Shown piece by piece: positions 1 through 64,000 of a stretch of DNA of 64,000 nucleotides. Each line of letters begins with the position of its first letter. Positions within the stretch are counted from its first letter, which is position 1. The stretch comes from Chloroflexota bacterium (GTDB taxonomy: Bacteria; Chloroflexota; JAHJIN01): NCBI GenBank assembly GCA_018823415.1, contig JAHJIN010000234.1, positions 1 through 64,000 on the forward strand, given 5' to 3'. The notes beneath the pieces are model-generated. The model made no database searches, was not told the origin of the DNA, and worked only from the letters and a program-made list of their open reading frames with translations. The position numbers and the translations under genes were made by a program.

Positions 1-51
1 CATCGCCAAGAACTTGCGCGGCTGGGCCGCTAATTCGTTGTAACTGGTCAT
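1..51 (-). CDS. Possible transposase N-terminus (partial)
   Basis: An open frame on the minus strand begins with ATG at 51 and runs off the left edge, giving 17 residues that start MTSYNELAAQPRKFL. An AGGAG box lies nine bases upstream of the ATG, so translation starting here is credible. The wording (YxELAxxPxxFLAM) resembles the first residues of IS5/DDE-type transposases with an N-terminal helix-turn-helix as I remember them. Seventeen residues cannot prove this, and any other short-leader protein is possible. Confidence 0.35.
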   Translation of the reverse strand, partial: MTSYNELAAQPRKFLAM

Positions 52-129
52 TATGCCTTGCTCCTACACAAATCCTTTTTGCAGGTTCGGAGTATAGGCG
101 TCAACGACTGGTTTGTCAAGCTAAATCGC

Positions 130-135
130 TATAAT
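130..135 (+). promoter_or_regulatory. Candidate -10 box for the flavin oxidase-like gene
   Basis: A perfect TATAAT lies 25 bases before the ATG at 160. No good -35 is seen at 16-18 bases; a TTGTCA at 113-118 is too close (11 bases). This may be an A/T-rich coincidence. Confidence 0.35.
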
Positions 136-159
136 GTCTATCAATTACCCGGAGTGCGC

Positions 160-978
160 ATGTCTCTTTTAGCTTCTTACCCCGGCCTGCTCCAGGCCCT
201 GTCCGGCGAAATGACCCCCAAGTTTTTGGCCTCCCGCTCGGCTGGCGGTGTGCCCAACCTGGTGCCGGTGACGTCGATCATGCCGGCCGGCGATGTAACG
301 GACCGCCTGATCTTTGGCAATTTCTTGCTGCGCAAGTCCATTGGCAACCTGGACGAGGACACGCGGGTGGGCGTGCTGGTGGTCACGACGGACCTGGAGG
401 GCTGGGTCTTGCAGGGCGATTTTGAGGGGTGGCAGCGCACCGGGGCCTATGTAGAGCGGATTATGAACACCGATCTGCTGCGTTACAATGCCTACACCGG
501 CATTCGCAACGCCGGCATCATCCAGGTGCACGCGGTGCTGCGCCATTTTCGCCTGTCCAAGCTGCGCGTGCTGGCAGATTATGTGCTGGCCCGGGTTGCG
601 GCTCGTTCGGTTGGCCCGGTCACAGAGGCCACAGCCATGCCCCAGGTGGTGCGCCAGCATTTCAGCCCCATGACGGCCGTGCGCGTGCTGGCTTTTTTGG
701 ACGACAACGGCTATCCCCTGACGGCGCCGGTCCTCTCACTACAGCCGGCCGGCGAACAGGCACTGGTCTGCGCCGAGGGCCTGTTCGCCGACGTGTTGGA
801 CCCGCTGCCGGCCGACACGCCGGTCGCGGCCTCGCTCCTTACCCTGGACGCGGTATCGTTCCAGGCCCAGGGGCGCTGGCTCGGGACCCGGCGGCAATTC
901 GGTCAGCCGGTGGGCGCGCTGGCGGTGACGGCAGTATATGCCGGTGGGCCGCCCATTCCGGGCCGTCAGGTGGCCTAA
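160..978 (+). CDS. PNPOx-like FMN-binding protein
   Basis: A 272-residue protein of the pyridoxamine 5'-phosphate oxidase-like split-barrel type. The N-terminal half shows the family pattern: FLASRS..GVPNLVPVTSI, then LIFGNFLLRKSIGNL, then VGVLVVTTDLEGW and a GDFEGW turn, followed by RYNAYTGIRN. Members bind FMN or F420 and act on small molecules in the cytoplasm; the substrate cannot be read here. The ATG at 160 is chosen over an upstream one at 58 because GGAG (151-154) sits five bases before it and the extra residues look non-coding. The C-terminal 120 residues are not recognised. The stop overlaps by four bases the stop of the convergent polyphosphate kinase gene. Confidence 0.75.
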   Translation: MSLLASYPGLLQALSGEMTPKFLASRSAGGVPNLVPVTSIMPAGDVTDRLIFGNFLLRKSIGNLDEDTRVGVLVVTTDLEGWVLQGDFEGWQRTGAYVERIMNTDLLRYNAYTGIRNAGIIQVHAVLRHFRLSKLRVLADYVLARVAARSVGPVTEATAMPQVVRQHFSPMTAVRVLAFLDDNGYPLTAPVLSLQPAGEQALVCAEGLFADVLDPLPADTPVAASLLTLDAVSFQAQGRWLGTRRQFGQPVGALAVTAVYAGGPPIPGRQVA

Positions 979-1748
979 GCTGACGCTTTGCCTTTTTTTT
1001 GCTTGACTTTTTTCTGGATGGGATCCGCCGGCGCATAGTCCAGCGCTTTGGTCAACGCCTCCACCAGGGTGCGCAAAGATTTGACGCGCGCATAGTTCTT
1101 GTCATTGCCCTCGACGATGGTCCACGGCGCGCTGATGGTGCTGGTCCGGCGCAGCATGTCTTCCACTGCGGTTTCATAGCGGTCCCACTTTTCGCGGTTG
1201 CGCCAGTCCTCGTCCGTCAATTTCCACGATTTATAGCCTGTCTCGCGCCGGTCCTCAAACCGGCGCAACTGTTCTTCCTGGCTGATGTGGATCCAGAACT
1301 TGACCAGGATCATGCCGAAATCGACCAGTTGGCGCTCGAATTCGTTGATCTCCCGAAAGGCACGCTTCCACTCGGCCTCGGTGCAAAACCCCTCGATGCG
1401 TTCCACCATCACTCGCCCATACCAGCTTCGGTCAAAAAAGAGGATCTGCTTCTCGTCGGGCGGCCGGAGCCGTCGCCAGAAGCGCCATAGATAGTGATGG
1501 GTGGCATCATCGCCCTTGGGTGCGGCGATGGGCAATACCTCATAGCCGCGCGGGTCCAGGCGTTCGGTCACGCGCTTGATGTTGCCGCCCTTGCCGCCGG
1601 CATCCCAACCCTCATAGACGATGACCAGGGTGCGCTTTTGCTCGTATAGTTGATAGGCCAACTCGCGCAGTTGCAGCTGGTAGCGGACCAGATCGCGCTT
1701 GTACTCTTCGGTGGTCAGGCTTTTGCTCAGATCGATGGTTTCCAGCAT
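975..1748 (-). CDS. Polyphosphate kinase 2 family protein (copy B)
   Basis: A 257-residue PPK2 protein. Family members move phosphate between polyphosphate and nucleotides (AMP, ADP or GDP) in the cytoplasm. The Walker A loop GWDAGGKGGN is at residues 47-56 and the Walker B/lid region DRSWYGR at 106-112; LDPRGYEV and the FWIHIS..EQLRRF stretch are also typical. Length is that of a single-domain PPK2. The ATG at 1748 lies one base after the stop of the paralogous upstream gene, so translation is very likely coupled. An upstream in-frame start at 1817 would lie inside the paralogue and is rejected. PPK2 class and preferred nucleotide are not decided by eye. Confidence 0.93.
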   Translation of the reverse strand: MLETIDLSKSLTTEEYKRDLVRYQLQLRELAYQLYEQKRTLVIVYEGWDAGGKGGNIKRVTERLDPRGYEVLPIAAPKGDDATHHYLWRFWRRLRPPDEKQILFFDRSWYGRVMVERIEGFCTEAEWKRAFREINEFERQLVDFGMILVKFWIHISQEEQLRRFEDRRETGYKSWKLTDEDWRNREKWDRYETAVEDMLRRTSTISAPWTIVEGNDKNYARVKSLRTLVEALTKALDYAPADPIQKKVKQKKGKASA

Positions 1749-1749
1749 A

Positions 1750-2526
1750 CTACTCCTCCTCGTCCTCTTCGTCTGCCTCGTCCGCGGTGGGTTGCTCTTC
1801 TGGCAAGGGCTGTCCATGCTCCACCAAAGCCTGTTCCAGCCGGCTGACGATGGTTTGGAATACCTGGACGTGGGTCCACCGGCTGTCTGTGGCGCTCACC
1901 AGGGTCCACCGGCCCCACTCGGTATCGGTGCGTTCGAGCATTTCTTCGATGGCAGCCACATACTGTTCGTATTTTTTGTGGTGCTCCCAGTCTTCAGACT
2001 GGACGTGCCACGCCGTTAGCGGGTCTTTTTCCAGCGTCTTAAAGCGCCGCGTTTGCTCTTCTCTGCTGATGTGCAAAAAGAACTTGATGATCACATAGCC
2101 ATCGTCGGCCAGGGTGCGTTCCAGATCCACGATGTCCTGGTAGGCCCGCCGCCATTCAGGCTCGGGGGTGAGGTTCTCGACACGTTCCACCAGGACCCGG
2201 CCGTACCAGCTCCGGTCAAAGATTGCCATCTCGCCATAGTTGGGAATCTTGAGCCAAAAGCGCCACAGCCAGGGCATGTGGGTTTCCGCGGTGCGCGGGG
2301 CCTGGATGGCATAGAGCTTGAAGCCGCGCGGGTCGAGTCGGCGGGTGAGCTGGTTGATCGAGGTGCCCTTGCCGGCGGCGTCCCAGCCCTCAAAGAGGAT
2401 AATGCTGGGGATGTGAGCGTCCCAGCAGGCGTGCTCCAGGTCATAGAGTCGGTTACGCAGGCGACCAAGCTGCGCCTTGTAGTCGGCCTTTTTTAGCTTT
2501 TTGTTCAGATCGACGGTTTCTAGCAT
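1750..2526 (-). CDS. Polyphosphate kinase 2 family protein (copy A)
   Basis: A 258-residue PPK2 paralogue. Walker A GWDAAGKGTS is at residues 47-56, DRSWYGR at 104-110, and LDPRGFKLYAIQAP plus FFLHIS..EQ are as expected. A good ribosome site (GGAGGT, six bases before the ATG) makes this the first gene of the PPK2 pair. The protein ends in a run of acidic residues (EADEEDEEE) whose codons read GAGGAGGAG. That purine run sits just before the ATG of copy B and probably serves as its Shine-Dalgarno sequence. Two single-domain PPK2 genes separated by one base resemble an unfused form of the two-domain polyphosphate:AMP phosphotransferases. Confidence 0.93.
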   Translation of the reverse strand: MLETVDLNKKLKKADYKAQLGRLRNRLYDLEHACWDAHIPSIILFEGWDAAGKGTSINQLTRRLDPRGFKLYAIQAPRTAETHMPWLWRFWLKIPNYGEMAIFDRSWYGRVLVERVENLTPEPEWRRAYQDIVDLERTLADDGYVIIKFFLHISREEQTRRFKTLEKDPLTAWHVQSEDWEHHKKYEQYVAAIEEMLERTDTEWGRWTLVSATDSRWTHVQVFQTIVSRLEQALVEHGQPLPEEQPTADEADEEDEEE

Positions 2527-2573
2527 GGTTGACCTCCGAAAACAGGCTTCTGGCTCGTAACGGGTTTATCCGG

Positions 2574-4433
2574 TCACAGCACGCTCACGGCCAGGGTCAG
2601 TTGGCGGCGCAGGGCCGGGTCGTTGAAATCCGCCCAGGCGGCGGGAAAGGTATCGATCAGGCGCAGCATCTCGGACTGCTTGTCGGCCAGATAGCCGGCG
2701 GGGCCTTCGATGCTGACCCCGGTGAGATGGTCCTGGTGCCATTGGGCCAGGTACTCGACGGTGAGGCCGCAGGCCACGTTGGCGTCGTTCAGATCACCCA
2801 GATGGTCCTGCATCAGCTTGATTGCCCTGATGATCTCGGTGGTTTCTGGCCCCAGGACCTCCTGAAAGAACTCGAGAGTGTAGCGCAGCCGCTTGAAGGC
2901 GATGCGCAAGGCGTGCAGGGTGGGGATGTCGGCCTGGGGCAGCAGCGGTTCATAGGCGCGGATGGCGGCCAGGCGTTGATAGACGACCACGGGCACCAGT
3001 TGGCAGACCTGGGTGGGCGCGGGTCCAGGCACATCGGTGGGGCTGGCTATCCCAAATCCATCAGTCGCCACAAACTCGCCCAGTGCCCGGACGAACCGGT
3101 CATAACGGTGGCTATCCAGGTAACGCTGCATATGTTGGCGGGCCAGTTCGCGTTGGACTTGCCAGCTCGAAGTCAGTGGATCCAGGCTATGCCGGCGTTC
3201 GGGCGCCAGCGCACTGATGTAGGTCTGGGTTTTATCCAGCAGCACATCCAGGTCGCGCACGCGGCCCAGGGCGCGCCCGGTGCGGCGCATTCCCTTGACC
3301 AGCGGGGCAAAGACGGTCGGGTCGTAATAGTCGCCAAAGATGCGTGCGGCCGCGCGCATGCGCCGGGTGGCCACGCGCATGTCGTGCAACTCTTCGATGT
3401 CGTCGCCCTGACGGGTCCCCGGCTCGTGCTGGAGCATGCGTTGCAGGTGAAAGCGCAGGATCTTGCGTCCGGCCTCGCTCATGGGATCATCGGGCCGCAC
3501 GCCTGGGGTCGCCGGCGCCGGGGCGCTCGCGCTCAGGATTGCCAACTCGCTGACGGTGAGGTGGTTCAGAGGCTCGTCCGGGGAGAGAAATCGCAGTTGA
3601 AAGTCAAAGATCTGGTGCCAGAGGTCGGCTTTTTTCTGGGCGCGCCCGGCGTCTTCCTGGGAATGGGGGCCTTGCACCGGGATGGTGAACCCCTCGTCAA
3701 AGCCGATGGGTTCATCCAGCTGGGTGGTCTGACTCTGGCTGTAATCCAGGCCATCGGCCATGCGTACCAGGGCGGTGATGGCGAGGGTGTCTTCCTGGGC
3801 TTGCTCGGAGAGGACCATGAAGGCCGGTTCCTGGTCGGGTTTGACCTTTTTGCGATGGAACCGGGCCACACAGGCCACCATCTCGCGTTCTTCGTCGGTC
3901 AGATCGGCCAGGGGGTGCCGCAAGAGAATGTCGCGCCCGGCCTTGTGGTGGGCGATGGGGTCGGTTGCCAGGCCCACGTTGTGGAGCAAACCGGCGGTAT
4001 AGACGAGATTGCGCTGCTCCGGGGCCAGGTCGTGCACGTCATCGGTGAGGTCAAAGAGTTGCCCGGCCAGCTCGGCCACTCGCCGGGCGTGATCCATGTC
4101 TACCTGGTACTGTTGGCACAGTTCGGCGATGGTCAGCAAGTGCGGCGCGGCTGGCGGTTCGGGTGCCGGGGCCGGCGCCGGCCCGGCGTAGGCTTCCCAG
4201 ATGGCCGGGGCAAAAATGCCGGCTGCCCCCTGGTTGCTGCTCCGGGCGGCGGCCAGCCAGTGACGGACCGTGCGGGTGGTCACGCCGGCCCGGCGGGCCG
4301 TCTCGCCGCGCGAGACACCCTCGTCATGGGCCAACAGGATGATGGCCCGGCGGGCGTAGCGCGGCTCGGCCTGGGTGGCAATGCGCTCGACGGTGGCGCG
4401 TTCCACGGCGGTAAGACGAGGTTCCGGATCCAT
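2574..4433 (-). CDS. HTH - HD-like - CHAD domain fusion protein
   Basis: A 619-residue protein with three parts. Residues about 5-62 form a helix-turn-helix of the kind found at transposase N-termini (RRAGVTTRTVRHWL). Residues about 100-240 resemble the HD domain that follows Ppx/GppA exopolyphosphatases: H115, LLHNVG at 149-154, HH at 162-163, and MADGLD at 225-230. Residues about 310-600 are a CHAD domain (LHDMRVATRRMR..., LRIAFKRLRYTLEFF), a histidine-rich helical fold known to bind polyphosphate granules. The HD doublet reads His-Asn at 151-152, which should weaken metal binding, so this part may sense rather than cleave. AGGAG lies seven bases before the ATG. The PPK2 and CYTH neighbours support a polyphosphate role. 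Confidence 0.88.
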   Translation of the reverse strand: MDPEPRLTAVERATVERIATQAEPRYARRAIILLAHDEGVSRGETARRAGVTTRTVRHWLAAARSSNQGAAGIFAPAIWEAYAGPAPAPAPEPPAAPHLLTIAELCQQYQVDMDHARRVAELAGQLFDLTDDVHDLAPEQRNLVYTAGLLHNVGLATDPIAHHKAGRDILLRHPLADLTDEEREMVACVARFHRKKVKPDQEPAFMVLSEQAQEDTLAITALVRMADGLDYSQSQTTQLDEPIGFDEGFTIPVQGPHSQEDAGRAQKKADLWHQIFDFQLRFLSPDEPLNHLTVSELAILSASAPAPATPGVRPDDPMSEAGRKILRFHLQRMLQHEPGTRQGDDIEELHDMRVATRRMRAAARIFGDYYDPTVFAPLVKGMRRTGRALGRVRDLDVLLDKTQTYISALAPERRHSLDPLTSSWQVQRELARQHMQRYLDSHRYDRFVRALGEFVATDGFGIASPTDVPGPAPTQVCQLVPVVVYQRLAAIRAYEPLLPQADIPTLHALRIAFKRLRYTLEFFQEVLGPETTEIIRAIKLMQDHLGDLNDANVACGLTVEYLAQWHQDHLTGVSIEGPAGYLADKQSEMLRLIDTFPAAWADFNDPALRRQLTLAVSVL

Positions 4434-4467
4434 GTTACTCTCCTGGGCGGGGCGCTGGTCGCCTGAT

Positions 4468-5109
4468 CTATGCGAGCATGGTCAGGGCGCGTTCGTATTT
4501 GCTGCGGGTCTCGGGTAGCAGGTGCCAGTGGGTGGTCAATTCTTCTACGACTCGCTCTAGGTCGGCCAGGGTGCCGGTCAGGGTCAGCTCGACCTCTAGC
4601 TCCAGGTAGGTGCTCTGGTCGGCGTGCTCGTTGCCCGGCCGGGCCAGGCAGACCTGCCCCAGGCAGACGTGGTCCAGGCTGACCTGCGCCACGACGCGGG
4701 ACCCATCGAGCAGCGTGCGCAGGTGGCGGGTCTGGTGCAAGTCAAACAGCGGCTGCAATGCCTGACCGGGGTACAATTCCTCGGCCAGGTCGCGGGCCGG
4801 GCCGGCCGGCCAGGTGGCCGGGTCGAGGGTGGCGCCGGGCGGCAGCATGGTCTCGTGCTCTGGGCGTTGGTGGATAGCGCCCTGGGCCTGCCCTACCCCT
4901 TTGAAGGTGATGATCCGTTTATTGCCGCGCTGCCGCAGGCGGCAGGCATAGCCGTGGCGCCGGATGGCCCAGTCTGGCGTGTCCAGGTAATGGTCGTGTT
5001 CAGTGCGGGTGGCCTCGGCGACCAGCCGCATCCCAGCCAGGGACTCGGCGGCCAGGAGGCGCTGGAACGCGGCCTTGTCGGGGATGGCAAACTTGGCTTC
5101 TATTTCCAC
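4468..5109 (-). CDS. CYTH domain (triphosphate tunnel) protein
   Basis: A 213-residue CYTH-domain protein. The signature EIEAK (ExExK) is at residues 2-6, followed by YLDTPDW, RLRQRGNKRIITFKG, the basic strand at SRVVAQVSLDHV, and YLELEVEL near the end. The family hydrolyses inorganic triphosphate or thiamine triphosphate, or makes cAMP, with metal inside an eight-stranded tunnel; an inorganic triphosphatase role fits the PPK2/CHAD neighbours. The start is taken as GTG at 5109, the residue before EIEAK. A longer open frame upstream reads as the shadow of the Nudix gene. The ribosome site is weak (AGG nine bases upstream). CYTH and CHAD are often fused in other bacteria; here they are adjacent genes. 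Confidence 0.88.
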   Translation of the reverse strand: MEIEAKFAIPDKAAFQRLLAAESLAGMRLVAEATRTEHDHYLDTPDWAIRRHGYACRLRQRGNKRIITFKGVGQAQGAIHQRPEHETMLPPGATLDPATWPAGPARDLAEELYPGQALQPLFDLHQTRHLRTLLDGSRVVAQVSLDHVCLGQVCLARPGNEHADQSTYLELEVELTLTGTLADLERVVEELTTHWHLLPETRSKYERALTMLA

Positions 5110-5152
5110 GTGGTGAAACCTGCTTTCGGGCAATCGGGCGCGCGCCGGACCG

Positions 5153-5728
5153 TCATTCGCCGAGGGCCTGGTATACCAGCTCGTGGGCCACGGCGCGCCA
5201 GCGGCCCCAGCCGGCCCGGGGTGCCAGCAGGCTGTGCAGGTGCTCGATGACGGCCGGCAGTTCGGCGATGGGGACCTCTTGAAATTGGGCGATCTCGGCC
5301 TCCTGGCGTTGCAGAGGCCCCTCGGTCTGGGGCACGGCAAAGACATAGGAGACGAACGGGAGTGTGTGACCGTCATACTGGATGCGGCAATCGATCACGC
5401 CCAACAACCGCGCCGTGGTCAGGGTCAGGCCGGTCTCTTCGTGCATCTCGCGGGCCAGGGCCTCTGCCACGGGTTCGTCCCAGCCGATGCCGCCGGAAAG
5501 GAGGCGATACACGTCCTGGCCGTACCAGCTCTTGCGGTGCAGCAACAGACGGCGGCCGGGCCGTTCGACGGCCATCACCACCTCGCCGCGCCGGTCCCTG
5601 GTTCGACCCAGACGCGAGGCATAGAGATACGCGTCGCCTTCCACTTCCACCGTGGCACGGAGCGGCTCGCCGTAGCGGGCCGTCAGATGCAACAACTCGG
5701 CATTGTCAATGGGCGCAAAAGGGGCCAT
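5153..5728 (-). CDS. Nudix hydrolase
   Basis: A 191-residue Nudix protein. The full Nudix box G-x5-E-x7-REMHEETGL ends at about residue 101, preceded by RLLSGGIGWDEP. The N-terminal 60 residues carry a strand-rich region typical of ADP-ribose or nucleotide-sugar pyrophosphatases (VEVEGDAYLYASR). It would cleave a nucleoside diphosphate-X bond in the cytoplasm; the substrate is unknown. ATG at 5728 is preferred to an upstream TTG at 5761. It lies 43 bases ahead of the CYTH gene and probably heads that cluster or shares its transcript. Confidence 0.88.
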   Translation of the reverse strand: MAPFAPIDNAELLHLTARYGEPLRATVEVEGDAYLYASRLGRTRDRRGEVVMAVERPGRRLLLHRKSWYGQDVYRLLSGGIGWDEPVAEALAREMHEETGLTLTTARLLGVIDCRIQYDGHTLPFVSYVFAVPQTEGPLQRQEAEIAQFQEVPIAELPAVIEHLHSLLAPRAGWGRWRAVAHELVYQALGE

Positions 5729-5765
5729 GTCGACTCTCTGACCGGTGATTGCGGGCCGCAAGTGG

Positions 5766-6647
5766 TCAGGCCGCGTATTTCTTTTGTGCGAGAACGACTG
5801 TCAAATCGTTCCCTTCACTGCTTGTGCTCCCACCCATTGACGGGTAAAACGCGACCTCGCGAAACCCACACTCGACCAGCAGTGACCGATATTGCTCATC
5901 CGTGTAGGCTTTTGTGCTCGCCGAATGGCATGCCACCTTACCGGTCACGGCATTGATGACATAGTAGCGTTCGATTGCCACCTTGGCCTCGGTATCCCAA
6001 AAGTTCTCTTGAAGGCAGAGGTGCGGCCCATCCGAGAACAACCCTTTTTCGGCAGAATACCACAAGGACGGTTGTTCTCCTATCTTGAGGACTGCTTTAA
6101 AGGTATGTGGCTCAAGAAGCAGAAAACCGTTTGGCACCAGGGCACGATAGGCTTTCTCAAGAATGCCTCTTGTTTCTGTAGGGCGGAAGACGTTGAACTC
6201 GCCAAAGATCAGCATGACCAGACCATAACCGTCGCCATAACCTGCTGTCCGGATGTCCTGCTGAATGTACGTGCATTCAAGTCCCTCTTGTTCAGCCAGC
6301 TCACTTGCGTAGGCTATGGAGGCCGGAGAGAAATCAATCCCTACACAGTGATGCCCCAGTCTCGCAAACCGGCTCGTGTACAATCCCGGGCCACAGCCGA
6401 GGTCGAGAATCCGCGTCGGGTTCCCCTTCAAAACCTGATCGTGAATCCACCTGACATGGCTGTCAATGATCTCGAAACGACGACTGGCAGCATCATGCCC
6501 TTGGGATAAATGCACTTTGAGCATTCGCCTGCTGAAACCTGGCTCATTCCACGGTATTTTTTCTCCCTCGGCCCATGGTTGGGGGGTACTCGATCTGCGA
6601 ATGACATCCAGTAGCTTCAATGCGAGTCTCTCCGTGCCCAACCACAA
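5766..6647 (-). CDS. Class I SAM-dependent methyltransferase
   Basis: A 293-residue methyltransferase. Motif I is DLGCGPG at residues 82-88, followed by the acidic GIDFSP end of strand 2, then QQDIRT and FGEFNVF. The C-terminal half (YSAEKGLFSD, CLQENFWD, ERYYVINA) resembles small-molecule methyltransferases; the substrate is unknown. No ATG is available at the N-terminus, so TTG at 6647 is proposed because residues 20-50 (PWAEGEKIPWNEPGFS..ML) look like family sequence. A promoter about 105 bases upstream matches. The gene is visibly richer in A/T and uses different codons from both neighbours, suggesting a separate origin. Confidence 0.82.
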   Translation of the reverse strand: MWLGTERLALKLLDVIRRSSTPQPWAEGEKIPWNEPGFSRRMLKVHLSQGHDAASRRFEIIDSHVRWIHDQVLKGNPTRILDLGCGPGLYTSRFARLGHHCVGIDFSPASIAYASELAEQEGLECTYIQQDIRTAGYGDGYGLVMLIFGEFNVFRPTETRGILEKAYRALVPNGFLLLEPHTFKAVLKIGEQPSLWYSAEKGLFSDGPHLCLQENFWDTEAKVAIERYYVINAVTGKVACHSASTKAYTDEQYRSLLVECGFREVAFYPSMGGSTSSEGNDLTVVLAQKKYAA

Positions 6648-6752
6648 TTTCCAGATCCGTGGTATGCGGCCTAATGACCGGGGGGTATTTCACGTCCCAA
6701 CAGGAGGTGGTTAGCGGGCAGCCGACCGCGATCCCACCAATCGCACAAAACT

Positions 6753-6781
6753 ATTATACCAGATCGCACAGGCCGTCGCAA
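6753..6781 (-). promoter_or_regulatory. Promoter for the methyltransferase gene
   Basis: On the minus strand, TTGCGA (6781-6776) and TATAAT (6758-6753) are separated by exactly 17 bases. This implies a start near 6746 and a leader of about 100 bases. It faces away from the pdxS promoter 26 bases to the right. Confidence 0.65.
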
Positions 6782-6806
6782 TAGAAAAAAACGCCTGGGT
6801 ACTTGC

Positions 6807-6835
6807 TTGCAAAGCACTCGCTTTTGGTATAGAAT
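6807..6835 (+). promoter_or_regulatory. Promoter of the pdxS operon
   Basis: TTGCAA (6807-6812) and TAGAAT (6830-6835) are 17 bases apart, giving a start near 6842 and a leader of about 75 bases before the pdxS ATG. Confidence 0.6.
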
Positions 6836-6916
6836 AGGGTCGGTACTGCCCGGCCGGGCAGAGGCCTCGAAATTGAGGTCACAATCTTGTTGTGTACAGA
6901 TCAAGGAGGATCTGAA

Positions 6917-7804
6917 ATGGAAAAGGAAACCGGAACCTGGTCGGTCAAGGTGGGCCTGGCCCAGATGCTCAAGGGTGGGGTGATCATGGACGTGGTGACG
7001 CCGGAACATGCCCAGATCGCCGAAGAAGCCGGCGCCTGCGCGGTGATGGCCCTGGAACGTGTCCCTGCCGATATTCGCGCCCAGGGCGGCGTGGCGCGCA
7101 TGAGCGACCCGGACCTGATCCAACGCATCATGGCGGCCGTGACTATTCCGGTGATGGCCAAGTGCCGCATTGGGCATTTCGTGGAAGCGCAGGTGCTAGA
7201 AGCCCTGGGCGTGGACTATATCGACGAGAGCGAGGTGCTGACGCCGGCCGACGAGGAACATCACATCGACAAGCACCAGTTCAAGGTGCCCTTTGTGTGC
7301 GGCTGCCGCAACCTGGGCGAGGCCCTGCGGCGCATTGGCGAAGGGGCAGCCATGATCCGCACCAAGGGCGAGGCCGGTACCGGCAACGTGGTAGAGGCCG
7401 TGCGTCATGGCCGGGCCGTGCTGGGCGAGATCCGCCACCTCCAGAACATGGCCCCGGAAGAGCTGATGCATGCTGCCAAGGAGATGGGCGCGCCCTATGA
7501 GCTGGTGGTGCAGACGGCCCGGCTGGGCCGGCTCCCGGTGGTGAACTTTGCCGCCGGCGGTCTGGCTACCCCGGCCGACGCCGCCCTCATGATGCAACTG
7601 GGCGTGGACGGCGTCTTTGTGGGCAGCGGCATTTTCAAGTCCAGCGACCCGGCGCGCCGGGCCAAGGCCATTGTCGAGGCCACCACCCACTTTCGCGATC
7701 CCAAGATCATCGCCGAGGTCTCGCGGGGCCTGGGCGAGGCCATGCCCGGCCTGGAAATCGCCGCCATTCCCGAGGCCGAACTGCTGGCCGGGCGCGGTTG
7801 GTGA
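6917..7804 (+). CDS. pdxS: Pyridoxal 5'-phosphate synthase, PdxS subunit
   Basis: A 295-residue PdxS. With PdxT it builds pyridoxal phosphate from ribose 5-phosphate, glyceraldehyde 3-phosphate and ammonia in a large cytoplasmic complex. The Schiff-base lysine region [14 protein letters not shown] is at about residues 79-92, with K82 matching the catalytic lysine. [40 protein letters not shown] and [14 protein letters not shown] are all strongly conserved. AAGGAGGA (6903-6910) lies six bases before the ATG at 6917, ruling out the earlier start at 6887. The stop overlaps the next start as GTGA. Confidence 0.97.
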
Positions 7805-8265
7805 GCGCATATAACTTGCGCCTAGCCACTCTTGATGACGTCGTCGACCTGGTGCGGTTGCGCCGGCTCATGTTCGAGTCTATGGGCATCACAGACGTCG
7901 CCGCCCTGGACCGGGCCGACGTCGCCTGCGAGGCATATTTTCGTCAGGCTCTCCCGGCCGGCGTGTACCGGGGCTGGGTGGCCCAAGCGCCCGACGGCCG
8001 CGTGGTTGCCAGCGCCGGCTATGTTATCGACCGGCACCCGCCGGGGCCGTGGAACCCCACCGGCCGCATTGGCTACATCATGAACCTGTACGTGGAGCCG
8101 GCCCATCGCCGGCGCAGCCTGGCCCGGCGCATCATGGAAACCATCCTGGCGCACCTGCGCGCCGCTGGGGTATGCGCCTTTTCGCTCCACGCCACCAACG
8201 TGGGCCGGCCCCTGTACGAAAGCCTGGGCTTTGCCGCATCCAACGAGATGCGGCTGCGAGAGTGA
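7801..8265 (+). CDS. GNAT N-acetyltransferase
   Basis: A 154-residue GNAT protein. [20 protein letters not shown] is the acetyl-CoA binding strand and loop (R/Q-x-x-G/S-x-A type), and [12 protein letters not shown] is the usual C-terminal motif. It transfers an acetyl group to an unknown amine. It starts at GTG 7801, overlapping the pdxS stop by four bases, and ends four bases before pdxT. It therefore sits inside the PLP synthase operon and is probably translated by coupling. A role in acting on PLP-related amines is conceivable but not shown. Confidence 0.88.
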
Positions 8266-8269
8266 GAAT

Positions 8270-8851
8270 TTGCGCATTGGCGTCCTGGCCCTGCAAGGGG
8301 CCTTTATCGAACACGAGCACATGCTGCGGCGGCTGGGTGCCGAGGCCGTGGAGGTGCGGCTGCCGGCGCACCTGGCCGGCCTGCACGGCCTGATCCTCCC
8401 CGGCGGCGAAAGCACCACCGTGGGCAAGCTGGCCGTGACCTATGGCCTGCTGGAGCCGCTGCAACAACTGGCCCGCGAGGGCTTGCCCATGTGGGGCACC
8501 TGCGCCGGCATGATCCTCCTGGCCCACGAGAGCGTGGATGGCATGCCCGGCCAGCCCCTCATCGGGGGAATGGACATCACGGTTCGGCGCAATGCCTTTG
8601 GCCGCCAGGTGGATAGCTTTGAGGCCGCCATCGACGTGCCGGTCCTGGGTCCGCCGCCTTTTCGCGCTATCTTTATCCGTGCACCGCTCATCGAAGCGGT
8701 GGGCGACGGCGTGAGCGTGTTGGCCTGTTTGCCCGACGAGGGCGGCGTGGCAGCCGCCCGGCAGGGCCACCTGCTGGCGACGGCCTTTCACCCGGAACTC
8801 ACCGATGACCCACGCTTTCACGCGTATTTCCTGACCATGTGCCAGCAGTAG
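8270..8851 (+). CDS. pdxT: Pyridoxal 5'-phosphate synthase, glutaminase subunit PdxT
   Basis: A 193-residue class I glutaminase that supplies ammonia to PdxS. It shows [12 protein letters not shown] at the N-terminus, the LPGGESTT oxyanion region at residues 43-50, the nucleophile C78 in GTCAGM, and the His-Glu pair in TAFHPELT near residue 174. The start is taken as TTG 8270, since homologues begin immediately before [10 protein letters not shown] longer frame starting at 8231 lies inside the GNAT gene. The ribosome site is weak, consistent with coupled translation. Confidence 0.95.
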
Positions 8852-8887
8852 GACAAATCAGCGATTTGTCCTCCAGGTGCAGAAACC

Positions 8888-9892
8888 ATGACGAATTCCG
8901 TCATCCGGCCCCTTCAGCCCGGCGACCTTTTGACCGGCCGGGGGCAACACAAGCGCGAACTCTTTTTCAGCCCCGATGGCCTGGCGGAGCAAGGCCAATC
9001 GCCCAGTTGGGCCACGTTCTTGCCCTGGGGCGCGCCCGGCTATGGCTTGGTCCACGAGTCGCTGACGCAGGTCTATGCCAGCGCGCGCGCGCGCCGTGAC
9101 AAATGGGACGTGGTGTACCTGGCCGGCCCGGCCCACCTGTCCGAAGCAGCCCTGTTCGACGCCTGGCGTCTGCTGCTGGAGCGACTGTGCCAGGAGGCCG
9201 GACGCAACGGCGTGCTGCGTGTTTTTGTCCGGCTCCCCGAGTCCGAGCACACCGATACGGTCGAGGTGTTTCGCCGGGCCGGATTCACGGTATACAGCCG
9301 CGAGCGGCTCTGGCGGCGCGAGGCCGGCACTGCTGTCGACATGCAACCGTGGGACCCACAAGCCGTAGACTTGCGCCCACAGCGCCGGAGCGATGCCTGG
9401 AACCTGCACAGCCTCTATCGGGACATGGCGCCCCCGCTGGTCCAGCAGGCCGAGGGCTTGACCAGCCGCGATTGGCGACCGCCGGCGCGCCGCTGGCTGG
9501 GGCAGGGTGCACGTGCCTACGTGCTGACCCTGGACGGAACGGTCAAGGCGCATTTCTGCGTGTATCAGGCTCTCCCCGAAGCGCGTCTGCGCCTGCTGGC
9601 ACACCCCGAGGCACGTGAGGTGCTGGAATCGCTCCTGACGACTGACCTGGTCATGCTGGATGTCGAGCCGGGCCGGTCGCTGCTGGCGCTGGTGCCGGAA
9701 TACGGCGGCTGGGTCGAAGCAAGCCTGGACCGGGCCGGGTTTCGCCCAGCCGGCGTACAGATCTTGCTGGTCAAGCACACCGTAGCCTGGGCGCGCGTCG
9801 CCGAGCCGCGCCGGCGGCCCGTGATGAAAGAGGTGCTCGAACCAGCGCCCACCACGCCGGCCGTCCCCGCCGCCAATGGAGAACGCGCATGA
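8888..9892 (+). CDS. GNAT-like protein of unknown function
   Basis: A 334-residue protein. Segments such as IRPLQPGDL at the start, VRLPESEHTDTVEVFRRAGFTVYSRE in the middle and RAYVLTLDGTVKAHFCVYQ later look like a degenerate double-GNAT fold. I do not recognise a clear acetyl-CoA loop. The C-terminus (after about residue 305) is proline/alanine-rich and probably disordered. The last codons overlap the MntA start (ATGA at 9889-9892), so the two are in one transcript. Possible link to cell-wall or aminoacyl transfer (FemX-like layout) is only a guess. Confidence 0.65.
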   Translation: MTNSVIRPLQPGDLLTGRGQHKRELFFSPDGLAEQGQSPSWATFLPWGAPGYGLVHESLTQVYASARARRDKWDVVYLAGPAHLSEAALFDAWRLLLERLCQEAGRNGVLRVFVRLPESEHTDTVEVFRRAGFTVYSRERLWRREAGTAVDMQPWDPQAVDLRPQRRSDAWNLHSLYRDMAPPLVQQAEGLTSRDWRPPARRWLGQGARAYVLTLDGTVKAHFCVYQALPEARLRLLAHPEAREVLESLLTTDLVMLDVEPGRSLLALVPEYGGWVEASLDRAGFRPAGVQILLVKHTVAWARVAEPRRRPVMKEVLEPAPTTPAVPAANGERA

Positions 9893-10308
9893 GCGAGCCG
9901 GCCTGGACCGACGTATGCCAACGCCATGGCATCTCGCTCGTGGTGCTCTTTGGCTCCCAGGCCACAGGGGCCACGCGCGCCGACAGCGACATGGACCTGG
10001 GCGTGCTGGTGGACAAGTACCCGTTAGAGCCAGAGCAAGAACTCGCGCTGATCCGCGATTTCGTGCATACCCTGCGTCGGGCCGACCTGGACGTGACCGT
10101 ATTGAACCATGCGGCCCCCCTGTTGTGCTACCACGTCGCCCGCGATGGCGTGCCCCTGTATGAGCGCGACCCACAAGCTTTTGCGCGCTATCGCTTTCGA
10201 GCCTGGAAGCGGTTCATCGACACGGCGCGGTTCCGGCGGCTCAAACAGGACTATATTGAGGCGTTCTTGCGAGGAGATAGTGATCATGCTCGACAAGTGG
10301 GCCATTGA
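9889..10308 (+). CDS. mntA: MntA-like nucleotidyltransferase antitoxin
   Basis: A 139-residue minimal nucleotidyltransferase. The family signature is clear: GS at 22-23, then DSDMD with D34 and D36, and a third carboxylate D68 in DLDVTVL. In type VII HEPN/MNT toxin-antitoxin pairs this enzyme blocks the HepT toxin by adding AMP to a tyrosine of its active-site motif. The HepT gene overlaps the 3' end by 23 bases. ATG 9889 is preceded by GGAG at seven bases. Confidence 0.88.
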   Translation: MSEPAWTDVCQRHGISLVVLFGSQATGATRADSDMDLGVLVDKYPLEPEQELALIRDFVHTLRRADLDVTVLNHAAPLLCYHVARDGVPLYERDPQAFARYRFRAWKRFIDTARFRRLKQDYIEAFLRGDSDHARQVGH

Positions 10309-10711
10309 GGAAAAGCTGACCCTCATGGTGGACTATTTGGCCGAGTTGCGGCAAATCGGCGCTTGTTCCTATCCGGAATTTCGCGGCGATTTCAGGATCA
10401 AGCGCACGACAGAACGGCTGATCCAACTCGTCGTCGAGTGCGCCACCGACATCAATGGGCTGCTCGTCACCGGCCTGGGACATACGCCCCCGCCGGACTA
10501 TTACTCGTCATTCGTCGAGCTGGGGCGACTGGGCGTGCTGTCGCCAGATTTCGCTGACGAATTGGCTCCCACCACGGCTATCAGGAACCGGCTGGTTCAC
10601 GAGTATGACACGGTCGATGAGCGCTTGATCTATGCCAGCGTGCAGCCCATCATCCAAGAATTCAGCCGTTATGTGCAACTGATCAATAGCTATTTGCAAG
10701 GACGGACCTAA
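10286..10711 (+). CDS. hepT: HepT-like HEPN RNase toxin
   Basis: A 141-residue HEPN-domain protein of the HepT (DUF86) family. The catalytic Rx4HxY motif is intact as RNRLVHEY, with R100, H105 and Y107. Y107 is the tyrosine that MntA-type enzymes AMPylate. Intact residues suggest the RNase is functional unless neutralised. ATG 10286 is chosen because GAGGAG (10271-10276) precedes it; longer frames run through mntA in the wrong frame. The next gene starts immediately after its stop, so the pair lies inside a longer transcript. Confidence 0.88.
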   Translation: MLDKWAIEEKLTLMVDYLAELRQIGACSYPEFRGDFRIKRTTERLIQLVVECATDINGLLVTGLGHTPPPDYYSSFVELGRLGVLSPDFADELAPTTAIRNRLVHEYDTVDERLIYASVQPIIQEFSRYVQLINSYLQGRT

Positions 10712-12322
10712 TTGGAACCTGACTTTTATCCAGACGACGAAACCCCGGCCGACGAGGCCGTGACCGTCAATGGCCCATTCAAGCGCATCACCGATGATCT
10801 GGAAGACCTGCTGATGGTGCTGCCCCCCCACATTCGCGCGGCCCTCGAATCTGAAGAAGAAGGCGAAAACCTGCTCGAAGTGGTGATGGACCTGGGCCGG
10901 ATGCCCGAGGCCCGCTTTTTGGATCGCGAGGTGGTCTTGTCAGACCGCGAAGTGGTGGCGGCTGACATTGACAGCGTGGTGGGGCGCATCGGCGACTTTA
11001 ACGATGACAACCGCGCCGGCATCGAGCGGACGCTGCATCGCGTGAGCGCCATTCGCAACCGCAAGTGCCTCATTGTGGGGCTGACGTGCCGGGTGGGCCG
11101 GGCCGTGTACGGCACCGTGGACATTATCCGCGACATCATCGAAAGCGGCCGGAGCATACTGCTGCTGGGCAAGCCCGGCATTGGCAAAACCACCATGCTG
11201 CGCGAGACGGCGCGCATCCTGGCCGAGCGCAAGCGCGTGGTCATCGTCGATACATCCAACGAGATCGCCGGCGACGGCGACATTCCACACCCGGCCATCG
11301 GGCGCGCCCGGCGCATGCAGGTGATCACGCCGGCCCTCCAGCACGCCGTCATGATCGAGGCGGTAGAGAACCACATGCCCGAGGTCATTGTCATCGACGA
11401 GATTGGCACCGAGTTGGAAGCCGCCGCCGCCCGCACCATCGCCGAGCGCGGCGTGCAACTGGTGGGCACTGCGCACGGCAATACCCTGGAAAACGTGATG
11501 CTCAACCCCACTCTGGCCGACCTGGTGGGCGGTATTCAGGCGGTGACGTTGAGCGACGAGGTCGCCCGACAGCGCGGCACGCAAAAGACCGTGCTGGAAC
11601 GCAAGGCCCCACCCACGTTCGACGTGGTCATCGAGATCCTGGACTGGGACCGGCTGTCCATTCATCACGACGTGGCCCGGGCCGTGGACAGTATCCTGCG
11701 CGGCCAGCCCATCGCCGCCGAGATTCGCTACCGCGACGAGGACACCGGCGAGGTGCTCACCGAGCGCGCCGAGCTACCGGTCGAGGTCACGGCCGGCCCG
11801 GCCGAGCCCCGGCCCGCACGCGAGGCGTCTCCCGGCCGCACCCTGCAACGCCTGCGCGTCTATCCTTTTGGCGTGAGCCAGAATCGGCTGGAGCAGGCGG
11901 CCCACAACCTGAACGTGCCGGTGCAGGTGGTGCGTGACCTGGATCAGGCCAGTGCCGTGCTGACCTCGCGGGCCTATTATCGCAAACGGCCCAAGGCCCT
12001 GCGCATCGCCGAGGCCCGGGGCATCGCCGTGTATGTGCTGCGCAGCAATACCCAGTTGCAGATGGAGCAATTCCTGGCCGATCTGTACCAGTTGGAGGCC
12101 CAGCCGGACCCGGTGGGCGTGGCCCTGGAAGAGGCCCAGCAGGCCATCACGCAGGTGTTGGGCGGTGGTCGGTCCATCGAGCTGGCCCCGCAAAACGCCT
12201 ACGTTCGCCGGCTCCAACACCAGTTGGCCGAGCAGTACCACGTGGGCAGCCGTAGCCGGGGCAAAGAGCCCAAGCGCCGGGTCAAGATCTATGCCCACGA
12301 CGAGGCCCAGCGTGACGAATAG
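10712..12322 (+). CDS. R3H domain ATPase (Ycf45/SpoIIIAA-like)
   Basis: A 536-residue protein. The central AAA/SpoIIIAA-like ATPase has Walker A GKPGIGKT at residues 153-160 and Walker [12 protein letters not shown] near 222-232, followed by [13 protein letters not shown]. This core matches plastid/cyanobacterial Ycf45 and the sporulation ATPase SpoIIIAA. The C-terminal 45 residues ([17 protein letters not shown]...RRVKIY) form an R3H nucleic-acid-binding domain. A role in RNA or single-stranded DNA handling is inferred. The start is TTG at 10712, directly after the hepT stop, with AAGGA upstream. Its last 11 bases overlap tmk. Confidence 0.85.
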
Positions 12323-13016
12323 CTGCAGCCAGGGCTTTTTCATCACCTTTGAGGGGCCAGAGGGCTGCGGCAAGACCACCCAGACCCAGGTGTTGGCGCA
12401 ACGCCTGCGCGAACTGGGCCACGTAGTGACGCTTACCCGCGAGCCCGGCGGCACCGTCCTGGGCGAGCGCGTCCGCCAGCTCCTTTTGCACGCGATAGAC
12501 GTGCCGCTGGCGCCCCGGGCCGAGGCCCTGCTGTTTGCCGCGTCGCGGGCCCAGTTTGTGGAGGAGGCCATCAGACCGCCCCTGGCTGCCGGCGAGGTGG
12601 TGCTCTGTGACCGCTATGCCGATTCCACCCTGGCCTACCAGGGCTATGGGCGCGATCTGGACCGACGAGCGCTGCGCGAGGTACTGGATTTTGCCACCGG
12701 CGGCCTGACGCCGGACCTGACCCTGCTCCTGGACCTGCCGGCCGAGGAGGGCCTGCGCCGCAAGTTGCAGGCCCTGGTGCCCGGCGAGATGCCCAACTGG
12801 GATCGGTTCGAGCAGCAAGACATGGACTTTCACCGCCGCGTGCGCGAGGGTTATCGGCAATTGGCAGCCGCCGGCGGTCGCTGGGTGGTGGTAGACGCCA
12901 CTCAGCCGGTCCCGGACGTAGAACGCTACATCTGGCAGGTTGTGACCCAGGCATTAGGCAATTCCAAGAGAATAATGATCCCAGTTGAACCTCAGACCAA
13001 TTGCGGTTGGGTGTAG
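12312..13016 (+). CDS. tmk: Thymidylate kinase
   Basis: A 234-residue thymidylate kinase that makes dTDP from dTMP and ATP. P-loop [11 protein letters not shown] is at residues 14-24, TREPGGT is the dTMP-binding signature, [12 protein letters not shown] the DR(Y/F) motif, and the lid follows at [12 protein letters not shown] 12312 gives [15 protein letters not shown], the usual spacing to the P-loop. The last 18 residues (after VVTQALG) are not family sequence. The tmk-darA order is the same as tmk-yaaQ in Bacillus. Confidence 0.95.
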
Positions 13017-13165
13017 TTGATGTATTTCACGGGAATTGCGGCAACTGCGTTGCTTGGCTTTTCCTCCCAACTGGCAAGCATTTTCTGCCAGAACTGGTTA
13101 TTCGCTGGCAAATCTTGGGATCATTTAAAAACTGGAAAAGCCTTAGCCCGCAAGGAGGTGCGCCC

Positions 13166-13495
13166 ATGAGACTCGTCGTCGCCATTATGCAAGAAGAAGA
13201 CGCGGATCCGTTGCTGGACGACCTGATGAACGCCGGCTATCGCGCCACCATCATCAGTACCACCGGGGGCTTTTTGCGGGAAGGCAATGCCACCGTGCTG
13301 GTGGGCGTAGAGCGTGACAAGGTACCCGATGTGATGCAGATCATTCAGAACAATTGCGCGGCGCGCAAGCAATACGTCACGCCGCTGCCGCCCATCATGG
13401 AGCCGGGCGAGTTCTATGTCCCGCAACCCGTGGAGGTACAGGTGGGCGGCGCCACGGTCTTTGTGCTGGTCGTGGACGAATTCAAGCGCCTGTAA
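13166..13495 (+). CDS. darA: Cyclic-di-AMP receptor DarA (PII-like, YaaQ family)
   Basis: A 109-residue PII-like protein. MRLVVAIMQEEDADPLLDDL, STTGGFLREGNATVLVGVE and the C-terminal GGATVFVLVVDEFKRL are the family hallmarks. The trimer binds the second messenger c-di-AMP in the cytoplasm; its partner is generally unknown. AAGGAGGT (13152-13159) six bases before the ATG is the best ribosome site in this operon, suggesting high expression. The 149 bases between tmk and this gene hold no other feature that I can see. Confidence 0.93.
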   Translation: MRLVVAIMQEEDADPLLDDLMNAGYRATIISTTGGFLREGNATVLVGVERDKVPDVMQIIQNNCAARKQYVTPLPPIMEPGEFYVPQPVEVQVGGATVFVLVVDEFKRL

Positions 13496-13550
13496 GATCA
13501 GTAACTCGGGTTCTGGTGACTCGGAAAACGGGGTTTCCTGGGAGGCAAAA

Positions 13551-14090
13551 TTGCGCAAGATCAGCGATTTCATGACCCGGGGCGTGGCTTCGGCGCCGCC
13601 CGGCACGCCGTTGGGCGAGGCCGTTGCCAAGATGCTGGACCAGGACGTGGGCAGCGTGATCATTGTGGACGGTCCGCGTGATCCCCGGGGTATCCTCACG
13701 CGCGACCTGACCATGCGCGCCATCCTGGAGCGGCCCGACGTGGCTAGCCTCCCGGTGGGCGAACTGGACCTGGCCCCGGTGCAGGTGGTGTCGCCCGAGG
13801 CCGACGTGCGCGAAGGCGTGGACCTGATCTTGCAGCCCGAAGGGTCGCGCCACGTGGTGGTGGTGGGCGAGGTGGGCGTGGAGGGGATATTTACGCCGGC
13901 CAACGCCTTTGAGGCAGTGGCGACGGGTGCCTTGCCCGACGTGCCGCCGCTGGCCCGGTCGCGGGCATTGGGTGGCGCGGCCCTGGCCCGGCACTCGGGC
14001 GAAACCGCCGCCATCCCCCGGGGCCGCCGGCCGGTCAGCTCCCTGTCTGATGAACCCACATTCGCCCGGCCCCGGCCGGCCCACGAGTAG
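13551..14090 (+). CDS. CBS-domain protein
   Basis: A 179-residue protein with a pair of CBS motifs: [26 protein letters not shown]...[19 protein letters not shown], then [22 protein letters not shown]...[18 protein letters not shown] pairs bind adenosine-containing ligands (AMP, ATP, SAM, c-di-AMP). The position next to the c-di-AMP receptor darA makes a nucleotide-sensing role attractive, but this is inference. The start is TTG 13551, backed by GGGAGG five bases upstream. The C-terminal 40 residues are Pro/Ala/Arg-rich and probably disordered. Confidence 0.82.
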
Positions 14091-14092
14091 CC

Positions 14093-14668
14093 ATGCCCGG
14101 CCAGCTCCCGCAGGTGGTCATCTATACCGACGGCGCGTGCCTGGGCAACCCCGGCCCCGGCGGCTATGGCGTGGTGTTGCTTCATGGCGATGGCCGCGGC
14201 GACCGCCGCAAAGAGCTGTCTGGCGGTTACCGGCGGACGACGAACAATCGCATGGAGCTGCTGGCCGCCATCGTGGGCTTGCAGGCGCTCAACGCCCCCT
14301 GCGCCGTGACCCTGCACACCGACTCGCGCTACCTGGTGGACGCCGTCACCAAGGGCTGGGCCAAGCGCTGGCGCGCCAACGACTGGATGCGCAACAAGCG
14401 AGAGCCGGCCCTCAACCCGGACCTGTGGACGCAACTGCTGGACCTGTGTGCCGCCCCCAGGGGCCACGAAGTCCGGTTCGTGTGGGTGCGGGGACATGCC
14501 GGCGACCCGGAGAACGAGCGCTGCGACGAACTGGCGCAACAAGCCGCCCGGGGCCGCAACCTGCCGGCCGATGAGGGCTACGAGCGCAGCGCGTGCCCGG
14601 GTGTTTCGCAAAAACATCTTCCCGAAAGCTCCGAGCTTTCGGGAAGATTGGACGAGAGATTTCTTTAG
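14093..14668 (+). CDS. rnhA: Ribonuclease HI
   Basis: A 191-residue RNase HI, which cuts the RNA of RNA-DNA hybrids. The carboxylates D13 ([11 protein letters not shown]), E55 ([10 protein letters not shown]), D77 (LHTDSRY) and D145 (NERCDELA) are present, with H135 in VRGHAG. The usual protein ends near residue 155-160. The extra tail is partly encoded by a perfect 15-bp hairpin (14616-14648), which looks like a later insertion. It starts two bases after the CBS gene stop. Confidence 0.94.
14616..14648. repeat. Perfect 15-bp hairpin inside the 3' end of rnhA
   Basis: ATCTTCCCGAAAGCT, a three-base loop CCG, then its exact reverse complement. No T-run follows, so it is not a textbook terminator. 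It encodes part of the C-terminal tail of rnhA and resembles the CTTCCCG-type palindrome at 39747-39796. Confidence 0.85.
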
Positions 14669-15595
14669 ATGAGGAGACCAACCAAGTCAATGCATCAATT
14701 CAAGTTTTGGATCCTGGCCCATTTCACCCCGGCCCTGGTGCTGGTGGGCGCGCACGCACTGCTGGCGGCGTATTTTCTCCCGCTGGATGCCTTCTGGATG
14801 GGGCATTGGGCGGCCATGCCGGACCTGTTCAAGCCGTTCGCGTTGCTGGCGCCGGCCGCACTCATTGGCCTGCTCACGCTGATCCTGAACCCGGCCCTGC
14901 TGACTCTGGCAGGCGGATTCGTGGGCGACCGCATTTGGCCCCTGGGGCGCTTGCGGCAGCGGGCGCAGGTGCGCTATGCGGCCCGGCTCGCCCGCATTGT
15001 CGCCATTGACGAGGAACTGGCCAAGAGCGGCAGCAACTGGGGCCTGGAGCAAGAGGCCGACGAGCTGGCGTATACCAACCGGCTGCTGTACCCGCCCCGC
15101 GAGATGGACGTGGTTCGCAACGCCCTGGGCAACGCGCTGCGCGCCGTCGAGCATTACCCGGCGCAGATGTATGGCATGCACCATCGCATCCTGTGGCCCC
15201 GGTTGTGGGCCGTGGTCCCGCCGGAGCACGCGGCGGCCGTGGGGCAGGCCCGGGCCATCCTGGACCTGGAGGTGAACCTGACGCTCGTGGGCGTGCTGCT
15301 GGGGCTGGACGTGGCGCTGTTGACCTGGCAGACGCAGCGGCCGGAGCTACTCCTAGGCGCGCTGCTGGCCGGTGCGCTGGCGTACGCCGCCTATCGCCTG
15401 GCGGTGCCGGCGGCCATCGCCTGGGGCCAGCAGGTCAAGACGACCTATGATCTGTATCGCCGCGACCTGCTGGTGCAGATGGAGCTGGTCCCGCCGCCCA
15501 CCCTGGCGGAGGAAACGGCCCTGTGGGTGCGGCTGTCCCAGTTCATGATGTACTGGGAAGAGACCGATTTGCACTTTGACGAGGATCTGTTGTAA
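14669..15595 (+). CDS. Membrane protein of unknown function
   Basis: A 308-residue protein with two N-terminal membrane segments (about residues 14-37 and 56-84), a soluble middle, and two more near residues 208-260. The middle contains GLEQEADELAYTNRLLYPPREMDVVRNALGNALRA. This and the phrase RTWGLEQ-like ordering around conserved Tyr/Asp residues are not known to me. ATG 14669 follows the rnhA stop directly; ATG 14690 is an in-frame alternative with GAGGAG upstream. A strong terminator follows 65 bases after the stop. Confidence 0.7.
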   Translation: MRRPTKSMHQFKFWILAHFTPALVLVGAHALLAAYFLPLDAFWMGHWAAMPDLFKPFALLAPAALIGLLTLILNPALLTLAGGFVGDRIWPLGRLRQRAQVRYAARLARIVAIDEELAKSGSNWGLEQEADELAYTNRLLYPPREMDVVRNALGNALRAVEHYPAQMYGMHHRILWPRLWAVVPPEHAAAVGQARAILDLEVNLTLVGVLLGLDVALLTWQTQRPELLLGALLAGALAYAAYRLAVPAAIAWGQQVKTTYDLYRRDLLVQMELVPPPTLAEETALWVRLSQFMMYWEETDLHFDEDLL

Positions 15596-15604
15596 CGGCT
15601 CATC

Positions 15605-15637
15605 CCCCCGCAGATTTCACCCAAACCTGCGGGAGGG
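15605..15637. repeat. GC-rich palindrome, copy 1
   Basis: CCCGCAGATTT ... AAACCTGCGGG forms an 11-bp stem with one mismatch and C/G-rich flanks. It is related in sequence to the palindrome at 15751-15783. Confidence 0.75.
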
Positions 15638-15660
15638 TAGGCTGTCGGATGAGACAGCAA

Positions 15661-15690
15661 AACCCCCGGCGCCCAACGGCGTCGGGGGTT
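15661..15690. terminator. Bidirectional rho-independent terminator
   Basis: AACCCCCGGCGCC - CAAC - GGCGTCGGGGGTT is a 13-bp stem with one G-T pair. It is followed by CTTTTG on the plus strand and preceded by CAAAA, giving a T-run on the minus strand too. It sits between the converging plus-strand operon and minus-strand glycosyltransferase run, so it can end both. Confidence 0.88.
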
Positions 15691-15750
15691 CTTTTGCGCC
15701 TGGCGCTTACAAAAGTCGGCGCAACCCCACCTCGTCGCCCGCCATGGCCC

Positions 15751-15783
15751 CCTCCCGCAGGTTCCGCCCAAACCGGCGGGAGG
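15751..15783. repeat. GC-rich palindrome, copy 2
   Basis: CCTCCCGCAGGTT - loop - AACCGGCGGGAGG, a 13-bp stem with one mismatch. Copy 1 shares the CCAAACC-GCGGGAGG arm, so both probably belong to one dispersed palindrome family. Confidence 0.75.
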
Positions 15784-15790
15784 CTGGTTG

Positions 15791-17914
15791 TTATTGGGCC
15801 CTCACCTGCACCGTGCCCACGGTGACGGCAATGCCCGTCCGGCCGCCCTGGGCGGACGGGTCGTCATCCACGACCCAGAGCCGCTGCATCGTCGCCGGGT
15901 CATACACACCTACGTCCAGGCGATAGTCGCCTGGGAGTGTGTCTGCCGGCACCTGGATGATGCCATAACTCAGGGCGCGGCTGCCCACCGGCCACGCCGT
16001 GGTGAGCCGGTGCTCGTTGTCGATCAGCGGCGCGTCGGCCTGGCCGGCCCCGCGCCCGGCACCGTCGTGCAAATAGACCGTGACCTTGTAATTGGCCGGC
16101 GGCGGCGACAGCGTCTCCCACTCCAAGACCATCCAGAGGCTGTCACCAGCAGGCACCGACGCCGGGCCATAGGCCGCGCCCCGCAGGGCCAGTTGCAGCG
16201 CGAAATTCCCGCCCACCGGCGACAGGGCGGGCAGCGCGAACGCAGCGTCTGCCGGCAGCGTATACTTCTCGATGACATAGCCGTGCCCGGGCATCTCGCT
16301 CGCCCGCTCCCCGGCCGTGCGCAGCAGGAAATCCACCAGCCGCTTGGGGTCGGCGTCCACGTGGTCGCCCTGGGTCCAGGTGACGACATAGACGCGCTCG
16401 TAGCCCCGGCACAGCGCCGTGAGGTCGCCCGGCGTCGTGACCTCGTTCACGCGCGGAAAATAGTATGGCGCATCGCCATGATAGAGATAATCGATGGTCT
16501 TGTGCGTATAGTCCGGGGGCCACAGGTGGCTGATGGGCAGCAGGAACACCACGCCCGGGCCATCCAGTGCGTTCATCCGGCCCGCGATCTCGGCCGCATC
16601 GCCGTGATAGGCATAGAACGTCTCCTCGCTGTGCGCCCAGGTATCAAAATAATCATGGTAGGTCAGGGCCGCATTGAGCAAGAGGGCGACGATCACCAGA
16701 CCGACGAACGTCAAACGTAAAACGTCAAACGTGAAACGTGGCAGCCGTGCGCGGTCGGCAGTCAGCCAGGACCAGATTCCCGTTACGGCCAAAGCGGGAA
16801 AGACAAACACGGCCGGCATGATGCCGATGGTCCGCAAAAAGTGGGGCGCGCCCTGGGAGATGACGCCGGGCAACAGCATGACGCCCAGCCAGGCCAGGAG
16901 CAAGGCGTAGCGGGGCTGCCGCCACCGCCAGATCGCCAACAGGACGCCGATGTAGAATAGGATTGCCGTCAACGGATCGAATACCGGCTTGCCTGCTAGA
17001 TTGTGCCTCCATGCCTCGTCGCCGCGCAGGCCAAACATACCGGCGGTGGCGACGACGTTGTTCAGCAAGGCGCGGGCCGGGTCCGGCGCCGCCGTCACCG
17101 ACACGTCGCCGCTGCGCCCGGCAAAGAGGTCCGGGTGCTGGACGAAATACATGCCCAGTGGCAAAAAGACGATGCAAGCAACCAGGGCGACCAGGAGCAG
17201 GGGGGCGATGGCGCCGCGGAGCGGAGGCGCAGGGGAACGAGGGAGCGCGCGGGACAAGGCCCACAGGCCGGTGAACGCGACCAGGACGAGCGGCACAAAG
17301 CGGCTGGCGGTGTAGGTATAGAGGCACAGGCCCAGGGCCGCGCCGGCCAGGATAAATAGCACGAGTGAGACCCGTTTTCTCTCAGAAAGCGGGTTTCCGC
17401 GTTCGCGCAAGGCCCACCAGAGTAAAGCAAAGGCGATGGCTTCCATGAGCGGCAGCATGATGGCCCGGAACCCCATGCGACTGAAGTGGACGTGCCAGTG
17501 CGAGACCGCCAGCCATGCCGTCGCCAGGGCCGCCAGGGCCACGCTGCGCCAACGCCCCTCGCCGGCGAACATGACGCGCACCAGCAGATACGTGGCCGGC
17601 ACCGTCGCCAGGCCCACCAACACGGCCGGCAGCCGGATCGCCTGCACCGTGGGACCCAGCCATGCCACCATCAGGGTGATGAGCCACAGGAACAAGGGCT
17701 CCCGGCCGCTGTTGTGGGGAAAAAAGATGGGCCACTGGCCGGTGCGCAGCACGTCCAGCGTGTCCACGCCGTGGTACGCCTCGTCATAGTACAGGCCGGT
17801 CGGGGTGGCGTTGATCTCGTACACGCGGAAAAAGGCGGCCACAGCCAAGAGGGCGAGCACGATAAACAGTTCCGGCCAGATTGCAGATTGCAGATTGCAG
17901 ACGACACGCCTCAT
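15791..17914 (-). CDS. GT39-like membrane glycosyltransferase with one C-terminal beta module
   Basis: A 707-residue protein with about 11-13 membrane segments in its first 430 residues. The first outer loop carries the acidic pair D44-E45 (YYDEAYHG), the hallmark of GT-C enzymes that use polyprenyl-phosphate sugars; SGREPLFLWL and SRMGFRA are typical of PMT/GT39 relatives. A soluble domain follows, and the last 140 residues form one copy of the beta-sandwich module (VTVYLHDGAG..., LPGDYRLDVGVYDPAT). The N-terminus is encoded partly by a TTGCAGA heptad array and residues around the RFTFDVLRLTF stretch by another (16707-16741). Start overlaps the upstream stop by four bases. Donor and acceptor unknown. 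Confidence 0.85.
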   Translation of the reverse strand: MRRVVCNLQSAIWPELFIVLALLAVAAFFRVYEINATPTGLYYDEAYHGVDTLDVLRTGQWPIFFPHNSGREPLFLWLITLMVAWLGPTVQAIRLPAVLVGLATVPATYLLVRVMFAGEGRWRSVALAALATAWLAVSHWHVHFSRMGFRAIMLPLMEAIAFALLWWALRERGNPLSERKRVSLVLFILAGAALGLCLYTYTASRFVPLVLVAFTGLWALSRALPRSPAPPLRGAIAPLLLVALVACIVFLPLGMYFVQHPDLFAGRSGDVSVTAAPDPARALLNNVVATAGMFGLRGDEAWRHNLAGKPVFDPLTAILFYIGVLLAIWRWRQPRYALLLAWLGVMLLPGVISQGAPHFLRTIGIMPAVFVFPALAVTGIWSWLTADRARLPRFTFDVLRLTFVGLVIVALLLNAALTYHDYFDTWAHSEETFYAYHGDAAEIAGRMNALDGPGVVFLLPISHLWPPDYTHKTIDYLYHGDAPYYFPRVNEVTTPGDLTALCRGYERVYVVTWTQGDHVDADPKRLVDFLLRTAGERASEMPGHGYVIEKYTLPADAAFALPALSPVGGNFALQLALRGAAYGPASVPAGDSLWMVLEWETLSPPPANYKVTVYLHDGAGRGAGQADAPLIDNEHRLTTAWPVGSRALSYGIIQVPADTLPGDYRLDVGVYDPATMQRLWVVDDDPSAQGGRTGIAVTVGTVQVRAQ
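16707..16741. repeat. Heptad array, 5 x 7 bp (AACGTCA type)
   Basis: Five consecutive heptamers: AACGTCA, AACGTAA, AACGTCA, AACGTGA, AACGTGG. Exactly 35 bp, inside the membrane region of a glycosyltransferase gene. It is the reverse complement type of the array at 44688-44722. Confidence 0.9.
17874..17901. repeat. Heptad array, 4 x 7 bp (TTGCAGA type)
   Basis: GGCCAGA followed by three perfect TTGCAGA units. It encodes residues 5-13 of the glycosyltransferase that starts at 17914. Confidence 0.88.
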
Positions 17915-20034
17915 GGCTCTATCTCTATGGTGCCCAAACGCACGTGGTCGCCCAGGGAATTGCCGGCGGCGTCGGTGGCCGGGAGACGCGTGCCGGTGAC
18001 CGGGTCGTACAGGCCCACGGCCAGGGTGTATTCGCCGGCCGGCGCGACTTGCCCTGAGCCTGTCGAAGGGTCGGCGTTGACCGCAAACTCGATGTCATCG
18101 ACCACGACCTGGCCGGGCTGCCACTGGCTGGTGGGCGCCGTGCCGCGCGCCGGGGGGCTGTCTTGCTGACCATAGATGCCAGGCCCGCCGTCGGCCCGGA
18201 CCACGTGGACGAAAACGGTATAGTCGGCGGAGATAGGCCCCAGACAACGCCAGTACAGGGTAAGGTAGTAGGTTGGTAAATTGGTGGAGTGGGCTTTGGT
18301 CAAGTCATAGCCGGTGAGGGCGATGGCGCCAAAGCGCACGTCGAGGGCGTGTGACGGCGTGCCCGGCTCGGCCAGGGGCGAGAGGTAAAGCGCCAGCCCC
18401 ACGCCGGCGAACTCGTGCGCCTCGACCTTGGCGCAGTGCGTGTCGAGCCAGGACTGGACCAGGCCGTTCGGGTCCCACGGCTCGCCGGCCTGGGGGATGA
18501 GCCACAGGCGGCGGTGTTGGCGGGCCAGTTGGTCCAGTTCGGTGGTGGTGACTGCTGCATCCCCCCCCCTCCCCGGCCCCGGCTGCGCCGGACTATAGCC
18601 TCCCCCGCCGGGGGAGGGGGCTTGGCGGGGCAGCAGGATGCGCTCGGCCTGATCGCCCCCCGTAGGGACCAGCCCATAGTAGTAGGTGAACGCGGTTTCC
18701 GGCGTGTTCTCGATGACGAGGTCGCCGGGGCGTTCGTGGGCGTGCAGGTACGCCGTCATGCCGCGCCAGTCGGGGCTTTTGGCATAGGCCGGGTCGAAAT
18801 AGTGATTGCTCAGGGCAAAGCCGCTGGCCGCCACGAGGTAGAGCAGGCCCAGTCCCAGCCGGGCATTGCGCACTACCACGCGGGTGGCAGCCGTCTGGGC
18901 CGGGTCGCCGGGCCGCACGAACGATTCCGACGCCGCCACCAGGCCCCGGGCCAGGATCAGCAGGTAAAACGGCGTGATGCCAATGAGATAGCGCTCGTGG
19001 AACATGGGCCGCCACTGGCTGAGGAACGCCACCAGCAGCACCGGCACCAGCACATAGATGGCCGCGATGTTGCGCCCGCTACCCAGCGGGTTCGGGGCGC
19101 GCTCGTGAGGCCGGCGTTGCAGCAGGCCGATGCCAAACAACAGGCCAAAGCCCAGGGTCAGCAGGAACGCGGCGAACAGGTCCAGCGCGGGTCCCAGGCT
19201 AAAGCCGATGATGGCCTGGAGCAGGATCGTGAGCAGGCCGGCCGCCGGCACATAGCCGCCGAACGCGGCAAACAACTGCGCGGCGACGACGAGCCAGGGC
19301 AGGTAGAGCAGCAGCACGGCGACCTGCGCCAGCACCCAGGGCCGCGTGCGCGGGTCGCGGGCCACCGTGCGGATGAGCCGGCTGATGGACGGATCGTCGG
19401 CGATGGCCCGGTGCGCGGCCAACACCAGGCTCCCGAACACGAGCAGGTTCTGGACCAGCAGCGTGAGGGCGGCGAAATAGTGCGTGTACAGTGCCAGGGC
19501 CGTGATCGCGATATAGGCCGCCCAACGCAGCCGGCCGCCGCGCCGCCAAGCCATCAACATCAACCATGCCGACAGGGCTGCCAGCGTCCCCAGCAGCGCG
19601 TACATGCGCGCATCCTGGGCGTGCCATACGTAAAAGGGATTGATGGCTGCCAGGAACGCGGCGATGAGGGCGATCTGCCGGTCGAGCAACTGCCGGCCCA
19701 GGGCATAGGCCACGGCTACCATGAGCACGCTGGGCACCACGGAAAAGAACCGCAGGGCGAACTCGGAATGGCCGGCCAGCGGCAGCCATAGCGACAGCAG
19801 CGCGTAATACAGCGGCGGATGCGGGTCGGTGCTGCCCAGGACGTTGGCCAGGCCGGCCCAGCCGGACCCGGCCGCCAGCACGCCATAGGCCTCGTCGCCG
19901 CGCAGGCTCTGAGCGTCCAGCAGGAACACGCGCAGGACCAGTGCGAGGAGCAAAATGCCGACCAGCAGCAGTTTTTGCCTGACGGCCTCGTGTCGCAGAG
20001 GATTGGGGATGGGTAGATTGGGAAATTTGGTCAT
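17911..20034 (-). CDS. GT39-like membrane glycosyltransferase with one C-terminal beta module
   Basis: A 707-residue GT-C type protein. D47-E48 (RGDEAYGVL) is the acidic pair in the first loop, and PHPPLYYALLSLW and NPFYVWHAQDARMYALL are classic for this family. About 11 membrane segments span residues 20-410. A short soluble domain and one beta module follow (DYTVFVHVV, APTSQWQPGQVVVDD, AGEYTLAVGLYDP). The start codon lies at the end of a 35-bp heptad array. The module's first strand is encoded by a second array (18260-18301), and a loop carries the STGSGQ insertion. Another insertion (GC palindrome, 18560-18630) falls in the soluble part. Overlaps both neighbours by four bases. Confidence 0.85.
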   Translation of the reverse strand: MTKFPNLPIPNPLRHEAVRQKLLLVGILLLALVLRVFLLDAQSLRGDEAYGVLAAGSGWAGLANVLGSTDPHPPLYYALLSLWLPLAGHSEFALRFFSVVPSVLMVAVAYALGRQLLDRQIALIAAFLAAINPFYVWHAQDARMYALLGTLAALSAWLMLMAWRRGGRLRWAAYIAITALALYTHYFAALTLLVQNLLVFGSLVLAAHRAIADDPSISRLIRTVARDPRTRPWVLAQVAVLLLYLPWLVVAAQLFAAFGGYVPAAGLLTILLQAIIGFSLGPALDLFAAFLLTLGFGLLFGIGLLQRRPHERAPNPLGSGRNIAAIYVLVPVLLVAFLSQWRPMFHERYLIGITPFYLLILARGLVAASESFVRPGDPAQTAATRVVVRNARLGLGLLYLVAASGFALSNHYFDPAYAKSPDWRGMTAYLHAHERPGDLVIENTPETAFTYYYGLVPTGGDQAERILLPRQAPSPGGGGYSPAQPGPGRGGDAAVTTTELDQLARQHRRLWLIPQAGEPWDPNGLVQSWLDTHCAKVEAHEFAGVGLALYLSPLAEPGTPSHALDVRFGAIALTGYDLTKAHSTNLPTYYLTLYWRCLGPISADYTVFVHVVRADGGPGIYGQQDSPPARGTAPTSQWQPGQVVVDDIEFAVNADPSTGSGQVAPAGEYTLAVGLYDPVTGTRLPATDAAGNSLGDHVRLGTIEIEP
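18048..18070. repeat. Dispersed 23-bp element encoding STGSGQ
   Basis: On the minus strand it reads CCCTTCGACAGGCTCAGGGC.., a sequence I recognise as a short repeat dispersed in many bacterial genomes. In frame it adds PSTGSGQ to a loop of the beta module where sister modules have only a short Asp/Pro turn. Confidence 0.75.
18260..18301. repeat. Heptad array, 6 x 7 bp
   Basis: Units GTAAGGT, AGTAGGT, TGGTAAA, TTGGTGG, AGTGGGC, TTTGGTC. Degenerate but in register. It encodes HSTNLPTYYLTL, the first strand of the beta module, at the same place as the arrays at 29411 and 43169. Confidence 0.75.
18560..18630. repeat. In-frame GC-rich palindromic insertion
   Basis: A C-run, CCCCGGCCCC and the stem CCTCCCCC-GCC-GGGGGAGG (18599-18617) lie inside the glycosyltransferase gene. 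It encodes a Pro/Gly-rich stretch (APSPGGGGYSPAQPGPGRGG) unlike the flanking protein and keeps the frame. Confidence 0.8.
20000..20034. repeat. Heptad array, 5 x 7 bp, ending in a start codon
   Basis: Units GGATTGG, GGATGGG, TAGATTG, GGAAATT, TGGTCAT. The last unit contains the ATG (minus strand) of the gene 17911-20034, so the array creates its first 11 residues (TKFPNLPIPN). Confidence 0.82.
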
Positions 20035-22421
20035 GGGGACACCGTTTCAGAGCGGCGAGACATTGTCACAGCTACGACGAGCAGGACGCCGGCGATGGCC
20101 AGGCTGGCGGCAGAGATGAGCGCGCCCAGCTTGAGCGATGCCGGGTCCAGCCACATCGTCACGCGATGGTCGCCGGCCGGGACCGGCACGGCGCGCAGGG
20201 TGTGGTCGGCATGCAGCACGGGCGCCGGGGCGTCATCGACCGTCGCCTGCCAGCCGGGAGACCAGTTCTCGCTCAGGACCAGCAGGCCCGGGGCCGCCGC
20301 GCTCACGTCTATCACGAGCCGGCCCGGCGCTTGCTCGATGACGCGAGCCGTGGACCCTGCGGGGGCGGTCGCGCCGGGCAGGTCGGTGGGCGCTGCCTGT
20401 TCCAGGATGGCGGCGGCACGAATGTCGAAATCCGGCGCAGCGAGCCGGGCCAGCCGCATGTCGGCCCGGGGCAGCACCTCGACACGATGGACTATCCAGG
20501 CGCGCGGGCCGGGGTTTGTCAGTTCGTACACGTCGGCCTCGTCGCCCTTGAAGACCTTGTGGAGGCCGTCGCGCGCCAGGTCGCCGCGCCACGTTGCCAC
20601 ATAGCGCACCGCCAGCAGGTCCCACAGCCGGCCCTCGGGCAGCGTGTTTACCACGTCGTCAAAGGCTTGCAGCTTGAGCGGGCTGGCCCCGCCCACGTCC
20701 TCCAGCTCGTAGAAGCAGCTGGCGTTGCCGGGCAGCGCGTCGCCGGTCACGCGAGTACCGGCCGTCGGCGCGTCGCGGAGATAGGCCAGGACCGGCGCGG
20801 GATTCAGGTGCTCGGCCGGCGACAGGTCGCCGGTCAGCGTGCGCATGTTGATGGAGAACAGATCGAGGACGATGAGGGCGAGAAAGGCAAATCGACAAAT
20901 GGACAAATGGGCAAATGCTGGCCGGAGGCGAGCGAACAAGAGCACTGTGCCCAGGGACAGGCAGAGCAGGACGATGAACCCTTTGTCCAGGGCGTCGTTG
21001 CGGGCCGGGAATTGCAGGCCCAGGGTGACGAGGGTCACGTAATAGAGCGCGGCCAGCAGGGCGGCGTAGAACAGGTCCAACTGGACCAGCCAGCCCAGGA
21101 ACCGGCGCAAGCGACGCCGGGCCTCGTCGGCCAGGGGCCGGGCGAGGGCGGCCGCGCCCAGGCCGGCCAGCACGGCCACGCCCAGGCTCCAGAGCACCGC
21201 GCCGCGCTCTTGCTGGCGAAAGATGCCAAATCCCGGTGCCAGCAAATAGAGCACGTCGTACAGGACCACGTGGCCGCCCAGCGAGAGCAGCAGTCCGAAC
21301 AGCGCCGTCCCGCCCCAGAACGCCACCTCGCGCGACCTGTTGCGCAGCGCCAGCGGCGCGACCAGGGCCAGGAGCAACGGCACAATGCCCACGTACAGCC
21401 CGGCCCACTCGGTCAGGGTGGGAAATAGCACCTGCATGAGGTCTTTGGGATTATAGCCGACAGCCGCCGCGTCATAGCCCAGGCTGGCCCGGGTGGTGAG
21501 GGGCATGTATTCTAGCGTGGGCACGAGTTGCACCGCCGCCACGCCAAAACCAAGCACCAGGAACAGGGCCGGATACGCTGCCAGCCGCGCGGCGTCGGCC
21601 CAACGACGCGCGCGCGCGGCGTGCACGAATGGCCCCAGCAGTCGAAAAGCCAGGTATGCCACGGCCGCATAGCCCACGAACAGGAACGCCTGGGGGTGAC
21701 CGGCCAGGATGGATACGCCCAGGGCCAGCCCGGCGAGGGTGGCAAAGGCGAGGGCTTGCACCCGGCCCCCCACCCCCACCCCGCGCTTTGCGTGCCTCTC
21801 CCCTTCCCCCCAATTTTGGGGGGAAGGGGAGGGGAAGGGGAGGGGATAGGGGGCCGAGGTAAGGGAATCCGCCATCACGTCCAGCGACAGGAGGATGAGC
21901 GGCAGCCACACCTCCACCTCCAGGATGGCGAGCTGGAGGGCCGGGTATGACGTGAGATAGCCGCCAAAGGCAAAAGCGATGCCGGCCACCAGGCCCCCAA
22001 ACATGCTGCCGGTCCGTCGTCGCACGAACAGGTACGTGAACGCCGCTGCCAGGAAAAAGTGCAAGATGGCCTGCACTTCCAGGGCATAGAGCGTGAGGTG
22101 CCCCCCGCTCAGCAGGTTGACGACGAGGCTGATCGGGTAAAACAGCCCGGCCTGGATGTCGGCGGCAAAGGGATGGCCGCCATACACGTAGGGAATCCAC
22201 AGGGGGATCCGGCCCTGCGCCAGCTCGCCGGCGGCGTAGGACTGGTAGGCATAAAACTGGTAGGTGAAATCGCCGGCAGGAAACGCGCGCTGGTCCGCCG
22301 GGTTGGGCGTGAGGACGCGCCAGAAAAAGAGCGCGGTGAGGGCCGCGAGCAGCCCCACGGCCAGGAGGTCGCGGAGCCAGGGCCGGGGATTGGCAGATTG
22401 GGGATTGGTGGATTGGTTCAT
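20031..22421 (-). CDS. YfhO-like multispanning membrane protein
   Basis: A 796-residue protein of the YfhO type, GT-C-fold relatives linked in Gram-positives to lipid or teichoic acid glycosylation. Family features are DFTYQFYAYQSYAAGELAQGRIPLWIPYVYGG near residues 51-82 and FGGYLTSYPALQLAILEVEVWLPLILLSLD in the middle, with about 12 membrane segments. The C-terminus has LSENWSPGWQATVDD, an outer beta domain, and a final membrane helix. It is the only large membrane protein of the cluster without the shared C-terminal module. It contains a palindromic insert (21798-21831) encoding Pro/Ser and Gly/Arg-rich residues and an octad array (20888-20919). ATG lies in another repeat (22384-22420). Confidence 0.85.
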   Translation of the reverse strand: MNQSTNPQSANPRPWLRDLLAVGLLAALTALFFWRVLTPNPADQRAFPAGDFTYQFYAYQSYAAGELAQGRIPLWIPYVYGGHPFAADIQAGLFYPISLVVNLLSGGHLTLYALEVQAILHFFLAAAFTYLFVRRRTGSMFGGLVAGIAFAFGGYLTSYPALQLAILEVEVWLPLILLSLDVMADSLTSAPYPLPFPSPSPQNWGEGERHAKRGVGVGGRVQALAFATLAGLALGVSILAGHPQAFLFVGYAAVAYLAFRLLGPFVHAARARRWADAARLAAYPALFLVLGFGVAAVQLVPTLEYMPLTTRASLGYDAAAVGYNPKDLMQVLFPTLTEWAGLYVGIVPLLLALVAPLALRNRSREVAFWGGTALFGLLLSLGGHVVLYDVLYLLAPGFGIFRQQERGAVLWSLGVAVLAGLGAAALARPLADEARRRLRRFLGWLVQLDLFYAALLAALYYVTLVTLGLQFPARNDALDKGFIVLLCLSLGTVLLFARLRPAFAHLSICRFAFLALIVLDLFSINMRTLTGDLSPAEHLNPAPVLAYLRDAPTAGTRVTGDALPGNASCFYELEDVGGASPLKLQAFDDVVNTLPEGRLWDLLAVRYVATWRGDLARDGLHKVFKGDEADVYELTNPGPRAWIVHRVEVLPRADMRLARLAAPDFDIRAAAILEQAAPTDLPGATAPAGSTARVIEQAPGRLVIDVSAAAPGLLVLSENWSPGWQATVDDAPAPVLHADHTLRAVPVPAGDHRVTMWLDPASLKLGALISAASLAIAGVLLVVAVTMSRRSETVSP
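20888..20919. repeat. Octad array, 4 x 8 bp (CAAATGGA type)
   Basis: CAAATCGA, CAAATGGA, CAAATGGG, CAAATGCT. It encodes FAHLSICRFAF within a membrane segment of the YfhO-like protein. Confidence 0.82.
21798..21831. repeat. In-frame palindromic insertion, 14-16 bp stem
   Basis: CTCCCCTTCCCCCC - AATTTT - GGGGGGAAGGGGAG is a perfect 14-bp inverted repeat (16 if AA/TT pair). It lies within a longer purine/pyrimidine-skewed stretch (about 21762-21855). It encodes the low-complexity PLPFPSPSPQNWGEGE region of the YfhO-like protein. Confidence 0.88.
22384..22420. repeat. Mixed 7/8-bp GATTGG array at a start codon
   Basis: Four GATTGG units spaced 8, 7 and 8 bases lead into the minus-strand ATG at 22421. 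They encode the first residues (NQSTNPQSANP) of the YfhO-like protein. Confidence 0.75.
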
Positions 22422-22442
22422 GCTGCGATTATATCACACGCA

Positions 22443-24383
22443 TCAACGAACGTCGAATGGCGGCAGGGTAATGACCTCGGCGCGGGGTTCCACGTCAAGC
22501 AGGGCCAGGTTGCGAAACCCGCCGTCGGGCAGGCGCTGGTAGACCACCACGTCGATATGGTATGGCCCGGGCGCGGCGCCGCGCAGCGACAGCTCGTAAT
22601 AGTCGCCCACCACCTCGCCGGGCGACCAGAGCGTGGTGGGATAGCAGCCCAGGACCGGGTGCGCGTTGTCGGCCTGGTCGATGAGCCGGCCTTCCCGGTC
22701 TACCAGTCGCACCGAGGCCGAGTAATCGGCCGGAAGCGCCTGGCGCGCCTGCCACCACAGCGTCAGCGACACCACGCTGTCGGCTGAGGTGCGATACCCG
22801 GCCAGCGACAGGCCGTCTTCCAGCGGGACATCGAGGCGCGTGGCCGGGGCCGGCAGTTCGGTTGCCGGCGCTGTGCCCACCCGGATGATGGCCCCCTCGC
22901 ACGACAGATAAGGCTGGCCCACGATTTCCGGCAGCGCCCGGGCCATGTATAGCGACTGGCCCCGGGCCGCCACCTCGTCGCGCAAGGGCAACACCAGGTC
23001 GATGGGATAGCGCACAACTACGTCCGGCCGCTGTCCCTCGATAAACTGGGCAACCCACAGGGCCGCGGCCTGCTCCCAATCGCAGACGATAACGGTGCCC
23101 GGGGCCACGGCCGACAGACTGCTGTCCACGAATCGCCGGGCCGTGGAACCCTGGAGAAACTGGCGGTGGAGGTCCAGCGGGGCCGCGCGCGCGTCTTCGA
23201 TGGCCTGATAGCGCGCCCACCCGCCGGGGAGCAGCAGCAAGAGCATCAAGGCCACCACCGCTGCGCCGGCCCAGTGCCCCACCGTTTCGCGCCGGCGCCA
23301 GGCCCACGCCACGAGTGCGCGCACCGCATCGGCCCCGGCTCCCACCCACAGGGCAAACAGGGCATAGGCCGGGATGAGAAAGACGACGTTGAGCCGGCCT
23401 TCCTGGACGTCGTACAGCAGCGTAAACAGCGCCAGCGGCGCAAAGGTCAGGGCCACGAGCAGTGCGCCGCGCCATCGCTTCCGATGGAACCACAGCGCGA
23501 CGAACCCCAGCAGCCCCAGGACCGTGCCCAGCCAGCCAAACTCGCGCAGCAGGATGTCCCAGAGCATCCCGGCCCGGCCCGGCAGCTCGGGCGACGTGAG
23601 GGGCAGCACGGTGGTGGCGAACTGGCGCGCCGTCACCAGGTCCAGAAAGCGGTCGAGTGTGTCGGGGTGATACAGGTCGAACGGCGAGCCCAGAGCGCTG
23701 CGAATCGGCAGGTAGAGGTAGAACAGCAGCGGCAGCGCGGTGAGAGCGGTCGCCGCGACGAGGGTCAGCGTGAGTCGGCGCGGCGCGCAGGCGCGACCGG
23801 CTCGGCGCTCGCGGGCCAGCACCAGCAGCACATAGAGCGCCAGGGCCGGGGCCGCCAGGATGGTGGTGCGGTGATGGGCCAGCCCCAGGCCATAGACAAA
23901 GGCGAGCAAGAGGAACCGGCGCGACGTTGGCCGCTCGCCCCACCACAGGGCCAGCGCCGTGACGAGGACGGCCAGACACGCCGTGAGGGTGCGGCCCCCG
24001 GCCACGGTGGACCAGAGCCACACCAACCCCACCAGGGGCCACGACAGCGCGCCCACGACAGCGGCCCCGGGCGACAGGCGCAATTGCCGGCCGACGAGAT
24101 ACAGCAGCGCCACGGTGACGCCGGCCAGCACCGCCGAAAGGAGGTTCATGCGCCAGGCCACGCTGCCCACCGGCACCAGGTACGACCAGGCCCAGCCCAG
24201 CAGCGTGTACAGCGGATAGCCGGTATAGTGCATGATGCCCAGCACCCGGGGCACAAACTGGGCCTCGCCGGGGTCGCCGCCGGCCACGCCGGGGTTCAGG
24301 GTGAACACGTACACGGCCAGGACCGTCAGGCCGACCAGGCCGGCGATGGCGAGTTCGCGGTGGCCCGTCATATGACGCGTCAT
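22443..24383 (-). CDS. DUF2723-like membrane protein with one C-terminal beta module
   Basis: A 646-residue protein. GVAGGDPGEAQFVPRVLGIMHYTGYPLYTLLG at about residues 32-63 is the signature of the DUF2723 family, GT-C-like proteins related to protein O-mannosyltransferases. About ten membrane segments run to residue 400. A short outer domain and one beta module follow (LSLAGYRTSADSVVSLTLWWQAR, CYPTTLWSPGEVVGDYYEL). The ATG at 24383 overlaps the upstream stop as ATGA. A longer frame starting at 24491 would lie inside that upstream gene and is not used. Substrate unknown. Confidence 0.84.
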   Translation of the reverse strand: MTRHMTGHRELAIAGLVGLTVLAVYVFTLNPGVAGGDPGEAQFVPRVLGIMHYTGYPLYTLLGWAWSYLVPVGSVAWRMNLLSAVLAGVTVALLYLVGRQLRLSPGAAVVGALSWPLVGLVWLWSTVAGGRTLTACLAVLVTALALWWGERPTSRRFLLLAFVYGLGLAHHRTTILAAPALALYVLLVLARERRAGRACAPRRLTLTLVAATALTALPLLFYLYLPIRSALGSPFDLYHPDTLDRFLDLVTARQFATTVLPLTSPELPGRAGMLWDILLREFGWLGTVLGLLGFVALWFHRKRWRGALLVALTFAPLALFTLLYDVQEGRLNVVFLIPAYALFALWVGAGADAVRALVAWAWRRRETVGHWAGAAVVALMLLLLLPGGWARYQAIEDARAAPLDLHRQFLQGSTARRFVDSSLSAVAPGTVIVCDWEQAAALWVAQFIEGQRPDVVVRYPIDLVLPLRDEVAARGQSLYMARALPEIVGQPYLSCEGAIIRVGTAPATELPAPATRLDVPLEDGLSLAGYRTSADSVVSLTLWWQARQALPADYSASVRLVDREGRLIDQADNAHPVLGCYPTTLWSPGEVVGDYYELSLRGAAPGPYHIDVVVYQRLPDGGFRNLALLDVEPRAEVITLPPFDVR

Positions 24384-26626
24384 CGCTGCACCTCGATGGT
24401 GGTCAGCAGCATGTGGTCGCCGATGGGCTGCCCGGCGTCGTCCAGGACCGGGAGTCGGTCCCCGGTGACCGGATCGTACAGGCCGGCCCACAACTCATAT
24501 CGGCCCGGTGGAACGTTCTGCAAAGACAGGAGATGTGGGTCTATGATCTGTTCGCCGGGCACCCACCAGGAGGTGGGATATTCCCCACGGCGCGGTTGAC
24601 CGTCGGTTGAAGCTGCCCATTGCCCCTGAGCGTCTACCAGGTGCAAAAAGACCGTGTAATCCAGCGCCGGCTGCTCTAGCGCTTGCCAGTAGAGCGTCAC
24701 GCGCCAGGGGTCCTGTCTAGTTGAGGGTTTGTCTATCGTATGACCGACGAGCGCGATCTGATGGCCGAAATCGTCGTATACTGGTTGTGCGGGCAGCTCG
24801 GCCGGAGCCGAGGGCGGCAATTTGACATGGCCAATGGCATTGCCGATGCTGTTTCCGGCCTCGTCAAAGGTGGGCAAGCGGTCCAGCGTTTCCAACACAT
24901 ATAGCCCGACGTCGATGCGCGCCAGGACCGGTCCCTGGGCTTGGGGCGAGATCGGGACGGGGATGGTATCCACGATCACGGTGCCCGGCTGCCATTGGCT
25001 GGTGGGCAGATTGCCCAGGCCCGGGTAGGTGTCGCGCTGGCCGATGCCTTGTTGCTTCTGGCCAAATACCTGGACGAACACGCTATAGTTTTGTTCGATG
25101 GGACGCAAGACTTGCCAGTGTAGCGTGATCCGTAACGTTTCGCCGGGCTGTATCTCGGTCTGGTCCAGATCGTAACCGCGCAGTACCGCGCAGTCGGCAT
25201 AACGCACATAGAGTGGGTGGGAGATGGTCGGCATATCACTGGCGGCCAGGACTGGCGGTGGGGCATAAGCCGGCGCAATGTAAAAGACCAGACAGATAAT
25301 GGCCAAGCTCACCAGGGCGAGCAGCGTGGCCCATGCCCCCGCCGATTTGAGCCGCCTGGGGAAGAAGGCCTGCAATCCCAGGAAAAGCAGCAGCGATAGC
25401 GCCGGGATAGCTACAAACAGATTGCGTCCAAAGTAAGCGCTGGGTGTTCCGCTGATATAATAGGCCACGGCGGCGACCGTGAGAGCCACCCAGGCGAGGA
25501 TGACGAGCCACTGCGCGATTTTGCCCTTGGAGCGGATAGCGCTTCTACCGCCGTACAAAACCAGACCCAGGCCAATCGTTGCCAGGCCCATGATCAAATC
25601 CAAAGCCTGATAAATCGGTGTAGCTATTGGAACACTACCCGGTCCAAAGCAGGCCCAGTAAGAACGGCGAACATTGTCGATAGCGACCCCAATAGTTTCT
25701 AACGAGAGAGGTGCTTCGTAGCGTCCCAGGGTGTCGCGCATATACTCCACGCTGGTCCAATCGCCATACAAGATCCAGTTACGCCCGAACCACCACCCGC
25801 TCACAAGGAGCACAATGGTCCCCACGATCAGCGAATGCCGGATCGCCGGCCGGATCTGCCGGGTTCGCCGAAGTTCCACGAGGATCGCCAAAACGATGAG
25901 TGGCAGCACGATCAGCCCGCTGAGCTTGGTCAAGATGGCCAGCGATGCCAGTATGCCCACCAGCACGGCGACGCGCATCGTCCAGCCGGTACGGATGTGA
26001 CGGACCAGCACCAATGTCGTGAGCGCCACGAGCGCCGTCACCAGACCGTCGTTCGTCACCGAGGCACAGGTGTATATGAACTGGGGGTTAAAGGCGGTCA
26101 GGGCGGTTGCGCCCAGGGTGATAAGGGGGCGATCCTGAAACATCGTGTCGGTTATGAAATAGGTTGAAATGACAGAGATGGCCCCGATCAGCACAGACAG
26201 CCAACGGATGGCGTGGAGAGCCAGTATCGTTTTCTGAAAAGGGAAATTCTCCCAGGGGCCGTGCAGATAGGCATTTTTGTTGTCCCTTCCCACGTCGCCG
26301 ATGCCGTATGCCCAATATGGATTGTACTGAATCACGGCATCCAGATCGCTGGTATCGACCCATCCAAAGCTCGCTGCTCCCATTACATAGTACAGAGGAG
26401 GCTGCCAGGTCTCGTGATTGATGCCGAATACGCCTTTGGTCAGCACCGGCAGGCGGCGCTCGGCGGCAAGCCACGTGATGTAACGAAAGTGGGCTTGCTC
26501 GTCATAGCCCTCAAAGGGTGGATTGACCAGGCTGTAGGCGGTGCCCAGCAGCAGGTATAGGCCCAGGATCAGGAGCAGGGGCCAGTGTTGGACCAGCTTT
26601 TGGCGCCGAGTCGTGACCAGGCTCAT
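24380..26626 (-). CDS. DUF2142/GT39-like membrane protein with two beta modules
   Basis: A 748-residue protein. The first outer loop has NPPFEGYDEQAHFRYITWLA (D42-E43) and later WQPPLYYVMGAASF, close to DUF2142/GT-C proteins. About 11 membrane segments reach residue 430. Two consecutive beta modules follow: residues about 470-600 (LRGYDLDQTEIQPGETLRI, NLPTSQWQPGTVIVD) and 615-748 (DYTVFLHLVDAQG, YPTSWWVPGEQIID, LPVLDDAGQPIGDH). The middle of the gene is somewhat richer in A/T than its neighbours. ATG 26626 overlaps the upstream stop by four bases; a longer frame is rejected as shadow. The last 100 bp nearly match the ends of the two upstream genes. Confidence 0.84.
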   Translation of the reverse strand: MSLVTTRRQKLVQHWPLLLILGLYLLLGTAYSLVNPPFEGYDEQAHFRYITWLAAERRLPVLTKGVFGINHETWQPPLYYVMGAASFGWVDTSDLDAVIQYNPYWAYGIGDVGRDNKNAYLHGPWENFPFQKTILALHAIRWLSVLIGAISVISTYFITDTMFQDRPLITLGATALTAFNPQFIYTCASVTNDGLVTALVALTTLVLVRHIRTGWTMRVAVLVGILASLAILTKLSGLIVLPLIVLAILVELRRTRQIRPAIRHSLIVGTIVLLVSGWWFGRNWILYGDWTSVEYMRDTLGRYEAPLSLETIGVAIDNVRRSYWACFGPGSVPIATPIYQALDLIMGLATIGLGLVLYGGRSAIRSKGKIAQWLVILAWVALTVAAVAYYISGTPSAYFGRNLFVAIPALSLLLFLGLQAFFPRRLKSAGAWATLLALVSLAIICLVFYIAPAYAPPPVLAASDMPTISHPLYVRYADCAVLRGYDLDQTEIQPGETLRITLHWQVLRPIEQNYSVFVQVFGQKQQGIGQRDTYPGLGNLPTSQWQPGTVIVDTIPVPISPQAQGPVLARIDVGLYVLETLDRLPTFDEAGNSIGNAIGHVKLPPSAPAELPAQPVYDDFGHQIALVGHTIDKPSTRQDPWRVTLYWQALEQPALDYTVFLHLVDAQGQWAASTDGQPRRGEYPTSWWVPGEQIIDPHLLSLQNVPPGRYELWAGLYDPVTGDRLPVLDDAGQPIGDHMLLTTIEVQR

Positions 26627-29097
26627 CGCTGCACCTCGATGGTGGTCAGCAGCACGTGGTCGCCGATGGGTTGCCCGGCGTCGTCCAGCACGGGCAGCCG
26701 CGCCCAGGTGCCCGGGTCGTACAGGCCGGCGATGAGGCGGTAGACGCCGGGCGCGATGTCCGTCGGCACGGCGAACTCGTGTACGTCCAATACGCTTTCC
26801 TGTACGTCCCAGATGGAGGTGGGATAACGCCCGGCACGCGGCTGACTGTCGTGCTGGGCCACCGGCTGGCCGGCCGCATCGGTCAGGTGGACGAACACGG
26901 TGTAATCGGTGTCCATGAGGGCCAGGCCGCGCCAGTGCAAGCCCACGCCCAAGCTGTCGCCGGGCCTGACGGCCAGCGAGGCCGGCTCCACGTCGAATCC
27001 GGCCAGCTCGACCAGCCATCTGAAGTTGGCCTGGGCTGGAAAAGCCGGTGCGCTGGCGGGCGCGGTATCGCTGGCCGGGACCTTGAGCGGGCCGAGAAGC
27101 GCGCAACTGCCCAGGGGGACGCCGTTAGCGGCAACGGCGTCCAGGCGCTTCCCGGTCAGCAAATGATAGAGGCCAATCTCCAGTATGTACTTGCCTGGCG
27201 GCGCGTCGGGCGCGACGGGAACGTGGTAGACGACCGGGATGGTCTCGCCAGGCCGCCACGCGCCGGTGGGAAACACGTCGGACACCGGTGGACCGTCCCA
27301 CCCGCCCCGGACGTGCCCATCGGCGTCCAGCAAGTGAACAAAGACGCGATAGTCACGGTCTGGCCTGTGGATAGCCTCCCAGTAAACCGTCACCGTCACG
27401 TCCTCACCGGGCACGACGTAGGGTTGCCTGATAGCCGACCCGCCCAGATTGGAGCCGAGCAGGACAACCTGCTCGCTGAACATCGCATCTCTGGCAGTGT
27501 ACACAAAACCGGACCCAAAAGTGTCTAGCCTTATAGCCCTGGCAACAGGCGTGCGCCACCGATCAAGCACCGGCGTCCCGACCTCCTCGCCTAGCTGGCG
27601 AACGGTCTGGGGATTGAGTGGGTCCAAGAATAGAGCTCTATTCGGTTTCTTGGACAATAGCACAAACATGGCTTCATTGTCGTAATCCAACGGCACGATG
27701 AAAACGGCAATATCACCGGGGTTCCATGCGGAGACCTCGGCCAGAAAACCGCCCATGCTGGGACAGGCGCGTAGGGTCAGATATGCGACGGAGGGATGAT
27801 CGTAAATGCTCTGGGGCAGGAATACGGCTTCGCCGCACGCTGCACGTTCGTTGGCCGCCTCCGCCAAATCCACCAGCGGCGCGTGGTAGGCGATGGCAGT
27901 GGCCGGCGCGCCGGCCCAGTCCACGAAATAGTGCCAGGCGGAGATGGCCCCGCTGACGACGAACAGCGCCAGCACGGCGACCGCCGGCACCCAGCGGGCC
28001 TTTGTCTGCCCCAACCGGCCCTCCACCCAGGTCCAGGCCGTCGCCGCGCCCAGGCCGACCAGGAGGAACAGGGCCGGCAGCATCCCCACGATGTGCAGCA
28101 CGTCGGCCGGTCCCCGGACCGGCAGGGCCGGCAGGAACAACGCTATCGCCCAGACGATGGGCAGCGCCCGGGCCGGGTCTCCGATTCGCCGCAGGCAGAC
28201 GACGAGGCCGGCCAGGGCGCACAGGGCCAGCCACGGGTCCAGAACCGGCAGGCCGGGCAGGTTGCGCACTGGGTCGATATCGCCCTGCCAGACGAGCACG
28301 GACAGGCGCTCGCCGGTGCTCTGGACGAGGGCCGGGAGCGGGTCCGGCAGGGCGAATATCGAGATGTCGGTCGTCCGGCTGGTGAACGCCGCCGGCGTCG
28401 CCAGGAAATACGCCCCCAGGGGAGCAAAGACCAGGGCCGCTACCGATGCCACGATGACCAGGCCAATGACCACCTGACGCCAGGCGACCCGATGGGTCAG
28501 TCCCCAGTGCGCCGCAAACACGGCGACGACCAGGGGAAAGACGCGGCCGGGGATGTAGGTGTACAGGGACAGGCCCAGGGTCAGGCCGGCCAGGAAGAAT
28601 AGGACAAGATGCCATCTTGTCCTATTCTTCAGGTGGCGGAAGGCCAGGAGGAGCAGCCATAGGGTCAGCGTGGCGAGCAAGGGGAGCGCCACGGCTCGGA
28701 ACGCCACCCGGCTGACGGCTATCGCTGAGAAGGTGAACGTCCAGGCCAGGGCCGCCAGGAGCCCGGCCCGCCAGCCATAGAGCGCCCGACCCAGGGCGTA
28801 GAGGGCCGGCGCGGTTAGGGTGCCCAGCAGGGCCGGGACCAGGCGTAGTGCCCCGGCCGTGGGACCCAGCGCCCACAAGGCCACGCTGACCAGGTAGATG
28901 AACAACGGCTCGCGGCCGGCGTTACCCTCGAAAAAGATGGGATGCCAGCCATCCTGCACCACGCGCCAGGCGTCCAGACCGTTGAACGCCTCGTCGCCAA
29001 AGAGGCCCGGGGGCACTTCGCCCAGGTTCCACAAGCGCAGGGCCGCCGCCAGCAGCGTGAGCAGCACGGCCAGCAAGACCTCGCGGCGGGCCGTCAT
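26623..29097 (-). CDS. GT39-like membrane glycosyltransferase with two beta modules
   Basis: An 824-residue GT-C protein. D35-E36 (LFGDEAFNGLDAW) lies in the first loop, NAGREPLFIYL follows, and SRVAFRAVALPLLATL matches the gene at 15791 and 42871. About 12 membrane segments span residues 7-400, then a soluble domain. Two modules end the protein: about 545-680 (LLGSNLGGSAIRQPYVVPGED..., DYRVFVHLLDADG, PPGKYILEIGLY) and 690-824 (DYTVFVHLTDAAG, YPTSIWDVQE, VYRLIAGLYDPGT). It overlaps both neighbours by ATGA, so it is in the same transcript. Confidence 0.86.
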   Translation of the reverse strand: MTARREVLLAVLLTLLAAALRLWNLGEVPPGLFGDEAFNGLDAWRVVQDGWHPIFFEGNAGREPLFIYLVSVALWALGPTAGALRLVPALLGTLTAPALYALGRALYGWRAGLLAALAWTFTFSAIAVSRVAFRAVALPLLATLTLWLLLLAFRHLKNRTRWHLVLFFLAGLTLGLSLYTYIPGRVFPLVVAVFAAHWGLTHRVAWRQVVIGLVIVASVAALVFAPLGAYFLATPAAFTSRTTDISIFALPDPLPALVQSTGERLSVLVWQGDIDPVRNLPGLPVLDPWLALCALAGLVVCLRRIGDPARALPIVWAIALFLPALPVRGPADVLHIVGMLPALFLLVGLGAATAWTWVEGRLGQTKARWVPAVAVLALFVVSGAISAWHYFVDWAGAPATAIAYHAPLVDLAEAANERAACGEAVFLPQSIYDHPSVAYLTLRACPSMGGFLAEVSAWNPGDIAVFIVPLDYDNEAMFVLLSKKPNRALFLDPLNPQTVRQLGEEVGTPVLDRWRTPVARAIRLDTFGSGFVYTARDAMFSEQVVLLGSNLGGSAIRQPYVVPGEDVTVTVYWEAIHRPDRDYRVFVHLLDADGHVRGGWDGPPVSDVFPTGAWRPGETIPVVYHVPVAPDAPPGKYILEIGLYHLLTGKRLDAVAANGVPLGSCALLGPLKVPASDTAPASAPAFPAQANFRWLVELAGFDVEPASLAVRPGDSLGVGLHWRGLALMDTDYTVFVHLTDAAGQPVAQHDSQPRAGRYPTSIWDVQESVLDVHEFAVPTDIAPGVYRLIAGLYDPGTWARLPVLDDAGQPIGDHVLLTTIEVQR

Positions 29098-31769
29098 GGC
29101 TGCACCTCGATAGTGGTCAGCAGCACGTGGTCGCCGATGGGCTGCCCGCCCTCATCCAAGATCGGGAGACGTGCCCAGGTGGCCGGGTCGTACAGGCCGG
29201 CGACCAGGCGATATGTGCCCAGCGCGACGCTGGTTGGCCAGACAATAGTGTGCTCGTCCACGACGACCTCGCCGGGCTGCCAGCCGGCCGTGGGCACGAC
29301 GCCGCCCGGGGCCGGCGCGTCGTGCTGCGCCACGATGTGCCCGTCGGCGTCGAGCAGGTGGACAAAGACGGCATAGGACGCATCCACCGGGCCGGTGCAG
29401 CGCCAGACGAGTTGGTACGTGGTATATTGGGCGTTGTAGCCCAGTAGCTCGATGCTCTGACCAAAGCGGGCGTTCATCGGGTGCTGGATGGGCGGCACAG
29501 CGGTATTGATGGACCGGAACTGGACCTCCAGGCTGCCCAGGACGACCTCGCGTCCCTCGACAAAGGCCACCAGGTTATAGTGGCCCGGGGTAGCCCGGCC
29601 GCCGATGGGCAGGTCGTGGTAGGCGCGCACGATCTCGCCGGGCGCCCATTGGTTGGAGGGATAGCCCGGAGCCAGGGGCGCGTCGAGTTGGGCCACGATG
29701 CCGCCGCGCTGCGCGTTGCGCAGTTGCAGGGTCACGTTCAGGTCGCGGTAAGGGGCATCCGGGGCGTGCCAGAGCAGCGTGAGGTGGGCGGTCTCGCCGG
29801 CCCGGAACGCCTCCCGGTCCACGTCATAGCCGATGAGCTGGACGCCGGTCCACGTTGCGTTTGTGTGGTGCTGGACCAGCACGTCGGCCGGGGCCGGGGT
29901 TGCGTCGGGCCGGGCCACACGAACAGCGCCCAGCGATACCGGCTCGCCCAGCCGCGCGCCGTCGTCGCGGGCATACACGCTCAGCGTCAGAGTATAGTCG
30001 CCGGGTGGCGTGCCCACCGGCACCAGGACGCCGTGGTGGTCGGTCACAGTTTGGCCGGCGGCCCACTGGCTGGTGGGGACCAGCGGCCCGGCGTCGCGCT
30101 GGCCCACCAGATAGCCGGCCGCGTCGGACAGGTGCAAGGCCACCACGTAATCGACCGCCGGGGCCTGGAGGGCCTGCCAGCCCAGGTCCACGAGCAGCAC
30201 GTCGCCGGCGGCCGCGGATGCGGGCGCAGTGACCACGCCGGTCAGCCGCAGCACGCCGCCGAAATCGGCGGTCACCGGGCCTTGCGGGGCCTCGTCGGAC
30301 ACGTATTGCCCCGGCGCCGGCAGCGCATACAGGATCAGGCGGCTGTCCTGGAACCACAGGTTGAACGCCTGGGCCATGTGCGCGTCCAGCCAGCGCTCCA
30401 CCAGGCTGTCCGGGTGCCCGTCGGCCAGGCCATAGAGCACCAGCCAGACCCGGCGATGGCGACCGGTAAGGTCGGTCAACTGGCGTGCCTGCTCGGCCTG
30501 GTCACGGTGGACGTACTCTTGGGGCAGGTAGAGCAACTCGGGCCCGTTGGCGGGCAGCACGCCATAGTACCATAGCAGACTCTCCTGCCAGGGAATGTTG
30601 GTGACGATGGCGTCGTCTGGCTGGACCAACTCGCGCATTGCAGCGACCAGGTTGCGATAGTCGCCTTTGACGTAGGCCGGGTTGTAATACAGGTTCCACA
30701 GGGACGCGGCGCTACCCAGAACGATAATCAGGGCGGCGGCGATGGCGACGAATCGGCCCCTGCGCCGGGCGGTCAGCATCGTCAGGCCCCGTGCCGTCAG
30801 GATGACAAAGGCCGGGAACGCCAGCATGAGGTAGCGAGGATGGACCCAGGGCGTGCGCAGGTTGACGACATAGGAACCGGCAAAGGCCACGCCCAGCCAG
30901 AGGGCCAGCAGCAGGCCGGATTCACCTCGGCGCTGGTCCCATAGACCGAACAGAGCCAACACGCTCGCCACGAGCGTGACCAGGGCCGCCGCCAGCGCGT
31001 CCGGCATTGTCAGGCCCACGCCAAAGGCCGTGAGGGTCTGCCCGGCCAGGTCCCAGGGCGTCAGCGGTGTGAAATCGAACGCGCTGCCCATGCGCCCGGC
31101 GATGGTGGCCCACCCGGCGATGGCCCAGGGGACGAAAAGCAGGCCTACGAGGGCCAGCAACGCCAGTCCCCGGACGAGCAACGAGCGATAGCGCTGCCAG
31201 CGCAGCAGCAGGAACAGGCCCTGCGCGGCGACGACGAACAGCGTGTAATAGTAGGTATAGAGGCCGGCCGTCGTCGCCAGGACATAGACGATAGCCCAGC
31301 GCCAGGTGGCGCGGCGCGCTTGGAGGATGCGCGCAAAGGCCAGCATGGACAGGAGGGCCGGCACCGCCAGCATGGTGTACATGCGGGCTTCCTGGTCATA
31401 GTAGGCCACGAACGGGCTGATGGCGGCGAGCAAGGCCGCCCACCGGCCCACGCGCTCGGAATAGAGGCGCCGGGCCAGCACGAACGTGAGCGGCACCAGC
31501 AGCACGCCAAAGAAGAGCGAGATGAACCGCAAGGCAAACTCGCTCTGGCCGATGAGGGGCACGGCGGCCCAGACGACGTAAAAGTAGAGCGGCGGCAGGC
31601 CCCGGATCGCCATGATGGGGGCGATGGACGTGAGGCCCTGAGCCGGCACCCACACGCTCTCGCCCTCGTCGAACCACAGGCCCTGAGCGCCCAGGCGGTA
31701 GATGCCCAGCGCAAAGGCGAGCAGGCACAGCGCCAGCAAGATGATCAGCGTCAGCCGCGAGGTATTCAC
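29094..31769 (-). CDS. GT39-like membrane glycosyltransferase with three beta modules
   Basis: An 891-residue protein. D34-E35 (LWFDEGESVW) and GLPPLYFYVVWAAVPLIGQSEFALRF mark the GT-C core, and SPFVAYYDQEARMYTML is the same motif as in the gene at 17911. About 11 membrane segments reach residue 370. After a soluble part, three modules occupy roughly residues 500-625, 635-760 and 765-891. The last starts with an array-encoded strand (29411-29438). Start is GTG at 31769 with a weak ribosome site. The 61 bases before the next gene hold an imperfect CTGAC/GTCAG inverted repeat only. Confidence 0.86.
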   Translation of the reverse strand: MNTSRLTLIILLALCLLAFALGIYRLGAQGLWFDEGESVWVPAQGLTSIAPIMAIRGLPPLYFYVVWAAVPLIGQSEFALRFISLFFGVLLVPLTFVLARRLYSERVGRWAALLAAISPFVAYYDQEARMYTMLAVPALLSMLAFARILQARRATWRWAIVYVLATTAGLYTYYYTLFVVAAQGLFLLLRWQRYRSLLVRGLALLALVGLLFVPWAIAGWATIAGRMGSAFDFTPLTPWDLAGQTLTAFGVGLTMPDALAAALVTLVASVLALFGLWDQRRGESGLLLALWLGVAFAGSYVVNLRTPWVHPRYLMLAFPAFVILTARGLTMLTARRRGRFVAIAAALIIVLGSAASLWNLYYNPAYVKGDYRNLVAAMRELVQPDDAIVTNIPWQESLLWYYGVLPANGPELLYLPQEYVHRDQAEQARQLTDLTGRHRRVWLVLYGLADGHPDSLVERWLDAHMAQAFNLWFQDSRLILYALPAPGQYVSDEAPQGPVTADFGGVLRLTGVVTAPASAAAGDVLLVDLGWQALQAPAVDYVVALHLSDAAGYLVGQRDAGPLVPTSQWAAGQTVTDHHGVLVPVGTPPGDYTLTLSVYARDDGARLGEPVSLGAVRVARPDATPAPADVLVQHHTNATWTGVQLIGYDVDREAFRAGETAHLTLLWHAPDAPYRDLNVTLQLRNAQRGGIVAQLDAPLAPGYPSNQWAPGEIVRAYHDLPIGGRATPGHYNLVAFVEGREVVLGSLEVQFRSINTAVPPIQHPMNARFGQSIELLGYNAQYTTYQLVWRCTGPVDASYAVFVHLLDADGHIVAQHDAPAPGGVVPTAGWQPGEVVVDEHTIVWPTSVALGTYRLVAGLYDPATWARLPILDEGGQPIGDHVLLTTIEVQP
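29411..29438. repeat. Degenerate heptad array, 4 x 7 bp
   Basis: GTTGGTA, CGTGGTA, TATTGGG, CGTTGTA. Weakly repetitive on its own, but it lies at exactly the module position occupied by the arrays at 18260 and 43169, encoding YNAQYTTYQL. Confidence 0.55.
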
Positions 31770-31830
31770 AGGTCGCTCTCAAGGACCGCTGACGTTGGTG
31801 GGCCGTCAGTGGTCGGTAAACGGGCCGCGT

Positions 31831-34605
31831 TCATGGCTGGACCCGCACGGTGAACAGGTCAAAGGCGGCGCGGTCGGCACGGAGGGGCCAGATGCGCTGC
31901 TCGTCGTAGCCGTGGTATAGCTCGCATTCCAGGGTATAGTCGCCGGGAGGCACGGTACCGGGCAGCGAGAACGGCAGCGCGCGCGCGTCGCGCCAATCCA
32001 GGCCCCACAGGGACGTGGCGGGCACGTCGTACACTGGCTCGTAATCGGCCTGGGCCGCCACCTGGCCGGCGCCGTCGCGCAGGGTGAGCCGGATGGTGTA
32101 ATCGACAGGTACCCAGGCGTCAGCGGCGCGCCAGTGGGGCGTGACGACGAGGGTCTGGCCCGGATGCGCCGGGAGCACGTCGCCGACGAGGGCCGGCTCG
32201 GTGTCGAACCCGGTCAATTCCAGGATACCTTGGAGCGGGACGTAGAGCGCGTGCTGGGGGACCGGCGCGCGAGCAGAGGAAATGCCGGTGGCGTCCACCT
32301 CTCCCAGCCAGGCGATTACTTCGCCGGGGGCGACCTCGATGTATGGTCCTTCTGGTGACTGGCGCACGGCGGCGGCGAGCACGTAGCGGCCCGGCGGCGC
32401 GTCCTGGGTTAATCGCAGGGTGCGCGTGTCGGCCATGATTTCGCCCACCTCCCACTTGGTGGTGGGGGAGCAGCCGTAGACCGGGACGCCCCGGTGCACG
32501 GCGAGCACCCCGTGGTCGGCCACAGCCTCGGTTGCCAAGCCCACGTCAATGATGTGGGACGTGGTGAGGGGCTGGCGCGCCTGCCAGTAGAGCGTCACGT
32601 CCAGCTCGCGGGCCGCGTCCAGGCGGGTGGTGTCCAATTTGTAGCCCAGCAGCCGCAGGTCCGGGCCAAAGTCAACCTTTGCGACTTTTACCCATTTTTC
32701 TTTCAAATATTCAAGGTCAAGATCATACTTGGGATAAAGTTGGAGGACCTGTCGTATCCAAGAATAGGGGAATTCATCAAGCGGCATGACTCTGTTCAGA
32801 GAGGTGCGGAATTCAGGAGTGTATCCCACGACTAGCACAGTCAATACCAAGGTAAGTACGCCGGTCACAGCCAGTGCACGCCAGGCCCTGGCCCAGGCCA
32901 GTATGACTAGTGTACTACCTAGCAGAGTGACCAACCCGACTACGGAAATCCAGTTCGCCAGGACACGGGCCGGCGTGTCTATGAAATACATGTCGACGAA
33001 GTGCTCCCCGGGCGGTAGATCGATGTGCGCCAAGCCCAGAGAACCCACCGGTTCCACCGGCACCTGCTGGCCATCCACCCAGGCAGTCCAACCGGGAAAA
33101 GCGAACTGGTGCAGTACCAGCGGTCCGCCGGGGCTGTCTGACAAAGTATGCATGAATACGGAGAACGGTTGGTAGAAGAGCATGATCAGGTCTGGTGTGG
33201 GACCGGCCTGGACGCCCCGGGCCAGCAAATCGCCGCGCGGTATCTGAGTGGGGTTCTCCTGCACGGTGAGGGGCAGGTACTCGCTGGCCTTGTTCGTGCC
33301 GATGGCGCCCACGTCGTAATCAAAGCGGGCGGCGGTGGCGGCGTTGACCTCGGCCTCGGTGATGGTGGACAGGGGTGGGTGCAGGTCCCACAGCCCGGCC
33401 ACCGCCAGCGCGACGACAGCGACCAGGAAGACTATGCCGCGCAGAACCGGGCGCGCCGGGTGCATCGTCACCAGTCCCCCGGCCAGCAGCGCTGTCCCCA
33501 GGCCGGCCAGCGTCAACAAGCGCCACGGGAACTCGACAAAAGCGATAAGGGGCACCGTGTCCCACAGGAATAGCGAGAGAGGCGTCATCAGGAACAGCAC
33601 GGCCGCCGTCGCCACGGCGAAAAAGAGGAGCGGGGCACGCAGTCGCTTGACACGCCAGGCGGCTATCAGCCCCACGAGCGCCACAAGGGCCTGGACCAGC
33701 CCCAGTCGGAAGGGGTTGGCCGTGGGGTCAAAGTCGTAATCGTAGGCCGGCGAGAGCTGGACCAACCGCCACGGCTCAACGAGCTGCCCGGCTACGCCGC
33801 CATGAAAGCCGGTCAGCAGGTCGTCCACGCGGGTGAAGGGCTTTTCGGCCAGGGCCGGGAGCCAGTAGAAAGCGGCGAGGGCCAATGCCAGGGTCAAAGC
33901 CAGCAGGACGAGGGCGAGTGGTAAGCGGAGAGCGGGGAGCGTCATCCGCGTTTCCCGGTGCGCCCGCCAGAGCAGGAAGGCAATGTAGGCCAGCAGCAGT
34001 GGCAGGGTCATGAGGGCGATGGCGTTGTGCGAGAGGATGAGGGCGGCCAGTGACAGGGCGCTGGCGGTGATGTAGGCCGGCTGGCGGGTCGTTACCAGCC
34101 GGCGAAAGGCCCACAGGGTCAGCGGGATAAAAACAAACGTCCAGGACTCGCCCAGGGCGCCGCGCAGGGCAGCGTCAGCCAGGGTGTAGGGCGCGACGGC
34201 ATAGGCCACGGCCGATAGCACCGCCGCCAGCCGGTCGTCGAGCACGTCCCGGGCCAGGAGGTAGGCGGCCAGCCCGGTGAGCAGCAGCGCCACGCCCAGC
34301 GATGCCTTGTACGCGGCCAGGAACCCCAGCCCTAGCAGGTGCAGCGCCTCGACGGCATAGTAGCTCAGAGGGGCGTAATAGTTGAGCACCGGATAGCCAT
34401 AGCCCATCGCCAACTCGGGCGCCCAGCGCGGGTACAGCACGCCGGCCCGGAGCGCCCGGTCCAGTTCGACGATGCGGAACAGGTGCCCGAACCCGTCGTC
34501 AGTGCGAGGAAAGCCGGGGCCGAGCAGCGGCAGCAGGGCCGGCAGACAGAGGGCCACGGTCAAAGCCCAAGGTCCAAATTTCAAAGCCCAAGTTTGGGGT
34601 CTCAA
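31831..34605 (-). CDS. PF10131-like (PTPS-related) membrane protein with two beta modules
   Basis: A 924-residue protein. PRTDDGFGHLFRIVELDRALRAG at residues 33-55 and YGYPVLNYYAPLSYY mark the '6-pyruvoyl-tetrahydropterin synthase related' membrane family, which is GT-C like and not a pterin enzyme. About 12 membrane segments reach residue 420. An outer domain then has FPGWTAWVDGQQVPVEPVGSLGLAHI, another membrane pair, and two modules at the C-terminus (from about 650). The start is TTG 34605, and the N-terminal 15 residues come from a nine-unit heptad array, so a later start is possible. A stretch near 32660-32990 is richer in A/T. Confidence 0.82.
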   Translation of the reverse strand: MRPQTWALKFGPWALTVALCLPALLPLLGPGFPRTDDGFGHLFRIVELDRALRAGVLYPRWAPELAMGYGYPVLNYYAPLSYYAVEALHLLGLGFLAAYKASLGVALLLTGLAAYLLARDVLDDRLAAVLSAVAYAVAPYTLADAALRGALGESWTFVFIPLTLWAFRRLVTTRQPAYITASALSLAALILSHNAIALMTLPLLLAYIAFLLWRAHRETRMTLPALRLPLALVLLALTLALALAAFYWLPALAEKPFTRVDDLLTGFHGGVAGQLVEPWRLVQLSPAYDYDFDPTANPFRLGLVQALVALVGLIAAWRVKRLRAPLLFFAVATAAVLFLMTPLSLFLWDTVPLIAFVEFPWRLLTLAGLGTALLAGGLVTMHPARPVLRGIVFLVAVVALAVAGLWDLHPPLSTITEAEVNAATAARFDYDVGAIGTNKASEYLPLTVQENPTQIPRGDLLARGVQAGPTPDLIMLFYQPFSVFMHTLSDSPGGPLVLHQFAFPGWTAWVDGQQVPVEPVGSLGLAHIDLPPGEHFVDMYFIDTPARVLANWISVVGLVTLLGSTLVILAWARAWRALAVTGVLTLVLTVLVVGYTPEFRTSLNRVMPLDEFPYSWIRQVLQLYPKYDLDLEYLKEKWVKVAKVDFGPDLRLLGYKLDTTRLDAARELDVTLYWQARQPLTTSHIIDVGLATEAVADHGVLAVHRGVPVYGCSPTTKWEVGEIMADTRTLRLTQDAPPGRYVLAAAVRQSPEGPYIEVAPGEVIAWLGEVDATGISSARAPVPQHALYVPLQGILELTGFDTEPALVGDVLPAHPGQTLVVTPHWRAADAWVPVDYTIRLTLRDGAGQVAAQADYEPVYDVPATSLWGLDWRDARALPFSLPGTVPPGDYTLECELYHGYDEQRIWPLRADRAAFDLFTVRVQP
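33917..33944. repeat. Heptad array, 4 x 7 bp (AGCGGAG type)
   Basis: AGTGGTA, AGCGGAG, AGCGGGG, AGCGTCA. It encodes MTLPALRLPL before a membrane segment. Confidence 0.65.
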
Positions 34606-34622
34606 GTCTCAAGTCCTTGGCC
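34560..34622. repeat. Heptad array, 9 x 7 bp, at a gene junction
   Basis: TCAAAGC, CCAAGGT, CCAAATT, TCAAAGC, CCAAGTT, TGGGGTC, TCAAGTC, TCAAGTC, CTTGGCC. The longest array in the window (63 bp). It covers the start of the gene 31831-34605 and ends six bases before the stop of the upstream gene. Confidence 0.88.
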
Positions 34623-34627
34623 GGCGG

Positions 34628-36772
34628 TCAGCGGTTGGTGGTCAGGGTCGTCAACGAAATGGCGTCGCCGGCCGGTTGGCCTTGCGCGTCCGTCACCGGC
34701 AGGCGGGTTTGCGTCGCCGGGTCGTACAGGCCCAGCACTAGGGTGTAAGTGCTGGCCGGGAGGTCTGCCGGAAGCAACAGGACGTGGTTGTCGCGGACCT
34801 CCTCGCCGGCGGGCCAGTCGGACAGGGGATAGAACCCGCCCAGCGGCGGCCGGTCGGCCTGGGCTACCACGCGGCCGGTACTATCCAGCAAGTGCACGAA
34901 CACGGTGTACGCGCTCCCGGCCGGGACCGGGTTGACGACGCGCCAACGCAGTGCCACGCCCACGATACCGGGTTTCTCATCCAGGCCATAGCCAATCAGT
35001 TCAATCTGACCGCCCAGCGTCCAGCCGCCGTCGCGCCAGGCGATGTCGCCTTGCGGCGGGTCATAGCGTGTCAGGCGGCAGTTGTCGAACCACTGGACGG
35101 CGACGGGGAACCCCCGGGCGCTCAGGTAGCGCTCCAGTGCGGCGTTCAGGGGCGTATCCTCGTCGGTGCCGTCCCAGATGACCCAGGTCTGCGGGTGGCC
35201 GGCCAGGGCGGCGGCGATCCGGCCTGGCCCGGCCGGGTCGCCCACGCGCAAGAGTTGCATGTCCAGGTCGTTGTGCAGATAGGGCAGGAAGCGATAGTAG
35301 AGGTCCTCGCTGGTGAACAGCAGCGCCGAGCCTGGCGCCGCGTCCGTTTTCAGGTACTCCATCGCCGGGCGATACGGGTCGGCGGCGTAGCGGTCGTCCA
35401 CGTAGGCCTGGAACCCCATCACGCCTCCCAGGGCGAACCCGGCCAGCAGCAGGCCCACGAATGCCGGGAACGCGCGCCGCCACAGCGCGGTGGCCCGGGG
35501 CCAGGGCCGGATCATCAGCCAGTATTCCCACGACAGCGCCAGCAACAGGATCGTCCGGGTGAGCACGATGCCGATGAGAAAGTCCGGGTGCTCGTCGATA
35601 AGTAGCACGTGAAAGGCCGGCCATTCGCTCAGGCTGTTCAACGACAGCAGCACCAGGTAGGCCACGCCCCGGGCATTGGGCATGAGACAGACCACGAACG
35701 GCAAAAAGTAGACGATGAACTGGGGGCTGTAGCCCTGGGAATAGATCATGAACAGATTGAGGCTCAGCCCGGCAAAGGCGACGATGGCCCGGCTGTTTTC
35801 CCAGGCGATGCGCCGGGTGTAGAGGAACAGGTAGAGCAGGCCAAAGGCGGCCGTGACGAGGGGCCACGGCAGGCTCGACGGGTGCTGGAGCTGGCCTACG
35901 GTGGTCGGGTCGAACCGGTCCGGGAACTTGGCGACGATGCCCCCGCCCCGCAGGTAGCCGTCGAGGATGGCCCAGATGCTCTCCCACGACGAGCGGGTGA
36001 TCATGGTCTGCACCGAGGCCCAGAACATGGCCGGGTTGGCGATGGCAAAGGGTAGGGCGATGAGCAACACCGTGGCGGCGGCGATGAGCAGGAAGAGGAG
36101 GCCGCGCCGGTAGCGGGATAGGACCCTCATCCCCCGGCCCCCTCTCCCTTCCAGGGAGAGGGGGGATTCGCGCAGGGCCATGAGGCCGATGGGGGCGGCG
36201 ATGGCCGGGAGGAGTTTGACCATGAACCCGACGCCGGTGGCGAGCCCGGCCAGCACCGGCCGGCGTTCCACGACGAGATAGACGGACAGCAGCAAAAAGA
36301 ACACCGGCATGCAGTCGAACCAGCCGGTCCAGTAATAGACCGGCAGCGCCAGCCCGGCATAGATCCACGCCGCGCGGATGGCCGGCCCCCTTTTGTTCCC
36401 GTGCAGGCGCAGCGCCAGCAAATAGACCAGGCAAAAGTTGCCGGTCTCGAACACGAGCAGCGCCAGCCCCAGGAACGTGGCGAACCACAGCATGGGATAG
36501 AGCCAGGCCGGCACCAGCAGCGAGAGCTGGTAGGCGCCCACCACCAGCCAGGGAAACAGTGGCGGGTACTCCATCCAATAGTCCAGGAACGGGAAATACC
36601 CCTGGCGGCTCAGCTCGGCAAAGCCCTCGTAATACTTGTAATCCCACCAGTCCACCAGATAGCCGCCGGGCCGGTACAGGACCAGGATGCTGACCCGGAA
36701 CAGGACGAACAATACCAGCAGCAGGTAGAAATCGCGGTGGTGGAGAATGTGATGACGGATACGGGTTCGCAT
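34628..36772 (-). CDS. GT87-like membrane glycosyltransferase with one beta module
   Basis: A 714-residue protein. The loop after the first helix reads DWWDYKYYEGFAELSRQGYFPFLDYWMEYPPLFPWL, typical of GT87/DUF2029 mannosyltransferase-like GT-C proteins (D41, D44). About 11 membrane segments reach residue 440, then a soluble domain and one beta module (SAYTVFVHLLDSTG, YPLSDWPAGEEVRDN, LGLYDPATQTRLPVTDAQG). ATG 36772 is chosen, with AGGA seven bases upstream; the region before it is encoded by a heptad array and a neighbouring gene. An in-frame palindromic insert adds SPLSLEGRGGRGMR after residue 210. Confidence 0.84.
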   Translation of the reverse strand: MRTRIRHHILHHRDFYLLLVLFVLFRVSILVLYRPGGYLVDWWDYKYYEGFAELSRQGYFPFLDYWMEYPPLFPWLVVGAYQLSLLVPAWLYPMLWFATFLGLALLVFETGNFCLVYLLALRLHGNKRGPAIRAAWIYAGLALPVYYWTGWFDCMPVFFLLLSVYLVVERRPVLAGLATGVGFMVKLLPAIAAPIGLMALRESPLSLEGRGGRGMRVLSRYRRGLLFLLIAAATVLLIALPFAIANPAMFWASVQTMITRSSWESIWAILDGYLRGGGIVAKFPDRFDPTTVGQLQHPSSLPWPLVTAAFGLLYLFLYTRRIAWENSRAIVAFAGLSLNLFMIYSQGYSPQFIVYFLPFVVCLMPNARGVAYLVLLSLNSLSEWPAFHVLLIDEHPDFLIGIVLTRTILLLALSWEYWLMIRPWPRATALWRRAFPAFVGLLLAGFALGGVMGFQAYVDDRYAADPYRPAMEYLKTDAAPGSALLFTSEDLYYRFLPYLHNDLDMQLLRVGDPAGPGRIAAALAGHPQTWVIWDGTDEDTPLNAALERYLSARGFPVAVQWFDNCRLTRYDPPQGDIAWRDGGWTLGGQIELIGYGLDEKPGIVGVALRWRVVNPVPAGSAYTVFVHLLDSTGRVVAQADRPPLGGFYPLSDWPAGEEVRDNHVLLLPADLPASTYTLVLGLYDPATQTRLPVTDAQGQPAGDAISLTTLTTNR
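36138..36164. repeat. In-frame palindromic insertion, 12-bp stem
   Basis: CCCCCTCTCCCT - TCC - AGGGAGAGGGGG is a perfect inverted repeat within the GT87-like gene. It encodes the low-complexity SPLSLEGRGGRG peptide, a phrase I associate with translated dispersed palindromes in other bacteria. Confidence 0.88.
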
Positions 36773-36785
36773 GATCAGGTCCTGG

Positions 36786-36827
36786 TTGCGTGATGCGTGA
36801 TTCGTGTTACGTGTTGCGTATTTGCTG
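36786..36827. repeat. Heptad array, 6 x 7 bp (TTGCGTG type)
   Basis: TTGCGTG, ATGCGTG, ATTCGTG, TTACGTG, TTGCGTA, TTTGCTG. It lies at the junction of two genes and contains the stop codon of the small membrane protein gene. Confidence 0.87.
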
Positions 36828-37445
36828 CCAGAAATACCAGGCGAACAAGGGCATGCCGATGAGGAAGAACACGCCGCGCAGGGCCACCAGGCCCGGTATC
36901 GCCACGCCCAGCACACCCACCAGGGTGAACAAGAGCATCAGCCCGGCGATGGTGCGATTCAGCCAGCCGTCGCGGGGCCACGCCAGCCCCAGGGCGTAGA
37001 ACGCGGCAAAGGCGCTCATCCATTTCAGGTTGCCCACGATGTATACCAGCGGCAGGTCTGGGTCCTTCAGGGGAACGCCGGCCAGGGCCTGGAGCGCATA
37101 GGTGATGAAAAAGGCGTTCTCGATCGCGTCGAACACGGCGGCCAGGACGCCGGCCCCCAGCCCGATCCAGGCCAGCACGCGGCCCCGGTACACCACCGTG
37201 GCGTGCAACCCGCAAAAGACCACCAGGTAGCTGAGGATGAACAGCGAATCGGCGGCAAAGAGTTGCAGCGCCAGGGCCGGCGCCTCGTTGGTGGCCCGTG
37301 CAAACTCGGTGGCCGGGCCGACGGCGTCGCTGGGTTGCAGGACGAGGCTTGGGTTGGAAAACTGGGCCGCGGCCATCGCCAGCACCGAGACCAGGGCCAC
37401 CAGCGCGGCGACAGCGGCGGCTTGAAAGACGGGTTTGCGTTCCAT
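36807..37445 (-). CDS. Small multispanning membrane protein
   Basis: A 212-residue protein with about six membrane helices (residues 8-30, 60-85, 90-112, 120-140, 150-172, 180-205). Between helices it shows FDAIENAFFITYALQ and VYIVGNLKWMSAFAAFYALGLAWPRDG. I do not recognise the family. ATG 37445 is preferred over GTG 37460 because GGAGAAG lies seven bases before it. The final residues (QQIRNT) are encoded by the 36786-36827 array. It may be co-transcribed with the GT87-like gene downstream. Confidence 0.7.
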   Translation of the reverse strand: MERKPVFQAAAVAALVALVSVLAMAAAQFSNPSLVLQPSDAVGPATEFARATNEAPALALQLFAADSLFILSYLVVFCGLHATVVYRGRVLAWIGLGAGVLAAVFDAIENAFFITYALQALAGVPLKDPDLPLVYIVGNLKWMSAFAAFYALGLAWPRDGWLNRTIAGLMLLFTLVGVLGVAIPGLVALRGVFFLIGMPLFAWYFWQQIRNT

Positions 37446-37460
37446 GATGCTCTTCTCCAC

Positions 37461-38060
37461 TCAGTCCGTTGGCGAGGTTTTGGTTTCTTGAAGTTCTGTT
37501 GTCTCCTCAAGCCCCATCTGTACATACCATTGGAGACGACTGCTCTGCTTCAGCCGCTCACCAAGCTTTCGCTCGATGGCACCAATGCATTGGTCGAGAC
37601 GTTCCATACGCCAACCGAGATATACACTGGGGTACATCGTGCGGCCCCAACCCAGGCCCATTAACCTATGAAGTGGAGTCAGACCCCTTCGAAGCACAAC
37701 GATTCGTGAGCGAGAGAATGGCGGCCAACCCTGACTTCTCAGGTAGAGCACATCGTCCCACGGTACAAAGAGCCACCAAAGGAAACAGAACTGGACAGCA
37801 ATGCCGCGTTCGTAGATTCGGATACCTACCTGCAAGTTGGCAAACATGAGCAAGAGATAACTTGTCACCAGTGTAAAGAGCGCGACCCCGAACACGGCGA
37901 CCAGATTCGAGTGCAACCCAGCCAAAAGCCCTACGGTAAGCAGGATCAACTGGAAGAACATAGATACTGCTGTCATGGCAAGGATCAGAACGACAGCGGT
38001 CGAAAATAGTCTTTGTTTCGGGGGATAGTGATACTCGACAAAGTATTCTTGGTCATCCAT
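37461..38060 (-). CDS. Membrane protein with possible PH-like domain
   Basis: A 199-residue protein. Two membrane helices lie at about residues 18-45 and 52-80; the soluble part begins IRIYERGIAVQFCFLWWLFVPWDDVLYLRS, which resembles bacterial PH-like domains (short hydrophobic strand, then a PW-D turn). It ends with a charged helix. The gene is clearly richer in A/T than its neighbours. ATG 38060 (GGTGG four bases upstream) is chosen over ATG 38126, which lacks any ribosome site. Function unknown. Confidence 0.6.
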   Translation of the reverse strand: MDDQEYFVEYHYPPKQRLFSTAVVLILAMTAVSMFFQLILLTVGLLAGLHSNLVAVFGVALFTLVTSYLLLMFANLQVGIRIYERGIAVQFCFLWWLFVPWDDVLYLRSQGWPPFSRSRIVVLRRGLTPLHRLMGLGWGRTMYPSVYLGWRMERLDQCIGAIERKLGERLKQSSRLQWYVQMGLEETTELQETKTSPTD

Positions 38061-38166
38061 CGCGCCACCAACTCGGTCAAAGCGGTCGCAGCCCTGCAGG
38101 AGCAAGGTGCTTGGCGTCGGCATCACTTGGCATGCCGGGCGACGCTGTAGGCGAAGGCCTTTTGCG

Positions 38167-39693
38167 TCACGGCACGCTCGTCACAAACTGCTGGCCGTCG
38201 CGTTTGCACAGGATTTGCACCACGTGCTGGCCGGAGTAGAGGCTGGGCGGCACGCCGCCGCCGGGTAGCACCCACTGGCCGGCCATGTAGAAATTCGCTA
38301 GGCCGGGCAGCGTCCGGGGAATCGCCGTCATGATGGTCTGGGGCGTGGGCAGCCAGCCCATGTACGCGCCCCGGTCGTTCAGCGTATAACGCCAGGTGGT
38401 GACCGGCGTCGCTACGTCCGTCTCTTCCACCTGGGCCGAAAGGCCGGGCCAGTGCGCCTCTAACCGCTCCAGCACCTCGGCAGCCACGCGCGCCTTCTCG
38501 GCCTTGTAGCCCGGCCGGTCCTTCTCGCGCAGGTCGTGCCAATAGTCCCACGCGGTCTCGAACGTGACCTGGACCACCGTCTTGCCCGGCGGGGCAAAGC
38601 GCTCGCCATAGTTAAAGATGCGCACCATCAACACCTCGATGGCCTGCTGACCCACCGGAAACGGACGGGCCAGCTTGAGGGTGGTGAGATGCGGCTCTCC
38701 GGCGAACGCGCGGGCCACGCCATAGTTGACCATGACCGTGGGCCGGATCAACCCCCAGGTTTCGTAGCGCTTGCTGATCTCGTCGTCCACATAGCGCCCG
38801 CCCAGCAGCTTGAAAATGGTGCTGCGTCCGTCGGCGGCTGACACGACAACGTCAGCCCGGTGCTCGGCAGGCGCAGTGGCGCCATCTGCCAGCCGCACGC
38901 CCACAGCCTTGTCGCGCTCAGCGTCGACCAGGATTTCCTCGACGGTGGCCTTGTAGGTGACCTGACCGCCCAGCTCCAGGTAGCGCCGCTCGATGGACCG
39001 GGCGAACGCCAGCGAGCCGTCGGCCAGCAGGCCCATCTGCCCGTCAGCCAGCAGGGCCAGGAGCATGAACGCGAACCAGGCCGGCACCTCGGGCAGGAAC
39101 AGGTTTTCGACGAGGGTGCGCAGCCAGGGGTCGTGGGCGGCCTGCGCGTACTCGCTGAGGGGCTGGTTGTACTTGCCGACAAAGAACCGAAAGTAGCGGC
39201 GCATGCCCCACAGTTGTTTGAGGGTGTCCAGACGGCCGGCCAGTTCGGGCGGCTTGCTCATGCCCATCGCGCCCATGTCGGCCCCCTGCATGGCGCGCGC
39301 GCCGGCGACGAGGTCGTCGATGAGGCCGGCGTCGGCCGGGTCGATGGCCTTCAGGTCAGCCGCCAGCCGGTCCAGGTTCCCGGTGATGGTCACATCGCGC
39401 CCGCTGGTCTCGTCGACAAAGCGGCCATAGTCGGTCAGGTCCGGGAAATGGCCGTCGCGTATGATGCCCAGTTCGTGGTACAGGTCATAGATGGCGGACT
39501 CGGGCTTGTGGCTCATCAAAAAGTGGATGCCGCCGTCGATGAGGTACTCGCCGCGTTGCCAGCAGGCCGCCACGCCACCGGGCACGCTGTGGTGCTCGAA
39601 AACATGGCTGCGATAGCCGTTCATCTGGGCGTAGCAGCCGGTGGACAGGCCGGCCAGCCCGGCGCCAATGATGATGACCGATTTCTGTGTCAT
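38167..39693 (-). CDS. FAD-dependent phytoene-desaturase-like oxidoreductase
   Basis: A 508-residue flavoprotein. The N-terminal dinucleotide fold is GAGLAGLSTGCYAQMNGYRSHVFEHHSVPGG at about residues 11-41, and the C-terminal FAD motif ends with MAGQWVLPGGGVPPSLYSGQHVV. Overall layout matches the CrtI/CrtISO amine-oxidase-like superfamily. Possible substrates are carotenoids or other isoprenoids; polyprenyl lipid saturation is a guess suggested by its place among GT-C genes. GGAGG lies five bases before the ATG. It is separated from the upstream gene by a nested hairpin. Confidence 0.85.
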   Translation of the reverse strand: MTQKSVIIIGAGLAGLSTGCYAQMNGYRSHVFEHHSVPGGVAACWQRGEYLIDGGIHFLMSHKPESAIYDLYHELGIIRDGHFPDLTDYGRFVDETSGRDVTITGNLDRLAADLKAIDPADAGLIDDLVAGARAMQGADMGAMGMSKPPELAGRLDTLKQLWGMRRYFRFFVGKYNQPLSEYAQAAHDPWLRTLVENLFLPEVPAWFAFMLLALLADGQMGLLADGSLAFARSIERRYLELGGQVTYKATVEEILVDAERDKAVGVRLADGATAPAEHRADVVVSAADGRSTIFKLLGGRYVDDEISKRYETWGLIRPTVMVNYGVARAFAGEPHLTTLKLARPFPVGQQAIEVLMVRIFNYGERFAPPGKTVVQVTFETAWDYWHDLREKDRPGYKAEKARVAAEVLERLEAHWPGLSAQVEETDVATPVTTWRYTLNDRGAYMGWLPTPQTIMTAIPRTLPGLANFYMAGQWVLPGGGVPPSLYSGQHVVQILCKRDGQQFVTSVP

Positions 39694-39746
39694 GTTGCCT
39701 CCATCTGCTGCAATTATACCCTTCCTGGCACGAGTTCACAACCCTT

Positions 39747-39796
39747 ACCTTCCCGCAAGCGGCGAACCTGCGGTTCGCTTGAGCTTGCGAGAAGGT
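39747..39796. repeat. Nested stem-loop between genes
   Basis: Outer arms ACCTTCCCGCAAGC (39747-39760) and GCTTGCGAGAAGGT (39783-39796) pair with one mismatch. Inside, GCGAACC and GGTTCGC (39762-39778) pair perfectly. On the minus strand it follows the stop at 39801 and could act as a weak terminator or processing site. Confidence 0.82.
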
Positions 39797-39800
39797 CTTT

Positions 39801-42800
39801 TTACGGTGCCGCTGCCAGCGAGCCAAAGGTCACGCGAATGCCGCCCGGCGGAACGGTGGCGCCGGTGGCCTTTTCGTACAGGTTGACAGCCAAGTGATAC
39901 TCGCCCGGGGGCGCGCCCTCCCAGATGACGATGCGGTAGGTGTCGGGGATCACCTCGCCCACGCCCCAATCGGTGGTGAGATACGTGCTGCCCACCGGCT
40001 CGAAATCTTCCTGGCCCCAGAGCACGCCGTCCGGCCCGATGACCTGCGCCGATACGGTGTATGACGTAGCGATGGGGGCCAGGCAACGCCAGTACAGCGT
40101 GAGAACCAGGGCCTCGTCCCGGTTCGGGCCGACGCGCAATGGCTCTGGCGTCACGTCGTACCCCACCAGAGCGATGCGGTCGTCCAATTGTATGGCATCT
40201 ATGGGATGCGATGGCGCGGCCTCGTGCGGATAGGGGACCTTGACCCGGGCCAGGGGCACGTCGGCGAGACCGGCGTTCGGGTCGAGCAGGCGCCGGCCGG
40301 TGAGCCCGTCGTACAACGACAGGCACAGCTCGTAGGCCCCCGGCCCCAGGTCGGCCGGGACCGTCAACTCGTACTGGCGCGTGACCAATTGCCCCTCGGG
40401 CCACTGGGTAGTGGGCGGCAGGTCGAGCACCGGCAGGAAATCGCGCTGCGCATGGGTCTGCCCCCGGCCGTCGCGGAGGGCCAGGGCCACGCTGTAATCG
40501 TCGCGGACGATGCCCCGGGCGTGCCAGCCCAGCACCACGTCCAGGGATTGGCTGGGTCGTACCGGGGCCGGGCCCCCTGTTTCCGCCCATGTCCCCAGGT
40601 CGAACCCGGCAAAGGCGATCTGGCCGGTCTCGTCGCCCAGCACAAGGTCGCGGAGGTACTGGAATGCCGGCTCGACCGGCGATGCGGCCGGACGCGTCAC
40701 GGTCCAGGTAGTCAGCGATGTGATGCCCAGCGGCTCGCCGGCCGGGTCCAGCACGGCAAGCAGGAGGCGATAGTCGCCGGGCGGGGCCTCCGAGGGCAGC
40801 GCCAGCACCCAGGGGTCCGGCATCACCTCGCCCACCTCCCACGTGGTCATGGGCGCGGTGCCGTGGACCGGGTCGCCCTCGCGGTGCGACCAGACCGTAC
40901 CATCGGCAGCCTGCCAGCCCAGGACCACACGATACGGCTCGGTGATGGGGCCGCGTGCCTGCCAGTAGAGCGTCAGGTTCGCCGCGTCGTCCAGGCGGTA
41001 GCCCACGAGCCGGAGCGAGTCGCCAAAATCGACGGCGAGGGGCTGGATTGGAGGCGGCGCCGAGGACGGGGCGGTGAGGGCCGGGAGGCTCAAGATCGGC
41101 ACGAGCAGGAGCGCCGGGACGACCAGCGCTGCCAGCCCGCGCCAGCGAGCGGCCCAGAAGCACAGACCGGCCAGCGTCAGCAGGGCCGCCAGCGAGATGA
41201 CGTTGCCGGCCAGGCGAACCGGCGTGTCGGCGTGGTACAAGGCCACCTGGTGCGCGCCGGCCGGCACGTCGATGGCTGCCAGGCCCAGGGGACCGACCGG
41301 TCGCACCGGGACCGGCCGGCCGTCTATCGTGGCTTGCTGGGTGGGATAGTAAAAGGCATGCAGGACGACGGGGCCGGCGCCGCTGGTCGCCAGGCGCAGG
41401 GTAAACGGCGTGTGCTCGATGACCTGGACCGTCGGCGGCCTGGCGGCCGGGTCAATGCCGCGCTCGTCGGCGGTCAAAGGGCGGCGGGGTATCTCGCCGG
41501 GCTTCCACTCCACCCAGGCCGGCACGTACTCGGACGAGATGCTGGCCCCCATGTGGCCGGTGAGGTACTCTTGGCGGTGCACGCCGGCGACGGTGAGTTC
41601 GCTGTCGGTGAGGTGCCAGTGACCACCGGGCAAACCGGCAGTGGCGGATGCGATCAGGATAGCAGCGATGATCGGCGGCCCGCACCACCATAAATAAGCG
41701 ATGCTGGCTTTCCATCCCAGCGTCGCCTGTTCGCGGCGGCGCATCTCTGGCATCAGCATCGCCAAGGAGCCGATGAGCGGCGCGAGGCACAGGCCCACGC
41801 CGGCCAGGAATCGCCAGGGCCAGACGTGAGAGACCAGGCCTACGGCGTTCCACAGAGGCCGGGTCAGGTCGGTCATGAACAAGAGCTGCACGGCCGCCAG
41901 CCCGGCCAGGGTCGCCAGGAGGCCCCGGGGCGCGCGCTTGAGCCGGGCTACCAGCGGCACCGCCAGCCCGACCAGCGCCAGGAGCAGCGGCACCAAGGCC
42001 ATGTTCTTCTGGACATAGTCGTAAACCAGGCTGGTCTGCACCAGCCCGGTCAACGGCACGAGCATGGTGCGCGGGTCAAAGACCTCTTCCGTCAGGTGTT
42101 CCGCCGAGACCAGGGGCAGTTCGGCCCAGGCCGGGAGCCAGTAGAAGGCAGTCAATGCCAGGAACAGGAGGCCGGCTGCACCCAGGAGCAAGAGGCCCCG
42201 TCGCCAATGGGCGCGCTGGCTGACCAGCAGCGCCAGGCAGTAGACGCCCAGCGCCGGCGCGAACATGAGGGCGGCAATGTTGTGGGCCAGGAGCAGGGCG
42301 GCCAGGGTCAGGGCTGCGACCGGCACGTAGACCAGTCGTCGCTCGACGATGAGCCGGTGCAGTACCCACGCCGCCAGCGGCGCGACGGCCATTGCCAGTG
42401 CTTCGGCCAACGCCCCGCGCTCGTACAGGTTGACCAGGAAATACGGAAAATAGACATAGGCCACGGCCGACAGGAACGGTGCGGCGATGCGCTCGCGGCC
42501 AAAGATCTCGCGCGTCCAGGTATACATCGCCAGTGCGGCCAGCAGGACGGTCAGTACCCACACGGCCTTGAGGCTCAGGACGAGGTCGAGGTCCAGGACG
42601 TGGAACACCTCGGCCAGATAGTAGGTCAGTGGCGCGTAAAAGTTGAACACGCCGTCGCCGTACCCGTAGCCAAAGTTGGGCGCCCAGCGAGGGAGCAGCG
42701 TGCCGGTCGCCAGCACGCGATGGAATTCGGCCAGGCGAAAAGCGTGAACGTAGGCGTCCATGGCCCGGATCAGCCCGGGGCGCAGCAGCGGCGCCAGGGC

Positions 42801-42869
42801 CGGCAGCGCCGCCAGCACCGTCAACACGGGGCCGCGATGTCGCCAGAAGAACGCCGCTGCGCGCTGCAT
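39801..42869 (-). CDS. PF10131-like membrane protein with three beta modules
   Basis: A 1022-residue paralogue of the protein at 31831. The marker RAMDAYVHAFRLAEFHRVLATG (D38) and YGYGDGVFNFYAPLTYYLAEV are near the N-terminus. About 12 membrane segments reach residue 420. AIDVPAGAHQVALYHAD is followed by another membrane pair near 560-600. Three beta modules then end the protein, from about 618 (SLRLVGYRLDDAANLTLYWQARGPI), 740 (IAFAGFDLG) and 880 (RIALVGYDVTPEPLRVGPN). The ATG follows the upstream stop after one base, so translation is coupled. Confidence 0.84.
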   Translation of the reverse strand: MQRAAAFFWRHRGPVLTVLAALPALAPLLRPGLIRAMDAYVHAFRLAEFHRVLATGTLLPRWAPNFGYGYGDGVFNFYAPLTYYLAEVFHVLDLDLVLSLKAVWVLTVLLAALAMYTWTREIFGRERIAAPFLSAVAYVYFPYFLVNLYERGALAEALAMAVAPLAAWVLHRLIVERRLVYVPVAALTLAALLLAHNIAALMFAPALGVYCLALLVSQRAHWRRGLLLLGAAGLLFLALTAFYWLPAWAELPLVSAEHLTEEVFDPRTMLVPLTGLVQTSLVYDYVQKNMALVPLLLALVGLAVPLVARLKRAPRGLLATLAGLAAVQLLFMTDLTRPLWNAVGLVSHVWPWRFLAGVGLCLAPLIGSLAMLMPEMRRREQATLGWKASIAYLWWCGPPIIAAILIASATAGLPGGHWHLTDSELTVAGVHRQEYLTGHMGASISSEYVPAWVEWKPGEIPRRPLTADERGIDPAARPPTVQVIEHTPFTLRLATSGAGPVVLHAFYYPTQQATIDGRPVPVRPVGPLGLAAIDVPAGAHQVALYHADTPVRLAGNVISLAALLTLAGLCFWAARWRGLAALVVPALLLVPILSLPALTAPSSAPPPIQPLAVDFGDSLRLVGYRLDDAANLTLYWQARGPITEPYRVVLGWQAADGTVWSHREGDPVHGTAPMTTWEVGEVMPDPWVLALPSEAPPGDYRLLLAVLDPAGEPLGITSLTTWTVTRPAASPVEPAFQYLRDLVLGDETGQIAFAGFDLGTWAETGGPAPVRPSQSLDVVLGWHARGIVRDDYSVALALRDGRGQTHAQRDFLPVLDLPPTTQWPEGQLVTRQYELTVPADLGPGAYELCLSLYDGLTGRRLLDPNAGLADVPLARVKVPYPHEAAPSHPIDAIQLDDRIALVGYDVTPEPLRVGPNRDEALVLTLYWRCLAPIATSYTVSAQVIGPDGVLWGQEDFEPVGSTYLTTDWGVGEVIPDTYRIVIWEGAPPGEYHLAVNLYEKATGATVPPGGIRVTFGSLAAAP

Positions 42870-42870
42870 G

Positions 42871-45800
42871 TCACCGCACCTCGATGGGGCCGATAGTCAC
42901 GTGGTCTGTGTCGCCGGTGGGGAGCCGCTGGCCGGTGCCGGCATCATACCAGCCCACGGCGATGGTGTACGCGCCCGGGGGCGCGCCGGGGTCCACCGGG
43001 ATGTCATAGGTGTCGGTCAGCACCTCGCCGGTGAACCAACTGGTGGTGGGGCATTGGCCGGCGCAGGGGATGCTGTCGCGCTGGCCGCGCTGCTGGCCGG
43101 TCGGGTCCAGCAGGTGCGTAAACACGGTGTACGACGTCGATACGGGGGCCAGGCAGCGCCAGAAGAGGGTAAGGTGGATGGTAGATTGGGAACTGGTAAC
43201 CTCGTAACCCAGGAGTTCGATAGTGCCGCCAGCGCGGTCGCCAAAGGTGGCGCGGAAGGGCTGCTCGATGGCCGGTACGTCAAAGGAGTGGGGCCGGCCC
43301 TGGATGTGCAGCGGGACGATGGGGGCCAGGCCGGTCTCGCGTCCATCCGGGCTGACCAGTGACACGGTCACCATGGCGTCGCCGGGTGGCGCGTCGGCCG
43401 GCAGGCGCAGGTCGAACCAGTTATACCACGTCTCGCCGACCTGCCACTGGTTGGTGGGATGATCGGGGCCGGCCGGGTAACCGGTGGTTGCGACGACCGC
43501 CCCGCCGCCGTCCAGCAGTGCCAGCTTGACCCGGACCGACGTGGTGATGGGGGCAGTGGCCTGCCAGTACAGCGCGATGGGCACCGTGGTGCCGGGCGCA
43601 AAGGTATCGACCGGTAACTCGAATCCCAGGAGCTCGAGGCCCGGCACGTCGTCAAAATACACCAGGCGGGGATGGGACACACCGACGGCGTCAGGCGACA
43701 GCGGCGCGGCCGGCGGCACCACGGTGACGGTGCCCACCGGAGCTTCAGTGCCCAGCAGTTGGCCGCTCTCGTCGAAATGGCCGTGCCGGCGAAAGGTGAC
43801 CGGGTCATAAAGGCCCACGGTCACGGTGTAGGTGCCTGGTGGCGTGCCGGGCCAGACCGGCAGGATGGCATAGCCCCAGTTTTCGGCACCGTCTTGCCAG
43901 CGAGTGACCGGCTGGTGGTTATCGTCCAAAAGCGCTTGGCTGGCCTGGGCGATGAGATGGCCCCCGGCGTCCCGCAAATAGTAGAACGCGCTGTAATCGG
44001 CATCCACAGGGGCGGTCTTGCTCCAGCGTGCGGCGACCCAGACGTTGCCGCCGGACGGCACGGTGGTGGTGAGCACGTCGGGGCCACCGGCCGCGCCGAC
44101 GGTTGCGCCTACGGCGGCGCCGGTCAACGCTACCTGGTAACCAAAGTTGTCAGCGCGGGGGTGGAGCGTCTCGGCGATGGTAAAGGTCTCGGGCGGATTC
44201 GGCACCTCAAAGAACGAGGCGGCCCAGCCGTGCCCCGGCTCGATGGCGGTGCGCACGCCGTATTTGCCCAGCAGGTAACGCACCAGGCCCTTGGGGTCCG
44301 CGTCCAGGAACTCGCGCGTGGTCCACTCGATGGCGACCGGCGACCGGCGCTCCCGGCAGACGGCGGCGATCTGGGCCGGGGTGGCGGCTTCGCTCACTGG
44401 CACATAGACGTGCGGCGCGCTACCCCGATACAAAAAGTCGATGGTCAGATGGCGATGCGGCTGCCCCTCGATGTAGCTGGGATAGCCGGCCGGGATGAGC
44501 AGCAGGTAAGCGCGATCATCGGCTGGCAGACGATTGAGATACTCGGCCAGTTCGACATTATGCCCGTCGAACGCCAGGTAATTCTCCTCGCTCGTCGCCC
44601 AGACGGTAAAATAATCGCGGGCGTTGATGGCGGTGATAACCACCAGGGCAATGATGACGATGATAGCCCAGATGTAGGGTGCGCGCATGACGTTTGACGT
44701 TTGACGTTTGGCGTTTGACGTGATATGCGATGCACGACTAGCTAGCCAGATGCCGATCTGCACCGTGGCATACGCCGCCAGAATGGCGATGGCCGGCAGG
44801 AGCGCGGTTTGCCGGGGAAAGTGCGGCACCAGGTCGGCGGCGATGAGGCCGGGCACGAGCATGATGGCGAACCACAGCAGCAGAAACTGGCCGGTGGTCC
44901 GGCGCCACACACAGTGTCCTGCGGATCTCCACAGGCACAGCAGCAGCCCGACGACGAACAGGATGAACGTGAACGGGTCCAGCAGGGGCCGGCCCGGCAG
45001 ATTGTGCGTCCAGTTTGGGTCACCCTGTACGGCAAACATGCCGGCCGTTTTGAGCAGGTTCTGTGCGAGCGTGCCCAACGGGTCGCCGTGGTTGAGGACC
45101 GGGTTGAACAAGGACACCTGCGCGGCCCGGGCCGTGAACTCGGACCAGTGCGTGATATAGTATGCGCCCAGCGGCAAAAAGACGAGGAGGGCGACGGCGG
45201 CGAGGAGCGTGATGTGTGAAGCGTGATGTGCGAAGCGCGATCTATCCCGCACCATTTGGACGAGGACAAAGGCAGCCAACACGAACGGCACGAACCGGCT
45301 GGTGGGGTAGGTATAGAGGCAGAGGCCCAGGGCCGCGCCGGACAGGGTGAACCACACCGCAGGAGCGATCCGGGTGCTTGCCCGATCACGTGCTGCGTTC
45401 CACCCTCGCCAGAAGAGCCAGAAGGCCAGCGTCTCGAACAGGGCCACGCTGCCGGCCCGGAACCCCACCCGGCTAAAGTGGATGGCCGGGTACATCACGG
45501 CGAGCCAGAGGGTGGCGAGGAGAGCAATGACCTGGGCGCGTTTGTCTCCCCCACCCTGTCCGTGCGCAGCCTCTCGAAGCGAAGCGAGGGGCTCCCCCGC
45601 TGGGAGGGGGGACCAGGTCCGGAACATCTCGCGCGCCAGGAGATACGTGGTCAGGAGCGTGGCGGTGCCGCAGAGAGCCGAGGCGAGCCGGATGGCATAA
45701 GCGGTTTGCCCCACCCAGGGGGTCAGGAATAGCCCGGCCACCAGGTACATGAACAGCGGCTCCTTGCCGCCGCTGTACGGGAAAAAGACCGGCCACTCGC

Positions 45801-45966
45801 CGCGCAGGATAGATTGGGCATCCAGCCCCTTGCCGGCCTCGTCAAAGAACAGACCCGGGGGAACGTGGTCCAGCGCATAGAGGCGCAGCCCCAGGCCCAG
45901 CAGCAGGACAGCCAGCAATGCCCAAACAGGCCAATGTGCGAATACCCATTTGTTCAATTTGCTCAT
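42871..45966 (-). CDS. GT39-like membrane glycosyltransferase with three beta modules
   Basis: A 1031-residue GT-C protein, close to those at 15791 and 26623. D42-E43 (LFFDEAGKGLDAQ), GGKEPLFMYLVAG and HFSRVGFRAGSVALFETLAFWL mark the core, with about 11 membrane segments up to residue 470. A soluble domain (DGHNVELAEYLNRLPADDRAYLLLIPAGYPSY) precedes three modules at about 625-765, 775-900 and 905-1031. A palindromic insert adds SPLPAGEPLASLREAAHGQGGG near residue 120, and three repeat arrays cut through the gene. ATG 45966 lies in an octad array; longer frames are shadows of the radical SAM gene. Confidence 0.85.
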   Translation of the reverse strand: MSKLNKWVFAHWPVWALLAVLLLGLGLRLYALDHVPPGLFFDEAGKGLDAQSILRGEWPVFFPYSGGKEPLFMYLVAGLFLTPWVGQTAYAIRLASALCGTATLLTTYLLAREMFRTWSPLPAGEPLASLREAAHGQGGGDKRAQVIALLATLWLAVMYPAIHFSRVGFRAGSVALFETLAFWLFWRGWNAARDRASTRIAPAVWFTLSGAALGLCLYTYPTSRFVPFVLAAFVLVQMVRDRSRFAHHASHITLLAAVALLVFLPLGAYYITHWSEFTARAAQVSLFNPVLNHGDPLGTLAQNLLKTAGMFAVQGDPNWTHNLPGRPLLDPFTFILFVVGLLLCLWRSAGHCVWRRTTGQFLLLWFAIMLVPGLIAADLVPHFPRQTALLPAIAILAAYATVQIGIWLASRASHITSNAKRQTSNVMRAPYIWAIIVIIALVVITAINARDYFTVWATSEENYLAFDGHNVELAEYLNRLPADDRAYLLLIPAGYPSYIEGQPHRHLTIDFLYRGSAPHVYVPVSEAATPAQIAAVCRERRSPVAIEWTTREFLDADPKGLVRYLLGKYGVRTAIEPGHGWAASFFEVPNPPETFTIAETLHPRADNFGYQVALTGAAVGATVGAAGGPDVLTTTVPSGGNVWVAARWSKTAPVDADYSAFYYLRDAGGHLIAQASQALLDDNHQPVTRWQDGAENWGYAILPVWPGTPPGTYTVTVGLYDPVTFRRHGHFDESGQLLGTEAPVGTVTVVPPAAPLSPDAVGVSHPRLVYFDDVPGLELLGFELPVDTFAPGTTVPIALYWQATAPITTSVRVKLALLDGGGAVVATTGYPAGPDHPTNQWQVGETWYNWFDLRLPADAPPGDAMVTVSLVSPDGRETGLAPIVPLHIQGRPHSFDVPAIEQPFRATFGDRAGGTIELLGYEVTSSQSTIHLTLFWRCLAPVSTSYTVFTHLLDPTGQQRGQRDSIPCAGQCPTTSWFTGEVLTDTYDIPVDPGAPPGAYTIAVGWYDAGTGQRLPTGDTDHVTIGPIEVR
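43169..43203. repeat. Heptad array, 5 x 7 bp
   Basis: GTAAGGT, GGATGGT, AGATTGG, GAACTGG, TAACCTC. Exactly 35 bp; it encodes VTSSQSTIHLTL, the first strand of the last beta module, at the same module position as the array at 18260. Confidence 0.75.
44688..44722. repeat. Heptad array, 5 x 7 bp (TGACGTT type)
   Basis: TGACGTT x3, TGGCGTT, TGACGTG. Exactly 35 bp and the reverse complement type of the array at 16707-16741, so the two lie in opposite orientation relative to their genes. Confidence 0.92.
45209..45243. repeat. Heptad array, 5 x 7 bp (GTGATGT/GTGAAGC type)
   Basis: GTGATGT, GTGAAGC, GTGATGT, GCGAAGC, GCGATCT. Exactly 35 bp, alternating two unit types. It encodes SRFAHHASHITL next to a membrane segment. 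Confidence 0.88.
45552..45616. repeat. In-frame palindromic insertion
   Basis: Two adjacent inverted repeats (CTCTCGAAGC/GAAGCGAGGGG and CTCCCCCGCTGGGAGGGGG) lie within the glycosyltransferase gene. They encode SPLPAGEPLASLREAAHGQGGG, absent from sister proteins at this loop. Confidence 0.75.
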
Positions 45967-45975
45967 TTGCTCACG
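45920..45975. repeat. Octad array, 7 x 8 bp, containing a start codon
   Basis: GCCCAAAC, AGGCCAAT, GTGCGAAT, ACCCATTT, GTTCAATT, TGCTCATT, TGCTCACG. The minus-strand ATG at 45966 lies in the sixth unit. The array encodes SKLNKWVFAHWPVWA. Confidence 0.78.
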
Positions 45976-45992
45976 CTTTGCGGCCCCATTTG

Positions 45993-47423
45993 CTAGTGCG
46001 TGTCGATAGCCATGAACTGGCGCACGGTATCCGTAAACTCTTTTACGGTCATGGGATAGGGATGGATGCGCCGGCGCAGGGCATAGCCCTTCCACAGCTT
46101 GTAGGCCAGCCACGAGACGGGGTTCTTGGGCAGCTTGATGATCTGGCGGATGAGCGGCACCAGCGCCGGCCACTCGACGCCGATGGCGAACCAGTTCTGC
46201 AGGTGCTCGATGCGGTGCTTTTCCTGGGGACTGGCAAACTTGAGCACCGATTTCTGCACCGCCGACGGGATGATGTCGTCGAACGAGCCTTCCAGCAGAC
46301 CCTCGGATTTGGTAAACTCGCCCAGACGCGTGCGCGGGTAGGGCTGGTACAGGTAGGTGGCGGCATAGGCCGGCCGGCACGCCACGTTCAGCTCCAGCGA
46401 CTCGAGGTCCGTCGCCAGCGAGCCCTTGGGCAGGCCCAGCATGGTGGTGGTGATGAGGGCCAGCCGGTGCTGGTTGAGGATGCCGGCGGCGCGCGTGATC
46501 TGTTCCCGGCTCAGGTTGCGGTTCAACACCTCGTTGCGCAGATAATCGTTGCCGCTCTCCACGCCCATGCCCACGGCCTGGCACCCGGCCTGGACCAGCA
46601 ACTCGGTGATTTCGTCGTTTACCAGGTTGGCCCGGACCTGCGCGTGAAACGGCGCGCCGCCGGCCGCCGGCCACTTGCCGGCGAACTCGCGCAGCCATTC
46701 CCGCGAGACGATGAACGTGTCGTCGGTAAAGATGACGAACGAAAAAGGATACTGCGCCTGAAGCTGGGCGTATTCCTCGATGACGTTATCCACGCTGCGC
46801 TGGCGGATGCGCTTGCCTTTGCCCTTGTATAGCTCAAAATAGGCGTGATTGAAGCAGTAGGAGCAGTTGAACGGGCAGCCGCGGCCCATGATCATGGGCC
46901 GGTTCTTGGCATGGCGGCTGATGGGGTGGATGTCGTACAGCAAGGCCCGGTCCAGGAACGGCAGCGCGTCCAGGTCGGCGATGAGGGGCCGCAGATCGTT
47001 CTGGACCACGCGCCCATCGACTTTGAACCACCAGTTGGGGATGGCAGTATGGTCGGCGCTGGCGTCCAGGGCAGTCACCAGGTCCGGCAGGGCGTCCTCC
47101 CCCTCGCCCAGGCAGATGCCGTCCACGCCGGTCTCCTCGATCATCTCGGGGAAAAAGGTGGGATGCGGCCCGCCAAAGACGGAAAAAACGCCGGGGACCT
47201 CCTCTTTGATTCGGCGGTTGACCTGGAGGTAAAAGTGCTGGGTGCCGGTGAACGCGGTATAGCCCACCACGCGGGGCTGATAGCTCTTGGCGACGGCCAC
47301 CGGGTTCTCGTCAGCCGCGATGACCAGCTTGACGTCGTGGCCGGCGCGTTTCAGAATGCTGGAAAGCTGCAAGATGCCCAGCGGCTCGAACTCGATCTTT
47401 TCGACAATGAACAGGATGCGCAA
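45993..47423 (-). CDS. B12-binding-type radical SAM protein
   Basis: A 476-residue radical SAM enzyme. The 4Fe-4S cluster motif CxxxCxxC is GCPFNCSYCF (C183, C187, C190). The first 130 residues form a cobalamin-binding-like fold (VVGYTAFTGTQ, VFGGPHPTFFPE, CLGEGEDALPDL), without an obvious DxHxxG. GVESGNDYLRNEVLNRNLS is the usual SAM-radical barrel segment. The start is TTG 47423, with GGGAG five bases upstream and RILFIVEKIEFEPLGILQLSS as expected. It lies just upstream of the GT-C run and may modify a lipid or glycan precursor; that is inference from position. Confidence 0.88.
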   Translation of the reverse strand: MRILFIVEKIEFEPLGILQLSSILKRAGHDVKLVIAADENPVAVAKSYQPRVVGYTAFTGTQHFYLQVNRRIKEEVPGVFSVFGGPHPTFFPEMIEETGVDGICLGEGEDALPDLVTALDASADHTAIPNWWFKVDGRVVQNDLRPLIADLDALPFLDRALLYDIHPISRHAKNRPMIMGRGCPFNCSYCFNHAYFELYKGKGKRIRQRSVDNVIEEYAQLQAQYPFSFVIFTDDTFIVSREWLREFAGKWPAAGGAPFHAQVRANLVNDEITELLVQAGCQAVGMGVESGNDYLRNEVLNRNLSREQITRAAGILNQHRLALITTTMLGLPKGSLATDLESLELNVACRPAYAATYLYQPYPRTRLGEFTKSEGLLEGSFDDIIPSAVQKSVLKFASPQEKHRIEHLQNWFAIGVEWPALVPLIRQIIKLPKNPVSWLAYKLWKGYALRRRIHPYPMTVKEFTDTVRQFMAIDTH

Positions 47424-47510
47424 TGTGACTCCCGGGAAATGGAATGGCGAGGGGACCGGCCCCTCGCCAGGATTGTACACCGATTCGCGCTTTCTGTCCA
47501 GTCAACCCGA

Positions 47511-47583
47511 CAGCCGACGGCCGACCGCGGACCGCTATATGGGAGCCAGTCACACGGTCGGTGGTCGGTGGTCGGTGGTCTTT
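47511..47583. repeat. Facing pair of heptad arrays
   Basis: CAGCCGA, CGGCCGA, CCGCGGA, CCGCTAT (47511-47538) is followed after 17 bases by GGTCGGT x3 and GGTCTTT (47556-47583). The arms are roughly complementary (CCGACCGCGGACCG against CGGTCGGTGGTCGG), so a hairpin can form. The right arm encodes the last residues (TTDHRPPTV) of the small membrane protein at 47550. Confidence 0.85.
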
Positions 47584-47948
47584 TGATGGGGAAGCATGAC
47601 GCTGACCATAAAGATCAACCACGCGGCCAGGTTCAGCACGCCGGCCGTCACGCCCAGGAGCACCAGTTCCGGCAGCGCCAGATAGGCTGACACGCCCAGG
47701 TAGGCGGCCAGTCCCCACAGGCCCAGGTTCGCCAGGACCAGGTGCAGGATGGCCCACGAGCGCCGGGGCCGGTGGTCCGGTGCCTGATATACCAGACCGG
47801 CCGCCACCAGCCCGCCGCCGCCTAGCAGGGCCAGGTGCGCGTGGGCCGAGGCCAGGCCGCGCGCAAAGGGCCAGGCCAGCATCAACAGGCCCAGCCCCAT
47901 TGCCATTACGATATAGAGCGCGCCGAGGCGCACGAACCAACGCGCCAC
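47550..47948 (-). CDS. Small His-rich membrane protein (heme-copper oxidase subunit I-like fragment family)
   Basis: A 132-residue protein with four membrane helices (about residues 7-28, 36-56, 66-87, 95-117). ASAHAHLALLGGGGLVAAGLVYQ contains the HAH-x3-LLG pattern seen in small proteins related to cytochrome oxidase subunit I and in NnrS-like proteins, so heme or metal binding is possible. The start is GTG 47948, directly after the DUF1858 gene stop. The hydrophilic tail after residue 121 is encoded by a heptad array. Role in respiration or nitric oxide handling is inferred from its FNR/DNR-like promoter. Confidence 0.65.
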   Translation of the reverse strand: MARWFVRLGALYIVMAMGLGLLMLAWPFARGLASAHAHLALLGGGGLVAAGLVYQAPDHRPRRSWAILHLVLANLGLWGLAAYLGVSAYLALPELVLLGVTAGVLNLAAWLIFMVSVMLPHQKTTDHRPPTV

Positions 47949-48176
47949 CTATGCGGCCGCCGGCGCCGCTACGGCCTTGTTCAGGTCGCGGATCAGGGCG
48001 TCCACGTCCTGGATGCCGTGCGAAACCGCGCCCTGTTCGACTGATTCCCAGTTTGCCACGTGGCAGCCCACGCAGGCCAGCCCGTGCTTGAAAAACACCG
48101 GCACCGTCTGCGGATGGCTCTTGACCACCTCGCCGATGGTCATGTCCTTGTTGATGGTTGCTTTCTCTTCGGTCAT
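47949..48176 (-). CDS. DUF1858 (ScdA-N-like) protein
   Basis: A 75-residue protein. TIGEVVKSHPQTVPVFFKHGLACVGCHVANWESVEQGA is a textbook DUF1858 sequence with the CxxC pair C35/C38 and a Trp-x-Ser-x-x-x-Gly turn. The domain occurs alone, or with ScdA/YtfE-type di-iron and hybrid-cluster proteins, in nitrosative stress and anaerobic settings. ATG 48176 with GAGGT upstream is preferred over GTG 48182. It leads a short operon with the small membrane protein, driven by a promoter carrying an FNR/DNR-like site. Confidence 0.9.
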   Translation of the reverse strand: MTEEKATINKDMTIGEVVKSHPQTVPVFFKHGLACVGCHVANWESVEQGAVSHGIQDVDALIRDLNKAVAAPAAA

Positions 48177-48232
48177 GTGCACATACCTCGCTTTCTTGAT
48201 GATGCGCCGGGACTATCCCCGACGCTTGAGGA

Positions 48233-48238
48233 ATTATA
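48233..48238 (-). promoter_or_regulatory. -10 box of the DUF1858 operon
   Basis: TATAAT on the minus strand, implying a start near 48227. No consensus -35 is present at the right spacing; the FNR-like palindrome overlaps that place instead, as in activator-dependent promoters. Confidence 0.6.
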
Positions 48239-48260
48239 CCACGTGGGGGTATGCAGGGCT

Positions 48261-48274
48261 ATGATCTGGATCAT
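48261..48274. promoter_or_regulatory. FNR/DNR-family operator candidate
   Basis: ATGATC-TG-GATCAT is a perfect 6-2-6 palindrome close to the FNR/DNR consensus TTGAT-N4-ATCAA. Its centre is about 41 bases upstream of the predicted start, the standard class II activator position. It also overlaps the stop codon of the upstream phosphatase gene. Confidence 0.65.
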
Positions 48275-49299
48275 AACCAGCCGCGCTGGCGTAGCGCGGC
48301 CTGCAAGAGCGGCTCGATCTGAGCCTGGATGTGGGCGTTGGCATAGCCGGCCCACGCCACCTCGGCGGCGACCGATAGCGGCGCGCGGAGGGGTTGGCCG
48401 GCCGGGTCCGTCACGATGACGCCCAACTCGCGGGCGATCAGTTCGGTACACACGTCATACGGGTGCGCGCAGATGCCCAGGGCCAGTCCGCGTTGGGCCA
48501 GCACCGGCGCGATGAGGGGCCGCAAATCGGCCACGAACCGGTCGTGGCCGGCCATCAACTCGTACAACTGGCCGCCGGTGCAGATGTATTGGTCCTCAAA
48601 GCAGTGGGCTTTGCCCGGCTGCACCGGCCCCAGCGCGCCCTGCACGATCTCTTCGTCGATGGCAGCCAGCACGTCGCGGGCGTTGGGAAAGAACCGCGAG
48701 ATCGTGGCAAAGCCGTGGGCGATTGTACGGGCCTGGGAGGGTTGCAGTCGCAGTGGGAGCACCTCCCCGGTCAGGCGGTTGAGCCTTTCGGCGCGTGTGC
48801 CCTGGCCCCGCATGGCCCAGGCCGCATCGCACAGGTGTTGCTTGACCAGCGGCACCTCGGTTTGCACGGCCAGTTCGATGTCTGGCAGGCTGGTGGCCGG
48901 CCCGCGATTGGGGGCCACGCCGGTGAGTATCCATGCGCTGCGCTTCTGGTACATGAGGCCCCGCGTCCCGTCGATGGGGTCCATGATGACGCGCCAGGCC
49001 GCCTCTGACTCGGACGTGCCGGGCGGCAAAACCACCTGTCCCCCGGGCAGTCCCTCGGCAATGAGGACCAGCGGTGCCAGCGGGGCCACCTCCCGCTCGA
49101 AAAAGCCCACCAAAAGCTCCTCGCTCACCCGGTCCACGGCATAGATGGTGTCGCTCTCGGCCTCGCTGTCAGAGGTCACGCGGGCCATGTCTTCCATCGC
49201 CGTGCGCTCGCAGGCGTCCACCACGGCATCGCGGATCAGCGCGTGGAGGCGGCGGATGGGGGGCAGGAGAGCGGGAATATCTGCATAATTGTAGGGCAT
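48271..49299 (-). CDS. Inositol monophosphatase-like protein
   Basis: A 342-residue protein of the inositol monophosphatase/FIG superfamily. [14 protein letters not shown] at residues 107-120 is the metal-binding signature, with [13 protein letters not shown] (first acidic cluster) before it. The second C-terminal motif is represented by [21 protein letters not shown]. The substrate may be a sugar phosphate, inositol phosphate or 3'-phosphoadenosine; the protein is longer than typical SuhB. ATG 49299 has GGAG six bases upstream. ATG 49335 would put the start in a palindrome and lacks a ribosome site. Confidence 0.84.
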
Positions 49300-49319
49300 G
49301 GCGAACTCCAGGGCCGTTG

Positions 49320-49348
49320 CGTCAAACGTCATCATGACGTTTCACGCC
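49320..49348. repeat. 14-1-14 palindrome at a gene junction
   Basis: GCGTCAAACGTCAT - C - ATGACGTTTCACGC pairs with one mismatch. It spans the stop of the ATP-grasp gene and an alternative start of the phosphatase gene. The inner ACGTCA/TGACGT units resemble the heptads at 16707 and 44688. Confidence 0.8.
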
Positions 49349-50376
49349 AAGCCCGTCCGCACCAGGGCATAGCCTAGTATCTCGTTGACAAACTCGGCAT
49401 AGCTCAGGCCGGCGACCCGGGCGGCCCGGGGCAGCCAGTAGGTGGGGTCGATGCCGGCGATGGGGTTCAGCTCCAGCACGTAGAGCTGGTTATCTGACCC
49501 CTGGCGCATCTCCATGCGGCACCAGTCGCGGCAGCCCAGCGCGCCAAAGGCCCTGATGGCCGTGTCCTGGATGCGCTGCGCGAGCTCGTCGTCGATGTCG
49601 GCCGGGCAGATGGCGTGGTGGTTGGCGGCATGGAGGACGTGTTCCACCTCGGGGTCTGTGCCGCGCTCTTGCAGGATGAGGGGGATCACCGGGGCGTCTG
49701 GCTCGAACAGCACGATGCCCCGGGCTTTTTTGAACCGGACCTCGATGATGGGCAGCACCCGGGGGGTGCCATTGCCGCCCAGCACGCCCACCGTGAACTC
49801 GCGCCCCACGATGTATTCCTCGACGATGCACGGCTCGCCATAGGTCTGGGTCAGATACGCCACCTGTTCCCGCAGCGCCGCCTCGTCGTCCACCACCGAA
49901 TGCTCCGACAGGCCCATGCTGGACCCTTCGTGCAGCAGCTTGACGATGAGCGGCCAGCGCAGCCGGCTGTCCAGCGCATCGTGGGGCGACCGGAACACCT
50001 GGAACGGGGCCGTGGGAATGCCATAGAGGGTCAATATCTCTTTGGTGCGGGCCTTGTTCAGGCACAGGGCCAGGGTCAAAGGGCCAGAGCCAGTGTACGG
50101 CAGGCCCAGCATCTCGCAGATGGCCGGCACGTGCGACTCGCGGCTCTCGCCCCGCAGCCCCTCGGCGATGTTGAACACGATATCGGGCCGGGCCGCCTTG
50201 AGCTTTTCGGCGATGCACTCGTCGGCTTCCAGGGGGGTAATCTCGTGCCCGCCAGCCTCGATGGCGGCGACCAGGGCGGCGATGGTCTCCTGGCTGTCGT
50301 ATTCGGCAAAACGGTCCAGCGGGCCGGTGCGAAACATATAGGACCTGATCAGGTTGTAGGTCAGGGCGACGCGCAT
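49342..50376 (-). CDS. D-alanine-D-alanine ligase-like ATP-grasp enzyme
   Basis: A 344-residue ATP-grasp ligase. It shows the Ddl layout: N-terminal domain ending PDIVFNIAEGLRGESRESHVPAICE, then LPYTGSGPLTLALCLNKA, WPLIVKLLHEGSSMGL, VEEYIVGREFTVGVLG, and the metal-binding end YVLELNPIAGIDPTYWLPRAA. It joins two amino acids or similar groups using ATP. No other cell-wall genes lie nearby, so a dipeptide or non-wall product is possible. GGAGG lies eight bases before the ATG. Confidence 0.88.
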   Translation of the reverse strand: MRVALTYNLIRSYMFRTGPLDRFAEYDSQETIAALVAAIEAGGHEITPLEADECIAEKLKAARPDIVFNIAEGLRGESRESHVPAICEMLGLPYTGSGPLTLALCLNKARTKEILTLYGIPTAPFQVFRSPHDALDSRLRWPLIVKLLHEGSSMGLSEHSVVDDEAALREQVAYLTQTYGEPCIVEEYIVGREFTVGVLGGNGTPRVLPIIEVRFKKARGIVLFEPDAPVIPLILQERGTDPEVEHVLHAANHHAICPADIDDELAQRIQDTAIRAFGALGCRDWCRMEMRQGSDNQLYVLELNPIAGIDPTYWLPRAARVAGLSYAEFVNEILGYALVRTGLA

Positions 50377-50396
50377 GAATATTCCTCCGTCAAATG

Positions 50397-51272
50397 TTAT
50401 GGCCGCACGTGTTCCAGAAACCACGTGTACAGCTCGGGATTCTGATAGGCTTGCAGCGCGTCCGTGTGGCCGGTGTTGGGATACACGGTGAGCCGCACGT
50501 CGCCGTCGCAGGCGCGCAGCGCGTCGACCAGAGCCTGGACCTCTGGCAGCGGGACCACGCGGTCCTGGTCGCCGTGAAAGGCCCACACCGGCACATCCTT
50601 GAGCGCGCAAACGGCAGCAGGGTCGCCGCCGCCGCTGATGGGTGCAATCGCCGCGAACCGGCCGGGGTACAACATGGCCTGGAGCCATGTGCCATAGCCG
50701 CCCATGCTGAACCCGGTCAGGTAGACGCGGTCCGGGTCCACGGCATAGGTCGCCAGCACGTCGCCCAGCAACTCGTCTACCGCGCCGGTGACGTTGGACC
50801 ACAGGATGTCCTCCGCCATTACCTCGGCGGGGCATTGCGGGGACAGGACGATGAACAGGAAATCCGGTTGCTCTTCGGCAATGAGGGGGACGCCATAGGT
50901 CCGTAACTCGTCGAGTGGCCGGTCTCGGCTCCCCACGCCGTGGAGATACAGGATCAGCGGCCAGCGTTTGCCCGGGCTGGTGTCATAGCCCCGGGGTAAA
51001 AAGAGCAAATAGCCCTGGCGGACCGTCTTGGTCACGCCCTTGGAGGTGACGACCGCGGCCATAAAGGTGTAGCCGCGCTGCTGGCCTCCCGTGTGCAACG
51101 GCGTGGCAGTTGGTCCAACCGGCGTGGGCGTGCTCGTGACCGGGGCCAGCGTGGCGACAGCGGTCGGGGCCGGCGTGGCAACAGCGGTCGGCGGCGCTGG
51201 CGACGTGTCGCACTGGATCGCCAGCAGCATCAGCACGCCGAGCCCCAGTTGGAGCGGCCTATTACCACGCAT
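50397..51272 (-). CDS. Secreted (lipo)protein esterase, alpha/beta hydrolase
   Basis: A 291-residue protein. Residues 1-20 are a signal sequence ending LLAIQC, which looks like a lipobox with an unusual Gln before the Cys. A Thr/Pro/Ala-rich linker runs to about residue 62. The hydrolase domain has LILYLHGVGSRD, the nucleophile motif GFSMGGYGTW and WAFHGDQDRVVPL; the acid is D and the base is H in YPNTGHTDAL. This is the predicted-esterase/polyhydroxybutyrate-depolymerase-like family acting outside the cell. It is a tandem paralogue of the next gene. Confidence 0.85.
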   Translation of the reverse strand: MRGNRPLQLGLGVLMLLAIQCDTSPAPPTAVATPAPTAVATLAPVTSTPTPVGPTATPLHTGGQQRGYTFMAAVVTSKGVTKTVRQGYLLFLPRGYDTSPGKRWPLILYLHGVGSRDRPLDELRTYGVPLIAEEQPDFLFIVLSPQCPAEVMAEDILWSNVTGAVDELLGDVLATYAVDPDRVYLTGFSMGGYGTWLQAMLYPGRFAAIAPISGGGDPAAVCALKDVPVWAFHGDQDRVVPLPEVQALVDALRACDGDVRLTVYPNTGHTDALQAYQNPELYTWFLEHVRP

Positions 51273-51283
51273 CTGCACTCGTT

Positions 51284-52102
51284 TCACCGCGCGTGCTCCA
51301 GGAACCACGTATAGAGCGCCGGGTTGTCGTAGGTTTGCGGCCAGATATAGTGGCCGGCGCCGGGATAGATCGTGAGCTGCACGTCGCCGCCGCAAGCCTG
51401 CAGCGCGTCCACGGCGCCCTGCTCTTCTATGAGGGGGACCATACTGTCCAGTTCGCCGTGAAAGGCCCACACCGGCACATGGCAGAGGGCGCGGGCCGTG
51501 TCTGGACTGGCGCCGCCGCAAACCGGCGCGATGGCGGCGAACCGGTCCGGGTACAGCGCGGCAATGGACCACGTGCCATAGCCACCCATGCTGAACCCGG
51601 TCAGGTAGACGCGATCCGGGTCCACGGCGTATTCGGCCGTGATTTTGGTCAGCAACGCCGCCAGGCCGTCGGCCAGATGCGGCCACCACACGTCATCGCC
51701 GCCGCCCTCGGGGTAGCGCGGCGAGACGACGATGAACGGGAAATTGGGCTGCTGTTCCACCAACTTGGGAATGCCTTCGCTCTTGAGCGAGATCAGGGTC
51801 GAGCCGCCACGCCCGTCAGAACCGTGGAGAAAGAGGATCAGTGGCCATTTTTTGGCTGGCTGGGTCCAGTATGTTCGGGGCAGAAACAGCAGATACGCAA
51901 GGTGAATGGTCCGGGGATTCCCCCGGGCGTCAATGATGCCCGTTTTGATGCTGTACCCGCGCTGCTGGTCGCCCGGCTGGGTTGGCGTGGGCGAGCTCGT
52001 GGGCGTTGCCGGCACGGTCGCGCACTGGGACCCCGTCAGCGAGAGCACGACGAGCGCCAGGAGGCAGATGGTTCGTAGCAGGGAGCTGGCGGACACTGGC
52101 AT
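51284..52102 (-). CDS. Secreted (lipo)protein esterase, tandem paralogue
   Basis: A 272-residue paralogue of the gene just downstream. The signal sequence ends LSLTGSQC, again Gln before Cys, followed by a short Thr/Pro/Ser linker. The domain has LILFLHGSDGRGG, GFSMGGYGTW, WAFHGELDSMVPL and YPGAGHYIW. The two proteins share the whole hydrolase domain in order, so this is a local duplication. The ATG (52102) directly abuts the -35 box of the divergent GH31 promoter. Confidence 0.86.
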   Translation of the reverse strand: MPVSASSLLRTICLLALVVLSLTGSQCATVPATPTSSPTPTQPGDQQRGYSIKTGIIDARGNPRTIHLAYLLFLPRTYWTQPAKKWPLILFLHGSDGRGGSTLISLKSEGIPKLVEQQPNFPFIVVSPRYPEGGGDDVWWPHLADGLAALLTKITAEYAVDPDRVYLTGFSMGGYGTWSIAALYPDRFAAIAPVCGGASPDTARALCHVPVWAFHGELDSMVPLIEEQGAVDALQACGGDVQLTIYPGAGHYIWPQTYDNPALYTWFLEHAR

Positions 52103-52130
52103 TGACCGAACTCGCGCTTTGAGTTAGAAT
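52102..52130 (+). promoter_or_regulatory. Promoter of the GH31 gene
   Basis: TTGACC (52102-52107) and TAGAAT (52125-52130) are 17 bases apart. The expected start is near 52137, giving a leader of about 60 bases and supporting the ATG at 52198. Confidence 0.7.
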
Positions 52131-52197
52131 TAGAGTGCCCGTAGCATACACGTTTTGGGCCTTCAGGTCAAGCGCCTTGGACGCAGCAAGGAGGGAC

Positions 52198-54879
52198 ATG
52201 GACACTATTGCCGATCATCTCAAACTGGACATGGCGCCGGTGGCTGACCCAGATGCCGTGGTACAGGGGCCGGGGGTGCGGTTCACCGTGCTCACGTCGC
52301 GGCTGATCCGGCTGGAATACGACCCGTTGGGGCGGTTCGAGGACCGGGCCAGCCAGGCGTTCTGGTATCGCCGGCAGCCGGTGCCCGCTTTTGACGTGCG
52401 GCGTCCGGGTGACGCGTTCGGAAACGCCATCGAGATCATCACCGAGCACCTGCACCTACGGTACGAGGCGCGCACGCCCGGGGGCCTGGACGCGCTTGCC
52501 ATCACCCTGCGCGAGACCGGCGTCACCTGGCGCTACGGCGACCCGGACGAGGCCAACCTGCGCGGCACCACTCGCACGCTGGACCAGGCCGACGGCCCGG
52601 TGCCGTTGGGGCCGGGGCTGGTGTCTCGGGCCGGCTGGGCCGTGGTAGATGACTCCCAATCGCTCGTGTTCGACGAGCGGGGCTGGCTGGAACCGCGCGG
52701 ACCCGGGACCGGGCAGGACCTCTATTTTTTTGGCTATGGGCGCGATTACCGGGCCTGCCTGCGCGATTTCAGCCGTGTGGCCGGGCCGGCGCCCCTGCTC
52801 CCGCGCTGGGCGCTGGGCAACTGGTGGAGCCGCTACTGGGCCTATACCCAGGACGAGCTGACGGCGCTGATCCAAGATTTCGCCGCGCACCAGGTACCCC
52901 TGTCTGTCTGCATCGTGGACATGGACTGGCACATCACCGACACCGGCAACCAGTCATCCGGCTGGACCGGTTATACCTGGAACCGCGAGTTGTTCCCCGA
53001 CCCGGCAGCGTTTATCGCCGGGCTGCACGAACGCGGGCTCAAGACGGCTCTCAACCTGCACCCGGCCTCTGGCATCCACCCCCACGAAGCGGCGTATCCG
53101 GTCATGGCCGAGCGCCTGGGCCTCGACCCGGCCAGCCAGGAGCCGGTCCCCTTTGCCATTGCCGATCCTCGCTTTACGCGGGCCTATTTCGAGCTGCTTC
53201 ACCATCCGCTGGAGGCGCAGGGCGTGGATTTCTGGTGGCTCGACTGGCAGCAGGGCACCCGGAGCGCCCTCACCGGCCTGGACCCGCTGTGGTGGCTGAA
53301 TCACCTGCACTTTTACGACCTGGCTCGCAACGGAGACCGGCGCCCCTTTATCTTTTCGCGCTGGGGTGGCCTGGGCAACCATCGCTATCCCATCGGCTTT
53401 TCCGGCGATACGCTGGTCACCTGGCGCTCGCTGGCGTTTCAGCCGTATTTCACCGCCACTGCCGCCAACGTGGGTTATGGCTGGTGGAGTCACGATATTG
53501 GCGGGCACATGCGCGGCCTGGAAGACGCCGAACTGTACACGCGCTGGGTGCAGTTTGGCGTCTGGAGTCCCATCCTGCGCCTGCACAGCACCAAGAACCC
53601 GTACCAGGAGCGCCGGCCCTGGGGCTGGGACGCCGAAACCCTGCGCGTGGCCCGCGACGCCATGCAGCTTCGCCACGCCCTGATCCCATACCTGTATACC
53701 ATGTCCTGGCGCAACGCGCAGGAATCCATCCCCCTCGTCGTGCCCATGTACCACGAGCACCCGCACGACGAGGCGGCGTACTGCTGCCCCAACCAATACT
53801 ATTTCGGCAGCGAACTGGTCGCCGCGCCGTTCACGGCGCCGCGTGACCCGCACACCGGCTTGAGCCGACAGGTGGTCTGGCTCCCTGAGGGCGACTGGTT
53901 TGGCTTTTTTGCCGGTGAGTATTATCCTGGCGACGCCTGGCACGCCTGCTATGGCGGGCTGGACGAGATGCCCGTGTTCGCCCGGGCCGGTGCCATCGTG
54001 CCCCTGGCCCTGGGGGGCGACGAGGTCCAGAACCCGGCCCGGTTGACGGTCCACGTCTTTCCCGGCGCCGACAACGTCTTTACGCTGTACGAGGATGACG
54101 GCGAGACGCTGGCCTATCAACAGGGTGCGGCCGCCCGCACGACGTTGGCACAAGAGTGGACCGGGGACCGGCTCCGCTTGACCCTTGCCCCGGTTGCTGG
54201 CGACCGGACTATAGTCCCGGGGCATCGCACCTACACTCTGGTGTTCCGAGGCATCGTTCAGCCCGACGCGGTGGCGGTCCAGGTCAACGGCGTGGCCATC
54301 GACCCGGCCGTGGCCTATGACCCGGCGACGGCGTCGCTCACCGTGCCTGACATTGCCTTGCGCGCCGACGAGGAATTGACGGTGAGCCTGTCCACCGCCG
54401 CCGACACGTTGATGGACCGGCGCGACCGGCGGCTGGAGACGGGTCGCAAGCTGCTGCGTGCCTTCAAGCTAGAGCCCAATACCCGGGCCAGCCTGAGCGA
54501 GCGCCTGCCGGCCATCATCGAGGATGTGGGACAGTTGGCCGATTTTTGGGTATATCTGCACCTGGCGCAGGTCAGGGCGCTGGTGGAGGTATTGGTGGGG
54601 GCCGGCGTGGCCCGGTTTGACCAGGCCGGCGGCCGCGATCGCAGTCGCGACGGCGGCCGCGACATGGTCGTGCTGTGGAACAACTGGCAGCACGCCGCGA
54701 TGCGCTATGTGCTGTCGGCGGCTGGGCCGTGGAACCGGGTCTTTCACTCGGAGCAGGGGACCGTGCCCCGGTTTATGGCGCTGGATGTGGGCGAGCAGTT
54801 TGCCGGCCAGCCGTGGAAGCTGGGCGTGGACCACGCCGGGCTGGCGACGATCACGCTGGGGCCGGAAAGCGGCGCGTAG
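52198..54879 (+). CDS. GH31 family alpha-glycosidase
   Basis: An 893-residue glycoside hydrolase family 31 protein. The nucleophile region is FWWLDWQQGT with D349, and the acid/base is in GFSGDT with D404. Upstream are ALGNWWSRYWAYTQDE and VDMDWHITD, and downstream RPFIFSRWGGLGNHRYP and LRLHSTKNPYQERRPW. The family removes alpha-linked glucose or xylose from glycans by retention. The N-terminal 230 residues are the usual beta domain; about 600-720 are the C-terminal beta domains (DUF5110-like). The last 170 residues are alpha-helical and not recognised. No signal peptide, so probably cytoplasmic. AGGAGG lies three bases before ATG 52198. Confidence 0.93.
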   Translation: MDTIADHLKLDMAPVADPDAVVQGPGVRFTVLTSRLIRLEYDPLGRFEDRASQAFWYRRQPVPAFDVRRPGDAFGNAIEIITEHLHLRYEARTPGGLDALAITLRETGVTWRYGDPDEANLRGTTRTLDQADGPVPLGPGLVSRAGWAVVDDSQSLVFDERGWLEPRGPGTGQDLYFFGYGRDYRACLRDFSRVAGPAPLLPRWALGNWWSRYWAYTQDELTALIQDFAAHQVPLSVCIVDMDWHITDTGNQSSGWTGYTWNRELFPDPAAFIAGLHERGLKTALNLHPASGIHPHEAAYPVMAERLGLDPASQEPVPFAIADPRFTRAYFELLHHPLEAQGVDFWWLDWQQGTRSALTGLDPLWWLNHLHFYDLARNGDRRPFIFSRWGGLGNHRYPIGFSGDTLVTWRSLAFQPYFTATAANVGYGWWSHDIGGHMRGLEDAELYTRWVQFGVWSPILRLHSTKNPYQERRPWGWDAETLRVARDAMQLRHALIPYLYTMSWRNAQESIPLVVPMYHEHPHDEAAYCCPNQYYFGSELVAAPFTAPRDPHTGLSRQVVWLPEGDWFGFFAGEYYPGDAWHACYGGLDEMPVFARAGAIVPLALGGDEVQNPARLTVHVFPGADNVFTLYEDDGETLAYQQGAAARTTLAQEWTGDRLRLTLAPVAGDRTIVPGHRTYTLVFRGIVQPDAVAVQVNGVAIDPAVAYDPATASLTVPDIALRADEELTVSLSTAADTLMDRRDRRLETGRKLLRAFKLEPNTRASLSERLPAIIEDVGQLADFWVYLHLAQVRALVEVLVGAGVARFDQAGGRDRSRDGGRDMVVLWNNWQHAAMRYVLSAAGPWNRVFHSEQGTVPRFMALDVGEQFAGQPWKLGVDHAGLATITLGPESGA

Positions 54880-54909
54880 GACACAACACGCAATCCAAAG
54901 GAGGAGCTT

Positions 54910-55686
54910 GTGCCAAGCATACAGGTGAACGACGAGCGTTTGTTTTACGTGCATCGCGGGCCGGCCGCGCTGGCGCCGGCTGAGATGCCCGCAGTGCTCT
55001 TTTCGCACGGGGCCGGGGGTACGCATCGCCACTGGCTGCCCGAGGTGGTGGCGGCCGGTGCCCTGACCCGGGCCTATGCCCTGGACCTGCCCGGCCACGG
55101 CCGGTCAACAGGCACCGGGCGTGATACCATCTCCGGCTATGTGGAGGTGGTCCGGGGCCTGCTGGACGCGCTGGGGCTGGACCGGGCCGTTGTTGGTGGG
55201 CACAGCATGGGCGGGGCTATCGCGCAAACTCTTGCCCTCACGTACCCCGACCGCTGCGCCGGGCTGATACTCACCGGCACCGGGGCGCGCCTGCGGGTGC
55301 TCCCGGCCATCATGGAGGGCGTGCTGACGGATTTCAGCGCCACCGTGGACGTCATCGGGCAATATGCCTATGGGCCGGATGCTCCGACGGACCTGCTGCG
55401 TCTGGGGCGCGAGGAGATGCTCCAGAACGATCCGCAGGTCTATCACGATGATTTTCTGGCGTGCGACCGGTTTGACATCATGGACCGCTTGGGCGAGATT
55501 CGGGTTCCCACGCTCATCTTGTGCGGCACGGCCGACCGGCTGACCCCGCCCAAGTATTCGCATTACCTGCACGAGCACATCGCCGGCTCGACGCTCACGC
55601 TCATCGAGGGCGCCGGGCACATGGTCATGCTGGAGCAGCCGGCGCAAATGAACGAGGCCATTGCCCGGTTCTTGACCGGACTCTAG
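54910..55686 (+). CDS. Alpha/beta hydrolase
   Basis: A 258-residue alpha/beta hydrolase. The oxyanion loop is FSHGAGGTHRHW, the nucleophile S99 lies in GGHSMGGAIAQTLAL, the acid is in CGTADRLTPP and the base in EGAGHMVMLEQP. The cap region is short. It resembles 3-oxoadipate-enol-lactonase-like or carboxylesterase enzymes; the substrate is unknown. GTG 54910 has AAAGGAGG just upstream. It follows the GH31 gene by 30 bases and is probably co-transcribed. Confidence 0.9.
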   Translation: MPSIQVNDERLFYVHRGPAALAPAEMPAVLFSHGAGGTHRHWLPEVVAAGALTRAYALDLPGHGRSTGTGRDTISGYVEVVRGLLDALGLDRAVVGGHSMGGAIAQTLALTYPDRCAGLILTGTGARLRVLPAIMEGVLTDFSATVDVIGQYAYGPDAPTDLLRLGREEMLQNDPQVYHDDFLACDRFDIMDRLGEIRVPTLILCGTADRLTPPKYSHYLHEHIAGSTLTLIEGAGHMVMLEQPAQMNEAIARFLTGL

Positions 55687-55701
55687 TGGTGGTCAACCCC
55701 A

Positions 55702-55730
55702 TTGCGTCAATCCCACAGGTGGGGTATAAT
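55702..55730 (+). promoter_or_regulatory. Promoter of tRNA-Val
   Basis: TTGCGT (55702-55707) and TATAAT (55725-55730) with a 17-base spacer, ending 11 bases before the tRNA. Confidence 0.75.
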
Positions 55731-55741
55731 CGGCCTGTCAG

Positions 55742-55818
55742 GGGCGGATAGCTCAGCTGGATAGAGCGCCTCGCTTACACCGAGGAGGTCACGGGTTCGA
55801 ATCCTGTTCCGCCCACCA
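55742..55818 (+). tRNA. tRNA-Val(TAC)
   Basis: The acceptor GGGCGGA pairs with TCCGCCC, followed by A73 and an encoded CCA. The D-stem is GCTC/GAGC, the anticodon stem CCTCG/CGAGG holds the loop CTTACAC, so the anticodon is TAC (valine). The T-arm is ACGGG-TTCGAAT-CCTGT. The gene is complete at 77 bases with its own promoter and terminator. Confidence 0.96.
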
Positions 55819-55863
55819 TTGGCTAGTCGTGATTTTGTGTTTGTGACTTGACCCATAAACTTG

Positions 55864-55901
55864 CCGCAGCGAGCAAACTCTGCCTCGCCGCGGCTATTTT
55901 T
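55864..55901 (+). terminator. Terminator after tRNA-Val
   Basis: GCCGCAGCGAG - loop - CTCGCCGCGGC is an 11-bp stem with one mismatch, followed by TATTTTT. It ends the tRNA transcript and abuts the convergent acetyltransferase gene. Confidence 0.8.
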
Positions 55902-56400
55902 ATCCCTTGCCCAACACTTTTCTCATGGGCTGTACCTGTAGCCCGTGCCCCTCAAAACTCCACCCCGTTCGCACACCGGTCGATCTCTTGTACCCCATAG
56001 CCAGGTAGAATGGGACCGCATACAGCGTGGCTGCAACCCGGATGACTGTTGCTCCTTGCTGAAGGTATTCCAGCTCGAATTGCTCAACCAGTCCGCGCCC
56101 AATCCCCTGGCGGTGATGGTCTCCTCTGACAAACAGGCTGCCCAACCGGTCCTTTCTGCCTCTCAACACACCCACAATCTCGCCATCATCCTCAGCCACC
56201 AGCACCAGTGCTGACCGGATCACCTGGGCAATCGCTTCTTGATGAGGCTTTTCCGGTGAGCCGGCATGTCGAAAGGGACCCAGGAACAGCCCCAGTTCTT
56301 GGGGTGAGACAAAGCCAAGATTGAACTCGCTGTACGTGTCTGCGATGAGCTTGCCCACGCTTGTTGCGTCGCTCTCTTGATAGTGTCGAATTATCGCCAT
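55900..56400 (-). CDS. GNAT N-acetyltransferase
   Basis: A 166-residue GNAT protein. The acetyl-CoA loop is SLFVRGDHHRQGIGRGLVEQFE, and FYLAMGYKRSTGVR is the C-terminal motif. The N-terminus (IIRHYQESDATSVGKLIADTY) is typical. Substrate unknown. GGGAGGA lies four bases before the ATG. The gene is richer in A/T than its neighbours, like the methyltransferase at 5766, and may be acquired. Confidence 0.9.
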   Translation of the reverse strand: MAIIRHYQESDATSVGKLIADTYSEFNLGFVSPQELGLFLGPFRHAGSPEKPHQEAIAQVIRSALVLVAEDDGEIVGVLRGRKDRLGSLFVRGDHHRQGIGRGLVEQFELEYLQQGATVIRVAATLYAVPFYLAMGYKRSTGVRTGWSFEGHGLQVQPMRKVLGKG

Positions 56401-56407
56401 TCTTCCT

Positions 56408-56510
56408 CCCTAACCTGGATAAACCAGAGCCAACCACGTTGATGCTGGAGGAGATTCTTGCTTGCTGTACAAGAATTCCACTGGTTAGACCCTAACCTGG
56501 ATAAACCAGA
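56408..56510. repeat. Direct 21-bp repeat, two copies
   Basis: CCCTAACCTGGATAAACCAGA occurs at 56408-56428 and again at 56490-56510, 82 bases apart. Each contains CTGG-ATAAA-CCAG. The rest of the region upstream of the kinase gene is A/T-richer and holds no gene. Confidence 0.9.
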
Positions 56511-56519
56511 AAACTAACC

Positions 56520-56584
56520 GCCGAGATCGCAGAGAACGCCAAGCAGATTATGAATAACCTCTGCGCCTTCTGCGTGCTCTGCGG
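56520..56584. repeat. Facing 9-bp arrays
   Basis: GCCGAGATC, GCAGAGAAC, GCCAAGCAG (56520-56546) face CCTCTGCGC, CTTCTGCGT, GCTCTGCGG (56558-56584), which read as the reverse complement type (GCAGAG core). Period nine rather than seven; the arms can pair imperfectly. Similar GCAGAG nonamers are, from memory, widespread in other bacterial genomes. Confidence 0.75.
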
Positions 56585-56752
56585 TGACGTACTCGAGATG
56601 GGACAACACCGTAGCCATGCCTGGTCGCCTGCGCAATTGGCCGGCCGGGGCTGTCCGAATCCGAGCTATTATAGCACACGCAAATGATTCTTGATACTGT
56701 GGCTGGTCGGGTGGGTTGAACCGCACCTGTCGCGTGCAGTTCTCAGCGATCA

Positions 56753-56781
56753 TTGACTTTCGCGCCCGGTTCTTTTATACT
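56753..56781 (+). promoter_or_regulatory. Promoter of the histidine kinase operon
   Basis: TTGACT (56753-56758) and TATACT (56776-56781) with a 17-base spacer. The expected start near 56788 excludes the upstream start at 56716 and supports ATG 56854. Confidence 0.75.
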
Positions 56782-56853
56782 GGAATGGGAATTGGCAGAC
56801 GTCCCCCCTGCCCTGTGATTCGCAGTGCCAGATCGGTAAAAGTGGGGTGCCAG

Positions 56854-59088
56854 ATGAAGCCTGCACACCAGACCACAGAGCAACTCACACGCGAGTTGAC
56901 AGCCCTGCGCCAGCGGGTGGCCGAGTTGGAGGCCGGGGAAGCAGAATGCCGGTCGCCAGACCGGGAATTGCATCGCGTCAGCCAGGAAAGCATCTTTCAG
57001 GCCATCGGCCACGCAACCCTCATTCTCAGCCCAGACCAAACCGTGTTGGCGGCCAATCGCGCCGCTGTCCAGGCGACCGGCCTGACGGAAGCCGAGTTGC
57101 GAGGCCAGAAATGCTACGACATCTTTCACCGTACCGATCACCCACCGGCCGAGTGTCCCCTGAACCAGATGCAGTACACGGCGTACATGGTGGCCGGCGA
57201 GATGGAGGTCGGGGCGCTTGACGGATGGTTCCTGGTTTCCTGCACACCGGTACTCGACGAGTCGGGCGAACTCGAAAAGATCATTCACATTGCCACAGAT
57301 ATCACCGAGCGCAAGCAAGCCGAGGATCAACTGCGGCAGCGCAATCGTGAACTAGAAGCCCTCAATTGCCTGGTCCAGCGAGTCAGTGCCAGCCTCCTGG
57401 TCGAGCAGGTGGTGGCCGTGGCCCTGGAAGAGATCGTGGCTGCCACCCAATCTGACCTGGCATTGCTTTTTTTGCGAGAGGGCGACCGGTTATTCTTGCT
57501 AGGCACTAGGCCGCCAGACACCCCGTATCGCCATCCTGATACGCCGGTTCATCTGGTGGGCGAGTGCCTGTGTGGGCTGGCCGTCAGCGGGGGCGAGCCG
57601 TTATACTCTAATGACATCTATGTGGATCCCCGTTGCACCTGGGACGAGTGCAAAAAGGCCGGGGTGCGTTCCTTTGCGGCCTTGCCCTTGCGCAGTGGAG
57701 ATGCTGTTATTGGCGTGCTGGGTCTGGCTGCTCACCAGACGAGCCATTTTGAGGGTCGGACCGCTTTTCTGGAGACCCTGGCTGGCGGCGTGGTCGTCGG
57801 GCTGCAAAGCGCGCAGCTATACCAGGCCGTTCAGCGCCACTGGAAGGAATTGTCCACCCTCTACGAAACCAGCCAAGCCCTTTCGCAGAGCCTTGATCCG
57901 GGGCTCATCGGGCAGCGGCTGATAGAGGTCATGGAGCAATTCCTGAACTATGAGCACGGCGCAGTGCTGACAGTGGACGAGGAAACGCAGGAATTGGTGC
58001 CGCTGGCCCTGAGCGATCAACAGCGAGGGCCGGATTTTGTGGCGCAGGACCGGGATTACGTGCGCAGCCAGGGGTTGCGCGTGGGCGAGGGCATCGTGGG
58101 TTGGGTGGTCCAGCATGGGCAGCCGGTGCGGCTGGGCGACGTGCGTCAGGATGCGCGCTATTTTGCGTTGCGTGAGGACATTCGTTCGGAACTGTGCGTG
58201 CCTTTGAGCGTGGGACACAAGGTGATTGGGGCCTTGGATGTCGAGTCCGGGCGCATGGACGCCTACGACGAGAATGATGAACGCTTGTTGACCGCTCTGG
58301 CCGGGTCGGCCGCGGTCGCCATCGAAAACGCGCGCCTGTATGCCCAGCTCAGGGAACATGCCGCCACGTTGGAGCAGCGCGTGGCCGAGCGCACGGCGGA
58401 ACTGGCCGATATCAACACGGAACTGGATGCCTTTGCCTATTCCGTCTCTCACGATCTGCGCGCCCCCCTGCGAGCCATGCAGGGTTTTGCCAAGGCTCTC
58501 TTAGAGGACTATGCCGCCGACCTCGACCCGACCGGCCAGGACTATGCTCAACGCATCGTCACGGCGTCCCAGCGCCTGGACACGCTGATCCAGGACCTGC
58601 TGGCTTACAGCCGCCTCACCCGCGCCGAACTGTCTCTCCAGCCGACGAGCCTGGACCTGGTTGTAATCGAGAGCCTGGCCCAACTGACTGCCGCGATCCG
58701 GGAGCAGGACGCCCAGGTGAGCATAGACGGACCGCTGCCCCTGGTGCTGGCCCAGCACACCACGCTGGTCCGGGTGGTGGTCAACCTGCTCGCCAACGCC
58801 ATCAAGTTCGCGGCTCCTGGCGTGCAGCCCCAGGTGCGCGTCTGGGCCGAGGTGCGAGAGGGCATGGTGCGTCTGTGGGTGCAAGACAACGGCGTTGGCA
58901 TCGCGCCGGCGCACCAGGAGCGCATCTTTCGCATCTTTGAGCGGCTGTACGGGATGGAAGAATACCCCGGCACCGGCGTGGGCCTGGCCATCGTGCGCAA
59001 GGGCGTGGAGCGCATGGGCGGGCGCGTTGGCGTGACATCCGCCCCGGGCCAAGGGAGCCGGTTCTGGGTAGAGTTGCCGGGCGCGTAA
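56854..59088 (+). CDS. PAS-GAF-GAF sensor histidine kinase
   Basis: A 744-residue kinase with no membrane segment, so cytoplasmic. A coiled coil (residues 5-35) leads to a PAS domain (about 45-155) that contains CYDIFHRTDHPPAECP, a Cys-x3-His...Cys-Pro pattern. Two GAF domains follow (about 175-330 and 345-510). The dimerisation helix has H533 in SHDLRAPLRAMQGF, and the ATPase has NLLANAIKFA, DNGVGIAPAHQERIF and GTGVGLAIV. It should phosphorylate itself at H533 and pass phosphate to the response regulator 22 bases downstream. No ligand is evident. Confidence 0.92.
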   Translation: MKPAHQTTEQLTRELTALRQRVAELEAGEAECRSPDRELHRVSQESIFQAIGHATLILSPDQTVLAANRAAVQATGLTEAELRGQKCYDIFHRTDHPPAECPLNQMQYTAYMVAGEMEVGALDGWFLVSCTPVLDESGELEKIIHIATDITERKQAEDQLRQRNRELEALNCLVQRVSASLLVEQVVAVALEEIVAATQSDLALLFLREGDRLFLLGTRPPDTPYRHPDTPVHLVGECLCGLAVSGGEPLYSNDIYVDPRCTWDECKKAGVRSFAALPLRSGDAVIGVLGLAAHQTSHFEGRTAFLETLAGGVVVGLQSAQLYQAVQRHWKELSTLYETSQALSQSLDPGLIGQRLIEVMEQFLNYEHGAVLTVDEETQELVPLALSDQQRGPDFVAQDRDYVRSQGLRVGEGIVGWVVQHGQPVRLGDVRQDARYFALREDIRSELCVPLSVGHKVIGALDVESGRMDAYDENDERLLTALAGSAAVAIENARLYAQLREHAATLEQRVAERTAELADINTELDAFAYSVSHDLRAPLRAMQGFAKALLEDYAADLDPTGQDYAQRIVTASQRLDTLIQDLLAYSRLTRAELSLQPTSLDLVVIESLAQLTAAIREQDAQVSIDGPLPLVLAQHTTLVRVVVNLLANAIKFAAPGVQPQVRVWAEVREGMVRLWVQDNGVGIAPAHQERIFRIFERLYGMEEYPGTGVGLAIVRKGVERMGGRVGVTSAPGQGSRFWVELPGA

Positions 59089-59110
59089 AACATAGACAGG
59101 AGAATCTACC

Positions 59111-59569
59111 ATGAACACCATCACTCACCACACCATCCTGCTGGTGGAAGACGACCCCAACGACGTGCTGCTGGTTCAGCGTGCCTTTCGCAAGGCCAAC
59201 CTGATCAATCCCATCCAGGTGGTGGGCGATGGGGAGGCGGCGGTGGCCTATCTGGCCGGCCAGGGGCCGTATGCCGATCGGCAACGCCACCCCCTGCCGG
59301 TGCTGATGCTGCTGGACCTCAAGCTGCCGCGCCTGTCGGGGCATGAGGTGCGGGAATGGCTGCGTCAACAGCCCGGCCTCAAGCGCTTGCCGGTAGTGGT
59401 GCTGTCGTCGTCCCAGGAGCGCGCCGACGTGAACCGGGCCTACGACCTGGGCGCCAATTCCTATCTGGTCAAGCCCGTGGCCCTGGAGACCCTCATCGAC
59501 ATGGTCAAGACGCTCAACCTGTATTGGATGATCCTCAGCGAAAAGCCAGAGGTGGCGAGCGATCCATAA
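59111..59569 (+). CDS. CheY-like response regulator
   Basis: A 152-residue receiver-only protein. The phosphate acceptor is D69 in MLLDLKLPRLSG, the acidic pair is EDDP (residues 13-16), T/S and Lys are in VVVLSSSQ and YLVKPV. The layout matches Rcp1-type regulators that partner phytochrome-like kinases. No output domain. It lies between two kinases in one operon, so it is likely a phosphate carrier for one or both. Confidence 0.93.
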   Translation: MNTITHHTILLVEDDPNDVLLVQRAFRKANLINPIQVVGDGEAAVAYLAGQGPYADRQRHPLPVLMLLDLKLPRLSGHEVREWLRQQPGLKRLPVVVLSSSQERADVNRAYDLGANSYLVKPVALETLIDMVKTLNLYWMILSEKPEVASDP

Positions 59570-59601
59570 GCACCACGTTTGATGGCCGGAGGTGCAATAC
59601 C

Positions 59602-62600
59602 ATGCCCATCCCCAACCCGTTACGCATCCTGCTCATCGATGATAACTCCGACGACCGGGCACTGGCGCTCCGCGAGTTGCGCCGCGAGTTCCCGGGCCTT
59701 CAGGCCGTCGAGATCACGGCATCGGAAGGCCTGGCCCAGGCGTTGACAGCTGGCGGCTTTGACCTGACCATCACCGACTATCAACTACACTGGACGGACG
59801 GCCTGGTGATCCTGAGCGCGCTCAAGTCTCGCTATCCCGACCGGCCGGTCGTCATGTTCACCGGCACCGGCAACGAAGAAGTGGCGGTGGCGGCGATGAA
59901 GGCCGGCCTGGACGACTATGTGATCAAGTCGCCCCAACACCTGCATCGCCTACCGCAGGCCGTTCGCACTGCGTTGGAGCGGCAGCGCCTGCATCAGGAG
60001 CGCGAGCGCGTGGTCGCTGCCTTGCGTGAGAGCGAGGAACGATACCGGATGCTGTTTGAAACGACGCCGGTGATTATCTATGCCCTTTCCACAGAGGGCA
60101 GATTCATCGCCCTGAATCAGGCATTCGAACAGCTAACTGGCTGGTCGCGCGATGAATGGTTGGGGCGTTCGTTCGTGGAGATGCTCCATCCCGACGATGT
60201 GGCCTTTGCAGCACAGCAGTTTCAGCAGGTCTTACAGGGAGCGGGAGAAAGCAACTATTCAGAGATGCGCGTCCTTTCCCGGGCCGGCGTGATCCTGAAC
60301 ATTGAGATCATTGGCGTCCAGCAGATCGTGAATGGACAGGTGAGCAATATTTCTGGTTTTGCGCACGACATCACCGCGCGCAAACGGGCGGAGGAGGCGC
60401 TCGGCCAGGCCGAGCAGCGTTACCGCAGCCTGTTCGAAGAAGCGCCGGTGATGTACGTCGTCACCCGCAATCAAGACGGGGTGCCCATCATAGCCGATTG
60501 CAACCAGTTGTTCCTGGACACCCTGGGCTATGTGCGCGAGGACGTGCTGGGACACTCGTTGGCCGACTTTTACGCGCCGGCCTCACGCAAGCTGTTGCTG
60601 GAAGGTGGCTACCAGCGGGCGTTGGCCGGCCGCTTTAGCGTCCAGGAGCGGAACCTGTTGGCCAGCGATGGCAGCATTGTGCCCACACTGACGCACGCCG
60701 TGCCCGAAGTGGGGTCTGAAGACGTCGCCATCGGCACTCGGGCTGCCTTTGTGAACATTGCCGCGCGCAAGCGAGCAGAGCAAGCGCTAGAAAAGGCCGC
60801 CGCTGAATGGCAAACGACCTTTGACGCGACAACAGACGGCATCTATGTGTTGGATGCCGACCAAAAGATACTCAGGGTCAACCGTGCCTGGACCCAAATG
60901 CTACACATTGACGCCGCTGAAGCGGTGGGGCAGTACTGTTGGCAGGTCGTACATGGCACCCACGGACCGATTCCAGATTGCCCCCTGATCCGGATGCAAC
61001 GATCCCGGCAGCGAGAAAGGCTCGAGTATATCGTCGGCGAACGCTGGCTAGAGTTTGTCGTCGATCCGATATTTGATGCCGACAGGACCATCGTCGGTGC
61101 CGTGCACATCATCCGCGACATCACCACGCGCAAGCGAGCAGAGCAGTCGCTGGAGCGGCGCGCGGCCCAGATGGCTTTGCTCAACACCATCGGCAGCCAG
61201 ATTGCGGCCGTGCTCGACCTGGATCGCCTGCTGGATCAGGCCGCTCACCTGGTGCAAACCAGTTTCGGCTACCACCACGTGGGCATCTTTGTCATGGACA
61301 GCGACCGGGACGAGCTGGTCATGCAGGCCCGGGCCGGTCAGTTCGCTGACCTTTTTCCGCCTGACCACCGCGTCAAGCCCGAGCAGGGTCTGGTGGGCTG
61401 GGCCGGTAGTCACGGCGAAACCGTGCTGGCCAATGACGTGAGCCAGGAACCACGATACGTCAATTTCTATCCCGACCGCATCCCCACCGGCGCCGAGTTG
61501 AGCGTGCCACTGCGGGTCGAGGCCGAGATCGTGGGCGTGCTCGATGTGCAAAGCCCAGAACGCGACGCCTTTGACCAGGATGATGTGCAAGTGATGGAGA
61601 CCCTGGCTGCCCAGCTCGCCGCGGCCATCCGCAACGCTCACCTGTATCAGACAGTCCAGCGCGAGTTGGCCGAGCGGGTCCTGGCCGAGGCGGAACGGGC
61701 CAAGCTCCAGGCCCAGCTCCTGCAAGCGCAAAAGATGGAGGCGGTGGGTATCCTGGCTGGCGGCGTGGCCCACGATTTCAACAACCTGCTCACCGTGATC
61801 CAGGGACATGTGGACCTGGCCTTGCTCAAGCTGGACGAGGCCGAGCCCCTGTACCGGGACCTGCGCCAGGTCCGCCAGGCCGCCACCCGCGCGGCCAGCC
61901 TGGTCCGCCAGTTGCTCCTGTTCAGCCGCCGCCAACCGATGGAGTTTGTTCCGCTGAACGTCAACCAGACGGTGGACGAATTGCTCAAGATGCTGCGCCG
62001 TCTCATTGGCGAAGACATTGTCATCCGCACGGAATTGGCCCCGGACCTCTGGACCGTTCAGGGGGATGCCGGGAACGTCGAGCAGGTCATCGTGAACCTG
62101 TCGACGAACGCCCGGGATGCTATGCCCACCGGGGGAACGTTCACCATCCAGACCAGCAACGTGACGATGGATGCCGACCAGGTCCGACTTGTTCCTGATG
62201 CGCAACTCGGCCGTTTTGTCTGCCTGGCGGTCTCGGATACGGGGACTGGCATCAGCCCCGATATACGGGCGCACCTTTTTGAGCCGTTCTTTACCACCAA
62301 GGAGATGGGCCACGGCACTGGACTGGGCCTGGCGGTAGTTTACGGCATCGTCAAGCAGCATAGCGGGTGGATCAACGTGTATAGCGAACCGAGACAAGGG
62401 ACCACCTTTCGGATCTACTTGCCGGTCTCGGCCGCGCAGCCGGTCTTGCCAGCACGGGCCGAGATCCCGCTGGCGGCGTTGCAAGGGCACGGGGAGCGCA
62501 TCCTGTTGGTGGAAGATGAAGCCGGCGTGCGCGAGTTTGCCGCCGCAACGCTGCGGGCCAACGGCTACGAGGTCGTGGCGGTCGCCGACTTGATGCATGC

Positions 62601-62862
62601 GTTGGGCACTTTTACTGTCGAGCAAGGGCGCTTTCACCTGGTCTTTACCGACGTGGTGCTGCCGGACGGCACCGGGCCGCAACTGGTGGAGCAACTCCAG
62701 GCCCGGCAGCCGGGGCTGCGTGTGCTGCTGAGCAGTGGCTATGCGGACTGCAAGGCGCAGGGGTCGCTGATTCAGGAGCGAGGTTGGCCCTACCTGTCCA
62801 AGCCGTATAGCCTGCTGGACCTGCTGCGGGCAGTCCGAGAGGCGCTGTGGCCCGGCGAATAG
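59602..62862 (+). CDS. Hybrid histidine kinase (REC-PAS-PAS-PAS-GAF-HK-REC)
   Basis: A 1086-residue cytoplasmic kinase. Order: an N-terminal receiver with D59 (ITDYQLHW), three PAS domains (about 145-260, 270-390, 395-510, the third with CWQVVHGTHGPIPDCP), a GAF domain (about 525-680), the His helix with H724 in GGVAHDFNNLLTVIQ, the ATPase (DTGTGISPDI, GTGLGLAVVYGIVKQH), and a C-terminal receiver with D1017 (FTDVVLPDGTG). The N-terminal receiver suggests phosphate input; the C-terminal one suggests a relay. GGAGGTG lies seven bases before ATG 59602. A longer frame beginning at 59356 is the shadow of the regulator gene. Confidence 0.92.
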   Translation: MPIPNPLRILLIDDNSDDRALALRELRREFPGLQAVEITASEGLAQALTAGGFDLTITDYQLHWTDGLVILSALKSRYPDRPVVMFTGTGNEEVAVAAMKAGLDDYVIKSPQHLHRLPQAVRTALERQRLHQERERVVAALRESEERYRMLFETTPVIIYALSTEGRFIALNQAFEQLTGWSRDEWLGRSFVEMLHPDDVAFAAQQFQQVLQGAGESNYSEMRVLSRAGVILNIEIIGVQQIVNGQVSNISGFAHDITARKRAEEALGQAEQRYRSLFEEAPVMYVVTRNQDGVPIIADCNQLFLDTLGYVREDVLGHSLADFYAPASRKLLLEGGYQRALAGRFSVQERNLLASDGSIVPTLTHAVPEVGSEDVAIGTRAAFVNIAARKRAEQALEKAAAEWQTTFDATTDGIYVLDADQKILRVNRAWTQMLHIDAAEAVGQYCWQVVHGTHGPIPDCPLIRMQRSRQRERLEYIVGERWLEFVVDPIFDADRTIVGAVHIIRDITTRKRAEQSLERRAAQMALLNTIGSQIAAVLDLDRLLDQAAHLVQTSFGYHHVGIFVMDSDRDELVMQARAGQFADLFPPDHRVKPEQGLVGWAGSHGETVLANDVSQEPRYVNFYPDRIPTGAELSVPLRVEAEIVGVLDVQSPERDAFDQDDVQVMETLAAQLAAAIRNAHLYQTVQRELAERVLAEAERAKLQAQLLQAQKMEAVGILAGGVAHDFNNLLTVIQGHVDLALLKLDEAEPLYRDLRQVRQAATRAASLVRQLLLFSRRQPMEFVPLNVNQTVDELLKMLRRLIGEDIVIRTELAPDLWTVQGDAGNVEQVIVNLSTNARDAMPTGGTFTIQTSNVTMDADQVRLVPDAQLGRFVCLAVSDTGTGISPDIRAHLFEPFFTTKEMGHGTGLGLAVVYGIVKQHSGWINVYSEPRQGTTFRIYLPVSAAQPVLPARAEIPLAALQGHGERILLVEDEAGVREFAAATLRANGYEVVAVADLMHALGTFTVEQGRFHLVFTDVVLPDGTGPQLVEQLQARQPGLRVLLSSGYADCKAQGSLIQERGWPYLSKPYSLLDLLRAVREALWPGE

Positions 62863-62889
62863 GGTCGGTGGCCGGCCTGAGAATCTGCC

Positions 62890-63110
62890 CTATTGTTTGG
62901 GCATGGCCTTGAGGGCCTCGTAGGCCGGGCGGGTGGTGCCATTGGGTTGGTGATGGCACCCACCTGTGGTTGTTCATCCTGGGGCGTCCACCAGTGCGGC
63001 GCGAACTAGATCACGCACATGGCGCCGATCCCGGGCTGCCAGTGGGTCTTGGCCCACTGGTACGCGCGCACGATGTAATCGGCCTTTTCCTGCTCCTCGA
63101 CCCGGAACCA
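62890..63110 (-). pseudogene. Decayed glycosidase-like C-terminal fragment
   Basis: On the minus strand, translated pieces read EEQEKADYIVRAYQWAKTHW, then GIGAMCVI, a TAG stop (63006-63008), FAPHWWTPQDEQPQVGAITNP, a frameshift near 62930, and PAYEALKAMPKQ ending at a TAG (62890-62892). The order DY.VRAY...W...DE....P....PAY.AL resembles the end of surface-associated glycosidases, as I recall them in Chloroflexota. No upstream part is found, so this is a remnant. The 63111-63280 region beyond it shows no gene. Confidence 0.6.
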
Positions 63111-63121
63111 TGAATGGTTCC
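63104..63121. repeat. Short hairpin
   Basis: GGAACCA - TGAA - TGGTTCC, a 7-bp perfect stem at the edge of the pseudogene. Its role is unknown. Confidence 0.6.
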
Positions 63122-63284
63122 GACCACAATTCTCACGACGGCATCGTCCTGACCGCCCGGCTGGTGCTGGATCCGGCTTTATGCGTGGACGGTTCCTGAT
63201 CTTGTGCCGGTCCTGGCATCCGTCAATAGTCCTGGGCGTACACCCTAACAGGACATTGTCAACGTAATCACCACTCCCCCATCC

Positions 63285-63313
63285 TTGACAGATCTTCCCA
63301 GAAGTGATATAAT
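63285..63313 (+). promoter_or_regulatory. Consensus promoter of the Fur-family gene
   Basis: TTGACA (63285-63290) and TATAAT (63308-63313) with a 17-base spacer, a perfect sigma-70-type match and the strongest in the window. It fits a promoter controlled mainly by repression. Confidence 0.88.
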
Positions 63314-63320
63314 CTCTATA

Positions 63321-63333
63321 GAGAATGATTCTC
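63321..63333. promoter_or_regulatory. Fur/PerR-type operator candidate
   Basis: GAGAAT-G-ATTCTC is a perfect 6-1-6 palindrome just after the expected transcription start. It fits a 7-1-7-like Fur-family box and suggests autorepression. Confidence 0.65.
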
Positions 63334-63363
63334 CTTAGTTTGGAAAGAGAAGGTAGCTGAACT

Positions 63364-63804
63364 ATGGTCGATCCACAAGCCAGATTCGAGGCATTAGTAG
63401 ACCGGCTCCGGGGGCAGGAGTACCGGTTGACACCGCAGCGCATCGCCCTGCTGCGCCTTCTGGTCGCCAGCGACGGGCATCCCAGCGCCTCCCACCTGTA
63501 CGACCAGCTCCAGGACCAATTCCCAACCACCAGCCCGGGGACCATATACAAGACGCTGAACCTGCTCAAGGACCTGGATGAGGTGTTGGAACTGGGCTTT
63601 AGCGACGACGACAACCGCTACGACGGTAACAAACCCTATCCTCACCCACACCTCATCTGTGTCCGCTGCCGGAAGATCATGGACCCCGAGGTGAGCATGG
63701 CCCAGGACCTGGTGCAGCAGGTGGCCCAGCAGTCGGGCTACCAAATCATCGGCCACCGGCTCGATTTCTACGGCGTTTGCCCCGATTGCCGGGAGAGTGA
63801 ATAG
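63364..63804 (+). CDS. Fur/PerR-family metalloregulator
   Basis: A 146-residue Fur-family repressor. The winged helix is RLTPQRIALLRLL...GHPSASHLYDQL...SPGTIYKTLNLL. The metal region has HPHLICVRCRKIMD and a second CxxC in GVCPDCRE, the structural zinc site of PerR/Zur/Fur types. The position directly before katG, like furA-katG of mycobacteria, favours a peroxide-sensing PerR/FurA role. A consensus promoter with an overlapping palindrome lies upstream. Confidence 0.93.
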   Translation: MVDPQARFEALVDRLRGQEYRLTPQRIALLRLLVASDGHPSASHLYDQLQDQFPTTSPGTIYKTLNLLKDLDEVLELGFSDDDNRYDGNKPYPHPHLICVRCRKIMDPEVSMAQDLVQQVAQQSGYQIIGHRLDFYGVCPDCRESE

Positions 63805-63894
63805 GCCAGCGGCTATGCCCTCTTTTTTGGGCACTTTATGGAGACTGAATCCTTATCGATAGGTAATCACACATAACCGAAAGGAGACAACATC

Positions 63895-64000
63895 ATGAGT
63901 AACGAAAACAAGAGCCCAGCAATGGGCGAAGCGATCCCCCACACAGCCAGCGGGGGCACGTCGGTCCGGGACTGGTGGCCGAAGCAGTTGAATCTGCACA
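63895..64000 (+). CDS. katG: Catalase-peroxidase KatG (partial)
   Basis: The first 35 residues are present: MSNENKSPAMGEAIPHTASG, then GTSVRDWWPKQLNLH. The RDWWPxQLNL motif is diagnostic of the N-terminus of catalase-peroxidases, heme enzymes that destroy hydrogen peroxide. AAGGAG (63881-63886) precedes the ATG. The gene continues past the right edge. The 90 bases after the regulator gene hold a TGCCC/GGGCA hairpin and a TATCGATA palindrome at about 63854-63861 that might be a second operator. Confidence 0.9.
   Translation, partial: MSNENKSPAMGEAIPHTASGGTSVRDWWPKQLNLH

Follow-up and report, generated by a model that had tools for sequence, protein, structure and literature searches.

We have found that ten of eleven large membrane proteins encoded on the minus strand at positions 15791-45966 of a Chloroflexota genome fragment (the window, the whole 64-kb stretch analysed here) end in copies of one module, predicted to be a beta-sandwich, and we provide good support for a distant homology between this module and the carbohydrate-binding domain Wzt_C. 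We infer from this kinship that the module binds sugar, and it is probably, though by no means surely, an extracytoplasmic glycan-binding module that tethers envelope enzymes to their glycan acceptor. It is also evident that the module is widespread in Chloroflexota and occurs on several kinds of envelope protein.

A hidden Markov model (HMM) built from six terminal copies recovered 19 modules of about 130 residues each, C-terminal in exactly ten carriers and in no other open reading frame of the window. Domain scores were 36 to 198 bits, against a best score of 10.6 bits among 2200 residue-shuffled C-termini. There is one copy in gA, gB, gD and gI, two in gE, gF and gH, and three in gG, gJ and gK. 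An earlier note on this DNA had read one to three copies on ten of the eleven proteins, 18-19 in total; the HMM finds its 19 copies in the same ten proteins, the motifs listed in that note are present in the module alignment, and its coordinates are correct, position 45966 being the Met codon of gK. Residues G15, W37 and W78 are invariant in all 19 aligned copies, and the module has motifs of its own (TLYW, PTSxW and GLYD..RLPV). In the window proteins it is matched by no Pfam-A or NCBIfam model, and we found no description of the domain in the open-access literature, a scope that excludes most subscription journals. The eleven proteins are as follows.

gA, 15791..17914, minus strand: GT-C-like core with one module (15794-16237)
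gB, 17911..20034, minus strand: PMT_2 (GT39/83-like) core with one module (17914-18351)
gC, 20031..22421, minus strand: YfhO-family membrane protein, the sole one without a module
gD, 22443..24383, minus strand: TMEM260-like (PF11028) core with one module (22446-22859); likely start ATG 24383
gE, 24380..26626, minus strand: PMT_2/DUF2142-like core with two modules (24809-25225, 24383-24787); likely start 26626
gF, 26623..29097, minus strand: PMT_2 core with two modules (27067-27498, 26626-27042)
gG, 29094..31769, minus strand: PMT_2 core with three modules (29910-30281, 29535-29870, 29097-29477)
gH, 31831..34605, minus strand: PTPS_related (PF10131) core with two modules (32302-32688, 31849-32259)
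gI, 34628..36772, minus strand: multi-TM core, no Pfam match, with one module (34631-35035); likely start 36772
gJ, 39801..42869, minus strand: PTPS_related/DUF6541 core with three modules (40695-41045, 40254-40652, 39816-40202)
gK, 42871..45966, minus strand: GT-C core with three modules (43708-44163, 43309-43665, 42874-43251); start 45966

By the starts in the open reading frame list, neighbours gA/gB, gB/gC, gD/gE, gE/gF and gF/gG overlap by 4 nt, which resembles a translationally coupled operon. The cluster encloses an FAD amine-oxidase-like gene (38167-39693, minus strand), and a gene for a B12-binding radical SAM protein borders it upstream (45993-47480, minus strand). Elsewhere on the minus strand of the window, two overlapping frames (50400-51689 and 51287-52102) share one Peptidase_S9/esterase match, so that 50397-52102 looks like one hydrolase gene split by a frameshift or assembly error, and positions 975-5376 hold a polyphosphate-related cluster of two adjacent PPK2 genes, a CHAD plus Ppx/GppA-like/HD protein and a CYTH protein.

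The membrane cores appear to be diverse members of the GT-C glycosyltransferases. Eight of the eleven proteins pass a Pfam cut-off: gB, gE, gF and gG with PMT_2, gD with a TMEM260-like family, gH and gJ with PTPS_related, and gC with YfhO. At E<1e-10 the ten module-bearing cores fall into five clusters (gA, gB, gF, gG and gK; gE; gD; gH and gJ; gI), which places gK and also gA, itself without a PMT_2 match in Pfam, with the PMT_2 set. A wider set of 208 cores plus gC forms 26 clusters at the same threshold, but at E<1e-5 169 of these join in one component. Thus, the cores look like diverged branches of GT-C. The suggestion that they are unrelated goes too far, as most of them belong to one superfamily. 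In GT-C enzymes the first outer loop, shortly after the first transmembrane (TM) helix, contains an acidic motif, and all ten module-bearing cores have such a motif soon after TM1 (for example YYDEA, FGDEA, WFDEG, GYDEQ and PRTDD). The many TM helices typical of GT-C are likewise present, with 6-12 TM segments in most cores. For gI, an AlphaFold2 model from 4 sequences was good in the module region, with core pLDDT mostly <60.

Two window proteins fit a putative rule that the module has to lie outside the membrane. In gC, the protein without a module, a terminal TM helix with RR after it probably leaves the C-terminus in the cytoplasm; gH has additional hydrophobic segments before its modules.

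The fold of the module points to a family of sugar-binding domains. AlphaFold2, given the terminal module of gF with a 19-sequence alignment, returned an all-beta sandwich with one short helix (pLDDT 96.7, pTM 0.89), in agreement with the earlier proposal of one shared beta-sandwich module. The sequence of the module had no significant match among PDB chains, but a Foldseek search of the PDB ranked first the carbohydrate-binding domain of Aquifex aeolicus Wzt (8dky, E 9.5e-6, TM 0.65), a structure that holds bound 3-O-methyl-mannose, and placed further Wzt domains at ranks 3, 4, 6, 9 and below within the top 50. However, NPC2, RhoGDI and CARDB sandwiches were listed at similar E-values, and thus sugar binding does not follow from the fold by itself.

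Profile comparison likewise supports the link to Wzt_C. Aligned by hhalign, 384 modules and a Wzt_C set of 13 domains (five from Chloroflexota, the other eight spread over seven further phyla) gave a probability of 81% and E 1.4e-6 over 120 aligned columns (1-130 against 6-126); smaller sets gave 65% and E 5.9e-5. Controls reached 0.2% with CARDB, at most 0.6% with reversed profiles and at most 0.3% in 30 column shuffles. The CARDB family (PF07705) is thereby ruled out as the parent of the module. The Pfam Wzt_C model itself had no match at E<=1 in the window proteins, and no module copy reached its gathering threshold; the best module match was in a PTPS/YfhO-like carrier from the wider set (L187, residues 501-582, E 4.9e-4, 19.7 bits against a cut-off of 30.4), where it overlaps an 83-bit match to the module HMM at 498-610.

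The module and Wzt_C (PF14524; PDB 8dky, 6o14, 2r5o and 5hno) thus share a beta-sandwich (TM 0.65), a significant profile match and C-terminal fusion to a membrane-associated polysaccharide machine. They differ in setting: Wzt_C sits in one copy per chain on a cytoplasmic ABC ATPase, whereas the module, with its own motifs, occurs in one to four copies on GT-C and other membrane proteins, probably on the outer side. We found the module on no polysaccharide-exporter ABC ATPase, its carriers being GT-C proteins, acyltransferases, PASTA kinases and a DUF3485 protein. In O-antigen ABC transporters the Wzt carbohydrate-binding domain reads the glycan terminus, and the genome studied here has one Wzt_C ABC transporter gene of its own.

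A putative sugar site can be placed on the module by this kinship. In Wzt, the cap sugar lies on the concave sheet with Leu300, Thr346, Ala348, Trp362 and loop 352-356 (PMC9445017). Leu300 corresponds to H52 of the module, Ala348 to G106, His350 to Y108 and the trap loop to DPxTxxRL; this mapping comes from aligning a single strand pair by hand and not from a superposition. Both F50 and Y108 are on the same faces as the mapped pocket positions. Across 384 copies, F50, H52 and Y108 have an information content of 2.9-3.1 bits, among the most conserved positions, and among the positions listed only W37 (4.9 bits) exceeds them. The strong conservation of these outward-facing residues suggests a ligand site. 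With about 26-54% identity the copies differ considerably, and their ligands may differ too.

The module extends well beyond the window. The same genome encodes 59 copies in 38 open frames, and 23 of its 46 frames with a PMT_2 match carry one. Measured against this rate, the module is locally enriched in the window, where ten of the eleven proteins carry it (P = 0.006 by a binomial test with p = 0.5, a rough figure since not all cores are PMT_2). It was present in 45 of 121 sampled Chloroflexota genomes, a draw in which 34 candidates were scored per genome, and some of these had >30 copies. In a scan of 84,980 species, all loci among the best matches listed, below which some 200 weaker ones ranked, were from Chloroflexota, chiefly Anaerolineae, and the plasmid records searched gave no match. 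Very long frames of the genome that holds the window (1791-2330 aa; C413, C104 and C214) contain several CARDB domains.

Among 232 distinct carriers, 189 are uncut by locus ends. The last module lies no more than 20 residues from the C-terminus in 185 of these, and six or more TM segments are predicted in 170. Some short carriers that lack TM segments look like frameshifted fragments. Each carrier has one to four modules, and the core types include O-acyltransferase PF01757, DUF2079, PMT_2, TMEM260-like and PTPS_related proteins. Acyltransferase-type carriers form a cluster of seven members in three genomes (assigned by Pfam on one member) and occur as tandem genes at two loci, L166 and L168; at L166:3295-12114 there are three in tandem, each with a module at its end. 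Two further carriers, one in the same genome (L062:2950-5097) and one in another (L167:4477-6414), combine a Ser/Thr kinase (Pkinase E<1e-49), a TM helix, two PASTA domains over the cut-off and the module, and a DUF3485/EpsI-like protein (L146) has three modules. Thus, the module is not confined to GT-C proteins. The earlier note had asked whether hits are always C-terminal on GT-C proteins; the C-terminal placement holds almost throughout, and the restriction to GT-C does not.

Modules appear to have moved among these cores. On a tree of the 59 modules of the genome, in which most branches are weakly supported, position in the protein (last or inner) required 11 changes, compared with 17.5 when the labels were shuffled (1 of 300 shuffles was as low), and core class 15, compared with 18.3 (9 of 300). 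The modules of gH and gJ show inheritance by position. The PASTA-kinase module pairs with the module of a GT-C protein (L078) at 95% SH-aLRT, and among gE, gF and gG the last modules are 48-54% identical, the first modules 29-36% and the cores 25-29%. From this pairing and the identity of the last modules we therefore conclude that modules change partners. Module exchange between cores is thus seen; the combinatorial surface-glycosylation system suggested in the earlier note is still hypothetical.

Other functions for such a sandwich deserve consideration. It might have a structural or assembly role, as a spacer or protein-protein dimerisation element comparable to Ig-like repeats that keeps enzymes together in one complex or in the wall and binds no sugar, as its tandem copies, its presence on kinases and an EpsI-like protein, its resemblance to CARDB and NPC2, and the dimerisation of Wzt domains (PMC9445017) would allow. 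The profile link goes to Wzt_C and not to CARDB, and a spacer would not need aromatic and His residues so highly conserved on its putative sugar face, so we regard this as rather unlikely. We give still less weight to binding of peptidoglycan or another wall polymer, in which the module would be a general anchor or sensor localising its carriers in the wall. PASTA domains in known kinases bind wall muropeptides, and fusion to them, together with the broad range of carriers, is what such an anchor would predict. However, many Chloroflexota genomes have few copies of the module or none, and its Wzt_C relatives read the termini of exported polysaccharides rather than peptidoglycan (PMC9445017).

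The least probable alternative, to which we attach little credence, is that the ligand is not the acceptor but a lipid, or else the lipid-linked donor (polyprenyl-phosphate sugar). The Foldseek matches include two sandwiches that bind lipids, NPC2 (a sterol binder) and RhoGDI, but the best match and the sole profile-level link are to Wzt_C, and the module is also found on PASTA kinases, which use no donor substrate. A glycan acceptor is therefore the ligand that we favour, given that both structure and profile link the module to a sugar-binding domain. The earlier suggestion of a common glycan ligand gains from this as to the glycan; that one ligand is common to the carriers we infer only.

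Binding of a glycan acceptor would give the module a clear place in envelope assembly. It would form the outer C-terminal end of membrane-embedded enzymes for the synthesis or modification of envelope glycans, in which the membrane core would catalyse transfer, as a GT-C enzyme using a polyprenyl-phosphate-linked sugar or as an acyltransferase. One to four modules could hold the growing or acceptor glycan beside the active site, which may govern acceptor choice and processivity as with the C-terminal module of EmbC. In PASTA kinases, the module would signal whether that glycan is present.

The earlier note knew of no described system of this form, but the theme is known from EmbC (PMC3044687) and from the MIR domain of PMT enzymes (PMC7759382). 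EmbC, a GT-C transferase for an envelope polysaccharide, likewise has a sugar-binding beta domain at its outer C-terminal end, a lectin-like carbohydrate-binding module for which acceptor binding has been demonstrated (PMC3044687); it is mycobacterial and a single enzyme family, its module is not common to many cores, and no sequence relation is evident. The MIR domain is also extracytoplasmic and of a carbohydrate-binding type, and its GT-C core belongs to GT39, but it is a beta-trefoil, eukaryotic and luminal, and not in C-terminal repeats (PMC7759382). The two kinase carriers share with PknB/PrkC-type PASTA kinases the order of kinase, TM helix and PASTA repeats, after which they add the C-terminal Wzt_C-like module. 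Sugar-binding tails on GT-C enzymes are thus already known, and what appears to be new is the family, how many copies it has and that acyltransferases and kinases also carry it.

The envelope in which these proteins would act is described as layered, of unresolved make-up and lacking BAM in Chloroflexota (PMC13319060). In line with this, we found no Omp85 match in the genome, in a search that matched 7 of 14 controls. For the archaellin of Litorilinea, O-glycosylation has been proposed from density, the machinery being unidentified in that report (PMC12488501).

More broadly, it is possible, although we hold this only tentatively, that in Chloroflexota a single module derived from Wzt_C is a portable address for glycans on synthases, O-acyltransferases and sensor kinases, so that a single envelope glycan would be built, decorated and monitored through it, and that recombination of modules retunes the specificity of these enzymes. 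With its defined fold, its tens of copies in a genome and its tie to a sugar-reading domain, the module offers a handle on enzymes that would act on the same glycan, and as a soluble unit of 130 residues that should be readily expressed it could serve to probe for that glycan. Additionally, it adds an unnamed domain family to many proteins that are annotated only by their membrane part.
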